Origin: an uncultured Bacteroidota bacterium
GTDB lineage: Bacteria; Bacteroidota; Bacteroidia; Bacteroidales; VadinHA17
Reading direction: 5' to 3'
Assembly: GCA_937864815.1 (NCBI GenBank)
Contig: CALMJY010000331.1
Location: forward strand, 1-58,458
DNA length: 58,458 nucleotides
The first letter of the stretch is position 1, and each line of letters opens with the position of its first letter. Position numbers and translations under genes: made by a program. Positions 1 to 58,458 of this stretch are shown piece after piece. Under the pieces are notes generated by a model, which made no database searches, had not been told where the DNA came from, and saw only the letters and a list, made by a program, of their open reading frames with translations.

Positions 1-5
1 GTCTG

Positions 6-773
6 ATGCCCTTTATTGATACACATACACACCTGTATCTTCCGGAATTCAATGATGACAGGGATGATGCAGTCGAAAGGGCTGTCAGATCCGGTGTTAC
101 CAAAATGCTGATGCCCAATATTGATATTCATTCTGTCGGGAAGATGCTGGAGACAGAAAACCGGTATTTAAGTTCCTGCTATTCAATGATAGGACTGCAT
201 CCCACATCAGTAAAAGAGGATTACCTTCTTCAGCTTGAAGAACTTGAAAAAATATTCACCCGGCATAAATTCATTGCCATCGGCGAAATAGGGATCGATC
301 TTTACTGGGACAAGACATTCATAAAGGAACAGCTAATTGCCTTCAGGAAGCAGATTGCTTTTGCCCTTGCTCATAATCTGCCGGTTGTGATACATTCGAG
401 AGATGCATTCCCTGAGGTTTTTTCGGTGCTTGACGAATTTGCCGGTAAGGGGTTGAAAGGTGTTCTGCATGCCTTCACCGGAAGTGCTGATGATGCAAAA
501 AAAGGGACAGAGCTTGGGTTGAAACTGGGCATTGGCGGTGTTGTAACCTTTAAAAACTCCGGGATTGACAAAGTTGTTGAGACAGTGAAACCGGAAAATA
601 TTCTGCTTGAAACTGATTCACCATACCTTGCACCTGTACCATACAGGGGAAAAAGAAATGAGAGTTCGTATATTTGCATTATTAACAAAAAGATTGCAGA
701 TATTTACGGAATGAGAGAGGAGGAACTGGAAAACATTACATATGCCAGTTCTGTATCTCTCTTCAAGCTTTGA
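6..773 (+). CDS. tatD: TatD family metal-dependent hydrolase
   Basis: This 255-residue protein has the normal length and motifs of the TatD amidohydrolase family, cytosolic metal-dependent DNases/phosphodiesterases. It opens with the metal-binding FIDTHTHL segment, continues with IGEIGIDLYW, VIHSRDA (metal-ligand His) and HAFTGS, and ends with LLETDSPYL, whose Asp is the usual last metal ligand. The ATG lies only six bases into the window, so its upstream control is not visible. ansA begins nine bases after its stop, so the two are probably co-transcribed. The exact physiological substrate of TatD proteins is uncertain (DNA repair or 3'-5' exonuclease roles are described for homologues). Confidence 0.93.
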   Translation: MPFIDTHTHLYLPEFNDDRDDAVERAVRSGVTKMLMPNIDIHSVGKMLETENRYLSSCYSMIGLHPTSVKEDYLLQLEELEKIFTRHKFIAIGEIGIDLYWDKTFIKEQLIAFRKQIAFALAHNLPVVIHSRDAFPEVFSVLDEFAGKGLKGVLHAFTGSADDAKKGTELGLKLGIGGVVTFKNSGIDKVVETVKPENILLETDSPYLAPVPYRGKRNESSYICIINKKIADIYGMREEELENITYASSVSLFKL

Positions 774-782
774 CAGTACCTT

Positions 783-1826
783 ATGAAAAAACCAGGTAAA
801 GAGGCCTCTCTTCTTATTATCTACACCGGCGGAACCATAGGAATGGTTCATGATCCTGTTACCGGATCACTTGTTCCCATCGATTTCAGATATATTTCGG
901 ATCATGTTCCGGAATTAAAAAAATTCGGATATGAGCTTCATTCAGTATCATTCGATCCGGTTATTGATTCTTCAAATATTGACCCCGCTGTATGGGTCAG
1001 GATGGCATCAATAATTGAGGACAGGTATGATGAGTTCGAAGGATTTGTTGTTCTTCACGGAACAGATACGATGGCTTACAGCGCCTCTGCTCTCAGCTTC
1101 ATGCTCGAAAACCTGAATAAACCTGTGATCTTTACCGGCTCTCAACTCCCCATCGGACTCCTGCGCACCGACGGCAAGGAAAACCTTATCACTGCTATTG
1201 AGATTGCTGCGGCAAAGACAAACGGAAATCCTGCCGTTCCAGAGGTTTGCATATATTTTGACAACAAACTTTCGCGCGGAAACCGTACAACAAAGCTGAG
1301 TGCTGAACATTTTGATGCATTCAGTTCACCAAATTATCCATACCTGGCAGAGGTAGGTCTCCACATCAGGTATAACAGGAATGACATAGCCCCTCCTCAA
1401 AAGGGCAGCAAACTGGTTGTGAACAAGATATTCAATACAAATGTGGCAATTCTGAAGCTCTTTCCGGGAATAACAAGAAACCTGGTGCACTCTGTATTGA
1501 ATACAAAAAACCTGAAAGGACTGATCATTGAAACTTTCGGATCGGGTAATGCACCAACCTACGACTGGTTTGGCGAGGAGCTGCTCAGATACATAAAAAA
1601 AGGTGGCATCATACTGAATGTGACGCAGTGCCATGGCGGCAGTGTGGAGATGGGGCTCTATGAGACAAGCAGGCAGATGCTTTCAGCGGGAGTGGTAAGC
1701 GGTAAGGACCTCACATCAGAAGCATCAGTCACCAAGCTGATGTACCTTCTGGGGAAATACACATCACGGGAAGAGGTGATAAAGGGACTTAACAGATCAC
1801 TTGCAGGAGAAATATCCTTTTTGTAA
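783..1826 (+). CDS. ansA: Type I (cytosolic) L-asparaginase
   Basis: The 347-residue product hydrolyses L-asparagine to aspartate and ammonia. The N-terminal IIYTGGTIGM holds the nucleophilic threonine region, and VLHGTDTMAYSASAL is the second conserved asparaginase motif with the catalytic Thr-Asp pair. There is no signal peptide, which together with the length fits the cytosolic type I enzyme rather than the periplasmic type II. It follows tatD by nine bases on the same strand. Related archaeal GatD proteins share the fold, but no GatE partner is present here. Confidence 0.93.
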   Translation: MKKPGKEASLLIIYTGGTIGMVHDPVTGSLVPIDFRYISDHVPELKKFGYELHSVSFDPVIDSSNIDPAVWVRMASIIEDRYDEFEGFVVLHGTDTMAYSASALSFMLENLNKPVIFTGSQLPIGLLRTDGKENLITAIEIAAAKTNGNPAVPEVCIYFDNKLSRGNRTTKLSAEHFDAFSSPNYPYLAEVGLHIRYNRNDIAPPQKGSKLVVNKIFNTNVAILKLFPGITRNLVHSVLNTKNLKGLIIETFGSGNAPTYDWFGEELLRYIKKGGIILNVTQCHGGSVEMGLYETSRQMLSAGVVSGKDLTSEASVTKLMYLLGKYTSREEVIKGLNRSLAGEISFL

Positions 1827-1870
1827 TTTGCGGCCCCAAAGAAATTTACTTCTCTTTAGAATATGCCCTC

Positions 1871-1922
1871 CTTCGCCAGGGCTACGGAAGGCGAAAACCA
1901 CCTTCGCTAAAGCTTCGGTGGT
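1871..1922. repeat. Palindromic intergenic repeats before tRNA-Ser
   Basis: Two adjacent inverted repeats fill the gap between ansA and the tRNA. The first pairs CCTTCGCC-type sequence with GGAAGGCG, and the second pairs ACCACC (1897-1902) with GGTGGT (1917-1922) around TTCGCTAAAGCTTC. They could act as a terminator-like structure for tatD-ansA, although no T-run follows. The look is that of dispersed palindromic elements common in intergenic DNA of environmental Bacteroidota. Confidence 0.55.
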
Positions 1923-1927
1923 CAAAG

Positions 1928-2017
1928 GGAGAGATGCAGGAGTGGTTTAACTGGCACGCCTGGAAAGCGTGTGTCCCGCTAGAAGCGGGACCGGGGGTTC
2001 GAATCCCCCTCTCTCCG
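1928..2017 (+). tRNA. tRNA-Ser (anticodon GGA)
   Basis: A class II tRNA of 90 bases with a long variable arm. The acceptor stem GGAGAGA pairs with TCTCTCC, the anticodon stem-loop reads CTGGAAAG with anticodon GGA, the variable arm is GTCCCGCT...AGCGGGAC, and the T-arm contains GGGTTCGAATCCC. Discriminator base is G, as expected for serine. The CCA end is not encoded. A strong terminator follows within 15 bases. Confidence 0.96.
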
Positions 2018-2030
2018 CAAAGCCATAGCA

Positions 2031-2066
2031 AACCCTCACTGCTTTTTGCAGTGAGGGTTTTATTTT
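2031..2066 (+). terminator. Rho-independent terminator after tRNA-Ser
   Basis: A 12-base stem, AACCCTCACTGC pairing with GCAGTGAGGGTT, closes a short T-rich loop and is followed by TTATTTTT. It lies 14 bases past the tRNA and would end its transcript. Its 5' arm overlaps the left arm of a second, longer inverted repeat (2021-2034 with 2142-2155). Confidence 0.85.
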
Positions 2067-2541
2067 TCGAATAGGCGAGCAAATCCCGTTTTGTGAAGCC
2101 AATGAGAAAAACAAAACACCATGGCAGCCAGATGGCTGCCTGGTTTGCTATGGCTTTGTTGGATACCCCCCCGGGGATCACAGCCGAACGAAGTGAGGCT
2201 GTAATCCCAACAACCTCACCCTAATTCCTCGTTGTCTTTCCACCTCACTCTAAAGGGGCTGTCTTATAAGTCTGATTTTACCCCCAACCCCCCAAGGGGG
2301 GCTTTCAAATCCACTGATTTTCAATAAGTCCCCCCTGGGGGATTTAGGGGTGGATATAGAAAAAGATGCTTTTGAGACAGTCTCCTTGAAAACCAGTTAG
2401 TCTGGTAATTTGTTTCATCTAATTACCAAAGTATAATTATGTTTTACACTCTTAAATACAAATAATTTACAGCCAGAGAGTTAAGGACTGGTATATGTAA
2501 ATGAATATTTATTAATACCTTCGTTATTTAAATCTTACATT
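2067..2541. other. Non-coding stretch rich in inverted repeats
   Basis: No credible gene lies here. Visible structure: GGCAGCC-AGAT-GGCTGCC at 2123-2140; GGTTTGCTATGGCT at 2142-2155, complementary to 2021-2034; an inverted repeat built on CACAGCC / GGCTGT near 2178-2206; and a pair of C/G-rich palindromes at about 2280-2305 and 2330-2355 related to other CCCCCT elements in the window. The last 150 bases are AT-rich and probably hold the promoter of the next gene. Confidence 0.6.
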
Positions 2542-3264
2542 ATGAATAATAGAATCATCATACTATTATTCGTTTTTCTGGCTGCAAACTCTCTGACAGG
2601 CTTATTCGGTCAGAAATCCGGGGGAACAATCACAATCACAGGGTCTGTTGTTGTAAGGGTTGACAGTGCATGTTACCCGGTTGCCAATGCAATAATTATG
2701 GTTGATGGAGAAAAAAGCGGCGATGGTACTGACAGTAAGGGATTTTTTAAGATCAAAATTAAAAAGGACAGCAAAAAGATCGGCGTTTATACCCCATCCA
2801 TTGGATTTGTTGAAGAGTTAATAGGTGGCAGGACCAATGTCAATTTTACATTCAGCAGCAAGTTTCCGTATCAGAATGTCCTGAAAGCTGATTCGGGTGA
2901 TGAAACGGTAGATGCCGGTTACACCAGGGTGAAGAAAAAAGAACTTACAACACCTGTAGACCAGATAGACGGGACAAAATTACAGTATTCGGGCTATAAT
3001 AATATTTATGAAATGATCCGGGGAAGGGTTCCTGGTGTTATGGTTAATGGAACGAGCATTATGATAAGAGGTACCACCTCGGTCAATCTGAGTACTGAAC
3101 CTTTGCTTGTTGTTGATGGAATTCCGGTGTCTACCATAGAGAATATCGATCCCCAGATGGTGAGGTCAATAGAGGTACTTAAGGGCTCGGCTGCTGCAAT
3201 TTATGGTTCCAGGGGTTCTAACGGGGTAATACTGATAAATCTATTAAAGGGAACAGACAGGTGA
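2542..3264 (+). CDS. Plug-domain-only TonB-receptor-like exported protein
   Basis: The 240-residue protein has a cleavable signal peptide (MNNRIIILLFVFLAANSLTG), then a carboxypeptidase-regulatory-like beta-sandwich (about residues 30-105), and then a SusC-type plug domain (about 140-237) with IYEMIRGRVPGVMV, IMIRGTTSV, PLLVVDGIPV and SIEVLKGSAAAIYGSRGSNGVILI. It stops where the 22-strand beta-barrel of a TonB-dependent transporter would begin. Clean stop codon and no barrel sequence downstream argue for a genuine short protein, not a frameshift. It is expected in the periplasm, and its role is unknown. No SusD gene is nearby. Confidence 0.82.
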   Translation: MNNRIIILLFVFLAANSLTGLFGQKSGGTITITGSVVVRVDSACYPVANAIIMVDGEKSGDGTDSKGFFKIKIKKDSKKIGVYTPSIGFVEELIGGRTNVNFTFSSKFPYQNVLKADSGDETVDAGYTRVKKKELTTPVDQIDGTKLQYSGYNNIYEMIRGRVPGVMVNGTSIMIRGTTSVNLSTEPLLVVDGIPVSTIENIDPQMVRSIEVLKGSAAAIYGSRGSNGVILINLLKGTDR

Positions 3265-3508
3265 AGGACCTTTAATATCCTCATTGAATCTCAGCCTCAT
3301 TACATTAACTCCAGGATCAACCCTGAACTGAAGTGAGACAGTTACTGGTATTAAGAATAAATAATATGATATAAATAGCCGAAAAAATACTGTTGCAATT
3401 TGATTTGGAGATACCTGTCAATCCGGAGAAAGAACTAAATTTATATAATCATCAAATTTGACAACCTTAAGTTACCTGTTAATTAATAAATCAAAAATCC
3501 TTCCTGAT

Positions 3509-4849
3509 ATGAAAAAATCAATTATTACCCGGCGCAATTTTCTTGGAAAAACAGCAACTGCAGGCATTGCAGGAATAGTCGTTCCTTCAATAATTACTGG
3601 CTGTGCCCGCGAAACAGAGAAAAGAGTGGAATTACCATTGATGTTGGATCGGGCTCCCGACGGACCCATTCTCAAAGCAGGACTCATAGGATGCGGAGGT
3701 CGCGGGACAGGCGCAGCTATTAACTTCCTGGATGCGGGACCAAACCTGAAAATTGTTGCGCTGGGAGATACATTTCAGGATCGTGTGGATAACTGCAGGG
3801 CCACACTGCTGAAATCCAAAGGTCAGGAAATCGCAATCGAAAACTGTTTTGTGGGATTTGATGCCTTCGAAAAGGTAATTGCTTCCGATGTTGATATTAT
3901 TCTCGATGCAACACCTCCATACTTCCGGCCTCAGATCCTGGCAGCAGCCATTCAGGCCGGGAAACATGTATTTGCAGAAAAACCTGTAGCTGTTGATCCT
4001 GTTGGTGTAAGATCAATTATGGCATCTGCACAAAAGGCTAAGGGCAAGGATCTTTGTATTATGCCCGGAACACATTACCGGCATCAGCGTGACCGTGCCG
4101 CCAACTGGCAGCAGGTTTCCCGGGGTGCCATTGGTGAAATTGTCGGCGGAAATATTTACTTCAATATGCAAAAGTTATGGCACCGCGATCCCAATCCTGC
4201 ATGGAGCGAGATGGAGTATATGATCCGCGACTGGGTGAACTGGTGCTGGCTCTCAGGCGACCATATCGTAGAGCAGCATGTTCATAACATTGATTTAATG
4301 AACTGGTTTACCGGAACACACCCTGTCAAAGCCACTGGTTTTGGCTCAAGGCAGCGGCGGGTTACCGGTGATCAGTACGATAACTTCAGTGTTGATTTCG
4401 TATTTGAAAACGGCATACACTTTCACAGTATGTGCCGTCAGATAAACGGATGTACACCTAATGTATCAGACAGGATACAGGGAACAAAAGGATCTACAGA
4501 CTGTACCGGCGCTGTTTATGACATAAAAGGAAATATAATCTGGCAATATGAATACCCACCGGATAAAGATGGCAATCCCGGAAAAGGTTCCATTGTTGAG
4601 CCTCACTTTCAGGAGCAGATAACATTTGTTACGGCCATCCGCAACGGCAAGGTGATAAATGAAATAGAGAAGACCGCTGTCGCTACCCTCGTTGCAATTA
4701 TGGGAAGAGTTTCAGCCTATACCGGAAAAGAGGTGACATACGAAGAGATGATGAACTCTGACATGCAACTGGGACCCAAAGAGTTTAACTTCGGATCTGT
4801 TGATATCCCAAAGATGGTTCCGGTTCCGGGACTGGCTTATACAGGGTAA
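3509..4849 (+). CDS. Tat-exported Gfo/Idh/MocA family oxidoreductase
   Basis: The 446-residue protein starts with a Tat signal (KKSIITRRNFLGKTA...GIAGIVVPSIITGC) and then has a Rossmann domain with GLIGCGGRGTGAA for NAD(P) binding and the family signature AEKPVAVD. The C-terminal alpha/beta domain carries HIVEQHVHNIDLMNWF. The ATG at 3509 is preferred over an upstream TTG because it places the twin-arginine motif at the N-terminus. The Tat signal suggests that the cofactor is bound before export. Likely substrate class is a sugar or inositol derivative; the exact reaction cannot be read. It is upstream of the glycan locus and may belong to it. Confidence 0.88.
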   Translation: MKKSIITRRNFLGKTATAGIAGIVVPSIITGCARETEKRVELPLMLDRAPDGPILKAGLIGCGGRGTGAAINFLDAGPNLKIVALGDTFQDRVDNCRATLLKSKGQEIAIENCFVGFDAFEKVIASDVDIILDATPPYFRPQILAAAIQAGKHVFAEKPVAVDPVGVRSIMASAQKAKGKDLCIMPGTHYRHQRDRAANWQQVSRGAIGEIVGGNIYFNMQKLWHRDPNPAWSEMEYMIRDWVNWCWLSGDHIVEQHVHNIDLMNWFTGTHPVKATGFGSRQRRVTGDQYDNFSVDFVFENGIHFHSMCRQINGCTPNVSDRIQGTKGSTDCTGAVYDIKGNIIWQYEYPPDKDGNPGKGSIVEPHFQEQITFVTAIRNGKVINEIEKTAVATLVAIMGRVSAYTGKEVTYEEMMNSDMQLGPKEFNFGSVDIPKMVPVPGLAYTG

Positions 4850-5178
4850 AACTTCAATGGATGACCATCAATCCGTTTACCGGTTAACAGAGCTGCCAAT
4901 GAGTTGATTACTACATCAGTCTCCGGCTACCCTCATACTGAATTAACTCCTCCTTGAGCCTTGCGTCGGTCGCTTTGCCATTGTGACTGACCGGGCGGAA
5001 GTATGAAGTGTTGGTGACTATTAATTACGAATTAAATCAGTAGTGCAAAAAAGACTACATAAAGTCCGTAATAACTACCCAATCGGTAAATTATGTGTAT
5101 TTTTAATCCTTATATAAAAAGTAGGATTAAGGGATGAGTATCGATATTTGGATTACAAAATTTTAACTCGAAAATATT
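4850..5178. other. Intergenic stretch, no gene seen
   Basis: No open frame of credible composition. The only clear structure is an 8-base inverted repeat, TTAATCCT (5103-5110) with AGGATTAA (5123-5130), about 50 bases before the next gene; it might be an operator or a leader hairpin. The sequence around it is AT-rich and probably contains the promoter of the lipoprotein gene at 5179. Confidence 0.5.
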
Positions 5179-6123
5179 TTGAAAAAGATTTTTGTTATTG
5201 TGGTGTCAATAATTATTGTCTGTCATTTTTCAGCTTGCAAAAAAGATGAATCCCCAGAATTACCTGAGATCTTAATTAAATCTGAAGATATTAAAGGTGG
5301 ATTAATGTCAGTCTTCTTTTTAGATAACAATACTGGATGGATTGTTGGTAATTATGATACAATATATAAAACAACTGACGGAGGAAGATGGTGGACAGCT
5401 ACTGCATCTGGTGAGTCTGGATACTTATCTTCTGTCTTCTTTGTGGATGAAAATAAGGGTTTTTGTGTTGGAGATGGTGGTACTATTCTGGAAACCTCCA
5501 ACGGAGGTAAGACCTGGATAAACATCGATCGATGGGATGGTAATTTGAATGCAGTAACGTTCCTCAGCACCGAAAGAGGATTCATCGTGGGGGACGTGGG
5601 AACAATTTTAAAAACTGAGAATGGTGGAGCAACCTGGGACTATGTACGTAGTGAAACAAGGTATTGTTTAACGTCAATTAGTTTTGTTGATGAGAATGTT
5701 GGCTATATAGTAGGATGGGCCGGTGCAATTCTAAAAACCCTAGACTCAGGTAATACCTGGACTTTATTGAATGGAAACAATCTTTGGCTAGAATCCGTGA
5801 ATTTTGTTGATCAAAATAGTGGTTTTGCAGCGGGAAAAGATCTTCTAACTGAAAAAGGAGTGATTATTAAGACTACAGATGGAGGAATAAATTGGACTAC
5901 TGTAAATCAATCAGATAAAGGTCTATTTTCAATCTGTTTTACTACTCAGAATGTTGGGTACACAACAGGGTGGGATGGTGTTCTCTTAAAGACAAAAGAT
6001 GGTGGATCAAATTGGTCGACAATGGAGAGTGGAACCGTAAATCACTTATTTTCAATCTACTTTCCAAGTAAAAACACTGGATTTGTGGTCGGAAATAATA
6101 CTATCATTAAACTAAGTGAATAA
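5179..6123 (+). CDS. YCF48-like beta-propeller lipoprotein
   Basis: The 314-residue product begins at TTG and carries a lipoprotein signal with lipobox FSAC near residue 20. The remainder is made of about six or seven repeats of the BNR/YCF48 kind, each ending in a strand such as YKTTDGGRWW, LETSNGGKTW, LKTENGGATW, LKTLDSGNTW, IKTTDGGINW or LKTKDGGSNW, followed by VFF-DxNxG-type linkers. This predicts a single beta-propeller anchored to a membrane. YCF48 (HCF136) is a photosystem II assembly factor in phototrophs, but in heterotrophic Bacteroidota these repeats are general. Function unknown. Confidence 0.85.
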   Translation: MKKIFVIVVSIIIVCHFSACKKDESPELPEILIKSEDIKGGLMSVFFLDNNTGWIVGNYDTIYKTTDGGRWWTATASGESGYLSSVFFVDENKGFCVGDGGTILETSNGGKTWINIDRWDGNLNAVTFLSTERGFIVGDVGTILKTENGGATWDYVRSETRYCLTSISFVDENVGYIVGWAGAILKTLDSGNTWTLLNGNNLWLESVNFVDQNSGFAAGKDLLTEKGVIIKTTDGGINWTTVNQSDKGLFSICFTTQNVGYTTGWDGVLLKTKDGGSNWSTMESGTVNHLFSIYFPSKNTGFVVGNNTIIKLSE

Positions 6124-6459
6124 TCTTGATAACAATATTTAAATACCCCTAAACCTAACACGGTCAATGCTATGAAAAGCACTGCCCCGGGTTAACAAAG
6201 GTAAATAATATTCTTAACCTTATAAACTTCTTCAAAAACACTTTAAAATCACACTTCGAACCGTGTCTCTCAACAGTGGGATGTGGTCAGTTTCAAATCA
6301 ATACCGCCATTGGCGAAATTCGTAATACTCAATAAAACTTGTGCCTGGACGGCAAAAAGTGCCTTTGGGGCAATCTGCTAATTGCCAATTTTCACCCTGT
6401 CTGCATCAATTACCTGACAGTTTTCCCGATACAATGTGGTAATACCTACGATTAAATTA
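6124..6459. other. Intergenic stretch between convergent genes
   Basis: No gene is recognised. The two flanking genes converge on this region, so terminators would be expected, but no strong hairpin with a T-run was found. Several minus-strand fragments resemble non-functional coding sequence, for example a short open tail near 6370-6420, but they are too short to assign. Confidence 0.4.
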
Positions 6460-7758
6460 TCAACGCCCCGGAAATAAGATGTACTGAGGATAGGGACCCA
6501 GGTTAACAACAACTTTTCCCTGGTCCGTTACGACATTCAGTTCATTACCTTCCCAGTCTCTTGCCGTCATCCCGGTATATTTCTTAAGCTCAGACTCATC
6601 AAGAATTACAGTATGAGGAACTTCAGTGGTCCATGCGGCAATTTTTTTGTTACCCTTATCATCCCTGAAAAGAAGTACAAAATCATTACTTCTCCTAACA
6701 TCCACTCTTCGGACCAGAGTGAAGTCTCTGAGCTGATCATTCATATTTTTAATCGCAGTATAGGCAGGTTTTGGTGCCAGGTCATTTGTTACTGTCCCGA
6801 AATTGTGTTCATGCTCATCCGGATCCGGTCCGTCATTTTTCCAGTCATACCATATCGAAAAAGGGATACGGTATACCAGGTTGGCAAGCTGCATCCTTAC
6901 AATATAAGCCGCCTGTGTCTCAACAGAAACGCCTTTGGAGGAAGAAGAGTATCCCCATTCACCGCTAACAATGGGAATTTCAGATCTGCCTGCAGGAGTG
7001 TACTTAGTGATCAGTTCACGTATCCTGTTGTAATCTTCAGCAACAGTCTCGGGTGACAGGTTGTACCTTCTGTATGGATGAACACTAACCGCATCAATAT
7101 ATTCTGCAATACCTGAAGCAAGGAATGCTTCAATGAACGACACAGGTAGCTGTGAGGTAGCGGGCCCTATAATTATGGCCTCCGGAACAGCTTTCCTGAT
7201 GGCTTTGCAGGTTGCAGCCGCAAGTTTATTGTATTGCTCAACATCGGGTGCAGGTCTCCAGAAATTTATATTAGGTTCATTCCATATTTCCCATATAATA
7301 TTATTCCCGCGGAAGTGCAATGCTGAAGCTGCTGCCCATTTTGCAAAGGCTGCAACGCTCTCTTCATCATTGGGTGCGGCTACCGATTTTGTTATTTGTC
7401 CCGATATCGGATCTTTCGATTCAGTTTGTTCCTCATAGAGCGAATTGGAATAATCGAGGATATAGAGCGCTCTTATCCCCCGTTTATTCAGGTTTGCAGT
7501 CAGTTCATCATAAGCTGACCAGTCATACACCCCTTTTTCCTTTTCCGTACTCTGCCAGGCAAAATCCATCCTGATTATTTTAAATCCGGCAGCAGCAATC
7601 ATATCCAGATCTTTCTCATGCCCGGTGGTAAAGTGAATATTTACTCCTGAATAAACCTTATCTCCAGGTCCGAATTTTCCAGGCTTTTCATATTGTCCTG
7701 ATAAAGTAAGCACTGAGATACAAGTTGTTAAGGCAATTACCAAGCTTATCTTTTTCAT
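6460..7758 (-). CDS. Secreted clan GH-A glycoside hydrolase (GH5/GH39-like)
   Basis: The 432-residue enzyme has a Sec signal peptide and one TIM-barrel domain. WEIWNEPN places the acid/base Glu at about residue 161, and VSGEWGYSS places the nucleophile Glu at about 267, the standard pattern of clan GH-A at strands 4 and 7. DFAWQSTEKEKGVYDW near residue 70 resembles GH39 and related families. A small C-terminal beta domain follows. The start overlaps the stop of the small upstream reading frame (7755-7928) in an ATGA junction, so it is translationally coupled to it. It is the last gene of a minus-strand glycan-degradation operon. Exact specificity is open. Confidence 0.85.
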   Translation of the reverse strand: MKKISLVIALTTCISVLTLSGQYEKPGKFGPGDKVYSGVNIHFTTGHEKDLDMIAAAGFKIIRMDFAWQSTEKEKGVYDWSAYDELTANLNKRGIRALYILDYSNSLYEEQTESKDPISGQITKSVAAPNDEESVAAFAKWAAASALHFRGNNIIWEIWNEPNINFWRPAPDVEQYNKLAAATCKAIRKAVPEAIIIGPATSQLPVSFIEAFLASGIAEYIDAVSVHPYRRYNLSPETVAEDYNRIRELITKYTPAGRSEIPIVSGEWGYSSSSKGVSVETQAAYIVRMQLANLVYRIPFSIWYDWKNDGPDPDEHEHNFGTVTNDLAPKPAYTAIKNMNDQLRDFTLVRRVDVRRSNDFVLLFRDDKGNKKIAAWTTEVPHTVILDESELKKYTGMTARDWEGNELNVVTDQGKVVVNLGPYPQYILFPGR

Positions 7759-7928
7759 CTTTTCAAACTATTTATTTTACTGCTGAAAACCTTAACATAA
7801 TCAACGAGCATGAACTTTGGGAGTTCCGCCATGTTTATTGTAACAGCCCAGGGAGCTGCCTCAGCTGTATCCTGTTTTGAATATGTACACGAAGCCAAAA
7901 TCACAAGAATTACAACACAATTCTTCAT
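7755..7928 (-). pseudogene. 57-residue lipoprotein frame, probable internally deleted GH16 relic
   Basis: A complete small frame encodes 57 residues. It begins with a lipoprotein signal (MKNCVVILVILASC, lipobox LASC) and after about 15 residues continues as PWAVTINMAELPKFMLVDYV, then KVF. The P-x-x-M-x-VDYV-x-V pattern is the usual last beta-strand of GH16 beta-glucanases. I infer that the middle of a GH16 lipoprotein gene has been deleted in frame, leaving both ends. Its TGA overlaps the ATG of the next enzyme gene (ATGA), so translation through this relic may still drive expression downstream. It lies 13 bases after the GH5 gene. It could instead be a small functional lipoprotein. Confidence 0.6.
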
Positions 7929-7941
7929 TTGAGGGTGGCTT

Positions 7942-9063
7942 TTATTTTAGTAACTCTATCATTTCCCTGTCAAGTTTCATTCCATTGTAGTTTTCATACC
8001 TCACATCCTTCCTGCCACTGTCGGCAACTCCGAATGATCCCCTGAAGCACCACATTGCATAGCCCCATTTGTTCTGTTTCCATAACTCCAGGTTATTCTT
8101 CAGGAAAGCAAGAGTGACATCATGAGGAGTCTGGTTATAAACTCCGAATTCACCTACATAGACTCCGATACCTTTTGCTTCAATATCCTTCCATGGCTGA
8201 AAATGTTTTATCAGTCTTGACCTGTCCCATAGTTCCCCTTTGTCATCCTTCATCGGCCAGGTTGGAGGTGTATTTAATGGAGAGAATGCCCATGCGGCTT
8301 TGTAATGTGTAACAATACCAGGTGTATAACCTCTGGCACACTGGGCTATTTTCAGGTCAACAAGGTTGGTGCTTGGTCTGAAATCATATCCGTCAATAGC
8401 AATGAGCCTATCAGGATCGATACTCCTTATTTCCCCAACAAGGTATCTTATTACTTTATCGTGCTTCTCCTCCGTGGTACCTGTCGGCTCATTAAAAAGA
8501 TTAAAACTCACCCTGCTGTTCGGTATGCCTTTATATCTCTCCGCAAAATGCTTCCAGTGGAAAGCACATGCTTTCAGTGTTTCCTCGTCATCCCAGATAC
8601 TTGTTTTCTCTTTATACTGAGGTTTGAATACTACATCATTTATTGTATAACCCGGAGACCTGTGGAAATTGATACAGACATGAAGTCCGTACTGCTTACC
8701 CCAGTCAACTGCCTGATCAATTTCTTTCAGATGCTTCTCCTTCAGCTTATACCAGTCGTCCTCCTCACACCAGCATTTATATGACATCGGCAACCTTACG
8801 TAGTTAAATCCGAGTTCACGGATAGCGGCAAAATCAGATTCCCTGAACGGTTCATTCTTAGCTCCCCATTCAGGTGCAATATCCATCCATTCATCGGGTT
8901 TGTGAGTAAATTTCTCCTGGAGATTGAAGCCCTTCCAGAGTGGAAGAGTGTTGTAAGTGATGTCCTTCTGCCCGCTGATCATTTCTGCCTTTAATGCTCC
9001 TGAGTTTATTAAAGCCAGTGCCCCAGCGGCGGATGTTGTTTTAAGGAATTCTCTTCTTTTCAT
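7942..9063 (-). CDS. Tat-exported GH5 family glycoside hydrolase
   Basis: The 373-residue protein opens with a Tat signal (KRREFLKTTSAAGALALINSG). The TIM barrel shows the GH5 hallmarks: VRLPMSYKCW, INFHRSPG, the acid/base Glu in FNLFNEP (about residue 192) and the nucleophile Glu in VYVGEFGVYN (about residue 305). GH5 enzymes cleave beta-glucans, mannans and related beta-linked glycans; the subfamily cannot be told by eye. It is fifty bases after the URO-D-like gene in the same operon. Tat export of a cofactor-free glycosidase is unusual but frequent in Bacteroidota and Planctomycetota annotations. Confidence 0.88.
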   Translation of the reverse strand: MKRREFLKTTSAAGALALINSGALKAEMISGQKDITYNTLPLWKGFNLQEKFTHKPDEWMDIAPEWGAKNEPFRESDFAAIRELGFNYVRLPMSYKCWCEEDDWYKLKEKHLKEIDQAVDWGKQYGLHVCINFHRSPGYTINDVVFKPQYKEKTSIWDDEETLKACAFHWKHFAERYKGIPNSRVSFNLFNEPTGTTEEKHDKVIRYLVGEIRSIDPDRLIAIDGYDFRPSTNLVDLKIAQCARGYTPGIVTHYKAAWAFSPLNTPPTWPMKDDKGELWDRSRLIKHFQPWKDIEAKGIGVYVGEFGVYNQTPHDVTLAFLKNNLELWKQNKWGYAMWCFRGSFGVADSGRKDVRYENYNGMKLDREMIELLK

Positions 9064-9083
9064 TTACTTGTAGAATCTATTAT

Positions 9084-9111
9084 CGTATGCCGTGTGTCGT
9101 GCGTCGTGCGC
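9084..9111. repeat. Heptanucleotide tandem repeat (CGTRYGY x4)
   Basis: Four in-phase seven-base units, CGTATGC, CGTGTGT, CGTGCGT and CGTGCGC, lie between the GH5 start and the stop of the URO-D-like gene, ending two bases from that stop codon. This is one of several short-period tracts at gene 3' ends in the window. Confidence 0.85.
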
Positions 9112-9113
9112 CC

Positions 9114-10277
9114 TTAAATTTCAATATCAAACTCCCCGAGCTTCAGCGGGTACTTACCGTACTCCCTCACCAGCTTTACAATATAATCATATGTACGGCC
9201 CGAAACAGATCCGGATACAGAATGATCAGACTGGAAGATGAATCCTCCTCCCTTTGCCGCGTTCAGCTTTTTCAGCGTTTCACGCCTTATAAGCTCAAGG
9301 TCATTTGTTTCCCAGATCATTATGTCGTTGTTGCCGCAATATCCTATTTTATTCCTGTAGAGTCTTTTCAGCTTAATGACATCCATCTCGGCTTTTACCT
9401 CAAGCGGATTATACGCATCCAGCCCCATATCGGCAAAATCTCCGAGGATTGCATTAACATTACCGCAGCCATGATAGATAACAGGCAGTTTGTTTTTGTG
9501 GCATTCGTCTATCATTGCCTTAACCCATGGTCTGAAATAATCACGCCAGTAATCCGGATCGAAGAGCATCGAATTTTTGTATGCCACATCACCCCATATC
9601 ACAAATCCGTCGAGAAGCCCTTCGGCTGCTTTTATCTGAGCCCTGGTACCGTCGAGATAGAACTGACCTATCCTGTTTATCACAGCGCCGAGTCTCTGAG
9701 GATACATACCAATCCAGAAGAGAAAATTCTCCTGTCCGATCAGTCTTGTAAGACATTCCGAACATTCAATAATACTGCCGTATACAGGGAAATCAGGCCT
9801 GAGTTTCTTTACCGTATCAATCCAGGGAGCAGAATTTCTTTCAAATCCATCTCCGACACCTGCAATCTGGTTATCGCCCGAAGAAAAGAACCTCCTGGGA
9901 TCGGCAGGATCATCAAACTCAAGGGCCTCCAGCTTTTCAATTGAAGTTGTGTCAAACGATATCCATTCAGGCATCGGAAAATCAAATCTCTTCCTTATTG
10001 TTGCCAGAAATCCTGTTTTGATAACCACCTCTTCACTATTCTCGCGGACAGTTTCAAACGCTTGTATGAAGGGATCCATATTGGGAGTTGTCACTATCCA
10101 GTCGAGATCGTAATAATAATATGGACTGGCATCTTCAGGCAGTTTAAGTTCCTCACGCCACCTTCGTATAAAGCTCCCCCAGAAAAAATCACTTATCGGG
10201 ATCCTGTCGGGCTCCTGGTGATTCAGGGCCTTTTTCATCCTTTCAAGCTTTGCAAGGCAGTTTGCTGTACGGTTCAT
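9114..10277 (-). CDS. URO-D superfamily (MtaA-like) protein 1
   Basis: The 387-residue protein belongs to the uroporphyrinogen decarboxylase superfamily, which includes both HemE and the cobalamin:coenzyme methyltransferases MtaA/MtbA. It opens with the MtaA-type ERMKKALNHQEPDRIPISDF rather than the HemE motif RQAGRY. It keeps a putative zinc site His-Gly-Cys (about 269-271) with a later Cys in GYCGNND (about 314), like the H-x-C...C site of MtaA. The gene starts one base after the stop of the GH95-like gene (TGA-T-ATG), implying translational coupling. It is cytoplasmic (no signal). Role inferred: methyl transfer linked to glycan use; no corrinoid protein is in the window. Confidence 0.8.
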   Translation of the reverse strand: MNRTANCLAKLERMKKALNHQEPDRIPISDFFWGSFIRRWREELKLPEDASPYYYYDLDWIVTTPNMDPFIQAFETVRENSEEVVIKTGFLATIRKRFDFPMPEWISFDTTSIEKLEALEFDDPADPRRFFSSGDNQIAGVGDGFERNSAPWIDTVKKLRPDFPVYGSIIECSECLTRLIGQENFLFWIGMYPQRLGAVINRIGQFYLDGTRAQIKAAEGLLDGFVIWGDVAYKNSMLFDPDYWRDYFRPWVKAMIDECHKNKLPVIYHGCGNVNAILGDFADMGLDAYNPLEVKAEMDVIKLKRLYRNKIGYCGNNDIMIWETNDLELIRRETLKKLNAAKGGGFIFQSDHSVSGSVSGRTYDYIVKLVREYGKYPLKLGEFDIEI

Positions 10278-10278
10278 A

Positions 10279-12720
10279 TCATAAAGATTTTAGTACAATT
10301 TCCTCTCCCTTTTTTGTTTCCCTTTCAATTACACCTTCAGGGCTTACTAACCTGAGCTTATTTCCTGCTTCACTTAATATCCTGATATTCGCTATTTTAC
10401 CATTCCTTAACTGCGCACTTACAAGAAATGCACCTGCAGCCCTGAGCTTATAAAATTCAGCATCTTTGTCAGAAGGCCAGTTCGGGAAAAGCCTTATCTC
10501 ACCTTTGTAGCTTTGCATCATACATTCATTAATAACTGCAGGCAGTGCAAAGTTCTCGAACCATACCCCCATGTGATCCATGAATCCATAATTCCCAAAG
10601 TCATTGTACCTGCCGTGAACCTGAATTGCCCGGTCAGATGCTGTACCGTTTGGCAACAGACAATAGTATATCTGTCTTTTGAACTTTTCCAGATCAAGCA
10701 TTCCTATCCTTGCAGCCTGCAGGTTTTTGAATACCAGGTCGTTTCCTCCTTCATTCTGCTGATTCATGAAAGTATTTTTCACCAGATTAAGTGTCTCCGG
10801 ATCTGAATGCAGACCATGATCCTCTCCGGGAAAAACTGTTATCAGCACATTTGGAACATTGTAAACAACCTGGTCATGTTCACCCGGTACTGATACTATA
10901 ACCTTCCCGTATTTGTCTGAATCAGCAGTGGGGTAATCAGGGTAATTTTCGAGGATATCTACAACATCAGCAAGCAGGGAAGCCTCACTTTCCTTCAGGT
11001 CAAGGACATTAACAGCTTCCTGAAAAGCCTTAAAGATGAACTTAATAAGAGTCAGGTCAACAGTGCAGTCGAAATTATATTTAAATCCCGGCCTCAGTGC
11101 ATAAAGTTCAGGTGGTATAGTCGGAAATACATGGTATTTGTTATCATTCCATTGCGGACCTCTTGCCTCAGGTCGCTTCATATAGGCAACAAGGAATTCA
11201 ACTGCTGCCTTAATTGGTTCATAGCCCCTGTTTTTCAGGTACTCCTTATCGCAGGAATAAAGATAATGCCACCACAATCCCTGGACTGCCCAGGGAGTTT
11301 CACAGATTTCCCATCCCCAGTGCGGGACAGGATATGGATTCATGGTCATTTCCACAGGGTATGCCGAGTGAGGAAAATATGCCCCGGGAAGCTTATAGTA
11401 TTCCCTGGCCCAGCTTCTGCTCACATCCATCAGAAATTCAATAAGACTTACATATGACAGGTTCTTTTCAAGGTGATTGCTGGAGAATGTCACCCAGAAG
11501 GGTTGCTGTGTATTATAGTTCATATGATAATCGCCATGCCATGCAGTTCCTATGTTGTTGTAACTCCAGTTGGCAAACAATCCGGGGGTATTAACACCCT
11601 CTTTTACAGCACAATTCAGGAAATAAAGATTGTGGTACCATATCTTTTCCAGGAACTGGTCTTCAAGAGCCACTCCCGATTTATTCCAGTATTCCTTCCA
11701 TAATCCATCGCTCATTTCACGGGATGCTTCAAAATCCTGAAAGGAAGGATCCTGAAGGTTCTCAGGTGCCGGCGGCAGGGAGGAGCTTAAATCCTCATCA
11801 AGAGTTATATAGCCAACAAAACTATCCTTTCCCGTGATTGAGCCTTCCAGCTTACCCATGCTTTCATTATTACCATCCCAGTTTATCCTGGAGGTCTTTT
11901 TAAGTTCAGAATTCACCTTCACTGAAAGGGAAAATGCTTCATCTTTAGGATGACCTTTTGTCGGGTCGTATACAGCTGGTTCCTCATATGGCATAATCTG
12001 CCTGAATGAAAGTGTTCCTCGGGAAAGGTCCTCAGTAATTCCATATGCCGGAAATTCATTCGGTGTTGACGGATCAGGCATAACATGTACCCTGTCAAAT
12101 ACGCTGGCTGCCGGGGATCCGGTTTCATCGACAAGTCTCATCCATAATTTATCATCAACCATATCAGCAAAGACCTGAAGTACTATATGTTTCTTTTCAT
12201 TGGTCAGAAGATAAACCTCACACATACCGTTAGATATATCGAGCTTATGACCAAGCATTTCTGCATTCCTCAGATCAAATCCCAACAATACTGATCCGCA
12301 TGGAAACGGACGGGGATATGGTTTCCTGTAATTCTCAGCTGCCATGGTGCTGTATTCGGCATACCAGGGGTCATCGGTAAGAAGTGCAAGTGTATCGGGT
12401 ATTGATTTAACCTTATTAAATACATAGTCAAAGGTTTTAATCTTTTCCCTGTTATCCTCAGCCACACGTATATCCCAGACATTATTATGTCCGAAATAAA
12501 TTACGATTGCATCAGGTCTTGTTGTGACTACAGCTCCCATACCACCATTGCCAAGCAATGCACCATCAAAAAAACCAATTGCCGGCTTGTTCATTTCTAT
12601 CGGGTGAAGCTTTGCCCTGTCGAAAGAGGAAAATTGGTCAGTACCTGATTTATCATTACTGCAGCCGATAAGGATCAGGGCTATAAAGAAAAAGATTGGT
12701 AACCTGGTCATATTGTTCAT
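10279..12720 (-). CDS. GH95-like lipoprotein glycoside hydrolase
   Basis: The 813-residue protein has a lipobox (LILIGCSND). It shows a GH95-like architecture: an N-terminal beta-sandwich with LLGNGGMGAVV, a central (alpha/alpha)6 barrel with GLFANWSYNN...WHGDYHMNYNTQQPFW, and a C-terminal beta domain with RLFPNWPSDKDAEFYKLRAAGAFLVSAQLRNGKI-type sequence in its last 90 residues, as in alpha-L-fucosidases and alpha-L-galactosidases of that family. The match is distant, so a neighbouring (alpha/alpha)6 family is possible. It would sit on the membrane and act on oligosaccharides in the periplasm or outside. The next gene starts one base downstream. Confidence 0.72.
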   Translation of the reverse strand: MNNMTRLPIFFFIALILIGCSNDKSGTDQFSSFDRAKLHPIEMNKPAIGFFDGALLGNGGMGAVVTTRPDAIVIYFGHNNVWDIRVAEDNREKIKTFDYVFNKVKSIPDTLALLTDDPWYAEYSTMAAENYRKPYPRPFPCGSVLLGFDLRNAEMLGHKLDISNGMCEVYLLTNEKKHIVLQVFADMVDDKLWMRLVDETGSPAASVFDRVHVMPDPSTPNEFPAYGITEDLSRGTLSFRQIMPYEEPAVYDPTKGHPKDEAFSLSVKVNSELKKTSRINWDGNNESMGKLEGSITGKDSFVGYITLDEDLSSSLPPAPENLQDPSFQDFEASREMSDGLWKEYWNKSGVALEDQFLEKIWYHNLYFLNCAVKEGVNTPGLFANWSYNNIGTAWHGDYHMNYNTQQPFWVTFSSNHLEKNLSYVSLIEFLMDVSRSWAREYYKLPGAYFPHSAYPVEMTMNPYPVPHWGWEICETPWAVQGLWWHYLYSCDKEYLKNRGYEPIKAAVEFLVAYMKRPEARGPQWNDNKYHVFPTIPPELYALRPGFKYNFDCTVDLTLIKFIFKAFQEAVNVLDLKESEASLLADVVDILENYPDYPTADSDKYGKVIVSVPGEHDQVVYNVPNVLITVFPGEDHGLHSDPETLNLVKNTFMNQQNEGGNDLVFKNLQAARIGMLDLEKFKRQIYYCLLPNGTASDRAIQVHGRYNDFGNYGFMDHMGVWFENFALPAVINECMMQSYKGEIRLFPNWPSDKDAEFYKLRAAGAFLVSAQLRNGKIANIRILSEAGNKLRLVSPEGVIERETKKGEEIVLKSL

Positions 12721-12757
12721 TTTAAGAATACTAATCTGATATATTATACCTGAAAAA

Positions 12758-12839
12758 CATCCCCCTTACCCCCTTCAAAGGGGGAATAGAGCCTTCTGGC
12801 CCTGCACCCTTACGCCTTCCGCCTTACGCCTTTATCTTA
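12758..12839. repeat. Composite repeat: heptad tract plus CCCCCT palindrome
   Basis: Bases 12805-12839 hold in-phase heptads CACCCTT, ACGCCTT, CCGCCTT, ACGCCTT and TATCTTA. The stop codon of the PQQ-propeller gene (12824-12826) and its last codons lie inside this tract. Next to it, 12758-12790 is a palindrome, CATCCCCCT-N-ACCCCC-TTCAAA-GGGGGAAT, closely matching two copies in the sufB-sufC gap. The element separates two genes of the same operon by about 100 bases. Confidence 0.8.
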
Positions 12840-14062
12840 TACACCATCAACGCACTCCCATGCCTCACATACAGTCTTCCCTTGTAAATCACAGGGTGCG
12901 AGAAATGCGGTCCTTCTCCCAAAGGAATCCTGAACCTGCTGATCGCCTTAAAGGCATTCCTGTCAGCACTCATAAGAGCCATCTCCCCTTTCTTACTGTA
13001 ACAATAGAAAAACCCGTCGGCAAGAAGGATGCTTCCGTCACCGAAATCAGTGAACGAATGAAGTGTTTTGCCATCGGTAATATCAACACACATCCATTTA
13101 TTTGAATTATAAACAGAACCATAGATAAGACCATCCCTCAGTATAAAGCCTTCCATGAGGTTTTTGAAATCCATGTTCCTCCAGAGCTGGGTTACCTTTT
13201 TTCCGTCATCGGATAGCTTTAAGGCAACAAGGCCGTTATTGCTGGTTTCATTCTCACTGGCACAGTAAACTATTCCGTTTGAATACAATGGAACGTTTGC
13301 ATGGATCTTATAAGTCTGGTTCTGGTTTACATCCCAGTAAAACTGGCCTGTTTTTGCATCAACCCCGATTATTGAGCCATCAGTCATTGTAACAATGAGC
13401 TCGGCATTCCTGTGCCGTACATAAATTGAAGAGCAGTAAGCAGAGGGTTTCAGGTTCCCAGGACTTGTCCATATTGTTTCACCTGTAAACCTGTTCAGGC
13501 AGGCCACATTGTCCTTGATCCCTCCCGGGGTGCAGAAGATCCTGTCACCTTCAATGAGCATGTTTTCAACCAGTCCCCATGTTACTTTTCTTGCGCCAAA
13601 GCGATTCTGCATGTCCAATGTCCAGACTTTTTCGCCAGAACCGGCATTAATGCAATATATCACTCCATGCCCGCTCTGGAAATATACCAGGTCGTCAATA
13701 ACAAGCGGGGTGGATCTGGGTCCGGCATAGTTCTCATCCCATTCAGGACCATAAGGCTTTTTCCAGATAAGGTTACCGTTATAATCAAATGCAAAGAGGA
13801 ACCCTGTCTTGTTTTCAAGACCTGTGATAAAAAACCTGTCTTTCCCCGGACCTATGCTTGTGTGTCCTTCTCCCAATCCCTGGTAAGACCATATCATTTC
13901 AGGGCCCTTTTCAGGCCACGCTTTCAGCAAACCTGTCTCAGGTATTATTCCGTTCCGGTCAGGCCCCCTCCACTCATATATCTGCCCGTTGATAATTCCG
14001 GAAAAAAGTATCAGGAGGGTGGTAAATATAATTAAGCGCTTTTTACCCATAGTTTCTGTCAT
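12824..14062 (-). CDS. Secreted PQQ-like beta-propeller (BamB-like) protein
   Basis: The 412-residue protein has a Sec signal peptide (after MTETMGKKR; the ATG four codons in may be the real start). It is built of PQQ-like propeller blades: FLFAFDYNGNLIWKK, VIYCINAGSGEKVWTLD, VACLNRFTGETIWTS and IIGVDAKTGQFYWDVN. These fit proteins annotated as PQQ-binding-like or outer-membrane assembly BamB-like. No quinoprotein dehydrogenase active-site residues were recognised, so a structural or binding role is more likely than catalysis. It is the first gene of the minus-strand glycan operon, divergent from the aldo/keto reductase with a 75-base AT-rich intergenic region that must hold both promoters. 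Confidence 0.8.
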   Translation of the reverse strand: MTETMGKKRLIIFTTLLILFSGIINGQIYEWRGPDRNGIIPETGLLKAWPEKGPEMIWSYQGLGEGHTSIGPGKDRFFITGLENKTGFLFAFDYNGNLIWKKPYGPEWDENYAGPRSTPLVIDDLVYFQSGHGVIYCINAGSGEKVWTLDMQNRFGARKVTWGLVENMLIEGDRIFCTPGGIKDNVACLNRFTGETIWTSPGNLKPSAYCSSIYVRHRNAELIVTMTDGSIIGVDAKTGQFYWDVNQNQTYKIHANVPLYSNGIVYCASENETSNNGLVALKLSDDGKKVTQLWRNMDFKNLMEGFILRDGLIYGSVYNSNKWMCVDITDGKTLHSFTDFGDGSILLADGFFYCYSKKGEMALMSADRNAFKAISRFRIPLGEGPHFSHPVIYKGRLYVRHGSALMVYKIKA

Positions 14063-14137
14063 ATTAAGTTAATCCCGTTAAATATAAGGAAATATTATCT
14101 TAATTTTAACAAGACAATTATCTACAAAACAGAGCCC

Positions 14138-15337
14138 ATGGAAAAGAAAAAATCACAGGCATTAAGCAGAAGAAGTTTTTTGCAGAAAAGCTCATTGGCG
14201 GCACTATCGGCACCACTTTTTAATCTTAATGGTTCTGACTTCAATGGTATGCATTCCGTAAAATCTGCTTTTCCTGCCAAACAGGAATGGAGGAATAAAC
14301 AGGAAGGTATGGTTTACCGGCAGCTTGGAAGAACAGGCCTTATGATTTCAGAACTTGTTTACGGTACAGAGAGAAATTCTCCTGAAAATACCCGTCCAGT
14401 GGAAATTGCATTTGAGAAGGGGATAAATTATTTTGATACCGCTCCGGCTTACAACAGGGGGCTTGCAGAAGAAACTCTTGCAAAAGTATTTAACACTTCC
14501 TCAAAAAGAGATAAGGTTTTCATTGCAACTAAGGTTACTCCTTTTTATACTACCAGAAACAGGCTTTATAAAGAGATATTCGATAAACTAAATGACTCTG
14601 CAAAAGAGGAAATACAGAACAAAGCTAACAGGAGCCGGCTGGAATGCGGAATTGAGAGATCAGAATACTTTATGGTCTACTGGCCTGGGCAAAGAAACCA
14701 GCTCGACGGTGCTTTCCTTAGCAATGCCATGATGGATAAATATGGTGAAAGGGTTGAATCCAGCCCTGAACTGAAAAAAGTAATTATCACCAGTGTTGAA
14801 GAATCACTCAAGAGAGTCGGTACTGAATACTTTGATGTTCTTCATTGCCCGCATGCAGCAGCAACTCCTGAGGAGATAAGTTGTCCTGTAATTATTGAAA
14901 CATTCAGGGAACTGAAGAAACAGGGCAAGGTAAAGCACCTGGGCTTCTCAACGCATCACGGAATGGAAGCCCTGATGAATACTGCTTTTGAACTGGATTA
15001 TTTTGATGTGATACTGCTGGCATATAACGTTATTAACCATGCTTTCCTCGACCCCCTGCTCAGAAAGGCAAAGGATAAAGGCATTGGTCTTATCGCAATG
15101 AAGGCAGCAATGGCTGTTGCAACTCCTTATGACCCTGTACAGGTGCCTGTTCCTCAGTGGAGGGTTGACAAGCTTAATCACATAATCCCTGATGAGATGA
15201 AACTACAGGTCAAGGCATTCCTCTGGGCTCTTCAGAATCAGGATCTCTCAGCTGTGGTTGCCGGCATGTACACTGAGGAAATGGTGCTTGAAAACCTTAC
15301 ATCTGTTGGGAAAAAAATAAATCTTGTACATGCATAA
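14138..15337 (+). CDS. Tat-exported aldo/keto reductase
   Basis: The 399-residue protein carries a Tat signal (SRRSFLQKSSLAALSAPLF) followed by an AKR barrel beginning MVYRQLGRTGLMISELVYGT. The catalytic tetrad is visible: Asp and Tyr in YFDTAPAYNRG, Lys in IATKVT and His in VLHCPHAA. AKRs reduce sugar or carbonyl substrates with NAD(P)H, and Tat export allows the cofactor to be carried out bound. Its stop is 12 bases from the stop of the convergent GH2 gene. By context it probably acts on a sugar released by the neighbouring glycosidases. Confidence 0.88.
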   Translation: MEKKKSQALSRRSFLQKSSLAALSAPLFNLNGSDFNGMHSVKSAFPAKQEWRNKQEGMVYRQLGRTGLMISELVYGTERNSPENTRPVEIAFEKGINYFDTAPAYNRGLAEETLAKVFNTSSKRDKVFIATKVTPFYTTRNRLYKEIFDKLNDSAKEEIQNKANRSRLECGIERSEYFMVYWPGQRNQLDGAFLSNAMMDKYGERVESSPELKKVIITSVEESLKRVGTEYFDVLHCPHAAATPEEISCPVIIETFRELKKQGKVKHLGFSTHHGMEALMNTAFELDYFDVILLAYNVINHAFLDPLLRKAKDKGIGLIAMKAAMAVATPYDPVQVPVPQWRVDKLNHIIPDEMKLQVKAFLWALQNQDLSAVVAGMYTEEMVLENLTSVGKKINLVHA

Positions 15338-15349
15338 AACCTTAGCAGA

Positions 15350-18187
15350 TCAGTTACGACTGAATAAATCTCTGATCTTAGCTATATTAACCTCTGCTTC
15401 AGGATTAAAAGACTCTGAATTCATATAATTCAACATCGATGACATCAGTTGTTTTGTAACCAGACGATCATCATTAAGATTTTTCATATCTATGCTGCAA
15501 ACCATCAGCTTGCCTCCGCTAGTTTTTACCTCGAAGGCAAGTGCAAGTTTCCTGTTTCTAAACCAGTCGTCAACAGGTTGAATTATTGGTCTTAGTTCTC
15601 CGGGAAGATCATCTATTACCATTGCCTGTGAATGTGAAACAGGATCCCACCACTGCCAGTTGCTGTGGAAATCTGTGGGGAAATTTTTAAATGCAGGGTT
15701 ATCAGGATCACAAAGAATACCAAGCGTATGAGGAGGCTGGTTATTGGTCCAGGCTGTGTTCCAGAATATGCTGGAAAAACCAATAGCGATCTCAGCTCCT
15801 TTTCCTTTTGCAACTTTCCCGTAAGGAAGATACAATACCGATCCTCCCTTTTTAAGTACAGACTCTGCTGATGCATCAAGCCTGTCGGTTATCAGTACCG
15901 CGCCCGGTTCTGTCTTCTGATCTGCAGGATATACCCAGATATCCCAGCTGTTATGATATTGTGTATTCTCAATTGAAACATCTAATCTCAGTTTACAAGG
16001 TTCAGTGATTTTTTGAAGACTGAATGAGAATGATCCTGCCGGAATACAATTTCCGATTCCGAAAGAAGACTTATCCATCAAGTGTGTTGCAATAGTGTCA
16101 TTTTTGCTGCCGATAAGTCTGCATGCAACAACACTGTTTTTGATTTCAGTTGCCCCGAAGTTGGCTATTTCAACCTTTCCGCTCAGCGATTCATTGTTTT
16201 TATAAACATGCTTTTCAATCCTGGCCAGGGGAACGACAGAATTGCAGAACATTCTGAACTCTTCAGGAGATATATACCCTTTTGATTCAAAAAACGGGTT
16301 GAGTATCCCCACCAGTGCTGTTCCCTGTCCCGGGAAATCATGAAGCTGCAGCAGATGGAATCCGGCAAATCCCGGTGTTCTCAGTGCTGCCTCAATATCT
16401 GCCTTATAACATAAAGCCTGCAGTTTGCCGGATGCCATCAGGAAATCTTCAGCCTGATCACCCATTCCGTTTTCCTGAAGTGATTCCCGGAAAATCTCGA
16501 AATTCCTTGCCTTAAGAACTCCGGTGTACTTATCAATTTCCTTAAAATCCGGATAAACGCACCACTGCCCTATCTCATGACTTACAACCGGAATAGTGTA
16601 CCTGGAGATAATATCCCTGAAATCATACATAGTCTGCGGAGCCTCACGGTTGATTATACTTTTTAAACCTCCTCCCCAGACCTGAATTCTCGGCTGAGGA
16701 GCGAGGTTATACTCATTTTCAGGAATGAAAGGCCAGCCTGCAGCTGAGGTGTAAAGATGCCTGTTGTCTTTTGCTTTCCAGTAATCAATAAGTCTGCCCA
16801 GATATTCACTCTGTTTATTACCGGCAGGTTCATTTCCGTAAGCAAGCATGCAGAATGAAGGATGATTGCCGTAGGCTTTGAGAATCCTGTCTCCTTCCCT
16901 GTAAATATAATCGTCAATAATGCCTCCTTCTCCAAGCTGAGTACCCTGGTTGGCCCATGATGAACATTCTATATGGAAGTACATACCCAGCTTATCAGCA
17001 GCAGCAAAAGCTGCTTCAGGCGGACACCAGGAATGAAACCTGATTGTATTCAGGCCATAATCCCTGCAGGTCTTCAGCACCCTCTTCCACGATTCTTCAT
17101 CGGTTGGAGGATAGCCTGTCAAAGGGAAAATACAGCACTCAAGAGTTCCCCTCAGGAAAACCGGATGACCGTTTATTTCAAAACGGGTCCCTGATGCTTT
17201 GAACTCACGCATTCCGAAGTTACTTTTATGTGCCTGTAAAACTCTCCCTTCATGATCTCGCAGGCTGGCTTCCAAAGTGTAGAGGACCGGGGAAAATTCA
17301 TCCCATGTCTTAAATTTCTTTCCCATGGGATAATCAATAACCAGCTGAAACAATTCGGAATCTGATACAGCTGATACACTTTTTGCCTTCACCTTAACAT
17401 CATTCTGACTATTAGCTTTCAGAACGATCCTTCCATTAAACCCATTCCCTGATTTATTCCTTACCTCAACTAAAACCTTTGCCTTATTATTCTTTATGTC
17501 AGGGTAAATTGCCACATCATCGATATACACTGAAGGCAGGGCTCTGAGGCTTATGTCTCCGGCAATACCGTTCCAGTTCGACTGTGTATGATCGCTTACA
17601 CTATGGGAATTTACGCCCACAGGAACCACCATATCATTATTTACCCTGATACTAATCCTGTTTTTACCGGCAGCGAAGAAATCAGTTATATCATACTGAT
17701 GTGCAACGGCAAGACTGTTCTGCCTGCCTGCTTCCTTCCCGTTTACAAAAACTGTAGTCTCCCAGTGTGGCCTTTCCAGGTAAAGGAAAACTCTCTGAGC
17801 AGCAAACTCCTGAGGTAATTCAAATTCTTTCTGATACCAGGCAACTCCCCTGTAGTACTTTACGGGCTGAAGCCAGAATGGAACTTTAAAGTTCCCGGGC
17901 TGCCGGTATTTCTCATATTTATTATCATTGAAAAATGACCTGTCGACAATATCTCCTGTCCAGTTGGTTGAAAGTGACACATCATAACCTTTACCGTTTT
18001 CAGCCATGGAACCCGGCAGCTTAACTGTCTCATTCATATCTGCTTCATACCATTTTTCATTAATCCCCTGATCGAGGGAATCAATACGGAATTTCCATTC
18101 TCCTGCCAGTGAGAATTCAATATTTATATTCTTTTCCTTGCCGGAACAGGCACAAATAATTAAGAGGATGTAAAAGTATTTTTTCAT
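15350..18187 (-). CDS. GH2 family lipoprotein glycosidase
   Basis: The 945-residue protein starts with a lipoprotein signal (FYILLIICACSGKE). Domain order is typical GH2: jelly-roll sugar-binding domain with the WYQKEFELP strand and VFVNGKEAG (about 25-220), Ig-like domain (about 220-330), TIM barrel (about 330-620) and C-terminal beta domains. The acid/base Glu is in LAYGNEPAG (about 453) and the nucleophile Glu in VSHEIGQW (about 538). GH2 members cleave beta-galactosides, beta-mannosides or beta-glucuronides; which one is not decided by these motifs. It is divergent from the sulfatase gene (111 bases apart), so the two may share a regulatory region. Confidence 0.88.
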   Translation of the reverse strand: MKKYFYILLIICACSGKEKNINIEFSLAGEWKFRIDSLDQGINEKWYEADMNETVKLPGSMAENGKGYDVSLSTNWTGDIVDRSFFNDNKYEKYRQPGNFKVPFWLQPVKYYRGVAWYQKEFELPQEFAAQRVFLYLERPHWETTVFVNGKEAGRQNSLAVAHQYDITDFFAAGKNRISIRVNNDMVVPVGVNSHSVSDHTQSNWNGIAGDISLRALPSVYIDDVAIYPDIKNNKAKVLVEVRNKSGNGFNGRIVLKANSQNDVKVKAKSVSAVSDSELFQLVIDYPMGKKFKTWDEFSPVLYTLEASLRDHEGRVLQAHKSNFGMREFKASGTRFEINGHPVFLRGTLECCIFPLTGYPPTDEESWKRVLKTCRDYGLNTIRFHSWCPPEAAFAAADKLGMYFHIECSSWANQGTQLGEGGIIDDYIYREGDRILKAYGNHPSFCMLAYGNEPAGNKQSEYLGRLIDYWKAKDNRHLYTSAAGWPFIPENEYNLAPQPRIQVWGGGLKSIINREAPQTMYDFRDIISRYTIPVVSHEIGQWCVYPDFKEIDKYTGVLKARNFEIFRESLQENGMGDQAEDFLMASGKLQALCYKADIEAALRTPGFAGFHLLQLHDFPGQGTALVGILNPFFESKGYISPEEFRMFCNSVVPLARIEKHVYKNNESLSGKVEIANFGATEIKNSVVACRLIGSKNDTIATHLMDKSSFGIGNCIPAGSFSFSLQKITEPCKLRLDVSIENTQYHNSWDIWVYPADQKTEPGAVLITDRLDASAESVLKKGGSVLYLPYGKVAKGKGAEIAIGFSSIFWNTAWTNNQPPHTLGILCDPDNPAFKNFPTDFHSNWQWWDPVSHSQAMVIDDLPGELRPIIQPVDDWFRNRKLALAFEVKTSGGKLMVCSIDMKNLNDDRLVTKQLMSSMLNYMNSESFNPEAEVNIAKIRDLFSRN

Positions 18188-18298
18188 AAATAGCCGGCTT
18201 TGGTTTTTTCTGTATTCTTTTATTAATTTGGCTGATATTAATCAAAAATATTGAATTTCGGCCAGATTGTTCCGGAATTCATCGAATAAAAAGTCCTT

Positions 18299-20482
18299 AT
18301 GAATAAGAATCTCCTTCCGCTTCTATGCATGGTTTCACCGGCAATCACATCATGTAATATAAGTCATGACAGGGATGATGCTAAAGGTGTAAAACCCAAT
18401 GTCATACTTTTTCTTATAGATGATTTCGGCTATGGTGATATCAGCTTCGAAGGAAACAGCCAGATACAAACTCCGAACATCGACAGGATTGCCCGGGGAG
18501 GTTCCAGCTTCACGAGGTTTTACCAGAGCGCAGGAGCTTCTGCCCCCACAAGAGCATCATTGCTGACAGGACGGTATCACCTTGAAACAGGGGTATGGGA
18601 TGTACATGATGGCAGGGACTTTATCAGAAAAGATGAAACAACAATTGCGGATGTCCTTAAAAAAGAAGGCTATGCCACAGGGGCTTTCGGGAAATGGCAC
18701 AGTGGCAAGACTTACTCGTATTTCTCCTGGAGCCGGGGTTTTGATACAGGGATACATCCGGTACTTTACAATTTCCTCGACAACAAACTGATATTCAATA
18801 ATAAGATTGTTAATACCGATGGGCCTGTTGAAGATGTACTGGGAAACGAGGTGGTAAAATTCATTGAAAGGAACAGGGACAAGCCCTTTTTTGCCTATGT
18901 CCCCGTACAGTCTGTCCACGAACCGTTTAACTGTCCTGCAGCTTTATTCGAAAAATATAAGGCAAAGGGCTACAGTGATCATGTATCAAGGCTATATGGA
19001 ATGATAGAGCTTTTTGACAACAACATTGGCAAAGTTCTCGATGCAGTTGAAAAAAACGGCCTTGAGGAAAAAACCATCATCATGTTCATGTCTGATGACG
19101 GACCTGCTCCCGGCTTCGATCTGTCCTATTCAAACCGCAGGATGAACGAAAGTGAACAGGCTGAAAGGTCGAGGGCATGGAAAACGCTTCACAGGGGAGG
19201 AAAGGCTTCAATCTATGAGGGCGGAGAGTTAACCCCGTTTTATATTATGTGGAAAAATACGATCCCCCGGGGAAAGAAATTCAATGAATTATCAGGGATC
19301 ATCGATATTTTTCCAACAATTCTTGACGCATGCAATATAAAGATTCCTGAAAATAACCTTCCCCTTTCAGGTAAAAGTCTCTGGCCTTTACTGAAGGGAA
19401 AAAGGATAAGAGACTGGGATAACAGGTATTATTTTGATAATACAAATTTTTATCAGATACCCAGGGGCAAAATCAATATTGATCATCCCAGGGTAAGGCA
19501 GATTTCAGTCCAACACAGAAACTACAAGCTGATCAGGTTTGATATGTTTCATTACGGGAAAGATTCTGTTTATTGTGAGTTATATGACCTGGAAAAGGAT
19601 CCTCTGGAAAAAACCAATATTGCATCAGCTAATCCTGAACTGACTAGTTCACTTAGAAAAGAAACTGAAAACTGGTTTGAATCAATACTCAGAGGAGGAA
19701 GAGCTTACGATCAGGGAATATATGAACCTGGAAAATGGGAAGAAAGGGGCTCTCCTGTAAATTTGGATGCTTATGTTGATTTATTTTCAAATGATCTTAA
19801 TATTGAAAAGACCTTATTTTCAATAGATAATCTGAAAGAACCTGGCAGCTATATCAGCTACGACATAAACATTTCAGAAAAAGGGACTTACAGCGTAGAG
19901 ATTGGATACAATGCTGAGTCAGTAAACCCGGGGAGTGAGTTCATCGTTTTCACAAAATATGATACGGCATCATTAAAAATATCTGGAAAGAACTCATCGG
20001 TCAGTGAAATACTCTCACTTCCGCAAGGACGTCAATTGCTGACTTTAAAACGTACCAGAAAGGGAACAGGAAGAGCTGAAACAGAAAGGATCAGCAGTAT
20101 GATTATACACAGGATACCTGAAGATAAGGATACTTTGGTTATCCAAAATCCCCAAATAAGAATCTCACATGGCAAGGATAACAACCGCACTTTCTCTCTT
20201 CTGAATGATGTGGCAGATTTTATGTTCCTGGGAAAACGGCTGGATTCACTTTTTCACATCAGGAGCAATGAAACATTCTTAATTGAACCTTTTGCAGATA
20301 ATCCCGGGCAGATTGCTTCTGTGACCTTTTTCCGTGATTTTGATCCTGTTAAAGAAATTACAGCTCCTCCGTTCCTCTTCGAATTACAGTGTGCTCCCGG
20401 AGAAAAATTCACCTTAAATGTCGAATTCAAATCAAGAACCGGGGTAAAAAATTCTGTCAGAGCTTATCTGATAGCTGACTGA
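18299..20482 (+). CDS. S1 family sulfatase, serine type, with C-terminal beta domain
   Basis: The 727-residue lipoprotein (lipobox ITSC) contains the alkaline-phosphatase-like sulfatase fold in its first 480 residues: NVILFLIDDFGYGDI for calcium binding, the modified-residue motif SAPTR (Ser about 81) and GKWHSGK. Ser at the start of that motif means that formylglycine must be made by an anaerobic sulfatase-maturating enzyme (anSME), not present in this window. A further 240 residues form beta-rich domains of unknown role. It would remove sulfate from a glycan, which points to a sulfated, probably marine or animal-type, polysaccharide as target of the locus. Confidence 0.9.
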   Translation: MNKNLLPLLCMVSPAITSCNISHDRDDAKGVKPNVILFLIDDFGYGDISFEGNSQIQTPNIDRIARGGSSFTRFYQSAGASAPTRASLLTGRYHLETGVWDVHDGRDFIRKDETTIADVLKKEGYATGAFGKWHSGKTYSYFSWSRGFDTGIHPVLYNFLDNKLIFNNKIVNTDGPVEDVLGNEVVKFIERNRDKPFFAYVPVQSVHEPFNCPAALFEKYKAKGYSDHVSRLYGMIELFDNNIGKVLDAVEKNGLEEKTIIMFMSDDGPAPGFDLSYSNRRMNESEQAERSRAWKTLHRGGKASIYEGGELTPFYIMWKNTIPRGKKFNELSGIIDIFPTILDACNIKIPENNLPLSGKSLWPLLKGKRIRDWDNRYYFDNTNFYQIPRGKINIDHPRVRQISVQHRNYKLIRFDMFHYGKDSVYCELYDLEKDPLEKTNIASANPELTSSLRKETENWFESILRGGRAYDQGIYEPGKWEERGSPVNLDAYVDLFSNDLNIEKTLFSIDNLKEPGSYISYDINISEKGTYSVEIGYNAESVNPGSEFIVFTKYDTASLKISGKNSSVSEILSLPQGRQLLTLKRTRKGTGRAETERISSMIIHRIPEDKDTLVIQNPQIRISHGKDNNRTFSLLNDVADFMFLGKRLDSLFHIRSNETFLIEPFADNPGQIASVTFFRDFDPVKEITAPPFLFELQCAPGEKFTLNVEFKSRTGVKNSVRAYLIAD

Positions 20483-20875
20483 TATTAAGAGACTCTTTAA
20501 ATATATTCTTTTAAGATGGTACTGTTCTTTTGTCTCTACTTAAAACCTACCCTTACCCCATAGCCGTCAACTTAAGGAAATTATAAACTGAATTGAAGTA
20601 GTATTATAAGTTTCCCCCCACCTAAGCGGGGCACGCTCTCCTTCAAAAGCTAATCTTTAGTCACATATTATTTATATATTTTTTCATTATAAGAAGGAGA
20701 TCCCTCTCCCGCTGAAGCGGATCGGGATGACAGGTTCTTTTATTGTAAAATGTGAGGGAAAGAAGCGAAGCGAGGGATCTCCTTCTTCAATCAGCATTTA
20801 GCTTATTTGCAGATGTAATTAAAAATTAGCTTTAAAAGGAGGGGAACTCAAAGCCCAATACTTCGTAGCCCTTTG
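20483..20875. repeat. Intergenic stretch with large palindromic repeats
   Basis: No gene is seen. From about 20690 to 20787 an imperfect inverted repeat pairs AAGAAGGAGATCCCTC with GAGGGATCTCCTTCTT, enclosing CGCTGAAGCGGATCGGGATGAC and GAAGCGAAGCGAG. Near 20615-20645 another C/G-rich tract, CCCCCCACCTAAGCGGGG, is present. These look like dispersed palindromic elements; they lie between the convergent sulfatase and URO-D-like genes and may serve as terminators. Confidence 0.6.
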
Positions 20876-20923
20876 TCTCCCATTCTCCCCATCTCCCGGT
20901 CTCATCGTCACCTCATCTCTCTA
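20876..20923. repeat. Octanucleotide tandem tract over a gene 3' end
   Basis: Six in-phase eight-base units begin with TCTCCCAT, TCTCCCCA, TCTCCCGG, TCTCATCG, TCACCTCA and TCTCTCTA. The stop codon of the following minus-strand URO-D-like gene (20908-20910) and its last few codons are made of this repeat. Confidence 0.75.
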
Positions 20924-22164
20924 AGAGCTTCAAGCATCGCTACAACATTTTCAAAAGGAACATTTGCCTGAACGTTATGAACAGTATTAAAAACAAAGCC
21001 ACCGTTATTGTTAAGTATTTCACACTGCCTTTTGACCTGTTCCTTTACCTGGTGGGGAGTTCCGAAGGCAAAAGCCCCCTGTGTATCAACACCTCCTCCC
21101 CAAAAAACAAGTTTGTCACCGTATTTTTTCTTAAGAACAAGCGGATCCATGCCAGTTGCATTTATCTGAACCGGATTTATTATATCGAAACCTGCCTCGA
21201 TGAAATTATTCAAAAGGGTCTCAACCGCCCCGCACGAGTGCTTGAAGGTCTTCCACCTGGTATTTTCATGAATCCAGTCGTTTACCTTGCGGTAATAGGG
21301 CAGCCAGACTCTGTCGAATGTTTCATTGGAGCAAAAAGTTGAATTCTGTGTCCCGAAATCGGTGCCGCAGGTAAATACAACATCAAGCTTGTCGCCAATC
21401 ACTTCATTATACTTTCGGAGGTTTTCAATTGCTATATCTGTCTGCCGCTCATAGAGTTCCTTCACAAAATCCTCCCTCATAAGTGTTGATATGTACCACT
21501 CTTCAACTCCTCTTATACCCTTAGGATCTTTTAGTTGCATGGCTGGTACGAGGGCAATATCGCCAAGTGCTGTTCCTCCAAGTGAGGCGACAACTGCCTT
21601 GTTTTCACTGTCAGCTCCCTCAGCCTGTTTCTTCCAATACTGAAGGTCACTATCGGTTATGTATCCAAACTCTTCAAGGTTATCTTCCACTTTAAGCGTT
21701 GAATCATCAATAGGTTTCTGCCTGTTCAGGGCATCGAAAAAATATCCTGATTTTGGCATCATCGCTGTCGGGGGATATGATGTATCACCTTCAGCATAGA
21801 TCAGGATATCTCCGTTGTCATTATACTTATAGTTGAAATCTCCGGGAAAAAGTACTTCCTGTCCCCACAGGGTTTTGTGTACTTTCCAGTTCTCATTTGC
21901 TATGCCGAACATGTTTTTATGCCCGTATAATCCAACCACATCCAGATCCATAGCCTTAACAAGTTCGGTGTCGATCTCACCCAGCATCTGGTAAGGTTCA
22001 ATTACCTTTACCGGACGTTTTTCCAGACCGTAGTACTCACGTAGCTTTTCCACAATAAGAACATGTATGCCGGTAACTGCTGTTGATCCGAAATCTACAA
22101 CAACCCTGTCGGGCTGCTTATGATTGATTGTCTTATGAAAATTTAGTTTAGAAGAGGAAGCCAT
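20908..22164 (-). CDS. URO-D superfamily (MtaA-like) protein 2
   Basis: The 418-residue cytoplasmic protein has the family start FHKTINHKQPDRVVVDFG and the H-x-C-G motif FKHSCGAVETLL (His about 309, Cys about 311). At the position where MtaA and the other copy (9114-10277) carry the third Cys ligand it reads VFWGGGVD, so the zinc site appears incomplete. It lacks HemE motifs. Sequence similarity to the first copy is low, so this is not a recent duplication. It is on its own, with its start divergent from the hypothetical gene at 22279. Its C-terminal codons lie in a tandem octad repeat. Function unknown; methyl transfer is an inference from family. Confidence 0.78.
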   Translation of the reverse strand: MASSSKLNFHKTINHKQPDRVVVDFGSTAVTGIHVLIVEKLREYYGLEKRPVKVIEPYQMLGEIDTELVKAMDLDVVGLYGHKNMFGIANENWKVHKTLWGQEVLFPGDFNYKYNDNGDILIYAEGDTSYPPTAMMPKSGYFFDALNRQKPIDDSTLKVEDNLEEFGYITDSDLQYWKKQAEGADSENKAVVASLGGTALGDIALVPAMQLKDPKGIRGVEEWYISTLMREDFVKELYERQTDIAIENLRKYNEVIGDKLDVVFTCGTDFGTQNSTFCSNETFDRVWLPYYRKVNDWIHENTRWKTFKHSCGAVETLLNNFIEAGFDIINPVQINATGMDPLVLKKKYGDKLVFWGGGVDTQGAFAFGTPHQVKEQVKRQCEILNNNGGFVFNTVHNVQANVPFENVVAMLEALREMR

Positions 22165-22266
22165 CTGGTTATTTTTATGTTTTACAATCCGATTTAAAGA
22201 TAATCGATTCCGGATATTTTAACATTTCTTAAAGAAGATTCTTTCCCCAGAGATTTCTGTTTGTGG

Positions 22267-22274
22267 TATCTTTG
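22267..22274 (+). promoter_or_regulatory. Bacteroidota -7 element TATCTTTG
   Basis: TATCTTTG matches the TAnnTTTG consensus and ends four bases before the ATG at 22279, so the transcript should start at or near the start codon (leaderless). The -33 position reads TTTC rather than TTTG. Confidence 0.6.
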
Positions 22275-22278
22275 TAAC

Positions 22279-22845
22279 ATGATTGCTGATAATCAGATAC
22301 CTGAACCGATATTATTTAATCCTCTGAAACATCATCTTGGATTTATTAAGGATTTTGTCGGTATCCGGTCTGAAGCCGGCAGAAAAACCGCTGACAATGA
22401 TCTTGTAAAAGAACTTAAGCACCTTGGAACATCTGTTATGGATGTCTATAATGGCAAGCTTCCGATAAATAAAATCTGCAGGGAGGTCCTCGATTTCCTC
22501 TTTGAGAAAAACCTTTCTGAAAGGTTATCATTTTCAGACTGGACGGGCACAAAAATGAATGAATTCAAAATTATTCATTTGTCAGATGGATCGGAATGGA
22601 CTCTGAAGTATCACAACCATAATTCAAGATTTGTTCATATCTTTCCGGCACGGGGCAGTCGTTACTCTTTCAGGGTCAAGTCCAATACACTTAAATCAGC
22701 CTTGCTGTATTATATTAAAGTAGGAAAGGATTTTGTGACAGGTGACGATCTTAACAGTGTCAGGCCTCTGCTTGGACTTTCTCCGGTGAGGGATTCTGTT
22801 GACACTGAAGCTATTCTGGAAATGATTGAGATTTTAAGGAATTAA
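22279..22845 (+). CDS. Conserved hypothetical protein
   Basis: The 188-residue protein has no signal peptide or membrane segment and is not recognised. It begins IADNQIPEPILFNPLKHHLGFI and has a mixed alpha/beta composition with a central DWTGTKMNEFKIIHLSDGS segment. The ATG at 22279 is chosen over a TTG six codons upstream because a good -7 promoter element overlaps the upstream option. The HlyD-type gene follows 13 bases downstream, so they probably form an operon. Likely cytoplasmic. Confidence 0.75.
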   Translation: MIADNQIPEPILFNPLKHHLGFIKDFVGIRSEAGRKTADNDLVKELKHLGTSVMDVYNGKLPINKICREVLDFLFEKNLSERLSFSDWTGTKMNEFKIIHLSDGSEWTLKYHNHNSRFVHIFPARGSRYSFRVKSNTLKSALLYYIKVGKDFVTGDDLNSVRPLLGLSPVRDSVDTEAILEMIEILRN

Positions 22846-22858
22846 CAACAGTCTTAAC

Positions 22859-24193
22859 ATGAAAAACAGGGAAAAAGTACTGAAAAGAATATCAGTAACT
22901 GCAGGTATTGTTGTTGCAGTTGCAGCACTCATTGCCTTCAACAAAATAAGTTCATCAAGGGGGAAAGTGGTAGTGTATGCAGAAGCTGAAAAAGATCTTT
23001 TTGAGATCTCTGTTTCCAATTCAGGTGAACTTATTGCAGAAAAGTCCATCGAGATAAAAGGTCCACAGATGGCACAGGGAAGAACAATGGGAGACCGGGG
23101 AGGAGGACATAATAACATGCGTTTTATGGACCTTAAGATTCAGGATATAGTCGCTGAGGGAACTATTGTAAAGGAAGGTGATTATATAGCTCAGCTCGAC
23201 CGCTCCCAATTCGATAACAGTCTTAAGGATGAAAGGGAAAAACTAAAAAAAGAGGTTGAAACCCTTGAGATGAAGCTGCTTGATTCAGCAGTTGTCCTTA
23301 CTAACCTCAGGGACGAGATCAAAAACCAGACATATACTGTTGAAGAGGCTGCCATCACACTTGAACAGTCAAAATTTGAGCCTCCTGCAACAATACGTAA
23401 AGCACAGATTGATCTCGATAAACAGAGAAGGACTCTGGAGCAGAAAATAAAGGCTTATGCCCTGAGGGTGGCGCAGGTCACGGCTGAAATTAACAACCAG
23501 AAGCTTCATGTTTCAGTGGGAGAAACAACTGTAAATGATCTCGAAGATTACCTGGCACAGTTCACTGTAAAGGCTCCTGCAAACGGGATGGTCATATACA
23601 AGAGAGAAAGAAACGGCACCAAAAGAAAAGCCGGTTCAAACATCAATCCATGGGATCTTACAATCGCAACATTGCCTGATCTCTCTTCGATGTTATCCAA
23701 AATGTATGTGAATGAGATTGAGATAGCCCGTATAATGAAAAATCAGAATGTCCGGATTTCCGTTGATGCCTTTCCTGAAAAATCCTTCACGGGTTCAGTT
23801 TTCAGCATTGCCAATATTGGAGAACAGCTTCCCAACTCCGATGCAAAAATGTTCGAGGTTCTTATTAAAGTCGACGGTTCTGATCCTGCACTTCGTCCAT
23901 CAATGACAACTTCCAATAAGATTATAATCGAAACTTTTGCTGACGTAATTTCAATACCCACTGAGTGCGTAAATGCAGGTACAGACAGTATTCCGTTTGT
24001 CTATCTTAAAAATCACACAAAGCAGATCGTGGTCCTTGGCAAATCGAATGAGAAGTTTGTAATTGTCGAAAAAGGCCTTAAACCCGGATCACAGGTATTT
24101 ATTATTCCGCCTGAAAATCCGGATGACTTCAGGTTATCAGGAGAAGAACTTATACCGGAGGTACGGCAGAAATCACTTATCCTGAATTATTAA
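22859..24193 (+). CDS. HlyD/MFP-type periplasmic adaptor protein
   Basis: The 444-residue protein has an N-terminal membrane anchor (residues about 12-28), a lipoyl-like half, a long coiled coil (about 120-215) rich in K/E heptads, the second lipoyl half (VKAPANGMVIYKRERNG) and a beta-barrel domain, as in membrane-fusion proteins of ABC or RND exporters. A glycine-rich insertion (GRTMGDRGGGHNN) splits the first lipoyl motif. No transporter or TolC gene is adjacent, so the partner must be encoded elsewhere. Cargo unknown. Confidence 0.85.
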   Translation: MKNREKVLKRISVTAGIVVAVAALIAFNKISSSRGKVVVYAEAEKDLFEISVSNSGELIAEKSIEIKGPQMAQGRTMGDRGGGHNNMRFMDLKIQDIVAEGTIVKEGDYIAQLDRSQFDNSLKDEREKLKKEVETLEMKLLDSAVVLTNLRDEIKNQTYTVEEAAITLEQSKFEPPATIRKAQIDLDKQRRTLEQKIKAYALRVAQVTAEINNQKLHVSVGETTVNDLEDYLAQFTVKAPANGMVIYKRERNGTKRKAGSNINPWDLTIATLPDLSSMLSKMYVNEIEIARIMKNQNVRISVDAFPEKSFTGSVFSIANIGEQLPNSDAKMFEVLIKVDGSDPALRPSMTTSNKIIIETFADVISIPTECVNAGTDSIPFVYLKNHTKQIVVLGKSNEKFVIVEKGLKPGSQVFIIPPENPDDFRLSGEELIPEVRQKSLILNY

Positions 24194-24200
24194 ATATTAT

Positions 24201-24224
24201 AGGGACACGCCATGGCGTGTCCCT
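24201..24224. repeat. Perfect 24-base palindrome
   Basis: The sequence is exactly self-complementary (left half AGGGACACGCCA). It lies seven bases after the HlyD-type gene and six bases from the 3' end of the convergent tRNA-Arg, so it could form a cruciform or a bidirectional terminator-like hairpin, although no T-run follows. Confidence 0.85.
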
Positions 24225-24229
24225 GCCTG

Positions 24230-24302
24230 TGATCCCGGGGCGACTCGAACGCCCAACCAACAGAACCGGAATCTGTCATTCTATCCATTGAACTACGGGA
24301 CC
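24230..24302 (-). tRNA. tRNA-Arg (anticodon CCG)
   Basis: On the minus strand the 73-base sequence folds as a tRNA: acceptor GGTCCCG with CGGGATC (one G-T pair), D-arm with AGTTCAATGGATAGAAT, anticodon stem ACAGA/TCTGT with loop TTCCGGT (anticodon CCG), and T-arm GGGCG-TTCGAGT-CGCCC. CCA is not encoded. It reads the CGG arginine codon. Confidence 0.95.
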
Positions 24303-24390
24303 TGTCAATACCGCAAAAGTATAATGAAAAGCCGGGTTTAGCAAATTCCGGAATATTATCTCGATTTACTTTACTGTTTGGCCTCCGAAG

Positions 24391-24525
24391 TTTTAACCAC
24401 AGAGATCACGGAGATATTACACTGAGGACACAAAGTAGTATAATTAAATTATCTCTGAGCCCTCTGTGAACCCGGTTTCTCAGGAATGTTTGCAGGATGC
24501 GTCTCTGTGCCCTCTGTGGTTAAAA
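24391..24525. repeat. Long inverted repeat (CACAGAG type) upstream of leuS
   Basis: TTTTAACCACAGAG (24391-24404) is perfectly repeated in inverse orientation as CTCTGTGGTTAAAA (24512-24525). Between them are partial internal matches such as ATCACGGAG, ACTGAGGACACAAAG, TCTCTGAGCCCTCTGTGA. Only about 107 bases separate the arms and there is no transposase, so it is a dispersed palindromic element rather than an insertion sequence. Confidence 0.75.
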
Positions 24526-24562
24526 TGAATTATAATAAATATTTCCTATTTTCGCAGACTGA

Positions 24563-24570
24563 TAATTTTG
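24563..24570 (+). promoter_or_regulatory. Candidate -7 promoter element for leuS
   Basis: TAATTTTG fits TAnnTTTG and lies 25 bases before the leuS ATG, giving a short leader of about 20 bases. No clear TTTG was found at the -33 spacing. Confidence 0.5.
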
Positions 24571-24595
24571 ATAACACCTCAAGCTTAAACACAAA

Positions 24596-27259
24596 ATGGA
24601 TTATAATTTTCAACAGATCGAGAAAAAATGGCAGAAATACTGGGAGAACAACAAAACCTTTAAAACTCCCGACGACTTAACCAATCCAAAAAAATGCTAT
24701 GTCCTCGATATGTTCCCCTACCCCTCAGGCGCAGGTCTGCATGTGGGACATCCCGAGGGTTATACCGCCACCGATATCTACAGCCGCTACAAAAGGATGA
24801 AAGGATTCAATGTTCTCCACCCTATGGGCTGGGATGCATTCGGTCTTCCCGCAGAACAATATGCAATCCAGACCGGAACCCACCCTTCAATCACAACAAG
24901 GAATAATTGCGATACTTTCAGAAGACAGATAAAGGAACTCGGATTAAGCTACGACTGGGACAGGGAAATAAATACCACCGATCCGAAATACTTCAGGTGG
25001 ACACAATGGATCTTCATCCAGCTTTATAATACCTGGTTCGACAATACTTTGCAGAAAGGCAGACCAATTTCTGACCTGGAGATCCCTGAAAACATAAAGA
25101 AACTAGGAAAAAACGAGGTAGCTAAATACGTAGATTCACTCCGTCTTGCTTACTATGACAATGCACAGGTATGGTGGTGCCCGAGCTGCCGCATTGTTTG
25201 TGCAAACGAGGAGGTACTTAATGACGGATCGCATGAGAAATGCGGTAACAGGGTTGAAAAAAAGAACCTCAGGCAATGGATGCTTAGGATACACCATTAT
25301 GCTGAAAGACTGCTGACAGGATTCGAGAATCTTGACTGGCCTGAAGGCATAAAGGATATGCAGCGTAACTGGATAGGCAGATCAACCGGTGCCGAGGTCG
25401 ATTTCGGCATTCAGGGACTTGATTCAAAGCTTACTGTCTTTACCACACGTCCCGATACTCTTTTCGGGGCAACATACATGGTTATTGCTCCCGAACACAA
25501 GCTTACTGAAATCATTACAACCGATGCATGCAGGGATGAAGTGGAAAAATATGTAAAGGCCACCTCACTTAAATCCGACCTTGACAGGACCGATCTTGCA
25601 AAGGACAAAACCGGAGTATTCACCGGAAGATATGCCATTAACCCTGTAAATAACAAACCCATTCCCATATGGGTTGCTGACTATGTTCTTACCGGCTATG
25701 GAACAGGTGCAATTATGGCTGTTCCTGCCCATGACACCCGTGACTTCGAATTTGCAAAGAAATTCAATCTGCCCATTCTGTGCATACAGGATCCCGATGT
25801 GACTGATAATGATCAGAAAAAGAGGATACTGGAAGGAAACGAATGCTGGACTGAAGATGGGAAATATATCAATTCATCCGATACTTCAACAGGAATCGAC
25901 ATTAATGGTCTTAACAAGGAAGCCGGAATAAAAAAGATTACTGACTGGCTCGAGAAAAAGAATCTTGGAAAAGCTAAAGTAAATTATAAGCTGCGCGACT
26001 GGCTTTTCAGCCGCCAGAGATACTGGGGAGAACCATTCCCTGTAATTCACTGGGAGGATGGAGAGATAACTCTCCTTGAGGAAAAGGAACTCCCTTTGCA
26101 GCTTCCTGAACTGGAAAAATATCTTCCGGGAGAATCGGGTGAATCCCCTCTTGCCAATGCTGACAAATGGCTGCATGTTACTGACAGCAAGGGGCGTAAG
26201 GGAAGACGTGAAACGAATACAATGCCTCAGTGGGCAGGTTCGTGCTGGTACTACCTGCGGTTCATTGATCCCGGAAATGATGAAATGATATTTGATAAGG
26301 TGAAGGAAAAATACTGGATGCCGGTTGACCTTTATATAGGTGGCGCAGAACACGCTGTACTTCACCTGCTTTACAGCCGATTCTGGCATAAAGTCCTTTT
26401 CGATCTCGGTATTGTATCAACTGATGAACCTTATCAGAAGCTCTTCAACCAGGGAATGATACTTGCATTTGCCTATGAATCAGAGACCGGTATGAAAATA
26501 CCTGCCGATCAGGTTCTTGAGCGTGATGGTAAGTTCTATCATAGTGAAAACGGAACTGAACTCAGGCAAATTGTCGCTAAAATGTCCAAGTCGCTCAAGA
26601 ATGTGGTCAATCCTGATGATGTCACTTCAAAATACGGGGCCGATTCATTAAGATTGTACGAGATGTTCATGGGTCCCCTCGATGTAACTAAACCATGGGA
26701 TGACAAGGGCGTTAAAGGGGTTTTCAATTTCCTTGGGAGAACATTCAGATTCTTCGCAAACAGTGAGAATATTTTTACCGGTAATGAGGATCCTGAAATA
26801 CTGAAAGGATTGCATCACCTTATAAAAAAGGTGGAAGGCGACATTGAGAATCTTCGTTTCAATACAGGCATATCAGCCATGATGATCTTTCTGAATCTGG
26901 CCATGAAAAAAGGAAAAGTATCATATGAAACTGCACTCACATTTTCTAAGGTACTGGCTCCGTATGCTCCCCATCTGGCAGAAGAGATCTGGCAGCTTCT
27001 CGGCAACTCCCGGTCACTTACCTATGAACCATGGCCGGCATTTAATGAAGAGTATCTGAAGGAAGATAACTTTGAATATCCTGTATCCTTTAACGGAAAG
27101 ACGCGCTTCAGCATTCTTCTTCCGGTCTCAGCAACAAAGGAAGAAATTATCAGCGCAGTACTGGCCGATGAAAGAGCAGTCAGATGGCTTGACGGAAAAA
27201 CTCCCTCAAATGTTATTGTTGTTCCGAACAGGATTGTCAATGTTGTAATTAAGAATTAA
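24596..27259 (+). CDS. leuS: Leucyl-tRNA synthetase
   Basis: The 887-residue class I enzyme charges tRNA-Leu. Visible are the HIGH-type motif in [17 protein letters not shown], the zinc-binding segment [13 protein letters not shown]...CGNRVEKK, the CP1 editing domain with [19 protein letters not shown] and [15 protein letters not shown], the KMSKS loop in AKMSKSLKN and the C-terminal anticodon domain. The length is normal for Bacteroidota. It is followed after seven bases by the M23 peptidase gene. Confidence 0.98.
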
Positions 27260-27266
27260 CCGGCTG

Positions 27267-28514
27267 ATGTCAGTCAGAATTCACATCCTGCTTCCTGCAA
27301 TTCTGTTTTTGACACTTTACGCCTGTCAGCCATCAGGTAAAAGTGAACCTGAGGAATTTTCTGTGACTACCGATTCATCAACTATATCGACTTCTGATAC
27401 TGCAACACCGGTCTTTATGTATGGTATCAGATCTGATTCCTTCGATCTTATTCATGGTAAGATTAAACGTAATGGTTTTCTTTCGGAAATTCTGATTCAT
27501 CATGGGGTTACGATGCAGGAAATTGACCAGGCAGTCAGAAATTTCAAATCGGTTTTCGATGTAAGATCAATACGTGCAGGCAATAAATATGTTCTTTTCT
27601 GCGACAGGGACAGTAATGCAAGGGCAAGATATCTTGTTTATGAGCACGATCCGACTACCTGCTATGTGTTCGGTTTCAATGATTCCATATACATAACACC
27701 CTACAGGAAAGAAATTAAGAGTGAAATTAAATATGCTTCAGGTACCATTGAGACTTCATTGTGGGAGGCGATGATGGCCGACAGTCTTCATCCGTCTGTG
27801 GCAATAGATTTATCGGATATATTTGCCTGGACAGTAGATTTTTTCGGACTCCAGAAGGGAGACAAATTTAAAGTCATTTATGAAGAGTTATTTGTAGATG
27901 ATAAATCGCTGGGAACAGGAAAGATTTTCGGTGCACAGTTTTGCTGGTCAGGTGACGTTATCACAGCAATCCCTTTTATTCAGGAAGGAAGAGAGTCATT
28001 TTTTGATATCGACGGAAACAGCCTGAGGAAGGCATTTCTAAAAGCACCCCTCCAATTTTCGAGGATAAGCTCACGGTACTCAGCTTCAAGGATGCATCCG
28101 ATACTTAGAATAAGAAGACCTCATCATGGAGTTGATTATGCAGCCCCGGTTGGCACGCCTGTTCATGCAATAGGTGACGGAAGAATTACTTCAGCCACCA
28201 GGGAGAACGGATCTGGTCTGATGGTAAGAATACAGCATAACAGCGTTTATTCAACCGCATATCTCCACCTTAGCAGATTCGGAAAGGGAGTTTCAGCAGG
28301 CACATACGTTAAGCAGGGTGATGTCATAGGTTATGTTGGAAGCAGCGGACTTTCAACAGGTCCTCACCTGGATTTCAGGTTTTATAAGAATGGCTCACCA
28401 GTTGATCCGCTCAAAGTTGAAGCCCCTCCTGTTGAGCCGGTATCGGAAGAAAACCTTTCGAGATTTGAAGTAAATAAAACGGTGGTGCTGGATTTGTTGG
28501 AGACATTTGATTAG
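27267..28514 (+). CDS. M23 family metallopeptidase lipoprotein
   Basis: The 415-residue lipoprotein (lipobox LYAC) has an N-terminal LysM/OapA-like region and a C-terminal M23 domain of about 130 residues. This domain starts RISSRYSASRMHPILRIRRPHHGVDYAAP with the H-x3-D zinc motif and ends SSGLSTGPHLDFRFYKNG. The usual HxH zinc motif is HLD here, so one ligand is Asp instead of His. The family cleaves peptidoglycan cross-bridges. It is probably co-transcribed with leuS. A heptad repeat begins on the last base of its stop codon. Confidence 0.88.
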   Translation: MSVRIHILLPAILFLTLYACQPSGKSEPEEFSVTTDSSTISTSDTATPVFMYGIRSDSFDLIHGKIKRNGFLSEILIHHGVTMQEIDQAVRNFKSVFDVRSIRAGNKYVLFCDRDSNARARYLVYEHDPTTCYVFGFNDSIYITPYRKEIKSEIKYASGTIETSLWEAMMADSLHPSVAIDLSDIFAWTVDFFGLQKGDKFKVIYEELFVDDKSLGTGKIFGAQFCWSGDVITAIPFIQEGRESFFDIDGNSLRKAFLKAPLQFSRISSRYSASRMHPILRIRRPHHGVDYAAPVGTPVHAIGDGRITSATRENGSGLMVRIQHNSVYSTAYLHLSRFGKGVSAGTYVKQGDVIGYVGSSGLSTGPHLDFRFYKNGSPVDPLKVEAPPVEPVSEENLSRFEVNKTVVLDLLETFD

Positions 28515-28572
28515 GTGCTGGGTGCTGGGTGCTGGGTAGATTATCCAGAACCCAGAACCCAGTACCCAGAAT
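28514..28572. repeat. Inverted pair of heptanucleotide tandem tracts
   Basis: Three copies of GGTGCTG (28514-28534) are followed by a ten-base spacer and four copies of CCAGAAC-like units (28545-28572, with CCAGTAC and CCAGAAT). The two arms are nearly complementary, with two mismatches (potential G-U pairs in RNA) in 20 bases, giving a large hairpin between the convergent M23 and purN genes, possibly a bidirectional terminator. Confidence 0.88.
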
Positions 28573-28588
28573 CTGTAATAATAAAATA

Positions 28589-29170
28589 TCAGGAAAACTC
28601 CGGTAATTTTCTGAGGAGCTCTTCGATTACCCTCGGGAAATGTGCATACTCCAATGCATGTACTTTTTTAGCCAGCGATTCATGATCATCGCCGGGTTCC
28701 ACTATGCATTTTGCCTGAAAAATAATATCCCCCTCGTCGTAATGGTTGTTTACATAATGAATGGTTATTCCTGATTCCTTTTCACCATTTTCAATAACGG
28801 CTTTATGAACAATTTCTCCGTACATGCCTTTTCCGCCATAAGAAGGCAACAAGGCAGGGTGAATATTTATAATCCTTCCTTTATATTTCTCGATTATGTT
28901 TTCGGGTACCAGCCAGAGGAATCCTGCAAGGACAATAAAATCAATTCTCTTTTCAATCAGATAATCAAGGATCTTTCGTGTGTCATAAAAATCATGCCGT
29001 TCGAAAAAAAGAGTTTCCACACCATAGTTCTCAGCACGGTTTAAAACCATTGCATGACGCTTGTTAGAAAGTACAATAGTTACTTTTGCGCTCTTTTGGG
29101 TCGAAAAGTATTTAATTATATTTTCAGCGTTTGTCCCGGATCCTGAGGCAAAAATCGCTATATTCTTCAT
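28589..29170 (-). CDS. purN: Phosphoribosylglycinamide formyltransferase
   Basis: The 193-residue enzyme transfers the formyl group from 10-formyl-tetrahydrofolate to GAR in purine synthesis. It shows the N-terminal IAIFASGSGTNAENI phosphate-binding motif, the catalytic INIHPALLPSYGGKGMYG and the GITIHYVNNHYDEGDIIFQ segment with the active-site Asp. Length is standard. It is divergent from acpP, separated by an AT-rich 182-base region. Confidence 0.96.
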   Translation of the reverse strand: MKNIAIFASGSGTNAENIIKYFSTQKSAKVTIVLSNKRHAMVLNRAENYGVETLFFERHDFYDTRKILDYLIEKRIDFIVLAGFLWLVPENIIEKYKGRIINIHPALLPSYGGKGMYGEIVHKAVIENGEKESGITIHYVNNHYDEGDIIFQAKCIVEPGDDHESLAKKVHALEYAHFPRVIEELLRKLPEFS

Positions 29171-29352
29171 ATAGTGATAATTATATTATTGGTGTTATTT
29201 ATGTAACAATTAATCAAAATGCTATTATAATACTGATTATCTTTGACTTAAATTAAATGTCAAATAAAAATATATCAAATCTCTTGAAAAATATAGTACA
29301 AATATATTTCTTTGCATGGTTCAAAAATTAATATTAATTAAATTTTACAATT

Positions 29353-29589
29353 ATGTCGGACATTGCCACAAGAGTAAAGGAAATTATAGTAGACAAACTT
29401 GGAGTTGATGCAGCAGAAGTAACTCCTGAAGCAAGTTTTACTAATGATTTGGGTGCAGACTCTCTTGATACCGTAGAGTTGATCATGGAGTTCGAGAAAG
29501 AATTCAATATCGGAATTCCCGATGACCAGGCAGAAACCATAAGCACTGTTGGTGACGCAATAAAGTACATTGAGGAAAATGCAAAGTAA
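29353..29589 (+). CDS. acpP: Acyl carrier protein
   Basis: The 78-residue acidic protein carries the phosphopantetheine attachment motif [11 protein letters not shown] with Ser at about 37. It carries acyl chains during type II fatty acid synthesis in the cytoplasm. fabF follows 23 bases later, then rnc, the usual order in Bacteroidota. The upstream region is AT-rich and probably holds a strong promoter. Confidence 0.98.
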
Positions 29590-29612
29590 TTTGCATTTAT
29601 AAAAATCCATTT

Positions 29613-30860
29613 ATGAGAAGAGTTGTAGTTACGGGGATTGGAGCATTGACTCCACTGGGTAATAATTTGCAGGAATATTGGGAAGGACTAAAGAATGGTG
29701 TTAGCGGTGCTAACATGATCACCTATTTTAACACTGAAAAGTTCAAGACGAAATTCGCCTGTGAATTAAAGAATTACGACTCCTCAAAGTATTTCGACAG
29801 AAAAGAGGTTAATAAGCTCGACTTGTACTCTCAGTATGCCATGATCACCACAGATGAAGCTATAATCGATTCGGGACTAAACCTTGAGAAAGTCGATAAG
29901 GACCGGGTTGGTGTGATCTGGGCATCTGGCATTGGAGGTCTGGAAACCTTTTTTCTTGCCATTAAAAGCCATGTTCTTGGTGATGGAACGCCTCGTTTCA
30001 GCCCGTTCTTTATTCCCAAGATGATCGGAGACATCGCCGCAGGTGTTATTTCTATCAAATATGGCTTCAGGGGACCAAATTTCGGTACTGTTTCAGCATG
30101 CGCCTCCTCTACAAATTCAATCATTGATGCAATAAACTATATCCGCTGGGGAAAAGCCGAAATATTCATTACCGGTGGATCTGAAGCATGTGTCAATGAA
30201 CCAGGAATAGGAGGTTTCAATGCACTTCAGGCTCTTTCCACAAGAAATGAAGAATTCAGTACCGCATCACGCCCATTTGATAAGACACGTGATGGATTCG
30301 TCCTTGGCGAAGGATCCGGTACTCTAATTGTTGAAGAATATGAGCACGCTAAAGCCAGAGGAGCAAAAATATATGCTGAACTTGTCGGGACCGGTCTGAC
30401 TGCCGACGCCTTTCATATGACAGCTCCCCATCCTGAAGGCCTGGGCGCCAGGAATGTTATGAAACTTGCTGTTGAGGATGCAGGTATAAGGCTGGAAGAT
30501 GTTGATTATATTAATGTTCACGGTACTTCAACTCCGCTGGGAGATATTTCTGAAACCAAAGCAATTATCGATGTCTTCGGCGAACACGCATATAAGCTGA
30601 ATATCAGCTCGACAAAATCAATGACAGGTCACCTTCTCGGAGCAACCGGTGCAATTGAAGCTATCGCCTCTATAATGGCTGTTAAGTATGATATAGTGCC
30701 TCCTACAATCAATTTCAAGGTACCTGATACCGATATTGATCAGAATCTCAATTTAACTCTCAATAAGGCACAGAACAGAAAGGTGAATTACGCCATCAGC
30801 AATACATTTGGTTTTGGCGGACACAATGCTTCTGTTGTCATCAAAAAAGCTGAAATATAG
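29613..30860 (+). CDS. fabF: 3-oxoacyl-ACP synthase II
   Basis: The 415-residue condensing enzyme elongates acyl-ACP with malonyl-ACP. The Cys-His-His triad is visible in VSACASSTNS, NVHGTSTPLGD and KSMTGHLLGATG. It follows acpP closely, and its stop codon overlaps the GTG start of rnc by one base (TAGTG). Confidence 0.98.
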   Translation: MRRVVVTGIGALTPLGNNLQEYWEGLKNGVSGANMITYFNTEKFKTKFACELKNYDSSKYFDRKEVNKLDLYSQYAMITTDEAIIDSGLNLEKVDKDRVGVIWASGIGGLETFFLAIKSHVLGDGTPRFSPFFIPKMIGDIAAGVISIKYGFRGPNFGTVSACASSTNSIIDAINYIRWGKAEIFITGGSEACVNEPGIGGFNALQALSTRNEEFSTASRPFDKTRDGFVLGEGSGTLIVEEYEHAKARGAKIYAELVGTGLTADAFHMTAPHPEGLGARNVMKLAVEDAGIRLEDVDYINVHGTSTPLGDISETKAIIDVFGEHAYKLNISSTKSMTGHLLGATGAIEAIASIMAVKYDIVPPTINFKVPDTDIDQNLNLTLNKAQNRKVNYAISNTFGFGGHNASVVIKKAEI

Positions 30861-31600
30861 TGTCATTATTCCGCAGGAGAATAAATGGTACATACATTCT
30901 TGATAAACATGAGTTCAGCTCTCGTTTAAAAAAGATTTTCGGGTTCAGACCTGGAAACCTTAAGCTTTATGAAGTTGCATTCATACACCGTTCGGCAACT
31001 TTCTCTCTACCAGATGGTAATAAAATTAATAATGAAAGACTTGAATATCTGGGTGATGCCGTTTTAAGCGCAATCCTTTCAGATTTTCTTTTCGAAAAAT
31101 TTCCGGATGCCAGTGAAGGATTCATGACCAAGATCAGATCGCGGATAGTCAACAGGGAAATTCTGAATCAGCTTGCTGTTTCCATGGGGATTAATAAAAT
31201 TCTGATAAGTAATGTAAATTCAATTCACCCTACCAAAAACCTATATGGGGATGCTCTTGAGGCTCTTATCGGATCAGTATTTCTTGATAAAGGATTTAAA
31301 AAAACAAAGAAAATCTTTATAAAAAACATTCTGAACAAATACCTCGACCTGGAAACAATTATCAGTACCGATACCGATTATAAGAGTCTTGTATTTGAAT
31401 GGGTTCAAAAGAACAAATCAAATCTTATTTTCACATATAACGAAGAATATGATTTTAATATGAAAAAATCAGTATTCTCAACCACTCTGATAATTGACAG
31501 GCAGGAGATGGGTGTCGGTCAGGGTTCTTCCAAAAAAGAAGCGGAACAGGAAGCTGCAAGCCAGGCCTGGAAAAGACTTAAAGATAATTATTCCATTTAG
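30860..31600 (+). CDS. rnc: Ribonuclease III
   Basis: The 246-residue endonuclease cuts double-stranded RNA in rRNA and mRNA processing. The signature NERLEYLGDAVLSAI (catalytic Glu and Asp) is in the first half, and the C-terminal double-stranded RNA-binding domain ends QGSSKKEAEQEAASQAWKRL. The start is a GTG overlapping the fabF stop by one base, which implies translational coupling. Confidence 0.97.
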   Translation: MSLFRRRINGTYILDKHEFSSRLKKIFGFRPGNLKLYEVAFIHRSATFSLPDGNKINNERLEYLGDAVLSAILSDFLFEKFPDASEGFMTKIRSRIVNREILNQLAVSMGINKILISNVNSIHPTKNLYGDALEALIGSVFLDKGFKKTKKIFIKNILNKYLDLETIISTDTDYKSLVFEWVQKNKSNLIFTYNEEYDFNMKKSVFSTTLIIDRQEMGVGQGSSKKEAEQEAASQAWKRLKDNYSI

Positions 31601-31649
31601 GAAAAAAATCTCTTTTTTTTTACTTAACTTTATCATTTGTGGCCTGTAA

Positions 31650-32093
31650 ATGATTAAGAGCATACAAAAAGTAAAACGGATTCAGCTGAATGTCGAGAAC
31701 AATGATAAAATGTTCCTTTACGGGATAGTCTCAGCTGAACCTGATTATAAGCTTTCACTGGCTTTGAATAAGAAAATGGGGATTTCACTTAAAAATATAT
31801 CACCTGTTAACCTGTCAGATGACTCAGGCAATGAAATAAGTTTCAGCAGATTTTCATATATTAATCACTCTGTTGATATTCAATATAGCCTTATTTCAAA
31901 CAGATCCTCGAAACAATACCTGCTTAAAAAACTTAAAAATATCGATTATATCTTCCAGGTTCATTACACGGGAAGTGATGACCATAATTCAAATGTCACA
32001 TCTCTTCTCAGAGAAACTGATGCTGTTAACGCAGTTTTTATTATAGACCCAGCGATCTTAAATGATAAAAATTTACAATACATTATACAGTAG
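31650..32093 (+). CDS. IPExxxVDY family protein
   Basis: The 147-residue protein matches the remembered pattern of the small IPExxxVDY family, found in Bacteroidota next to rnc: an N-terminal DYKLSLALNKKMGISL segment, a middle FSRFSYINHSVDIQY and KYLLKKLKNIDYIFQVHY-like helix. Function is unknown. In many relatives the next gene is pyk, but here a PH-like membrane protein follows after three bases. No signal or membrane segment. Confidence 0.75.
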   Translation: MIKSIQKVKRIQLNVENNDKMFLYGIVSAEPDYKLSLALNKKMGISLKNISPVNLSDDSGNEISFSRFSYINHSVDIQYSLISNRSSKQYLLKKLKNIDYIFQVHYTGSDDHNSNVTSLLRETDAVNAVFIIDPAILNDKNLQYIIQ

Positions 32094-32096
32094 ATT

Positions 32097-32588
32097 ATGG
32101 AACAACTGTATTTCAACCTGTCGGAAGAGGAATTTACAAAAGGCCGGAAAATTCTGTTGTGGGTTTTCGCCGGACTTTTCTTTATTGGCGGTATGTATGT
32201 GGTCACAGCAAAACCTCTTTTCGGTCATGCAAGTATCCCGCCTGTGCTTGCAACCGCACCTTTTGGTATTTGTTTAATTGTATCGGTGTTTGCTGCACTG
32301 GCATCAATTAAAAGAAAAGACCTTTTCTTCCTTATTGATTACGGGAAGATTGAATTCAGATATGGACTACTGAATCCAAAAAGACACTCATATGAATGGA
32401 TTGAAATCAAGGAAATGGTAATGCCTCATAAACAGCGAAAAGTGAAGCTCAATCTTACCAACGGGAATTCCTATATTATTGACCTTAACTATCTGCAGAG
32501 AAAGAAATCAACCTTGATAAGAAAACATATCTATAAATTAGCAGTGGAAAAGAACATTCCCATTATCAAAGTACAGTCACTTAAATAA
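32097..32588 (+). CDS. Small membrane protein with PH-like domain
   Basis: The 163-residue protein has two predicted transmembrane helices (about 18-38 and 52-70) followed by a cytoplasmic part of strands, including IEFRYGLLNPKRHSYEWIEIKEMV, that resembles bacterial PH-like domains. It starts three bases after the preceding stop, so it is in the acpP-fabF-rnc operon, and a strong terminator follows. Role unknown. Confidence 0.7.
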   Translation: MEQLYFNLSEEEFTKGRKILLWVFAGLFFIGGMYVVTAKPLFGHASIPPVLATAPFGICLIVSVFAALASIKRKDLFFLIDYGKIEFRYGLLNPKRHSYEWIEIKEMVMPHKQRKVKLNLTNGNSYIIDLNYLQRKKSTLIRKHIYKLAVEKNIPIIKVQSLK

Positions 32589-32620
32589 ACATACCCTCTA
32601 ACTACATATCTAAAAAAGAA

Positions 32621-32656
32621 GAGAGGCTGATGATGATTGTCAGCCTCTCATTTTTT
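32621..32656 (+). terminator. Rho-independent terminator of the acpP-fabF-rnc operon
   Basis: A 10-base stem, GAGAGGCTGA with TCAGCCTCTC, a nine-base loop and the run ATTTTTTG follow the PH-like gene by about 30 bases. Confidence 0.88.
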
Positions 32657-32915
32657 GATAACCCTAAAACTAACCTAACCTATGAAAAAAACCTCTGTTA
32701 TATTATTTACAAATACTGTGCCAAACACTTTTCAAAAGTAAATCATAAATACAAACAAACAAAACATTTCACTCCAATTGCTTGATAATTAACATCATTT
32801 TAATGATTTGTTAAAGGATTTTATTTTTAATGTCTTGTGGATAATGTCCGGATTATGTAATACAGATCCAGGTGTTAAAGAAGGTTAAAGAATGTGAAAT
32901 TTAAATAGTTACCAG
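32657..32915 (+). other. Leader region with a possible 19-residue peptide
   Basis: After the terminator comes an unusual AACCCTAAAACTAACCTAAC run directly before an ATG at 32682. It opens a short frame, MKKTSVILFTNTVPNTFQK, ending at 32741. No ribosome-binding site is obvious and no homologue is known to me, so it may be a chance frame or a small leader. The rest is AT-rich upstream DNA of the histidine kinase gene. Confidence 0.25.
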
Positions 32916-32923
32916 TACTTTTG
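32916..32923 (+). promoter_or_regulatory. -7 promoter element TACTTTTG for the kinase gene
   Basis: TACTTTTG matches TAnnTTTG and ends seven bases before the ATG of the histidine kinase gene, so the mRNA is likely to be nearly leaderless. A good -33 TTTG is not visible. Confidence 0.6.
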
Positions 32924-32930
32924 TAGACCT

Positions 32931-34487
32931 ATGAAGCGGAAATACATTGTACTGCTGGCGATCTTCTTTTTTCTGGCTATTTCAGGACTGATTCTTATTC
33001 AAATATCCTGGATAAGAAATGCAATCGCGATTACCGATCAGCAATTCAGGTACATGGCAAATAAAGCATTGGAATCGGTTGTCCTCGACCTCGAAGAAAA
33101 AGAACTTATTGAATCAATAGTTGAGGAAATAGAACCTGCATCATCTGATTCAGTTACCGTGATAGTTCCGGCTAATTCTCCTTTTGCAAGGAAACTTCAG
33201 GGATTTCATCCAAATGCCACTCTGGATAACAAATACGGTCTCAATACCACTGATGAAACAGTATCAATAACAAGCTCAGGACATAAAATTTTCATAGCAT
33301 CGGAGAACATTTCTCCTTATTCCTCCGGTGAAATAAATGAACCATCACCTCAGGTAATGCATTCCGAAATAAAAGGAAGAGTAAGCAACAAAATAATCTT
33401 TCTTGAAAATCTGATGGAGAAAGTCCTCCGGAATACTCCTGATATAAGAGACAGGATAAATCCTGAAGATATACAAAAAAGGTTACGTGCTGCTTTGAAT
33501 AATGTTGAGATCTACCTTGATTTTGAGTTTTCCATTCGGTCCGGACGGCTAGGAACGATCTGGAAAACACCTGGATTCACCGACAAACCCGGAACAAATA
33601 AATTCATTATTCAGCTTTTCCCCAATGACCCTGTTCCAAGCCAGAATCAGATCGTTCTCTATTGCCTTCAGGAACAACAGTACAAACTTGCAAAAATCGG
33701 AAATCTCGGCTTTTTTTCTATGTTATTCACATTGCTTCTGATTCTTCTGTCCACAGGTACCTTCATTGTGATCTTCCGGCAAAAAAAGATCTCTGAGATA
33801 AGGAATGATTTTATCAATAATATGACTCATGAGCTGAAAACACCAATTTCAACAATCTCACTTGCTTCCCAGATGCTTGCCGACAATTCAATTCCTGAAA
33901 AGGATAAAAATACTGAAGGTCTTGCAAAAATTATATCGGATGAAAGTACCCGTCTTAAATATCAGGTTGAGAAGGTTCTTCAGATGGCTATCTTTGAAAA
34001 GGTCAGGATGAAGCTTAACAAGGTTGATATTGACATGCATTCGCTTCTGAATAAGACAATAAACAATTTTAACCTTCAGATAAGGAATTGTAATGGTACT
34101 ATTAAAAAAGAATTTCAGGCAACTAATGCACTGGTGGTTGCTGATGAAGTCCATATCAACAACGCAATTTCAAATCTTATTGATAATGCAATTAAGTATT
34201 CAAAGGATAAACCGGATATCCTTATCGCAACACAAAATTACAGCAAGGGAATTGAAATTTCAGTGACTGATTATGGTATTGGCATCAGTAAGGAAAACCT
34301 CAACAGAATATTTGAGAAGTTTTACAGGGTCCCTTCCGGAAATGTCCACAATGTAAAAGGATTCGGCCTTGGCCTTAGCTATGTACTCAAAATAATTGAA
34401 GAACATAATGGAGAAATTAAGGTGGAAAGCAATCTGAATAAAGGGACAAAATTTGTCATATACCTGCCTCAGAACGGAACAAAATAA
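32931..34487 (+). CDS. rprX: Sensor histidine kinase, RprX-like
   Basis: The 518-residue sensor has an N-terminal transmembrane helix, a periplasmic domain of about 230 residues, a second helix (about 262-285), a HisKA domain with the phospho-acceptor His in NMTHELKTPIS (about residue 300) and a HATPase domain with the N box (NLIDNAIKY), DYGIGI, and GFGLGLSYV. Length and layout match Bacteroides RprX. It phosphorylates the response regulator encoded 51 bases downstream. The signal is unknown; in Bacteroides the pair affects envelope-related and tetracycline-linked gene expression. Symbol is by similarity only. Confidence 0.85.
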   Translation: MKRKYIVLLAIFFFLAISGLILIQISWIRNAIAITDQQFRYMANKALESVVLDLEEKELIESIVEEIEPASSDSVTVIVPANSPFARKLQGFHPNATLDNKYGLNTTDETVSITSSGHKIFIASENISPYSSGEINEPSPQVMHSEIKGRVSNKIIFLENLMEKVLRNTPDIRDRINPEDIQKRLRAALNNVEIYLDFEFSIRSGRLGTIWKTPGFTDKPGTNKFIIQLFPNDPVPSQNQIVLYCLQEQQYKLAKIGNLGFFSMLFTLLLILLSTGTFIVIFRQKKISEIRNDFINNMTHELKTPISTISLASQMLADNSIPEKDKNTEGLAKIISDESTRLKYQVEKVLQMAIFEKVRMKLNKVDIDMHSLLNKTINNFNLQIRNCNGTIKKEFQATNALVVADEVHINNAISNLIDNAIKYSKDKPDILIATQNYSKGIEISVTDYGIGISKENLNRIFEKFYRVPSGNVHNVKGFGLGLSYVLKIIEEHNGEIKVESNLNKGTKFVIYLPQNGTK

Positions 34488-34538
34488 TGATGAACATCGA
34501 GATAGTTGTATTTTTTAAAATAATTTATACATAAACCA

Positions 34539-35225
34539 ATGAGTAACATAAAAATTCTCCTTGCTGAAGACGATAATAATCTGGGAATCCTGCTCAAGAA
34601 TTACCTGAATGCCAAGAACTTCGATACTATACTTGCCAGAACAGGCACCCAGGCTCTCGATGCATTTTCATCAGGATCTTTTAATATTTGCATTTTTGAT
34701 ATCATGATGCCCGAGATGGATGGCATAACTCTGGCCAAGGAGATCCGCCTTTCCAATCAGGAGATCCCGATTATTTTTCTTACTGCAAAGAATCAGCAGG
34801 AAGATATTATTGAAGGGTTTATTTCAGGAGCTGATGATTACATTACAAAGCCATTTTCGATGGAAGAACTGCTTTACCGTATTGAAGCAATATTGAGGAG
34901 AACCAGTAATACAAATGCTGGTGTTAAGGAGGGGCCATATTTAATTGGCACCTTTTCATTTGATCCCCTCAAACAGATACTTGGTCACAAAGGAAAAAAC
35001 ATAAAACTTACAACAAAGGAATCTGAGCTGCTGGACCTTCTTTACCGTCACAGAAATGAGATACTTGAGAGAAATTTTGCTCTGAAATCCATCTGGATTG
35101 ATGATAACTATTTTAATGCAAGAAGTATGGATGTATATATATCAAGACTGAGAAAATATCTTGGTAAGGATCCGTCGCTTAAGATCCTGAATATTCACGG
35201 TAAAGGGTACAAGCTGATCTGTTAA
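34539..35225 (+). CDS. rprY: OmpR-family response regulator, RprY-like
   Basis: The 228-residue regulator has a receiver domain with the acidic pair EDD near residue 10, the phospho-acceptor Asp in FDIMMPEMDG (about 54) and the Lys of TKPFS, followed by a winged helix DNA-binding domain with SMDVYISRLRKYL. It closely resembles RprY of Bacteroides in the receiver half (FLTAKNQQEDIIEGF, GADDYITKPFSMEEL). It follows the kinase gene in the same operon, and a hairpin at 35230 ends it. Confidence 0.88.
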   Translation: MSNIKILLAEDDNNLGILLKNYLNAKNFDTILARTGTQALDAFSSGSFNICIFDIMMPEMDGITLAKEIRLSNQEIPIIFLTAKNQQEDIIEGFISGADDYITKPFSMEELLYRIEAILRRTSNTNAGVKEGPYLIGTFSFDPLKQILGHKGKNIKLTTKESELLDLLYRHRNEILERNFALKSIWIDDNYFNARSMDVYISRLRKYLGKDPSLKILNIHGKGYKLIC

Positions 35226-35229
35226 GAAC

Positions 35230-35261
35230 AATCCTGTCAGGAAAAATTCCTTAACAGGATT
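35230..35261. terminator. Hairpin between convergent rprY and lepA
   Basis: AATCCTGT pairs with ACAGGATT, with an inner AGGAA/TTCCT stem. It is placed so that it could stop transcription from both sides, though the flanking T-runs are weak. Confidence 0.6.
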
Positions 35262-35283
35262 ATATTCAGGTTAGTTGAACGGG

Positions 35284-37071
35284 TTAATCGAGTTTAAGAA
35301 CAGCAAGAAAGGCCTGTTGAGGAACTTCTACATTACCTACCTGCCGCATCCGCTTCTTTCCTTTTTTCTGTTTCTCAAGCAGTTTTCGCTTTCTGGTAAT
35401 ATCTCCTCCATAGCACTTAGCCGTAACATCCTTTCTCACAGCTTTTACAGTTTCACGTGCAATTATTTTGGCACCGATAGCAGCCTGAATTGCAATATCA
35501 AACTGTTGTCGCGGAATAAGCTCTTTCAGTTTTTCACACATCTTCCTTCCGAAATCATATGCATGGCCCCTGTAAATAAGAGTGGAAAGGGCATCAACCA
35601 TTTCACCATTCAGAAGAATATCGAGTCGCACGAGGTCAGCTTTCTGATAATTGGTATAATAATAATCGAAAGATGCATAGCCTTTTGATATACTTTTAAG
35701 CTTATCGTAGAAATCAAAAACAATTTCTGAAAGAGGCATCTCAAAAGTAAGCTCAACCCTGTCGCGGGTAAGATATATCTGGTTCTTCAGAATTCCTCTC
35801 TTATCAATACATAGAGTCATTATTGAACCCACATACTCTGATAATGTTATTATCTGTGCAATTATATAGGGTTCCTCAATGCGCTCCAGGTAATTTACTG
35901 CCGGTAATCCTGAAGGATTATGAACATCTATTTCTTCTCCCTTTGTGGTATAGGCTTTAAACGAAACGTTTGGCACAGTGGTAATTACATCCATATTAAA
36001 CTCCCGGTCGAGCCTTTCCTGAATTATTTCCATATGCAATAATCCAAGGAAGCCGCACCTGAATCCGAAACCAAGGGCTGCTGATGATTCAGGGACAAAT
36101 GAGAGAGAAGCATCATTCAGATGAAGCTTTTCAATGGACGTCCGCAGATCCTCATAGTCATCCGCGTCAACAGGATAAATACCTGCAAAAACCATTGGCT
36201 TGACATCTTCAAATCCTGAAATAGCCTCACTGCACGGATTTTTTACATGGGTTATTGTATCACCAACTTTAACTTCAGCGGACACTTTCACACCTGTAAT
36301 AATATACCCCACATCACCAACACCCATAATACTGCGGGGATCCTGCTTAAGCTTCAGTACTCCGATTTCCTCGGCATTGTATTCATGATCGGTATTCACA
36401 AATTTTACTTTGTCACCCTTTCTGATTGTTCCATTCACAATTTTAATATAGGCGATTATGCCTCTGAATGAATTAAAGATCGAATCAAAAATTAAGGCCT
36501 GAAGGGGAGCTTCAGGATCACCTGACGGATGAGGTATAAGGTTAACAATCTCCTCAAGGATTTTGTCAACACCCATTCCGGTTCTTGCGCTTGCTTCAAT
36601 GATATCCTCCCTTTTGCAGCCCACCAGGTCAACAATCTGGTCTTTAACCTCTTCAGGCATCGCTGCCGGGGAATCCATCTTATTCAGAACCGGAATAATT
36701 GCAAGGTTATGATCAATTGCCATGTAGAGGTTTGAGATTGTCTGGGCCTGTATTCCCTGCGTGGCATCAATAACGAGCAATGCACCTTCGCATGCGGCTA
36801 TAGAACGCGATACCTCATACGAAAAATCCACATGGCCCGGAGTATCAATAAGATTGAGTATGTATTTCTTTCCCCCATAGGTATATTCCATCTGTATTGC
36901 ATGGCTCTTTATTGTAATACCTCTCTCCCGCTCCAGATCCATGTCGTCAAGTACCTGGTCCTGGAATTCCCGCTCGGAAATAGTATTTGTTGCCTCAAGC
37001 AGCCTGTCAGCAAGGGTACTCTTGCCATGATCAATATGAGCTATTATGCAGAAATTACGGATGTTTTCCAT
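35284..37071 (-). CDS. lepA: Elongation factor 4 (LepA)
   Basis: The 595-residue translational GTPase remobilises stalled ribosomes by back-translocation. G1 is [15 protein letters not shown], switch region [12 protein letters not shown]3 DTPGHVDF, G4 NKMD; the LepA-specific C-terminal domain ends [17 protein letters not shown]. Its length is typical. No neighbour shares its function; groESL lies upstream on the same strand with a strong terminator between. Confidence 0.98.
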
Positions 37072-37142
37072 TCAGTATGCCTGACATTTAAAACAGGTGC
37101 AAATATATAAAATTAAACAAACATAGATGCCTTGTTATAAAA

Positions 37143-37174
37143 GTGTAAGGTCAGCTAGCCAGCTGACCTTACAC
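37143..37174 (-). terminator. Terminator of groESL
   Basis: A perfect 14-base stem, GTGTAAGGTCAGCT with its complement, and a four-base loop. On the minus strand it is followed by TTTTATAA, 33 bases after groEL. It separates groESL from lepA. Confidence 0.88.
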
Positions 37175-37206
37175 CATTAAAATCTGTATGTGATATTATT
37201 TGAATA

Positions 37207-38853
<1,647 letters not shown>

Positions 38854-38871
38854 TTAATTGTTTCGATTGGA

Positions 38872-39150
38872 TTAAGCTATAAACAGAATATCGGTCTGTG
38901 ATATAAGAAGATAATCTTCACCATCAATTGTCAGTTCCTGACCTGAATATTTTCCATAAAGAACCTGGTCGCCTTTTTTTACTTCCATTTCTTCATCCTT
39001 TTTTGCAGCTCCGACAAGTATAACTTTGCCCTGACGGGGTTTTTCCTTTGCTGAATCAGGAATAATAATTCCGCTTGCTGTTTTTTCCTCAGCCTCATTA
39101 GGTTTTACAAGAACCTTACCTGCTAGGATTTTTCCTTTGATTTGTGCCAT
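38872..39150 (-). CDS. groES: Co-chaperonin GroES (Hsp10)
   Basis: The 92-residue protein caps GroEL. The mobile-loop segment EEKTASGIIIPDSAKEKP and the C-terminal YGKYSGQELTIDGEDYLLI are standard. No CIRCE inverted repeat is seen upstream; instead there is a secG terminator and a possible sigma54-type promoter. Confidence 0.98.
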   Translation of the reverse strand: MAQIKGKILAGKVLVKPNEAEEKTASGIIIPDSAKEKPRQGKVILVGAAKKDEEMEVKKGDQVLYGKYSGQELTIDGEDYLLISQTDILFIA

Positions 39151-39196
39151 TTCTATTTAGTTTTAAAGTTAAACATCAATTCTGACTCACAATTTT

Positions 39197-39214
39197 ATCA
39201 CATTCCATGCCAAA
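39197..39214 (-). promoter_or_regulatory. Possible sigma54-type promoter for groES
   Basis: On the minus strand TTTGGCATGGAATGTGAT lies about 45 bases before the groES start. GG is in the -24 box and the 10-base spacing is correct, but the -12 box reads GA rather than GC. A sigma54-dependent activator is encoded upstream in the same gene cluster (41133-42380). Confidence 0.35.
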
Positions 39215-39216
39215 GG

Positions 39217-39250
39217 CAAAAAAAGTGTCAGATATGACAAACTGACACTT
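39217..39250 (-). terminator. Terminator after secG / dyad before groES
   Basis: AAGTGTCAG and CTGACACTT form a perfect nine-base stem with a ten-base loop, followed on the minus strand by TTTTTT. It would end the secG transcript. The loop holds a further TGTCA half-site, so a protein-binding role for groES control is also possible. Confidence 0.75.
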
Positions 39251-39276
39251 ATAAATATGACAATTTAAATTATGTC

Positions 39277-39642
39277 TTAATTTTCAGTCTTCTGCGGATC
39301 AGCAGCAGGAGTTGAAGAAGGTGTCGGAACGGCTGTAGGCAAAGTAGGAATAGCATTAGGATCAACCGCATTCTGAATCTGATTTTCAATCCTTGAACGA
39401 CTTCCTTCCGCACCTCTGGGTATGGTAGCTGTTGCCACAACACATAATATAAGAATTGCTCCTGCAAGAGTCCAGGTTGACTTTTCAAGAAAGTCTGCTG
39501 TCTTGCGGATTCCCATTGTCTGACCTGCAGATGTAAAATTGGCAGCAAGGCCTCCTCCTTTGGAATTCTGAACAAGAACTACCAGTATCTGAAGAAAACA
39601 TGCTATCAGAACAAGTACCGAAACAAAAATATAAATACCCAT
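39277..39642 (-). CDS. secG: Preprotein translocase subunit SecG
   Basis: The 121-residue protein has two transmembrane helices (about 3-22 and 55-75) with the conserved VLVQNSKGGGLAANF and MGIRKTADFLEKSTW in between, then a proline/threonine-rich C-terminal tail, as in Bacteroidota SecG. It belongs to the SecYEG channel. It starts four bases after the stop of the TPR-protein gene and is in one operon with lptE and the sigma54 activator. Confidence 0.95.
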   Translation of the reverse strand: MGIYIFVSVLVLIACFLQILVVLVQNSKGGGLAANFTSAGQTMGIRKTADFLEKSTWTLAGAILILCVVATATIPRGAEGSRSRIENQIQNAVDPNAIPTLPTAVPTPSSTPAADPQKTEN

Positions 39643-39646
39643 CTCT

Positions 39647-40603
39647 CTATTTTTTTATATACTCTTTTACTTTTTCAATTTGAGCTGCAAAGTAACTGCT
39701 TTTTTCCGGAAATTTCAAACTTAATTTTTCATATATGTCAATTGCTTTGGAATAATAGCCCTGATTAACATATATCCTTGCCAGTGTTTCAGTCACAAAT
39801 GTCTCCCTTTCTTCTACATGCGGTTTGGAAAGATCTTCAACAGGTTGATTACTTTTTTCCCTGACTGGTTCAATACGGGGATTCGAAATTATAAATTTAT
39901 CAATAAGCTCGTTCTGAAGTTGTTTTCTGGATGTCTTCAAACCTGTATCTGATGACAATTCGACACTATTTGTCTCTTTTTCATCATAATTATTCCCATT
40001 TACTTCTGTTTCTATCTCAAGGAGATCTGCCTTTTCTGGCAATGAAAAGCCCGGATCCATGAAGAAAATGTTTTCCTCTTCTCCCTGACTGTTTTCGTCC
40101 ATTATCAGGACTACCCTGTCGGTTTCATCATTTTCAGTATTCCCTGTAACAAGGACTGGGTGAGATGCAGCACTTGTATCAACTTCATCTGTCCCTTCAT
40201 TTATTGCTTTTCCGTTATCCTTCTCCAGTTCAGAGATCAGAAGATCACTGTTCTTTGCGGTCTCGATCACAGTCTGTTCAGTATCCGGAGTATCAGCGGA
40301 ATAATCTGAAACCTGTGGATTAACTGATTTAACATCTGCGGTAATATTTACCTGAACTGGTTCCTGAAGCTTCTCTGTCTTCAACAGATAATAAAGCACT
40401 TCACGGTCAGCGATGTGTATAGCAGAATTCCGGAGTTGCTTTTCAAACTTAATATCCTCATTATCCTTAAGACCCTTCAGCAGAAGCATGTGGGCACTCT
40501 GAAAATAAGGGAACATGTCAATAAGCTCATAAACCTCACCCAGCATGGATTTGTTTACCGGAGACCTGCCTCCAATCATATTTAGAAAGTCACTTCTGTT
40601 CAT
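39647..40603 (-). CDS. TPR-containing protein of the lptE-secG operon
   Basis: The 318-residue protein has a helical N-terminus (NRSDFLNMIGGRSPVNKSMLG, then YFQSAHMLLLKGLKD), a long acidic low-complexity middle (about 100-240) and a C-terminal TPR-like pair, TFVTETLARIYVNQGYYSKA-type, ending in KVKEYIKK. No signal peptide. Its place between lptE and secG is conserved in Bacteroidota. It may be a cytoplasmic scaffold; function not known. Confidence 0.75.
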   Translation of the reverse strand: MNRSDFLNMIGGRSPVNKSMLGEVYELIDMFPYFQSAHMLLLKGLKDNEDIKFEKQLRNSAIHIADREVLYYLLKTEKLQEPVQVNITADVKSVNPQVSDYSADTPDTEQTVIETAKNSDLLISELEKDNGKAINEGTDEVDTSAASHPVLVTGNTENDETDRVVLIMDENSQGEEENIFFMDPGFSLPEKADLLEIETEVNGNNYDEKETNSVELSSDTGLKTSRKQLQNELIDKFIISNPRIEPVREKSNQPVEDLSKPHVEERETFVTETLARIYVNQGYYSKAIDIYEKLSLKFPEKSSYFAAQIEKVKEYIKK

Positions 40604-40609
40604 ATGTGA

Positions 40610-41149
40610 CTACCAGTTTACAAATGCCTTATTGAAAATATCCTCAATGATCAGTTCCACTATTTTTTCCACCAGATCCTGCTCCACCGCACTGAGGTCC
40701 AGATTGCTGTCATAGTCTTCATAACGTGTAAATGTCTGGTCAAAGCTCAGATCCGTATCTACACTATTTGTGTATTTCACCCTGACTGTAATTGAGAACC
40801 TGTTCATAGCCGCATATGCATCTGCCGCTACTGTCAGTGGCATTGTCTTGTACTCTGTGATTTCTCCCTCAAAGTTGACATCTCCAAGGTTGCTTACGAT
40901 CTCAAGGCTTGTCTGTGCCTTACACTTGTCAATCAGTTCATCTGTGATTCTCTGATCAAGTCCGGGCTGTACCAGTGCAGCCCTGTTCAGAAAGTTCTGA
41001 ACACTGAGCGTTCTGATCTGTGGTGATATGCTTGCCCCAGAAAATGAATAAGATACCTTACATCCGGTCAGAAAAGTAAACAGGGCAAGGAAGGATAAAA
41101 TAATAATCTTATCAGAAAAGTAATATCTGGTTTTATGATTCAATTCCAT
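40610..41149 (-). CDS. lptE: LptE-family lipopolysaccharide-assembly lipoprotein
   Basis: The 179-residue protein has an N-terminal signal with lipobox LTGC (about residue 30) and the LptE fold: an early VSYSFSGASISPQIRTLSVQ, RITDELIDKCKAQTSLEIV and the C-terminal FTRYEDYDSNLDLSAVEQDL. LptE plugs the LptD barrel that places LPS in the outer membrane. The start overlaps the end of the upstream sigma54-activator gene by 17 bases, so the two are translationally linked. Confidence 0.85.
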   Translation of the reverse strand: MELNHKTRYYFSDKIIILSFLALFTFLTGCKVSYSFSGASISPQIRTLSVQNFLNRAALVQPGLDQRITDELIDKCKAQTSLEIVSNLGDVNFEGEITEYKTMPLTVAADAYAAMNRFSITVRVKYTNSVDTDLSFDQTFTRYEDYDSNLDLSAVEQDLVEKIVELIIEDIFNKAFVNW

Positions 41150-42380
41150 ATTCTTTTATTTTCCTGTAGAGGGTTCTTTCTGAAATGCCAAGTTCCTGTG
41201 CCGCCAGCTTTCTCTTTCCCTTATATTTTTCAAGTGCCTTGTTTATCATCTCAACCTCCTTATCGGCAAGAGATAAGGACTCTTCTATTATCTCTTCGGT
41301 ATCCTGTATATTTTTCCTTGCAGTATGCACCTTAAAATCTGGCTGGACAGCCTCTGTATCTGCCTCATCAGGAATACTCCTTTCTGAGTCCCTGAACAGA
41401 TTCTTTATGGGACCGGAGTTCGCTTCAGTGACCTGAAGATCTATATCACCCCTGCGTATCAGGTCAAAAACCAGCTTCTTAAGATCATTCATATCGCTTT
41501 TCATATCGAAAAGAATCTTGTAGAGGAGCTCCCGTTCAGAGGCAAAAGACTTGTCATCATCTTTTCTTATAACAGCAGGTAGTTTTACTCCGCCATATTC
41601 AGGAAGGTAGTTCGACAGTGTCGCTGCATTTATCTCCCTCTCACTTTCAATTATCGATATCTGTTCTGATATATTCTTCAACTGCCTTACATTTCCGGGC
41701 CACGAATAATTTAAAAGCATATTTTTTGCTTCTGAATCAAGCCTGATCGCCGGCATCCTGTACTTTTCAGCAAAATCAACAGAAAATTTTCTGAAAAGGA
41801 GAAAGATATCTTCTCCTCTGTCTCTGAGTGCAGGAATTCTTATGGGGACTGTGTTCAGACGATAAAAAAGATCCTCCCTGAATCTTCCTTCATCAATGGC
41901 CCTTGGCACATCAACATTGCTTGCTGCTATTACCCTGACATTTGTTTTCTGGACTTTTGAGGATCCAACCTTCATGAATTCCCCTGTTTCAAGTACTCTC
42001 AGCAGCCTTACCTGTGTTGAAAGTGGAAGCTCTGCTACCTCATCAAGAAAAATAGTCCCGCCGTCAGCAACTTCGAAGTATCCCTTCCGGCTTTCGGTAG
42101 CACCAGTGAAGGATCCCTTTTCATGTCCAAAAAGTTCCGAGTCAATTGTACCTTCAGGAATTGCTCCGCAGTTAACTGCTATGTATTGTCCGTGCTTTCT
42201 TGTACTATAGCTGTGTATGACCTGAGGAAATATCTCCTTCCCTGTCCCGCTTTCACCTGAAATCAGAACTGAAAGATCTGTCGGGGCCACCTGAGCAGCG
42301 ATGTCAATGGCCCTGTTAAGTCCTTCATAATTACCAATTATACCGAACCTTTGCTTGATGTTTTGCAAATCTCTCATCAT
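41133..42380 (-). CDS. Sigma54-dependent transcriptional activator
   Basis: The 415-residue protein starts directly with an AAA+ domain: Walker A SGESGTGKE (about 41-49), the sigma54-contact loop GSFTGA (a variant of GAFTGA), Walker B GGTIFLDEV and the arginine finger region FREDLFYRL. A Fis-type HTH (KLAAQELGISERTLYRKIKEYG) ends it. No sensory domain precedes AAA+, so control is probably by level or partner protein. It is the first gene of the lptE-TPR-secG operon, consistent with envelope-stress or secretion control. Confidence 0.92.
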   Translation of the reverse strand: MMRDLQNIKQRFGIIGNYEGLNRAIDIAAQVAPTDLSVLISGESGTGKEIFPQVIHSYSTRKHGQYIAVNCGAIPEGTIDSELFGHEKGSFTGATESRKGYFEVADGGTIFLDEVAELPLSTQVRLLRVLETGEFMKVGSSKVQKTNVRVIAASNVDVPRAIDEGRFREDLFYRLNTVPIRIPALRDRGEDIFLLFRKFSVDFAEKYRMPAIRLDSEAKNMLLNYSWPGNVRQLKNISEQISIIESEREINAATLSNYLPEYGGVKLPAVIRKDDDKSFASERELLYKILFDMKSDMNDLKKLVFDLIRRGDIDLQVTEANSGPIKNLFRDSERSIPDEADTEAVQPDFKVHTARKNIQDTEEIIEESLSLADKEVEMINKALEKYKGKRKLAAQELGISERTLYRKIKEYGIES

Positions 42381-42450
42381 AACAGTTTGGAATTGCGAAT
42401 TTAACGTTTTTTTAAATCATAGGGAAATGCAATTTTAGTATTTTAGCAAT

Positions 42451-43233
42451 ATGAAGCCAAATAAGAAATACCAGTTTGCCGGCATTATTCCGGCACGATA
42501 TGCATCATCGAGATTTCCGGGTAAGCCTCTTGCCATCATTGGTGACAGGACTATGATACAAAGAGTGTATGACCAGGCCTGTAAAGCACTTGATCTTGTA
42601 TATGTTGCCACTGATGATAAACGTATATACGACACTGTAATTTCATTTGGTGGAAAGGCTGTTATGACATCCCCCGATCATTTCAGCGGTACTGACAGAT
42701 GCTCCGAAGCTGCTTCCCTGATCATGGCTGAGACAGGGAGTATCATCGATATTGTCATAAATATCCAGGGTGATGAACCATTTATCCGGCCGGAGCAGAT
42801 AAAGCTCCTTATGGAATGTTTTGATTCAGAGGGAGTTGATCTGGCAACATTAATCAGGAAAGTTGAAGCCCCGGAGGATATCTTCAATCCAAACCAGCCT
42901 AAGGTTATTATCAACACGGCAGGTGATGCAATCTATTTCAGCCGTTCGGTTATTCCCTATGTCAGAGATGCAGAAAAAGAAGACTGGGTAAAAAAGCATC
43001 AGTTTTACAAACATCTTGGGCTTTATGCTTATCGTACATCTGTTCTTTCCATAATAACAAAATTGCCAAAAAGCCCTCTGGAAATTGCAGAATCGCTTGA
43101 ACAAAACAGGTGGATCGAAAATGGTTTCAGGATAAGAACAGCTGTAACTAAATGGGAAAGTATAGGTATTGATACTCCCGAAGATCTTGAAAAAGCCAAG
43201 CTTATGCTTGAAGAATTTGACAAAATTTGTTAA
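42451..43233 (+). CDS. kdsB: CMP-KDO synthetase
   Basis: The 260-residue enzyme activates 3-deoxy-manno-octulosonate with CTP for LPS inner-core synthesis. The N-terminal GIIPARYASSRFPGKPLA, VYVATDDKRI, VINIQGDEPFI and LGLYAYRTSVL are diagnostic. It is divergent from the sigma54 activator (70 bases apart). A -7-like TATTTTAG lies just before the ATG. Confidence 0.95.
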   Translation: MKPNKKYQFAGIIPARYASSRFPGKPLAIIGDRTMIQRVYDQACKALDLVYVATDDKRIYDTVISFGGKAVMTSPDHFSGTDRCSEAASLIMAETGSIIDIVINIQGDEPFIRPEQIKLLMECFDSEGVDLATLIRKVEAPEDIFNPNQPKVIINTAGDAIYFSRSVIPYVRDAEKEDWVKKHQFYKHLGLYAYRTSVLSIITKLPKSPLEIAESLEQNRWIENGFRIRTAVTKWESIGIDTPEDLEKAKLMLEEFDKIC

Positions 43234-43275
43234 TTTTAGCACAGTTTTTGCTGGTAAATGATGAATTAGCTGTTT

Positions 43276-43644
43276 ATGAAGAAAGGTTTACTCTTTATCT
43301 TCCTTGTAATGACTGCATTTACCCTCTATTCACAGAAGGATACGGTCATTTACAGCTCATCGTTTTCAGGCCGGGAATATCCCCGGGAGGGTAATAATTC
43401 AAATATTACCATATATCCTGTTCCTGTTAAAGAAAATAATTTCACAATAAAAGCCGAAAAGGATATCGCTTTTGTCAAGATCACAAATATCATTGGTCAG
43501 GACATTTATAAAAACCGTTACAGCAATCAGCAAACTATCAGAATTCTCCTCGAAAATCCAAAAAGAGGGATGTACCTGGTAACAATAATATTTTCTGATG
43601 ATACCAGGGTAGTTAAGAAAATAATGGTTGAGGAGACTGACTAA
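43276..43644 (+). CDS. Stand-alone T9SS sorting-domain protein
   Basis: The 122-residue protein has a signal peptide (MKKGLLFIFLVMTAFTLYSQ), a short linker of about 20 residues and then a type IX secretion type A sorting domain: ITIYPVPVKENNFTIKA, VKITNIIGQDIYK and GMYLVTIIFSDDTRVVKKIMV. There is no cargo domain between signal and sorting tail. It may be a surface peptide, a remnant of a larger gene, or a decoy substrate of the secretion system. It lies 42 bases after kdsB. Confidence 0.85.
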   Translation: MKKGLLFIFLVMTAFTLYSQKDTVIYSSSFSGREYPREGNNSNITIYPVPVKENNFTIKAEKDIAFVKITNIIGQDIYKNRYSNQQTIRILLENPKRGMYLVTIIFSDDTRVVKKIMVEETD

Positions 43645-43762
43645 ACATAACCCTCTGCAATTCAGCAAATAATCCCCTTATAACTTCTTTATCAGTTTTT
43701 AAACAAACTGTCTGTTTGTTTGTTTATAATTCTGAATGTCCCTAATTTTTAATCTGAAATAT

Positions 43763-44677
43763 ATGGAAGAAGGATTAAATGTATTTTCAATAAAAGACCT
43801 TGAAAATTTTTCAGGTATCAAAGCTCATACAATAAGGATATGGGAAAAGAGGTACAACATCCTTGAACCTGACAGGACCGATTCAAACATAAGGACTTAT
43901 AATGAGTCGGAACTCAAAAAAATCCTGAATGTATCATTTCTTAACAGAAACGGGCTGAAAATATCAAAAATAGCCAGGCTGAATGAGGATGAGCTGACCC
44001 GCAAAGTAATGACAATCAGCAGTAAAAATGATGATAAGTCAAATGATTTTCAACCTGGGAAAATTCTTACTTCAGCAATAAGGTTCAATGAAAACCTTTT
44101 CAGGGAAAATTTAACATCTCTTATTAAAACTCACGGACTGGAAAAGGCTTACTGCAGTTATATTCATCCGCTTCTGGAAAAAGCCAGGATCCTCTGGCAG
44201 ACCGGAAGTCTTTCCAGGGCACAGGAGCAATTTGTGAGAAACACTATAAAATATCTGATAATAACCGAGGATGTTAATCTCAAATCCTCCGCAAAAAGCT
44301 CAGCAGCCTCAGTAGCTATGATAAATACATATGACAATATCTCCGAAAACAATTTCCTCTTTTACAAATATGTTCTTAAAAAACTGGGATTGGATGTTAT
44401 ATTTATCGGCGGAATACTTCCTGCCTCTGAAGTTGTTGAAATTTACAAAACCAAGGCATTCGATTACCTGATTGCAAATTCTGGTCCCCTTGATTTTGCA
44501 GAAAAGAAAATCACATACTTCAGAAACATTGGAAAATCATTGATGCTTAAGAAGATAATCTTTACAGATTCTCCAACACCCAATGTCAGTAAAACTTCAG
44601 ATAAACTTATATATATTTCCGGTCCGGAAGATTTCATTAAGGTCGCTGGTTCACTGGTCAGTACTTTCTTATCCTGA
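43763..44677 (+). CDS. MerR-family regulator with degenerate cobalamin-binding domain
   Basis: The 304-residue protein begins with a MerR winged helix (VFSIKDLENFSGIKAHTIRI then WEKRYNILEPDRT), followed by a helical domain (about 90-180) and a Rossmann-like cobalamin-binding fold. CarH/LitR proteins have this layout and use an E/D-x-H motif for B12; here the matching stretch reads INTYDNISENNFLFYKYVLK, with no His. Hence B12 and light sensing are doubtful. The ATG at 43763 is preferred over one nine codons upstream because it begins just before the HTH. No carotenoid or photolyase gene is near. Confidence 0.85.
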   Translation: MEEGLNVFSIKDLENFSGIKAHTIRIWEKRYNILEPDRTDSNIRTYNESELKKILNVSFLNRNGLKISKIARLNEDELTRKVMTISSKNDDKSNDFQPGKILTSAIRFNENLFRENLTSLIKTHGLEKAYCSYIHPLLEKARILWQTGSLSRAQEQFVRNTIKYLIITEDVNLKSSAKSSAASVAMINTYDNISENNFLFYKYVLKKLGLDVIFIGGILPASEVVEIYKTKAFDYLIANSGPLDFAEKKITYFRNIGKSLMLKKIIFTDSPTPNVSKTSDKLIYISGPEDFIKVAGSLVSTFLS

Positions 44678-44779
44678 CATATCAGGAGTTATCACCTCTA
44701 TTTCATGGTTGAAGTTGAACATGCAAATGCAGAAATCAGCACGAATGATAAAAACAGTTTATTCGAATGATTACATGTC

Positions 44780-46129
44780 TTAAAATTCAATAATAATTCC
44801 TACTGTAGGAAGAACAGTTCCGCTCTTATTCTCAAGATATTTAAGGCTATATTTAAGCGGATTAGCAGGATCAGTTACAGGATTACCATTGCTGTCGCTC
44901 TCTCTGATAAGCAGATCAGGCTGATCAGCTTTATGATTATAAACATTCTGCACATCAGCATAAAGCATAAGTGTCCAGTTGGTGAAGAAGTACTGTTTGT
45001 CTACTCGGAGATCGAGTTGGTGAAATGCTTTCAGCCTTTCAATGTTGAATTTTGAATAGTCCAGGTATGCCCTTCCCTGAATATCCCATGCTACTTTATA
45101 TGATGATTTCTCATAATCATACGGAGTATAAGGAGCACCTCCCACAAACCTCCACTTAAACCCGATATCCCAGTCATGCCTGAGTTTTTTGGTACCGGTA
45201 AGGTTGAATAAATGCTTATTATCCCATGAAGATGGGATTACTTTACCATCCAGGTCTTCAAACTCGCTTCTTACAAGAGTATATGAGAATACAAGATTTA
45301 TATTTTTAAACTCCTTTATCCGTCCGAGGAACTCAACACCATATGCACGTCCCTTTGCAGTGGATACCAGTGCTTCATCACCAAAAATTCCATAATCTGC
45401 ACTTTTGCTGGAGAGAGGTACTGAATCTCTGATTGAGAAAGGATAGTTGGAATAATTCTTGTAAAATGCCTCCACAGTCAACTGAATATTCTCTGATGGC
45501 AGCAACTCCAGTCCTGTAACGAAATGGTCAGCAGTCATATACTTCAGATCGTTGTTTTTGTTTACAAGTTCTCCTTTTGGAGTTGAATAACCGAGAGCTG
45601 TATACGGAGGAAGCTGGTGATATCTTCCTGTGGAAAAATTAAGATTTAACTTTTCAGTAAGTCCGTATGAAGCTGAAAATCTCGGTGATATCTGAGTTAG
45701 AGGATTAAGCATTATACTTGAATATGAGTTGAAATCCGTTCTCAGTCCAAATGACATGGTAAGCCTGGTATCAAGAAATGAACGGCTCACCTGGCCAAAT
45801 GCATTATATTTTCCAAATTTCAGATTTGTATCATAGTTTATCTCTGTGGCAATAGGGCTTCCTGAATAAAACAACTGATAAGTTGAATTCCTGTAATGGG
45901 CATATTCATAACCCGCACCATATGTTATCCTGAGTCCCTTTTCCCCAAGAATAGTTCTTTCATACCTGGCCTTTATCTCTCCCTCTCCTGACAGATAGTC
46001 AAGTGTTTTATTTGTATCAGCCTCAACATTATTAAGGTATTTATACTGGGAATTATTAAGATAGTTCCGGCTTAACACCCAGGTATCAAAACCATTATCC
46101 CTGTAATGCTTAAAGACAAGTCCTGTCAC
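44780..46129 (-). pseudogene. 5'-truncated TonB-dependent receptor (barrel only)
   Basis: The 449-residue frame is the C-terminal beta-barrel of a TonB-dependent receptor, ending GTVLPTVGIIIEF with the usual terminal Phe. The signal peptide, carboxypeptidase-like and plug domains and first barrel strands are missing. The frame opens at GTG, but receptor-like sequence (VQEQYSYV) continues upstream to about 46160, a few codons from the in-frame TAA of the GSCFA gene at 46169-46171. I infer a deletion that fused the receptor remnant to the end of the GSCFA gene. It cannot make a working receptor. Confidence 0.8.
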
Positions 46130-46168
46130 ATAACTGTATTGTTCCTGAACAGGTATATAACAGCTCCA

Positions 46169-47155
46169 TTACCTGACAATCAGATTCCTGAAGTACTCTT
46201 TTTCCTGGTAAAAATCGATCTCTGCATTCCGCTTTTCAATATCTGAGATGTGATTGAGCATACTTTCTGCAAACGCATTTTTCGCGGAAGCAGATTCTGT
46301 TGAAATACGGTGATGCATTGCTTTTATTATCTTCAGAATATGTGATTGCAGCTCCCTGGTTGATTTATCAAAATAAGCATCGGAGAATTTTCCCCAGATA
46401 TATTCTATTGCAGACTGAGAGGGATGAAGCATATCATCCGCATAGAATCTGTAGTCACGGAGATCATCCATTTGCAACTCATAAGCCGGAAAATAGTCAG
46501 GTTTCGATTGATGCTTAAGCAATTCCTCAATTGCAAGAAATAAGACCGACTTGCTGACCTGGTTGCCATGGGCTCCGTCTTTCCAGTGCCTTACTGGACT
46601 TACAGTAAAAACAATCCTGAGACCGGGATTAAAGGAGGAAAGCCTGTCAAGAAGGGATATCCATTGATCTGCAATTTCTCCAACTGTAAGTAACTCAGTG
46701 TCAAATTCTGAATTCGAAACCTTGTGACAATTGGAAACAATCAAGCCGCTTTCTTTGTGCCTGTAAACACGTGAAGTTCCGAATGTTATGAAAAGAAATC
46801 CGGCTTTTTTCAAAAACGCTCCTGCTCTTTGATTTATATCATTTATTTTCCTGACCAGCAATTCCGGATCGTCAGAAGTGAAATCGGTATAGTGAAAGAA
46901 ACTAAGCCAGGTATTATTGTGGCAATAGAGGTCGTTTACGGAGGTGACCTTTGCAGATATTACGGAATCAATTGTATTGAATACAGATACCGGGTTGTAG
47001 ACTGTACCGGAGGGATTTATCATGACCGGCATTTTGCACATCCTTATATGCTCACCCATATAAGCTGCAAAACAGGAACCTATAAGCATTATCTGATCAC
47101 TGTAGCTTATTACATTACGGGGTGGACCTGTTGTTATGGTTGTCCGGAAATTCAT
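46169..47155 (-). CDS. GSCFA family protein
   Basis: The 328-residue protein shows the name-giving motif IGSCFAAYMG near residue 26, SGTVYNPVS, and TFGTSRVYRHKESG, TVSPVRHW and YRFYADDMLHPSQSAIEYIW, which resemble SGNH-hydrolase blocks (Ser in GSC, late Asp-x-x-His). The family is widespread in Bacteroidota; enzymatic activity is likely but unproved. It follows the alpha/beta hydrolase by 24 bases, in one operon. Confidence 0.88.
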   Translation of the reverse strand: MNFRTTITTGPPRNVISYSDQIMLIGSCFAAYMGEHIRMCKMPVMINPSGTVYNPVSVFNTIDSVISAKVTSVNDLYCHNNTWLSFFHYTDFTSDDPELLVRKINDINQRAGAFLKKAGFLFITFGTSRVYRHKESGLIVSNCHKVSNSEFDTELLTVGEIADQWISLLDRLSSFNPGLRIVFTVSPVRHWKDGAHGNQVSKSVLFLAIEELLKHQSKPDYFPAYELQMDDLRDYRFYADDMLHPSQSAIEYIWGKFSDAYFDKSTRELQSHILKIIKAMHHRISTESASAKNAFAESMLNHISDIEKRNAEIDFYQEKEYFRNLIVR

Positions 47156-47179
47156 GTCAAAAACTTATCCGAAGAATAG

Positions 47180-47998
47180 TCATAGTTTATTATCTAACCA
47201 TTTCATAATATGGTTAAAAACCTCTATTCTGAATGGTTCGTTGTGCAATTCATGGTATCCCCCCTCAAATATTTTCAGATCAGCCTTATCTGATTTTGCA
47301 GCAAATTCCCTGCTGCCTTCAGGTGAACATATTTTATCATCGCTCCCATGAAGCAAAAGTGTACGCACATTCAGGCCGGAAGAATTCTCCAGTGTGAATT
47401 TTGCAGCCTTAACAGCTATATTAAAAAGGCTTACTGATATTTTATCATGTACAAGAGGATCATTTTTATAACGGGTTACAACATCCTGATCGTGTGAAAG
47501 AAAATCCGGATTCAGTCCTGAAGACTGAACAAATCCGGGCATAATATGATTAAGCACTGAGGCCAGGGCCAGCTTTGCCCTCGGAGGTTCAAAAGCAAGT
47601 TTAAGCCAGGGTGATGTAATTATTGCTCCGTTGACTTTCGGATTTGTTCTGACCAGGTAATTAAGTGCAAGTCCGCCTCCAAGACTTTGTCCATATATAT
47701 ATAAAGGTATACCCGGGAAAGTCTGTCTGGTAGTGTTAAGCAGAATATCGATCATCTCCTTAATAATGGCAAAACCTGAAACATTACCTCTGCGTCCGGG
47801 TGATCGGCCATGCCCTGGCATATCAACTCCAGTAAATCCAATCCCTTCATTTCTGAAAAGCTCAGCCCATTTTGAATATCGCTGAATATGTTCACCAAGA
47901 CCATGGACAAGAATAATCATACCCCTTGCTCTTTCACCGGGACTCTGGACCATGCCACTTAAAATCATCCCGTTGCTGAGCTTAATACTGAAATCCAT
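47180..47998 (-). CDS. Alpha/beta hydrolase, monoacylglycerol lipase-like
   Basis: The 272-residue enzyme has HGLGEHIQRY (oxyanion/HGxGE segment), the nucleophile Ser in GQSLGGGLAL (about residue 108), Asp in LLHGSDDKI and His in GGYHELHNE, the pattern of the serine aminopeptidase / monoacylglycerol lipase group. No signal peptide, so it acts in the cytoplasm. It probably hydrolyses monoacylglycerols or similar esters. Confidence 0.9.
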   Translation of the reverse strand: MDFSIKLSNGMILSGMVQSPGERARGMIILVHGLGEHIQRYSKWAELFRNEGIGFTGVDMPGHGRSPGRRGNVSGFAIIKEMIDILLNTTRQTFPGIPLYIYGQSLGGGLALNYLVRTNPKVNGAIITSPWLKLAFEPPRAKLALASVLNHIMPGFVQSSGLNPDFLSHDQDVVTRYKNDPLVHDKISVSLFNIAVKAAKFTLENSSGLNVRTLLLHGSDDKICSPEGSREFAAKSDKADLKIFEGGYHELHNEPFRIEVFNHIMKWLDNKL

Positions 47999-48201
47999 AT
48001 TTTTTTCTTTAAAAATACAAAACTTGAAGCAATAAAATGCATTAACGCATAAAAAGGAATCGGCTCAAAACGCAAAAATCTAATTTATATGCAATTTAGA
48101 AAACAAACTTGTTTTTGCTTCTATTCAATTGATTTAATGGCCTTTATAATTCTTGTTTATTTAAATTAAGTATTAATTAAACAGATTTTATGATTTTAAG
48201 A

Positions 48202-48233
48202 TTTGTTTATCTTTATTTTTTTGTATAGATTTG
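48202..48233 (+). promoter_or_regulatory. Strong Bacteroidota-type promoter for the ECF sigma gene
   Basis: TTTG (48202-48205) and TAGATTTG (48226-48233) with a 20-base spacer match the TTTG / TAnnTTTG consensus of the primary sigma factor in this phylum. The start codon of the sigma-factor gene is 43 bases downstream. Confidence 0.75.
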
Positions 48234-48276
48234 CTTCAACAATTAATTACAGTATCAACATTAAATATATATATCA

Positions 48277-48783
48277 ATGACACAACATGAGTTTACAAGC
48301 AGCCTCATCGGTATGAAAAGCAATCTTCACCGGTTTGCCATGAGTCTCACTTCAGATCGTGACACGGCGCAGGACCTTGTTCAGGATACATATCTTAAAG
48401 CCATAACATACAAGGATAAATTCGTTGATTACACAAATCTCAAAGCATGGGTTTTCACAATTATGAAGAACACATTCATTAATAATTACAGAAGGAATGT
48501 GAAAGAAAACACCATAATCGACGGAACACAGGACCTTTATTATATCAACCAGCCGGGTGATAAAGGATTTATTTCTCCGGAATCGAATTATTCAGAAGCG
48601 GAAATTGAAAAAGCCATTGATTCACTCAGTGATGAATTCAGAATTCCCTTCAGAATGCATATCGACGGATACAAGTACAAGGAGATAGCAGATGAGCTTG
48701 GATTGAAAATAGGAACAGTAAAGAGCAGAATATTCTTCACACGTCAGAAACTTATGCTGATGTTAAAGGATTACGTAAAATAG
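48277..48783 (+). CDS. ECF RNA polymerase sigma factor
   Basis: The 168-residue protein has region 2 (LTSDRDTAQDLVQDTYLKAIT, LKAWVFTIMKNTFINNYRR) and region 4 (GYKYKEIADELGLKIGTVKSRIFFTRQ) of an extracytoplasmic-function sigma factor. No anti-sigma gene is next to it, so it may be controlled at expression level by its strong promoter. A hairpin follows the stop. Confidence 0.93.
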   Translation: MTQHEFTSSLIGMKSNLHRFAMSLTSDRDTAQDLVQDTYLKAITYKDKFVDYTNLKAWVFTIMKNTFINNYRRNVKENTIIDGTQDLYYINQPGDKGFISPESNYSEAEIEKAIDSLSDEFRIPFRMHIDGYKYKEIADELGLKIGTVKSRIFFTRQKLMLMLKDYVK

Positions 48784-48818
48784 TTATTAGGTTTAAGTCA
48801 GGTTTAAAGGTTTGGTTT

Positions 48819-48849
48819 GGGAGGCTGAGAAATCATCCTCCCTTATTTT
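48819..48849 (+). terminator. Terminator after the ECF sigma gene
   Basis: GGGAGG pairs with CCTCCC and is followed by TTATTTTTT. It overlaps the 3' end of the convergent lipoprotein gene, whose stop codon lies inside the hairpin. Confidence 0.7.
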
Positions 48850-49885
48850 TTCTAAGAATCAGTCCTGTGATAACAAATACCACAAAAACTCCTGATACTA
48901 TCCAGGCCCAAATATTTGGCACTTTTGATTCAGCCCACATCTCATAATTTTCAGTCAGGAAAAAATCATCACTCACAGGCCACAAAACTGTATTGCTGCT
49001 ATCAGCAAATCCATTTGAAGAAATCAGTTTGCCAGGCATAAATGCTTTTACCGAATAAGCTGCAAATTGTGCAAGAATCTTGTCTTCCACAACAGAAATT
49101 GCTGAGTCAGCTTCAGTTTTAAATGTTACAGCAGTCTGGCTGCCTATAACTTCTGATAATATAAATCCCGATTTCCAGAGGCTGTCAAAATCTTTATCAT
49201 GCGTTTTTATCATCCTCATAAAATTGTCTTCCCATTTTTTAATAGTATCAGCCGATAGTGATTCACCTGTCTGTTTCCCTGTTCTTTCTCTGAACTCACC
49301 TGCCCACTCTGCGACCAGAGACCTGAAAAACCATTCTTCTTCTTTTTTTTCAATTGAATCGGATATCGGTTTATAAATAAGACTGTCCGGTCCGTTCATT
49401 TTTGACACAGTGTAGTTTTCAGGACTGTAATACCACAGTAATTCTTCCTTATTCATAAAATCAGATAACGGGTAACCAAATCTCAGTTTTTTTTCCACTG
49501 TCTCTGAAAACCTGTATATTGTGTTAAACCATCGGAAATTCTTCTGAAATTCAGCATGTCTTTTCAGATGGCTATTGCATCCTGTATCAGTTTTATAAGC
49601 CAGGTTAAGTTCATCTGTATTTTTGAATAGCTTTTCAGCCATTTTAACCCAGGTGGTATCACCTTTATCGGATATCTCAAGGGATTCCGAAATTACCCAG
49701 GTGCTGTCAAGAGGGACCTGAATATTATTTATATCGAAATCGCCTCCTTCCCTTCGCATTTCAATTTTTCTTGTCACCGAACCATCCGGATGAATGATAT
49801 TTGTAACAACAGTTTCCGGTTCATCGCATGAAAAAATCATGACAAGTATTATGGAAACTACCAGTTTTATTATCTTTTGGTTCAT
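48833..49885 (-). CDS. Lipoprotein with C-terminal membrane helix in an ECF operon
   Basis: The 350-residue protein has a lipobox (VMIFSC, about residue 20) and, at the other end, a transmembrane helix (about 322-344, AWIVSGVFVVFVITGLIL) with a short basic tail. The periplasmic part is not recognised; it begins TVVTNIIHPDGSVTRKIEM. Being attached at both ends it should stay in the inner membrane. It lies three bases after the anti-sigma-like gene, so it may sense a signal for the sigma factor. Confidence 0.75.
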   Translation of the reverse strand: MNQKIIKLVVSIILVMIFSCDEPETVVTNIIHPDGSVTRKIEMRREGGDFDINNIQVPLDSTWVISESLEISDKGDTTWVKMAEKLFKNTDELNLAYKTDTGCNSHLKRHAEFQKNFRWFNTIYRFSETVEKKLRFGYPLSDFMNKEELLWYYSPENYTVSKMNGPDSLIYKPISDSIEKKEEEWFFRSLVAEWAGEFRERTGKQTGESLSADTIKKWEDNFMRMIKTHDKDFDSLWKSGFILSEVIGSQTAVTFKTEADSAISVVEDKILAQFAAYSVKAFMPGKLISSNGFADSSNTVLWPVSDDFFLTENYEMWAESKVPNIWAWIVSGVFVVFVITGLILRKNKGG

Positions 49886-49888
49886 GGT

Positions 49889-50434
49889 TTATAGTTTTAC
49901 TTTTATGTAATTTTTCTCGTTGAGTTTCTTTTCAATCATCTCTTTCAGCTCAGGGTTCTCCTCAATTATTTTTGAAAGGTTATCATAGTCAGCCTGGAGC
50001 TTATCAAGAGCATCCATCAGCATATCTAGCTGTTTTTCAGAAACAGGGCTACCCTGCTGAGGCACTCTGCTGCCTGAAATTCTGAGGAATCGCAGTTTCC
50101 CTGAAAAATCAGAACTGATTGTTCTGACAGGTCTTTCACTGTTTACGACAATCTGGGTACTAAGCCAGTTTAGCTGTTTCACAATAACTGATTGCTGATA
50201 AACAAAAATCACAACCAGAAAAAGTGAAGCGGTAACAAGGCTTCTTCTAACCCATCCTATTTCAGTCCAGCCGAACAGAAAACTAAAAATTGAAAAAGTC
50301 TCTTTATGCTCTTCCGGCAGGTAGTTTATTCTGTTAATTACCTCTCCCTCGATTTCGTCATGAGAAGCGGTAACAGGTTCCGACTTCTTCAGAACCTCCA
50401 TTACCTTCCTGTATTTTTCTTCATTAGCTTTCAT
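49889..50434 (-). CDS. Putative anti-sigma factor
   Basis: The 181-residue protein has a cytoplasmic N-terminus of about 60 residues, one transmembrane helix (about 66-82) and a periplasmic coiled-coil-like C-terminus (EKQLDMLMDALDKLQADYDN and onward). It starts two bases after the ECF sigma gene stop. Position and layout suggest an anti-sigma factor, though no zinc-binding HxxxCxxC motif is present. Confidence 0.65.
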   Translation of the reverse strand: MKANEEKYRKVMEVLKKSEPVTASHDEIEGEVINRINYLPEEHKETFSIFSFLFGWTEIGWVRRSLVTASLFLVVIFVYQQSVIVKQLNWLSTQIVVNSERPVRTISSDFSGKLRFLRISGSRVPQQGSPVSEKQLDMLMDALDKLQADYDNLSKIIEENPELKEMIEKKLNEKNYIKVKL

Positions 50435-50436
50435 GA

Positions 50437-50982
50437 TTATAAATATTTCTGAAGCATGGTCCTTATACTCTTCCTTGCATAATAAAGATTTGCCTTGATT
50501 GTCAGTTTGCTCATACCTGTTATTCCTGCTACCTCATCACTTGTCATTTCCTCTATGTCGGAAAGAATAAAAACAGCTTTTTGTTTAGGGCTCAGACTTT
50601 CAGTCAATCCTGATATTATAACAGCAATTTCACTATTCTTTAATCCATCCTGTGTGTTATCCTCAATTCTTTCGCTGAGTCTGGACCAGGAAGCATCATC
50701 CTGCGAATATTCAGGATTCCTTTTCTTCCTGCGCATTTCATCATAGCATTTATTTATTACTATTCTGCAGAGCCAGGTTTTATATACCTCCGGAGACTTA
50801 ATACTTCCGATTTTTTTCCATATAATAACCATTGACTCCTGTACTACGTCCTTCGCAAGATCTTCATCCCCGAGCATCCTGAATGCAACCGAAAAAGCAA
50901 AAGGAGTTGAAGCTTCCACAACTTTTCTGAAATTACTCAGGTTTCCGTTTCTGCACTCTTCTATAAGTCTGATATCAATCAA
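50437..50982 (-). CDS. ECF RNA polymerase sigma factor, three-gene operon
   Basis: The 181-residue sigma factor shows region 2 (FSVAFRMLGDEDLAKDVVQE, VYKTWLCRIVINKCYDEMRR) and region 4 (TSDEVAGITGMSKLTIKANLYYARKSI). It heads an operon with the putative anti-sigma and the doubly anchored lipoprotein genes, a common ECF arrangement in Bacteroidota. Its targets are unknown. Confidence 0.92.
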   Translation of the reverse strand: MIDIRLIEECRNGNLSNFRKVVEASTPFAFSVAFRMLGDEDLAKDVVQESMVIIWKKIGSIKSPEVYKTWLCRIVINKCYDEMRRKKRNPEYSQDDASWSRLSERIEDNTQDGLKNSEIAVIISGLTESLSPKQKAVFILSDIEEMTSDEVAGITGMSKLTIKANLYYARKSIRTMLQKYL

Positions 50983-51041
50983 AGCGATATGGTTTACTGA
51001 ATATAAGACGTCAAATTATAAGCAAGGTAAAAAACATCTTG

Positions 51042-51049
51042 TACTTTTG
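51042..51049 (+). promoter_or_regulatory. -7 promoter element TACTTTTG for yjbQ
   Basis: TACTTTTG fits TAnnTTTG and ends four bases before the ATG at 51054, implying a leaderless transcript. It supports that ATG over an upstream one. Confidence 0.6.
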
Positions 51050-51053
51050 TATT

Positions 51054-51461
51054 ATGCAAAAGATAATCACCATCCGCACCGATCGTCATAATGGTCTCTA
51101 TGATATTACAAATGAGGTCACTGATCTCATAAGAGAAAGTCATGTAAAAACCGGGATTGCTTCAGTTTATGCAAGAGGGGCAACAGCTGCAATAATGATA
51201 CAGGAAAATTGGGATCAGTCGGTTCAGAATGATGTTGTTACACTTTTAAGCAAGCTGGTTCCTTCCGGAATATGGGAGCATGATAATCAGGATAATAATG
51301 GCGATTCCCATCTGAAAGCAGGAATAATCGGAGCTTCTGAGACAATCCCTGTTATTGATGGCAAGCCAGGACTCTCAACCTGGCAGAATATCTTCCTTTG
51401 TGAATTTGACGGACCACGTGAAAGTAGAGAGATTGTTGTGACAATTATTGAAGACAAATAA
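51054..51461 (+). CDS. YjbQ/UPF0047 family protein
   Basis: The 135-residue protein is of the UPF0047/YjbQ family, annotated as secondary thiamine-phosphate synthase. Visible are ITIRTDRHNGLYDITNEV, GIASVYARGATAAIMIQENW and the metal-site segment NGDSHLKAGIIGASETIPV. The start at 51054 is chosen because an upstream ATG would overlap the -7 element. In vivo role is uncertain. It converges with queG. Confidence 0.9.
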   Translation: MQKIITIRTDRHNGLYDITNEVTDLIRESHVKTGIASVYARGATAAIMIQENWDQSVQNDVVTLLSKLVPSGIWEHDNQDNNGDSHLKAGIIGASETIPVIDGKPGLSTWQNIFLCEFDGPRESREIVVTIIEDK

Positions 51462-51480
51462 TTTTAAGTCCCTGGTGATT

Positions 51481-51556
51481 CTTTGTGTCTTTGAGCCTTG
51501 GTGGCATTTCTCTTTGCCACCAGGACACAAAGGCTCTAAGTTTCACCAAGGTTCTT
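51481..51556. repeat. Inverted repeat of octad type over the queG 3' end
   Basis: Left arm CTTTGTGT, CTTTGAGC, CTTGGTGG is an in-phase eight-base repeat; GGTGGC and GCCACC close a hairpin around ATTTCTCTTT. The right arm repeats related words (GACACAAAGGCTC, TTTCACCAAGGTTC). The queG stop codon (51536-51538) and its last codons lie within the element. Confidence 0.75.
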
Positions 51557-52486
51557 TGAGATTACTTCAATATTCCTCTTAAACCTGTCGAACTTAACCC
51601 GCTCAATGGGAGTACCTTTAAAAACTGAATCGAATTTATCCTTACCGAGAGACAACCATTCTTCTTTAGTCATGTTAGCCAGTTCCTCCGAAATCATAAA
51701 TTCAGGAACATTATGTTGCCTGGCTTTTTTATTCCAGGGACAAACTTCCTGGCAGATATCGCAACTGTAGACCTTTCTTCCCATAAGTGGAATTATCTCC
51801 TCCGGAACCGCTCCCCTGTTGCCAATTGTAAGATTAGCGATACATCTCCTTGCATCGATAGTCCTGTCATCGTTAATTGCATGGGTAGGACAATGGTCAA
51901 TACATGCTCTGCATCTGCCGCATTTATCTTCTTCAACGGGATTGTCATAATCAAGTTCAATATTCAGTATCAGCTCTCCGATGAAGAAGAATGATCCTAT
52001 CATATCATTGATTACAACTGAATGTTTTCCCCTCCAGCCCAGACCTGCTTCAACCGCCCAGGTTTTCTCAAGAACGGGTGCATCATCGCAGAAAGCTTTT
52101 CCTTCAGTTCCCGGAGCCAATACTTTTAAATATTCAAGGAGCTGCTCCATTTTTCCTGTGATAAGATTATGGTAATCTTTTCCAAGAGCATAGATTGAAA
52201 CAAGCGGAACATCAGTATGTTTCTGTCGCATATCCGTATAATAATTCAGCCCGGTTACAATCATCGATCTGGCACCGGGGAAGAGGACTTCAGGATTTGT
52301 TCTTTTTTCAGGATCCCGTGTAAGATAGGTCATCCTGTCATGCATACCGCTTGCACACCATTTTTCAAGTACATTACCGGCTTCAGTCAAATGCCTGACA
52401 CGTGCAATACCGCAAAGATCAAAGCCAAGTTCAGATGCCTTTGCCTTAACAAGATCCGATAATCTGGTGCCCGCAGATGCGGTCAT
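51536..52486 (-). CDS. queG: Epoxyqueuosine reductase QueG
   Basis: The 316-residue enzyme reduces epoxyqueuosine to queuosine in tRNA, using cobalamin and two [4Fe-4S] clusters. The clusters are shown by CGRCRACIDHCPTHAI and SCDICQEVCPWNK; ALGKDYHNLI and a conserved N-terminal SELGFDLCGIARV are typical. Its length is short compared with E. coli QueG but normal for this phylum. It lies downstream of sufT in the Fe-S assembly cluster, sensible for an iron-sulfur enzyme. Confidence 0.94.
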   Translation of the reverse strand: MTASAGTRLSDLVKAKASELGFDLCGIARVRHLTEAGNVLEKWCASGMHDRMTYLTRDPEKRTNPEVLFPGARSMIVTGLNYYTDMRQKHTDVPLVSIYALGKDYHNLITGKMEQLLEYLKVLAPGTEGKAFCDDAPVLEKTWAVEAGLGWRGKHSVVINDMIGSFFFIGELILNIELDYDNPVEEDKCGRCRACIDHCPTHAINDDRTIDARRCIANLTIGNRGAVPEEIIPLMGRKVYSCDICQEVCPWNKKARQHNVPEFMISEELANMTKEEWLSLGKDKFDSVFKGTPIERVKFDRFKRNIEVISKNLGET

Positions 52487-52498
52487 GGTAAATTTATT

Positions 52499-52819
52499 TT
52501 ACAAAAAACCGAGTTCCAGCTTTGCCTCTTCGCTTAGCATACTCTTATCCCATGGTGGTGTAAAGGTAAGTTTCAGGTCAACCTCCTTCACTCCTTTTGC
52601 CCCACCTATCTTATACCTGACTTCCTCGATCAGCTCCTCAGCCATCGGACAGTTTGGAGCTGTAAGTGTCATTGTAATATGAGCAATTTGATCATCATCA
52701 AGACCGATATTATAGATCAGTCCAAGATCATAAATATTTACAGGGATTTCAGGATCGTATATGGTTCTGAGAACTTCACCAATCCTTGTTTCTATTTCAA
52801 GTTTTTCAGCTGCGTCCAT
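52499..52819 (-). CDS. sufT: SufT-like (MIP18/DUF59) Fe-S assembly protein
   Basis: The 106-residue protein has the MIP18-family core YDPEIPVNIYDLGLIYNI and TLTAPNCPMAEELIEEV with its conserved Cys. SufT-type proteins help mature Fe-S proteins. The ATG at 52819 follows the sufE stop by one base and is preferred over an earlier ATG inside sufE. It is the sixth gene of the suf operon. Confidence 0.88.
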   Translation of the reverse strand: MDAAEKLEIETRIGEVLRTIYDPEIPVNIYDLGLIYNIGLDDDQIAHITMTLTAPNCPMAEELIEEVRYKIGGAKGVKEVDLKLTFTPPWDKSMLSEEAKLELGFL

Positions 52820-52820
52820 C

Positions 52821-53249
52821 TTAGTTAATTTTTTGGCGTGCATCATAAGCCATTGCGTAAAGCTTCATCTGTCTGACCATTGAGAGAAGCCCGTTTGACC
52901 TTGTTGGCGAGAGATTCTGCCTGAGGCCAATCCTGTCTATGAAATACAGCTCAGCAGTAATGATCTCCTGAGGTGTATGCCCGGAAAGGACCTTAATAAG
53001 CAGAGATACTATGCCCCTTGTAATAATAGCATCACTGTCGGCTGTAAAACATATAACATTACCGTTATATTCAGGCCTGAGCCAAACTTTTGACTGACAA
53101 CCTTCAATAAGGTAATCCTTTACTTTGTACTTCGGATCGATAGGAGGAAGGTCCTTCCCCATTTCAATAAGAAGATTATATTTATCCATCCAGTCGTCGA
53201 AAAAAGAGAACTCTTCAATTATCTTATCCTGTACTTCGCTGATAGTCAT
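52821..53249 (-). CDS. sufE: Sulfur acceptor SufE
   Basis: The 142-residue protein accepts persulfide sulfur from SufS on the Cys of LIEGCQSKVWL. EFSFFDDWMDKYNLLIEMGKDLPP and ITRGIVSLLIKVLSGHTPQE are standard. The start at 53249 (MTISEVQDK) is chosen because an upstream extension would lie inside sufS. It starts ten bases after the sufS stop in the operon. Confidence 0.94.
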   Translation of the reverse strand: MTISEVQDKIIEEFSFFDDWMDKYNLLIEMGKDLPPIDPKYKVKDYLIEGCQSKVWLRPEYNGNVICFTADSDAIITRGIVSLLIKVLSGHTPQEIITAELYFIDRIGLRQNLSPTRSNGLLSMVRQMKLYAMAYDARQKIN

Positions 53250-53259
53250 ATATATTTCA

Positions 53260-54495
53260 TCAAAACATGCTCTTAACCTTTTCAATTCCCTGAACGAGTG
53301 CTTCAATCTCCTGCCTTGTGTTATAGAAACACATTGAAACCCTTACAGTTCCATCAATCCCGAAAAAATCCATAACAGGCTGTGCACAGTGAGTCCCGGT
53401 TCTGACTGCTATACCCAGCTTGTCAAGAACCATTCCGGTATCATACTGATGGATGCCGTCAATAAGGAAAGAGATTGTGGAAATTTTTCTTTCGGAATTA
53501 CCATAAATTGTTACACCTTCAATGCCGGATATGCATTCTGTTGCATACGAAAGCAATTGTCTTTCACGTTCAGCAATTTCCTCCCTGCCCAGCTCAGTTA
53601 TATAATCAAGTGCCGCTCCAAGTCCCACTGCGCCGGCATAATTCATTGTACCAGCTTCAAATTTGAATGGCAGATGATTATAGGTGGTCTTCTCAAATGT
53701 CACTTTCTCCACCATGTCACCACCTCCCTGGTAAGGAGGAAGTTCTTCCAGCCATTTCTTCTTTCCATAAAGAACTCCAATACCTGTCGGACCGTAAATT
53801 TTATGTCCGGAGAAGACATAGAAATCACAATCCATTTTTTGTACGTCAACAATTCCGTGCTGGATACCCTGAGCACCATCAACCAGCACAGGAGTATTGT
53901 TTGAATGGGCTGCTTCAATAATTTCATTAACCGGCACAATTGTACCCAGCGCATTTGAAACCTGTGTTATAGCTACAATTTTTGTCTTAGGTGAAAGAAG
54001 TTTCAGATATTCCCCGGTGATTATTTCCCCATTGCTATTCATAGGAATTACTTTCAGAATAGCTCCTTTCCTTTCACAGAGCATCTGCCATGGAACAATA
54101 TTGGCATGGTGTTCGAGATGGCTAACAATTATCTCATCTCCCCTTTTGATATACCTTTCACCAAATGAAAAAGCAATTGTGTTAATTGAACCCGTTGTAC
54201 CTGAAGTGAAAACGATCTCTTCCTTTCCTGAAGCATTTATAAATGCCGCAACCTTCTGCCTGGCATTTTCATACGATTCGGAAGCCATATCGCTCAGGTA
54301 ATGTACTCCCCTGTGGATATTCCCGTTGAAGAAAGTAAGAATCTCATCAACAGAGTCTATTACACGCTGTGGTTTCTGGGCAGTTGCACCGTTATCGAAA
54401 TAAACCAGTTGTTTACCGTATACTTTTCTGCCAAGTATTGGAAAATCGGACCTTATTTCGGAAATATCTTTCACCTGATTTAGTCTTATCCGCAC
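53260..54495 (-). CDS. sufS: Cysteine desulfurase SufS
   Basis: The 411-residue PLP enzyme takes sulfur from cysteine and passes it to SufE. The PLP Lys is in FSGHKIYGPTGIGVLYG, the catalytic Cys in RTGTHCAQPVMDFF. EVSHLEHHANIVPW-like sequence is also present. The GTG at 54495 overlaps the sufD stop; a second GTG seven codons on is possible. Confidence 0.95.
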   Translation of the reverse strand: MRIRLNQVKDISEIRSDFPILGRKVYGKQLVYFDNGATAQKPQRVIDSVDEILTFFNGNIHRGVHYLSDMASESYENARQKVAAFINASGKEEIVFTSGTTGSINTIAFSFGERYIKRGDEIIVSHLEHHANIVPWQMLCERKGAILKVIPMNSNGEIITGEYLKLLSPKTKIVAITQVSNALGTIVPVNEIIEAAHSNNTPVLVDGAQGIQHGIVDVQKMDCDFYVFSGHKIYGPTGIGVLYGKKKWLEELPPYQGGGDMVEKVTFEKTTYNHLPFKFEAGTMNYAGAVGLGAALDYITELGREEIAERERQLLSYATECISGIEGVTIYGNSERKISTISFLIDGIHQYDTGMVLDKLGIAVRTGTHCAQPVMDFFGIDGTVRVSMCFYNTRQEIEALVQGIEKVKSMF

Positions 54496-55844
54496 TTAAC
54501 CACGCAACTTGCACATCGGGATAATTCGCCTCTGAGACGCTGCATAACCAGATTATCCATCCTTTCCCGCAGAGGTTCAATTCTTATATTCTGTATAACT
54601 TCGTGAGCGAATCCGAACATTAGCATAAATCTGGCCTCCCGTTTGTCAATCCCTCGTGACTGAAGGTAGAACATGGCATTTTCATCAAGCTGTCCGACTG
54701 TTGCGCCATGGCTGCATTTCACATCATCAGCGTAGATCTCAAGCTGTGGTTTTGTATCCATTTTTGCATCATCAGTCAGCAGGATATTATTGTTTTTCTG
54801 ATAGGCAAGTGTCTTTTGAGCATCTGGTCTTACAAGAATTCTCCCGTTAAAGGTACCAGTTGACATATCATCCAGAACCCCCTTGAAGAGCTGGTTGCTG
54901 GTACAGTTTGGGAAAGCATGGTCAACATTAACAAAATTATCAACATGCTGCCATTTGTCGGTGAGATATAATCCGCAGGAGCTTGTTTCAGCTCCTTCCC
55001 CGCCCAGGTAATGATATGTACTGTTACGTATCAGGCCTCCGTGGAGAGTCATATTGATTGAGGATGTCACACTGTTTCTTTCCTGGTGAATGAAAGTATG
55101 CGTGACTTTGCATGCAGCATTATGCTCGTTCTGGACTCTGATCAGATCGAAATGTGCATTTTCCCCCACATAAACTTCTGTTACGGCATTTGTAAGGAAT
55201 TTCTTAGGGGCAAGAGTATGATCACAGACTATTATCGAAAACTCAGCTCCTTTTTCAACAATTATAAGATTTCTATGCTGATTGAATGTATCTTCCTCTG
55301 ACTGGACAAGGTCTACAACCTGTACCGGTTTGTTGAGTCTGACCCCTTCAGGAACATAGACAAAAACCCCATCAAAAGCCATTGCTGTATTCAGATGGAC
55401 AAGGCCATCCGCATCGCTGTGAGCATATTTTCCGTAATGTTTCATAATCAATTCAGGAAATCTGAGGGCAGCCTCATTAAGACTTCCCACCCATACTCCG
55501 CTGGGCAATTGCCTGAGCTTATCACTTAATGTAGGGTAAAATCCGTTAAGGAGCACAAGTCCGTGAGCATCAAGATCAGCTACATCACATCTGAAATCCT
55601 CAGCTTTTTTGAAATCGGAATCAACCGGAAGGAAATAGCCTGTATAATCGTGATCAAAAAAAAGGTTGAGATTAGTATATTTATAAGCCTCGCTCTTCCT
55701 TGTGGGAATTCCAAGCTCACCAAACCTGTCAAAAGCCGCACTTCTGAATGAGTTTAAATAGGGTGATGATATTGACGAGATCTTATCAATATTATCCCTG
55801 TAAAGTTTAAGGTATCTGCCTGTTACTTCTGATACTCCGTTCAT
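54486..55844 (-). CDS. sufD: Fe-S assembly protein SufD
   Basis: The 452-residue protein is part of the SufBC2D scaffold. It has the right-handed beta-helix typical of SufB/SufD and the C-terminal DDVKCSHGATVGQLDENAMFY with the conserved His. Its start overlaps the sufC stop by four bases (ATGA), showing translational coupling. Confidence 0.95.
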   Translation of the reverse strand: MNGVSEVTGRYLKLYRDNIDKISSISSPYLNSFRSAAFDRFGELGIPTRKSEAYKYTNLNLFFDHDYTGYFLPVDSDFKKAEDFRCDVADLDAHGLVLLNGFYPTLSDKLRQLPSGVWVGSLNEAALRFPELIMKHYGKYAHSDADGLVHLNTAMAFDGVFVYVPEGVRLNKPVQVVDLVQSEEDTFNQHRNLIIVEKGAEFSIIVCDHTLAPKKFLTNAVTEVYVGENAHFDLIRVQNEHNAACKVTHTFIHQERNSVTSSINMTLHGGLIRNSTYHYLGGEGAETSSCGLYLTDKWQHVDNFVNVDHAFPNCTSNQLFKGVLDDMSTGTFNGRILVRPDAQKTLAYQKNNNILLTDDAKMDTKPQLEIYADDVKCSHGATVGQLDENAMFYLQSRGIDKREARFMLMFGFAHEVIQNIRIEPLRERMDNLVMQRLRGELSRCASCVVKCG

Positions 55845-56605
55845 GCTATAACATTGTTTTCAACCTCTTTTTTAATCCAGTCATATCCCTTTGCTTCAAG
55901 CTCCAGGGCTAGTTCCTTTCCAGCTGTTTTAACTATTCGTCCGTCATACAGGACATGAACAACATCCGGTACGATATAATCGAGAAGCCTCTGATAATGG
56001 GTGATTACTATAAATGAATTATCGGGCCTTTTAAGCTTGTTTACCCCATTTGCCACAATTCTGAGAGCGTCGATATCAAGTCCTGAATCTGTTTCATCGA
56101 GGATTGCAAGGGTTGGTTCAAGCATGGCCATCTGGAAGATCTCATTCTTTTTCTTTTCTCCTCCCGAATAACCTTCATTGACTGATCTGTTGGCAAGCTT
56201 GGAATCAATTTCAACAAGCTCTTTTTTGTCACGCATCATCTTCAGGAAATCAGATGCTGAAAGAGGTTCCAGTCCATGATGTTTCCTTTTTTCATTGATA
56301 GCGGTCTTCATGAAATTCACCATACTTACCCCGGGGATCTCAATGGGATACTGGAACCCCAGGAAAATACCCTCTTTGGCACGGTCTTCAGGAGATAACT
56401 CCAGAAGGTCATGCCCCATATATTTTACTGTACCTTCAGTAACTTCCGCAAATTCCCTTCCTGCCAGCACAGATGCAAGTGTACTTTTCCCTGAACCATT
56501 CGGGCCCATTATAGCGTGAATCTCACCCGGCTTTACATGAAGGCTTATTCCCTTTAATATGTTCTTGCCTCCTATTGAGGCTTTTAAGTTCTTAATATCA
56601 AGCAT
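55841..56605 (-). CDS. sufC: Fe-S assembly ATPase SufC
   Basis: The 254-residue ABC ATPase drives the SufBCD scaffold. Walker A is GPNGSGKSTLASVLAG, the signature YSGGEKKKNE, and Walker B LAILDETDSGLDIDAL. No transmembrane partner is present, as expected. A repeat-filled 182-base gap separates it from sufB. Confidence 0.97.
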   Translation of the reverse strand: MLDIKNLKASIGGKNILKGISLHVKPGEIHAIMGPNGSGKSTLASVLAGREFAEVTEGTVKYMGHDLLELSPEDRAKEGIFLGFQYPIEIPGVSMVNFMKTAINEKRKHHGLEPLSASDFLKMMRDKKELVEIDSKLANRSVNEGYSGGEKKKNEIFQMAMLEPTLAILDETDSGLDIDALRIVANGVNKLKRPDNSFIVITHYQRLLDYIVPDVVHVLYDGRIVKTAGKELALELEAKGYDWIKKEVENNVIA

Positions 56606-56630
56606 TTTATAATCTGTTTATCTTTTTTTA

Positions 56631-56786
56631 CATCCCCCTGATCCCCTTCAAAGGGGGAATCGGATGTGATACTTTTGTCTTTTAACTTTTATCTTTTGTC
56701 CTATTTTACATCCCCCTGCCCCCTTCAAAGGGGGAATCAGCCGGGGAATTCTGCCTTGTGTCTTTTGCCTTGTATCTTGTGTCTTT
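56631..56786. repeat. Double heptad-palindrome repeat between sufB and sufC
   Basis: In the minus-strand direction from the sufB stop: five in-phase heptads (56752-56786: TGCCTTG, TGTCTTT, TGCCTTG, TATCTTG, TGTCTTT), palindrome CATCCCCCT...AGGGGGAAT (56709-56738), four heptads (56671-56698: ACTTTTG, TCTTTTA, ACTTTTA, TCTTTTG) and a second palindrome copy (56631-56660). The unit heptad plus palindrome is thus present twice, with unrelated heptads but nearly identical palindromes. Confidence 0.88.
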
Positions 56787-56787
56787 T

Positions 56788-58236
56788 CTAACCTACACTT
56801 CCTTCGAGGCTGATCTGAAGCAGCTTCTGTGCTTCAACTGCAAACTCCATCGGAAGCTTGTTTATAACTTCACGTGCATACCCGTTAACGATGAGACCGA
56901 TCGCATCCTCAGTTGAAATCCCACGCTGGTTACAGTAAAAAATCTGGTCTTCACCAATTTTAGAAGTTGTGGCTTCATGTTCAACAATTGCAGTCTGGTT
57001 ATCAACCTCAAGATACGGAAATGTATGGGCACCACATTTATCTCCAAGCAGCAGTGAATCGCACTGGGAGAAATTTCTTGCATTTGATGCATTTTTCAGG
57101 ACCTTTACCAGCCCCCTGTAACTATTCTGACCTTTGCCTGCTGAAATGCCTTTTGATACAATAGTGCTTTTTGTGTTTTTACCAATATGGATCATCTTGG
57201 TTCCTGTATCAGCCTGCTGGTGATGATTTGTAACCGCCACAGAATAAAATTCTCCGGTTGAATTATCCCCCCTAAGAATACATGAAGGATATTTCCATGT
57301 TATTGCCGAACCTGTTTCTATCTGGGTCCATGATATCTTTGAACTTTCTCCGCGGCACATGCCCCGCTTTGTGACAAAGTTGAAAATACCACCTTTCCCG
57401 TCTTTATCTCCGGGATACCAGTTTTGCACAGTAGAATATTTCACTTCAGAGTTTTTCTCGGCAACAATCTCCACAATTGCAGCATGTAACTGGTTTTCAT
57501 CACGCGAAGGTGCTGTACAGCCTTCGAGATAACTTACATAACTCTCTTCATCAGCAATAAGAAGTGTTCTTTCGAACTGACCGGTATTTGCAGCATTAAT
57601 CCTGAAATATGTGGAAAGCTCCATCGGACACCTTACACCTTTGGGTATGTAACAGAATGATCCATCGCTGAATACTGCCGAATTGAGGGCTGCAAAGAAA
57701 TTATCCGTATAAGGCACAACTGTACCCATATATCTTTTTACAAGATCGGGGTACTCTTTTACGGCATCACTGAATGAACAAAAGATTATGCCCAATTCAG
57801 CAAGGGTTTCTTTAAAAGTGGTCTTTACCGAAACGCTGTCCATAACGGCATCGACCGCAACACCTGCAAGATGTTTCTGTTCTTCAAGCGGTATACCCAG
57901 CCTGTCAAAGGTCTTTTTCAGCTCCGGATCCACCTCATCGAGGCTGTTAAGTCTGGGGCGCTGTTTCGGGGCAGAATAATAAATTATATCCTGGTAATTG
58001 ATTGCCGTAATTTTAAGATTCGGCCATGAAGGCATTTTCATTGTGAGCCAGTGACGGTATGCCTTCAGTCTGAACTCCAGCAACCAGTCAGGTTCACCTT
58101 TTTTGGCAGAAATAATCTTTACAACGTCCTCATTCAGGCCTTTTTGTATCTGTTCTGAATCAATATCAGAATAGAATCCGTATTTGTATTCGCCTGAAGT
58201 TACTTCATCCAATATCTTATCCTGGTCTTTTTCCAT
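56788..58236 (-). CDS. sufB: Fe-S assembly scaffold SufB
   Basis: The 482-residue protein is the main scaffold on which clusters form. [81 protein letters not shown] and [13 protein letters not shown] (conserved Cys and His) are all present. It is the first gene of the suf operon on the minus strand. Confidence 0.97.
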
Positions 58237-58336
58237 ATGAGCAGTTCAAAAGAAGATTCTCCTATTCGGAGAACAAGGATCAATTCAAATTGTTATATGC
58301 TTAATTAAATTTAATCTAAATAAAAATGCAAAATTA
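58237..58336 (-). promoter_or_regulatory. Leader and candidate promoter of the suf operon
   Basis: On the minus strand TAATTTTG (58329-58336) fits the -7 consensus. The leader contains a six-base hairpin, TTCTCC-GAATA-GGAGAA (58257-58273), about 20 bases before the sufB ATG. The hairpin might be a regulatory structure or transcript stabiliser. No typical IscR or Fur site was recognised. Confidence 0.45.
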
Positions 58337-58458
58337 ACAAAAATTCACGATTTCCGGTATCAGAATAATCAAAAACCGACTTCTCAAATGCTAATTAATA
58401 TTGAATAATGATTGTTTCCGGATAAATCAGAAAGAAATAAATTATAAATTGCGCCCGA

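Follow-up and report, generated by a model that had tools for sequence, protein, structure and literature searches.

The question raised by this 58,458-nt window (the whole stretch of DNA that was analyzed) is how short tandem arrays of period 7 or 8 came to lie at the 3' ends of its genes. To our knowledge, earlier reports of heptameric repeats in scattered bacteria left unexplained why the period is 7, why the arrays are intergenic and why they lie near gene ends. The original prediction, made from the sequence of the window, held that the tracts have a fixed period of 7 or 8, and this was confirmed for the period-7 tracts and the octad tract at 20876 by a periodicity scan and by TRF, which placed tracts at the same positions. 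The tracts, and the palindromic repeats that adjoin several of them, are as follows:

9084..9110, minus strand: period-7 tract, sense GCACGAC, downstream of a URO-D gene (9114-10277, minus strand) and 3 nt past its stop codon
12757..12790, no strand: palindromic dispersed repeat of the CCCCCTTACCCCCTTCAAAGGGGG type, near the PQQ-propeller tract
12808..12832, minus strand: period-7 tract, sense GGCGTAA; the PQQ-propeller gene (12824-14062, minus strand) has its stop codon inside it
20876..20917, minus strand: period-8 tract, sense GGGAGATG; the second URO-D gene (20908-22164, minus strand) has its stop codon inside it
28514..28537, plus strand: period-7 tract GGTGCTG, hairpin arm 1, sharing its first base with the final position of the M23 peptidase stop codon
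28545..28569, minus strand: facing period-7 tract, sense GGGTTCT/GGGTACT, hairpin arm 2; the convergent formyltransferase (purN-like) gene has its stop codon 19 nt away
51473..51540 (approximate limits, by eye), no strand: imperfect inverted octad repeat of the CTTTGTGT type, between UPF0047 and queG
56630..56741, no strand: two palindromic dispersed repeats of the CCCCCTTTGAAGGGGG type (about 56630-56660 and 56708-56741), alternating with the sufB tracts
56672..56700, minus strand: period-7 tract, sense GACAAAA, between sufB and sufC
56749..56785, minus strand: period-7 tract, sense GACACAA/GATACAA, beginning 2 nt behind the sufB stop codon

A tandem octad had also been proposed at 51481-51504, but neither the periodicity scan nor TRF reports it, and its tandem character is weak. 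Judged by eye, it forms one of the two arms of an imperfect inverted octad repeat, with the queG stop codon (51536-51538) in the other, right arm. The predicted relation of the other stop codons to the tracts stood for the PQQ-propeller and second URO-D genes (inside the tract), the M23 gene (one shared base) and sufB (2 nt away), and for the first URO-D gene the observed 3 nt agrees within a base.

We analyzed a sample composed of the window and 60 further stretches, 652 kb with 110 kb of intergenic DNA, which represents about a fifth of the genome. The intergenic DNA contains 38 period-7 and 20 period-8 tracts versus 0.8 of each in shuffled sequence, and multiples of 7 and 8 are also in excess there. 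Period-10 tracts are weakly in excess (8 versus 0.4), periods 5, 6, 9, 11, 12 and 13 yield 0-4 intergenic tracts against 0.4-1.4 in shuffles, and the coding sequence of the sample holds 6 period-7 and 4 period-8 tracts. The period-7/8 excess is also found in congener G012, which additionally has 7 period-12 tracts versus 0.4, and in named relatives periods 6, 9 and 10 are in excess as well. An identical scan detected no period-7/8 tract in G011 (14 kb of intergenic DNA), G039 (12 kb) or E. coli (7.5 kb), and these species together with the shuffles rule out a chance origin of the tracts. An assembly artefact is rejected as well, given that the key tracts are internal to their contigs and have neighbours that are conserved. 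Some contigs (L104, L125, L185 and L194) start or end in arrays. The number of whole units per tract is most often 4 (26 of 121 tracts), followed by 3 (25 of 121).

The tracts are not placed evenly among gaps, with a density of 0.15 per kb between divergent genes, 0.91 in tandem gaps and 1.88 in convergent gaps; the median tract-free convergent gap is 19 nt. In the sampled part of the genome, 40 tracts are in gaps other than divergent ones, and for 22 of these a stop codon is no more than 10 nt away (10.3 expected). The tract begins between -9 and +12 of the stop codon, and thus within 12 nt of it, in 29 of 41 tract-holding tandem gaps, versus 15.5 expected under a null that keeps the 20 nt before the next start free, and in 16 of the 41 it begins at 0 or before the stop. 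Note that the 29 of 41, as well as the vocabulary and pair counts given below, include stretches picked for carrying GGTGCTG tracts. By comparison, GC hairpins in tract-free tandem gaps are anchored at the stop codon in 1 of 16 cases (2.5 expected). Within 15 nt, 49 tracts are near a stop versus 13 near a start. There is thus a measurable stop-codon peak here, and the same tendency exists in at least one congener, G012, with 9 near-stop tracts versus 2 near starts. The original prediction had named beforehand the absence of a period-7/8 excess or of 3'-end enrichment as what would speak against it; both the excess and the enrichment are present. The near-stop genes include those for family A DNA polymerase, NqrA, RACo, a nickel insertion protein and SufB and, judged by these, there is no tie to surface genes, unlike phase-variation SSR. 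Gene calls were made with our own script, and Pfam domains were found in 8 of 10 near-stop genes tested (10 taken from 19).

Strand and pairing also follow a pattern. The G-rich strand is the sense strand in 41 of the 49 tracts within 15 nt of stops (partly from selected stretches), and this is true for 17 of 23 near-stop tracts of the first sample, 9 of 9 in G012 and 14 of 17 in other congeners, but for 2 of 6 in the named relatives. Near stops in single-tract gaps the polarity is weak (15 of 21, P = 0.08; 9 of 14 in the first sample). When two tracts are adjacent in one gap, a G-rich tract is followed by a C-rich one in 17 cases and the reverse occurs in 2, with 6 pairs of the same kind. For part of the pairs this order is a hairpin layout: of 21 adjacent pairs, 9 have a folding z < -2 and 12 do not reach -2, and the M23/purN hairpin (28514-28569) reaches z -7.7. 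Single tracts lack a partner arm. The pairing between arms barely beats that with a random other tract (-23.6 versus -19.3). An intrinsic terminator would have a T run immediately after its hairpin; by eye, none follows the right arm directly in the 15 paired gaps inspected, and in L136 a separate hairpin with a T run sits between the two arms. From sequence alone, GGGTNCT would fit G-quadruplex-forming G runs, whereas GACACAA, GACAAAA and GTTAAAA would not.

The tracts had been described as having unrelated sequences, and this does not hold. Their units form a limited vocabulary, with 42 unit classes among 77 tracts versus about 71 expected at random. Tandem GGGTNCT recurs across genomes, being present in 14 of the 58 from the genus and 13 of the 296 from the phylum (own genome counted in both). 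Loci also share sequence. When taken with 80-nt flanks, 39 of 121 tracts match another stretch over at least 50 nt that is not purely periodic, some of them (for example window 20876, L093 and L184:7482) sharing the flank alone and not the tract. Over 57 nt, the window M23/purN hairpin has an 84% match to a second hairpin that is also convergent and stop-anchored (L183:7328-7383). The 42 classes have a common phase pattern, YDNMMRG, of 3.88 bits (null 3.04 +- 0.11), which could reflect common descent of the families, and the reading favoured below does not draw on it. Published heptamers queried against plasmids with the low-complexity filter on gave no match.

Comparison of orthologous 3' ends, as proposed with the original prediction, is informative for the M23/purN junction. 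The two stop codons overlap in 26 and lie 4 nt apart in 2 of 29 congeners (purN protein check), whereas the window gap is 74 nt and contains the two facing heptad arrays. The window thus has new DNA at this junction, which looks like inserted DNA and not local slippage. A single Bacteroidales genus supplies this gene junction both with and without the arrays, which points to arrival as inserted DNA. The sufB-sufC gap is 16-40 nt in 15 of 22 congeners, 89-144 nt in the other 7 and 182 nt in the window (SufC protein check), so the long gap of the window is not unique. Overall, tract sites are mostly not conserved between congeners: a tract starts within 15 nt of the stop at 1 of 30 M23, 1 of 7 PQQ, 2 of 23 sufB and 1 of 30 queG orthologous ends, counts that include the own genome and, for PQQ, cover the 7 closest of 30 loci. 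In the syntenic G002, the first URO-D 3' end bears a palindrome in place of the tract, the PQQ ortholog a degenerate, different heptad run below scan threshold, and the second URO-D stop a 7-mer run where the window has an octad (all by eye).

Cyanobacterial STRR are heptanucleotide tandem repeats that are not known to use the words found here. Calothrix heptanucleotides are mentioned in PMC4692102 (Rehm et al., 2015), which describes dispersed, intergenic GGGNATC and GGGGA(C/T)T repeats in Xanthomonas and Nostoc. In that account the coding strand is G-rich within 50 bp of stops (overlap included) and the non-coding strand upstream of genes; the repeats occur singly or as inverted pairs, are depleted between divergent genes, and 83% of sites are kept between the two Xanthomonas species. 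A 3'-end bias, which had been thought undescribed, is thus on record for Xanthomonas and Nostoc. The period-7 arrays in this fifth of the genome, found at many loci and chiefly non-coding, are likewise dispersed, intergenic, depleted from divergent gaps, G-rich in sense near stops, and single or in inverted pairs. Unlike the repeats in that account, they comprise many word families plus octads in one genome, several words (GACAAAA, GTTAAAA) are not G-quadruplex-like, 29 of 41 tandem-gap tracts start at -9 to +12 of the stop, and sites are mostly not kept, although the species compared here are more distant. TAACTGA repeats, reported from Beggiatoaceae, Cyanobacteria and some Bacteroidetes (MacGregor, 2015; PMC4679880), are also heptamer arrays, patchy across phyla and with shorter array-free gaps in some relatives, but they are described as a single word lying, in a Beggiatoaceae genome, mostly just upstream of starts, whereas stops are favoured here. 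Geobacter metallireducens has heptad and octad arrays as well, mostly as opposite-strand pairs, and the description in PMC2700814 presents them as regulator sites without stop-codon placement. E. coli REP elements are described as dispersed hairpins, and in some cases a stop codon is at most 15 nt away (PMC12306157, PMC13289151), but they are palindromes and not heptad arrays. Beyond the works cited here, a literature search gave, among the matches listed, no description in Bacteroidales nor of exact stop anchoring. The tracts are a lineage-specific, multi-family variant of the known heptanucleotide repeats.

We regard it as fairly probable that they are several related families of dispersed, non-coding heptad and octad array elements, akin to the cyanobacterial STRR and the heptameric repeats of xanthomonads, that are inserted, remodelled unit by unit, settle at stops and are REP-like where paired. 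Ready-made array DNA would insert between genes, either singly or as a pair with the G-rich arm first and the C-rich arm facing it, and would then lengthen, shorten and be patched in one-unit steps by tandem duplication and exchange. Such arrays would turn over fast between species and would settle at or a few bases from stop codons, seldom between divergent genes. Once transcribed, a facing pair would form an mRNA hairpin immediately after the stop codon and so could work like a REP element, in 3'-end protection or through an effect at the end of translation; the tracts would act at most like such hairpins at mRNA ends. What counts against insertion is that neither a transposase nor a target duplication nor any further insertion machinery was identified. 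The original prediction had set a shared generating mechanism against spread of sequence. This contrast fails given the limited vocabulary, the locus matches, the spread of GGGTNCT and the M23/purN arrays at genes that overlap in congeners, but the prevalence of 7 and 8 may yet require some copying process that proceeds in fixed steps.

A possible, though doubtful, alternative is that the arrays are neutral intergenic debris that inserts anywhere and survives at 3' ends alone, with no function or targeting, because promoters and translation starts must stay intact. The scarcity of tracts between divergent genes and the rarity of near-stop tracts per orthologous site agree with this, and since congener gaps are tiny (M23/purN in 28 of 29), as are tract-free convergent gaps, compactness partly yields the near-stop position. 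However, the stop anchoring in tandem gaps exceeds expectation even with the pre-start 20 nt kept free, 16 tracts begin at or before the stop, and neutrality gives no reason for the G-rich-then-C-rich order. We consider it unlikely that arrays were built from resident sequence by local replication slippage or by a polymerase repeating its last 7-8 bases. The period is fixed while the units change, and unit identity drops along the tract from 0.81 at lag 1 to 0.46 at lag 7 (51 tracts of at least 5 units), versus 0.70 to 0.58 in a unit-permuted control; PMC4692102 cites an earlier suggestion in which heptamers mirror the stretch of DNA that the polymerase holds. Against this, nothing resembling a GGTGCTG seed occurs in the M23/purN junctions of relatives (TTTAATTAA and similar) and the two arrays face each other, which disfavours slippage for the first unit there, units are common to loci beyond chance, and composite arrays in L195 repeat one order of different heptads. 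A steady unit drift along the tract is also rejected, as L195 is a mosaic of families in repeated order.

Binding sites of a global regulator, as suggested for the paired 7/8-mer arrays on opposite strands in the Geobacter metallireducens description (PMC2700814), would agree with a phase pattern above its null, but that pattern may merely reflect common descent, the location is 3' and congeners differ at the same ends, making this quite improbable. Even less credible is mobilization of REP-like elements by Y1 (RAYT-type) transposases: the hairpin layout at stops and the adjoining palindromic repeats fit, yet by comparison of copy numbers Y1_Tnp does not track the tracts, with GGGTNCT arrays but no Y1 match in G041 and G050, and 3 Y1 in G000, which has the most GGGTNCT matches (33). 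We give equally slight credence to the stop codon itself being the target, where some activity linked to translational or transcriptional termination, such as reverse transcription starting from mRNA ends produced by cleavage at the stop codon, would write heptad-periodic DNA there with the purine/G-rich strand in sense; arrays would then be scars of gene ends and not tolerated debris. Finally, the gene row in L195 suggested integron-like cassettes, but these are rejected because sufB-sufC, a conserved gene pair, bears the same kind of tract.

The search for tandem tracts with TRF and our own period scan recovered seven tracts, six of period 7 and one of period 8, where the original prediction had placed them in the window. 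The remaining predicted octad, at 51481-51504, was absent from both TRF and our period scan of the window, and by eye this interval is one arm of a larger repeat:

51473-51540, CTTTGTGTCTTTG-type inverted repeat of octads, reaching the queG stop codon

Octads of this type probably occur in other phyla. The source genome, 97% complete with 348 contigs totalling 4.66 Mb, was surveyed using a first sample consisting of the window plus 60 stretches (652,208 bp, chosen chiefly by contig number), and here intergenic tracts of period 7 (n = 38) and period 8 (n = 20) greatly exceed the 0.8 each expected from dinucleotide shuffles. The remaining periods from 5 to 13 gave 0-4 intergenic tracts each, apart from period 10 with eight. 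A further 322 kb, added as a second sample, came mainly from contigs bearing GGTGCTG tracts and is therefore biased. The congener G012 also has an excess (15 period-7 tracts versus 0.4 expected and nine period-8 tracts versus 0.2), as do G017 and G001 from small samples, and no period-7/8 excess was detected by the period scan in G011 or in G039, which is from another family. Specificity for these two periods is weaker in relatives, as G012 has seven period-12 tracts versus 0.4 expected, and loci of the named relatives (for the M23 gene, Bacteroidales and Bacteroidota metagenome-assembled genomes) exceed expectation at periods 6, 9 and 10 alongside 7 and 8.

Orthologous junctions were compared among congeners. 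When the convergent M23/purN junction was located with both proteins in 29 congeners, the genes were found to overlap by 4-36 nt in 26 and to end 4 nt apart in two, while in G002 (L253) there is a 125 nt gap with palindromes. The 74 nt gap in the window consists of two facing heptad arrays, which are new DNA at a site where relatives have none. The sufB-sufC gap is 16-40 nt in 15 of 22 congeners and 89-144 nt in the other seven, some of which by eye contain heptad runs or palindromes of their own (L152, L162, L168), versus 182 nt in the window, where the order is tract, palindrome, tract, palindrome. By eye, matching 3' ends in the syntenic G002 stretches have palindromes at URO-D 1 and M23, different heptad runs at PQQ and URO-D 2, and nothing resembling the window repeat at queG. 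Scored tracts at the stop codon are also rare among orthologous sites, own genome included (M23 1/30, sufB 2/23, queG 1/30, and PQQ 1/7 among the closest seven of 30 loci). These differences indicate that the arrays vary between species. A dispersed palindrome of the CCCCCTTTGAAGGGGG type adjoins heptad tracts at window positions 12757-12790, 56630-56660 and 56708-56741, and some congeners have other palindromes at those same junctions. The octad tract at 20876 is adjoined by a sulfatase gene (18299-20482) that has no counterpart in the fetched G002 stretches, where its syntenic neighbours are adjacent.

Tract loci also share sequence. Excluding locus L195 and including the biased GGTGCTG stretches, 77 period-7 tracts fall into 42 unit classes versus ~71 expected from random intergenic heptamers, with related words predominating (GGGTGCT/GGGTACT/GGTTACT, GGCGACA/GGCGTCA, GACACAA/GACAAAA, GTAATCA/GGTAATC and GGCAGTT). 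Moreover, 39 of 121 tracts, taken with 80 nt of flank, have a match of at least 50 nt on another stretch that is not purely periodic; some of these cover flank only and others run through the array, as does the match of the window hairpin to L183 (84% over 57 nt). GGGTNCT arrays are patchy, occurring in 14/58 genus genomes and 13/296 phylum genomes (own genome counted in both). In L195 a long composite array with constant heptad order recurs behind several small toxin/antitoxin-like genes. Small co-oriented genes (DUF4160, DUF2442, nucleotidyltransferase/HEPN, DUF6922/AbiEii and ORF6N) lie in a row at 3900-8230 (G000:C346) flanked by two FKBP-type genes; the composite copies, 82-97% identical, are 3' of several stops, and the DUF2442 reading frame extends into the heptad array.

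The tracts are also concentrated at gene ends. For 42 first-sample tracts between two genes, density per kb is 1.88 in convergent, 0.91 in tandem and 0.15 in divergent gaps, and of the 40 outside divergent gaps 22 lie no more than 10 nt from a stop, versus 10.3 expected from uniform placement. Across both samples without L195, there are 49 tract-to-stop versus 13 tract-to-start relations within 15 nt. With 20 nt ahead of the next start kept free, the nearest tract in tandem gaps is within 12 nt of the stop in 29/41 cases versus 15.5 expected, a value reached by 0/20,000 simulations (first sample only, 17/25 versus 10.7, P = 0.0003). Tandem gaps lacking tracts served for a rough comparison, and their GC-rich perfect hairpins showed no tendency to lie near the stop (1/16 versus 2.5 expected), although some of these hairpins will be terminators, whose place is further downstream. 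Pfam domains were found in eight of 10 tested genes, from 19 listed, that end at tracts. In these counts tolerance accounts for part of tract placement, not all. The best-supported reading is that the tracts are dispersed elements built of heptad or octad arrays and kept chiefly at gene 3' ends, which would arrive between genes by insertion and then be remodelled by steps of one unit. Of this reading, the new DNA at M23/purN, the sequence sharing and the placement were observed directly, and any effect on mRNA would be putative.

The sense strand near stops is G-rich in 41/49 cases (17/23 in the first sample); the counts are 9/9 in G012 and 14/17 in other congeners, but 2/6 in named relatives. 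This polarity is largely due to gaps holding two tracts, as adjacent tracts are ordered G-rich then C-rich in 17 cases, reversed in two and same in six (6, 0 and 4 in the first sample). In single-tract gaps, the sense strand is G-rich near stops in 15/21 (P = 0.08; first sample 9/14), and in single-tract tandem gaps away from stops in 1/11. Nine of 21 adjacent pairs fold at z < -2, the window pair having z = -7.7, and paired elements start no more than 3 nt from where the stop codon ends in the window, L131, L182, L183, L184, L187, L192 and L197.

The 3'-end bias had been thought undescribed, a belief that is wrong since G-rich heptameric repeats on the coding strand near stop codons are reported for Xanthomonas and Nostoc; these are on the other strand when upstream of genes, are depleted between divergent genes and include inverted pairs (PMC4692102). 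TAACTGA arrays, with some Bacteroidetes among their hosts (PMC4679880), and paired 7/8-mer arrays in Geobacter (PMC2700814) are also known. Relative to these accounts, what is new here is that a single genome carries many families, octads among them, that junctions in one genus are found both filled and empty, and that stop anchoring is sharper.

Contig C1 of the phylum member G304 (L361-L371) is 65-72% GC in the stretches examined. At all 11 GGGTNCT-pattern loci on it the G-rich strand is '-' from 0.23 to 1.53 Mb (four) and '+' from 2.2 to 3.53 Mb (seven). DnaA is matched at 3.55 Mb, and array strand thus seems to switch with replichore. Using our own gene calls, GGGATGA and GAGGGTGT families on this contig overlap stops, and a CCCGTAC family is located 3-4 nt before starts.
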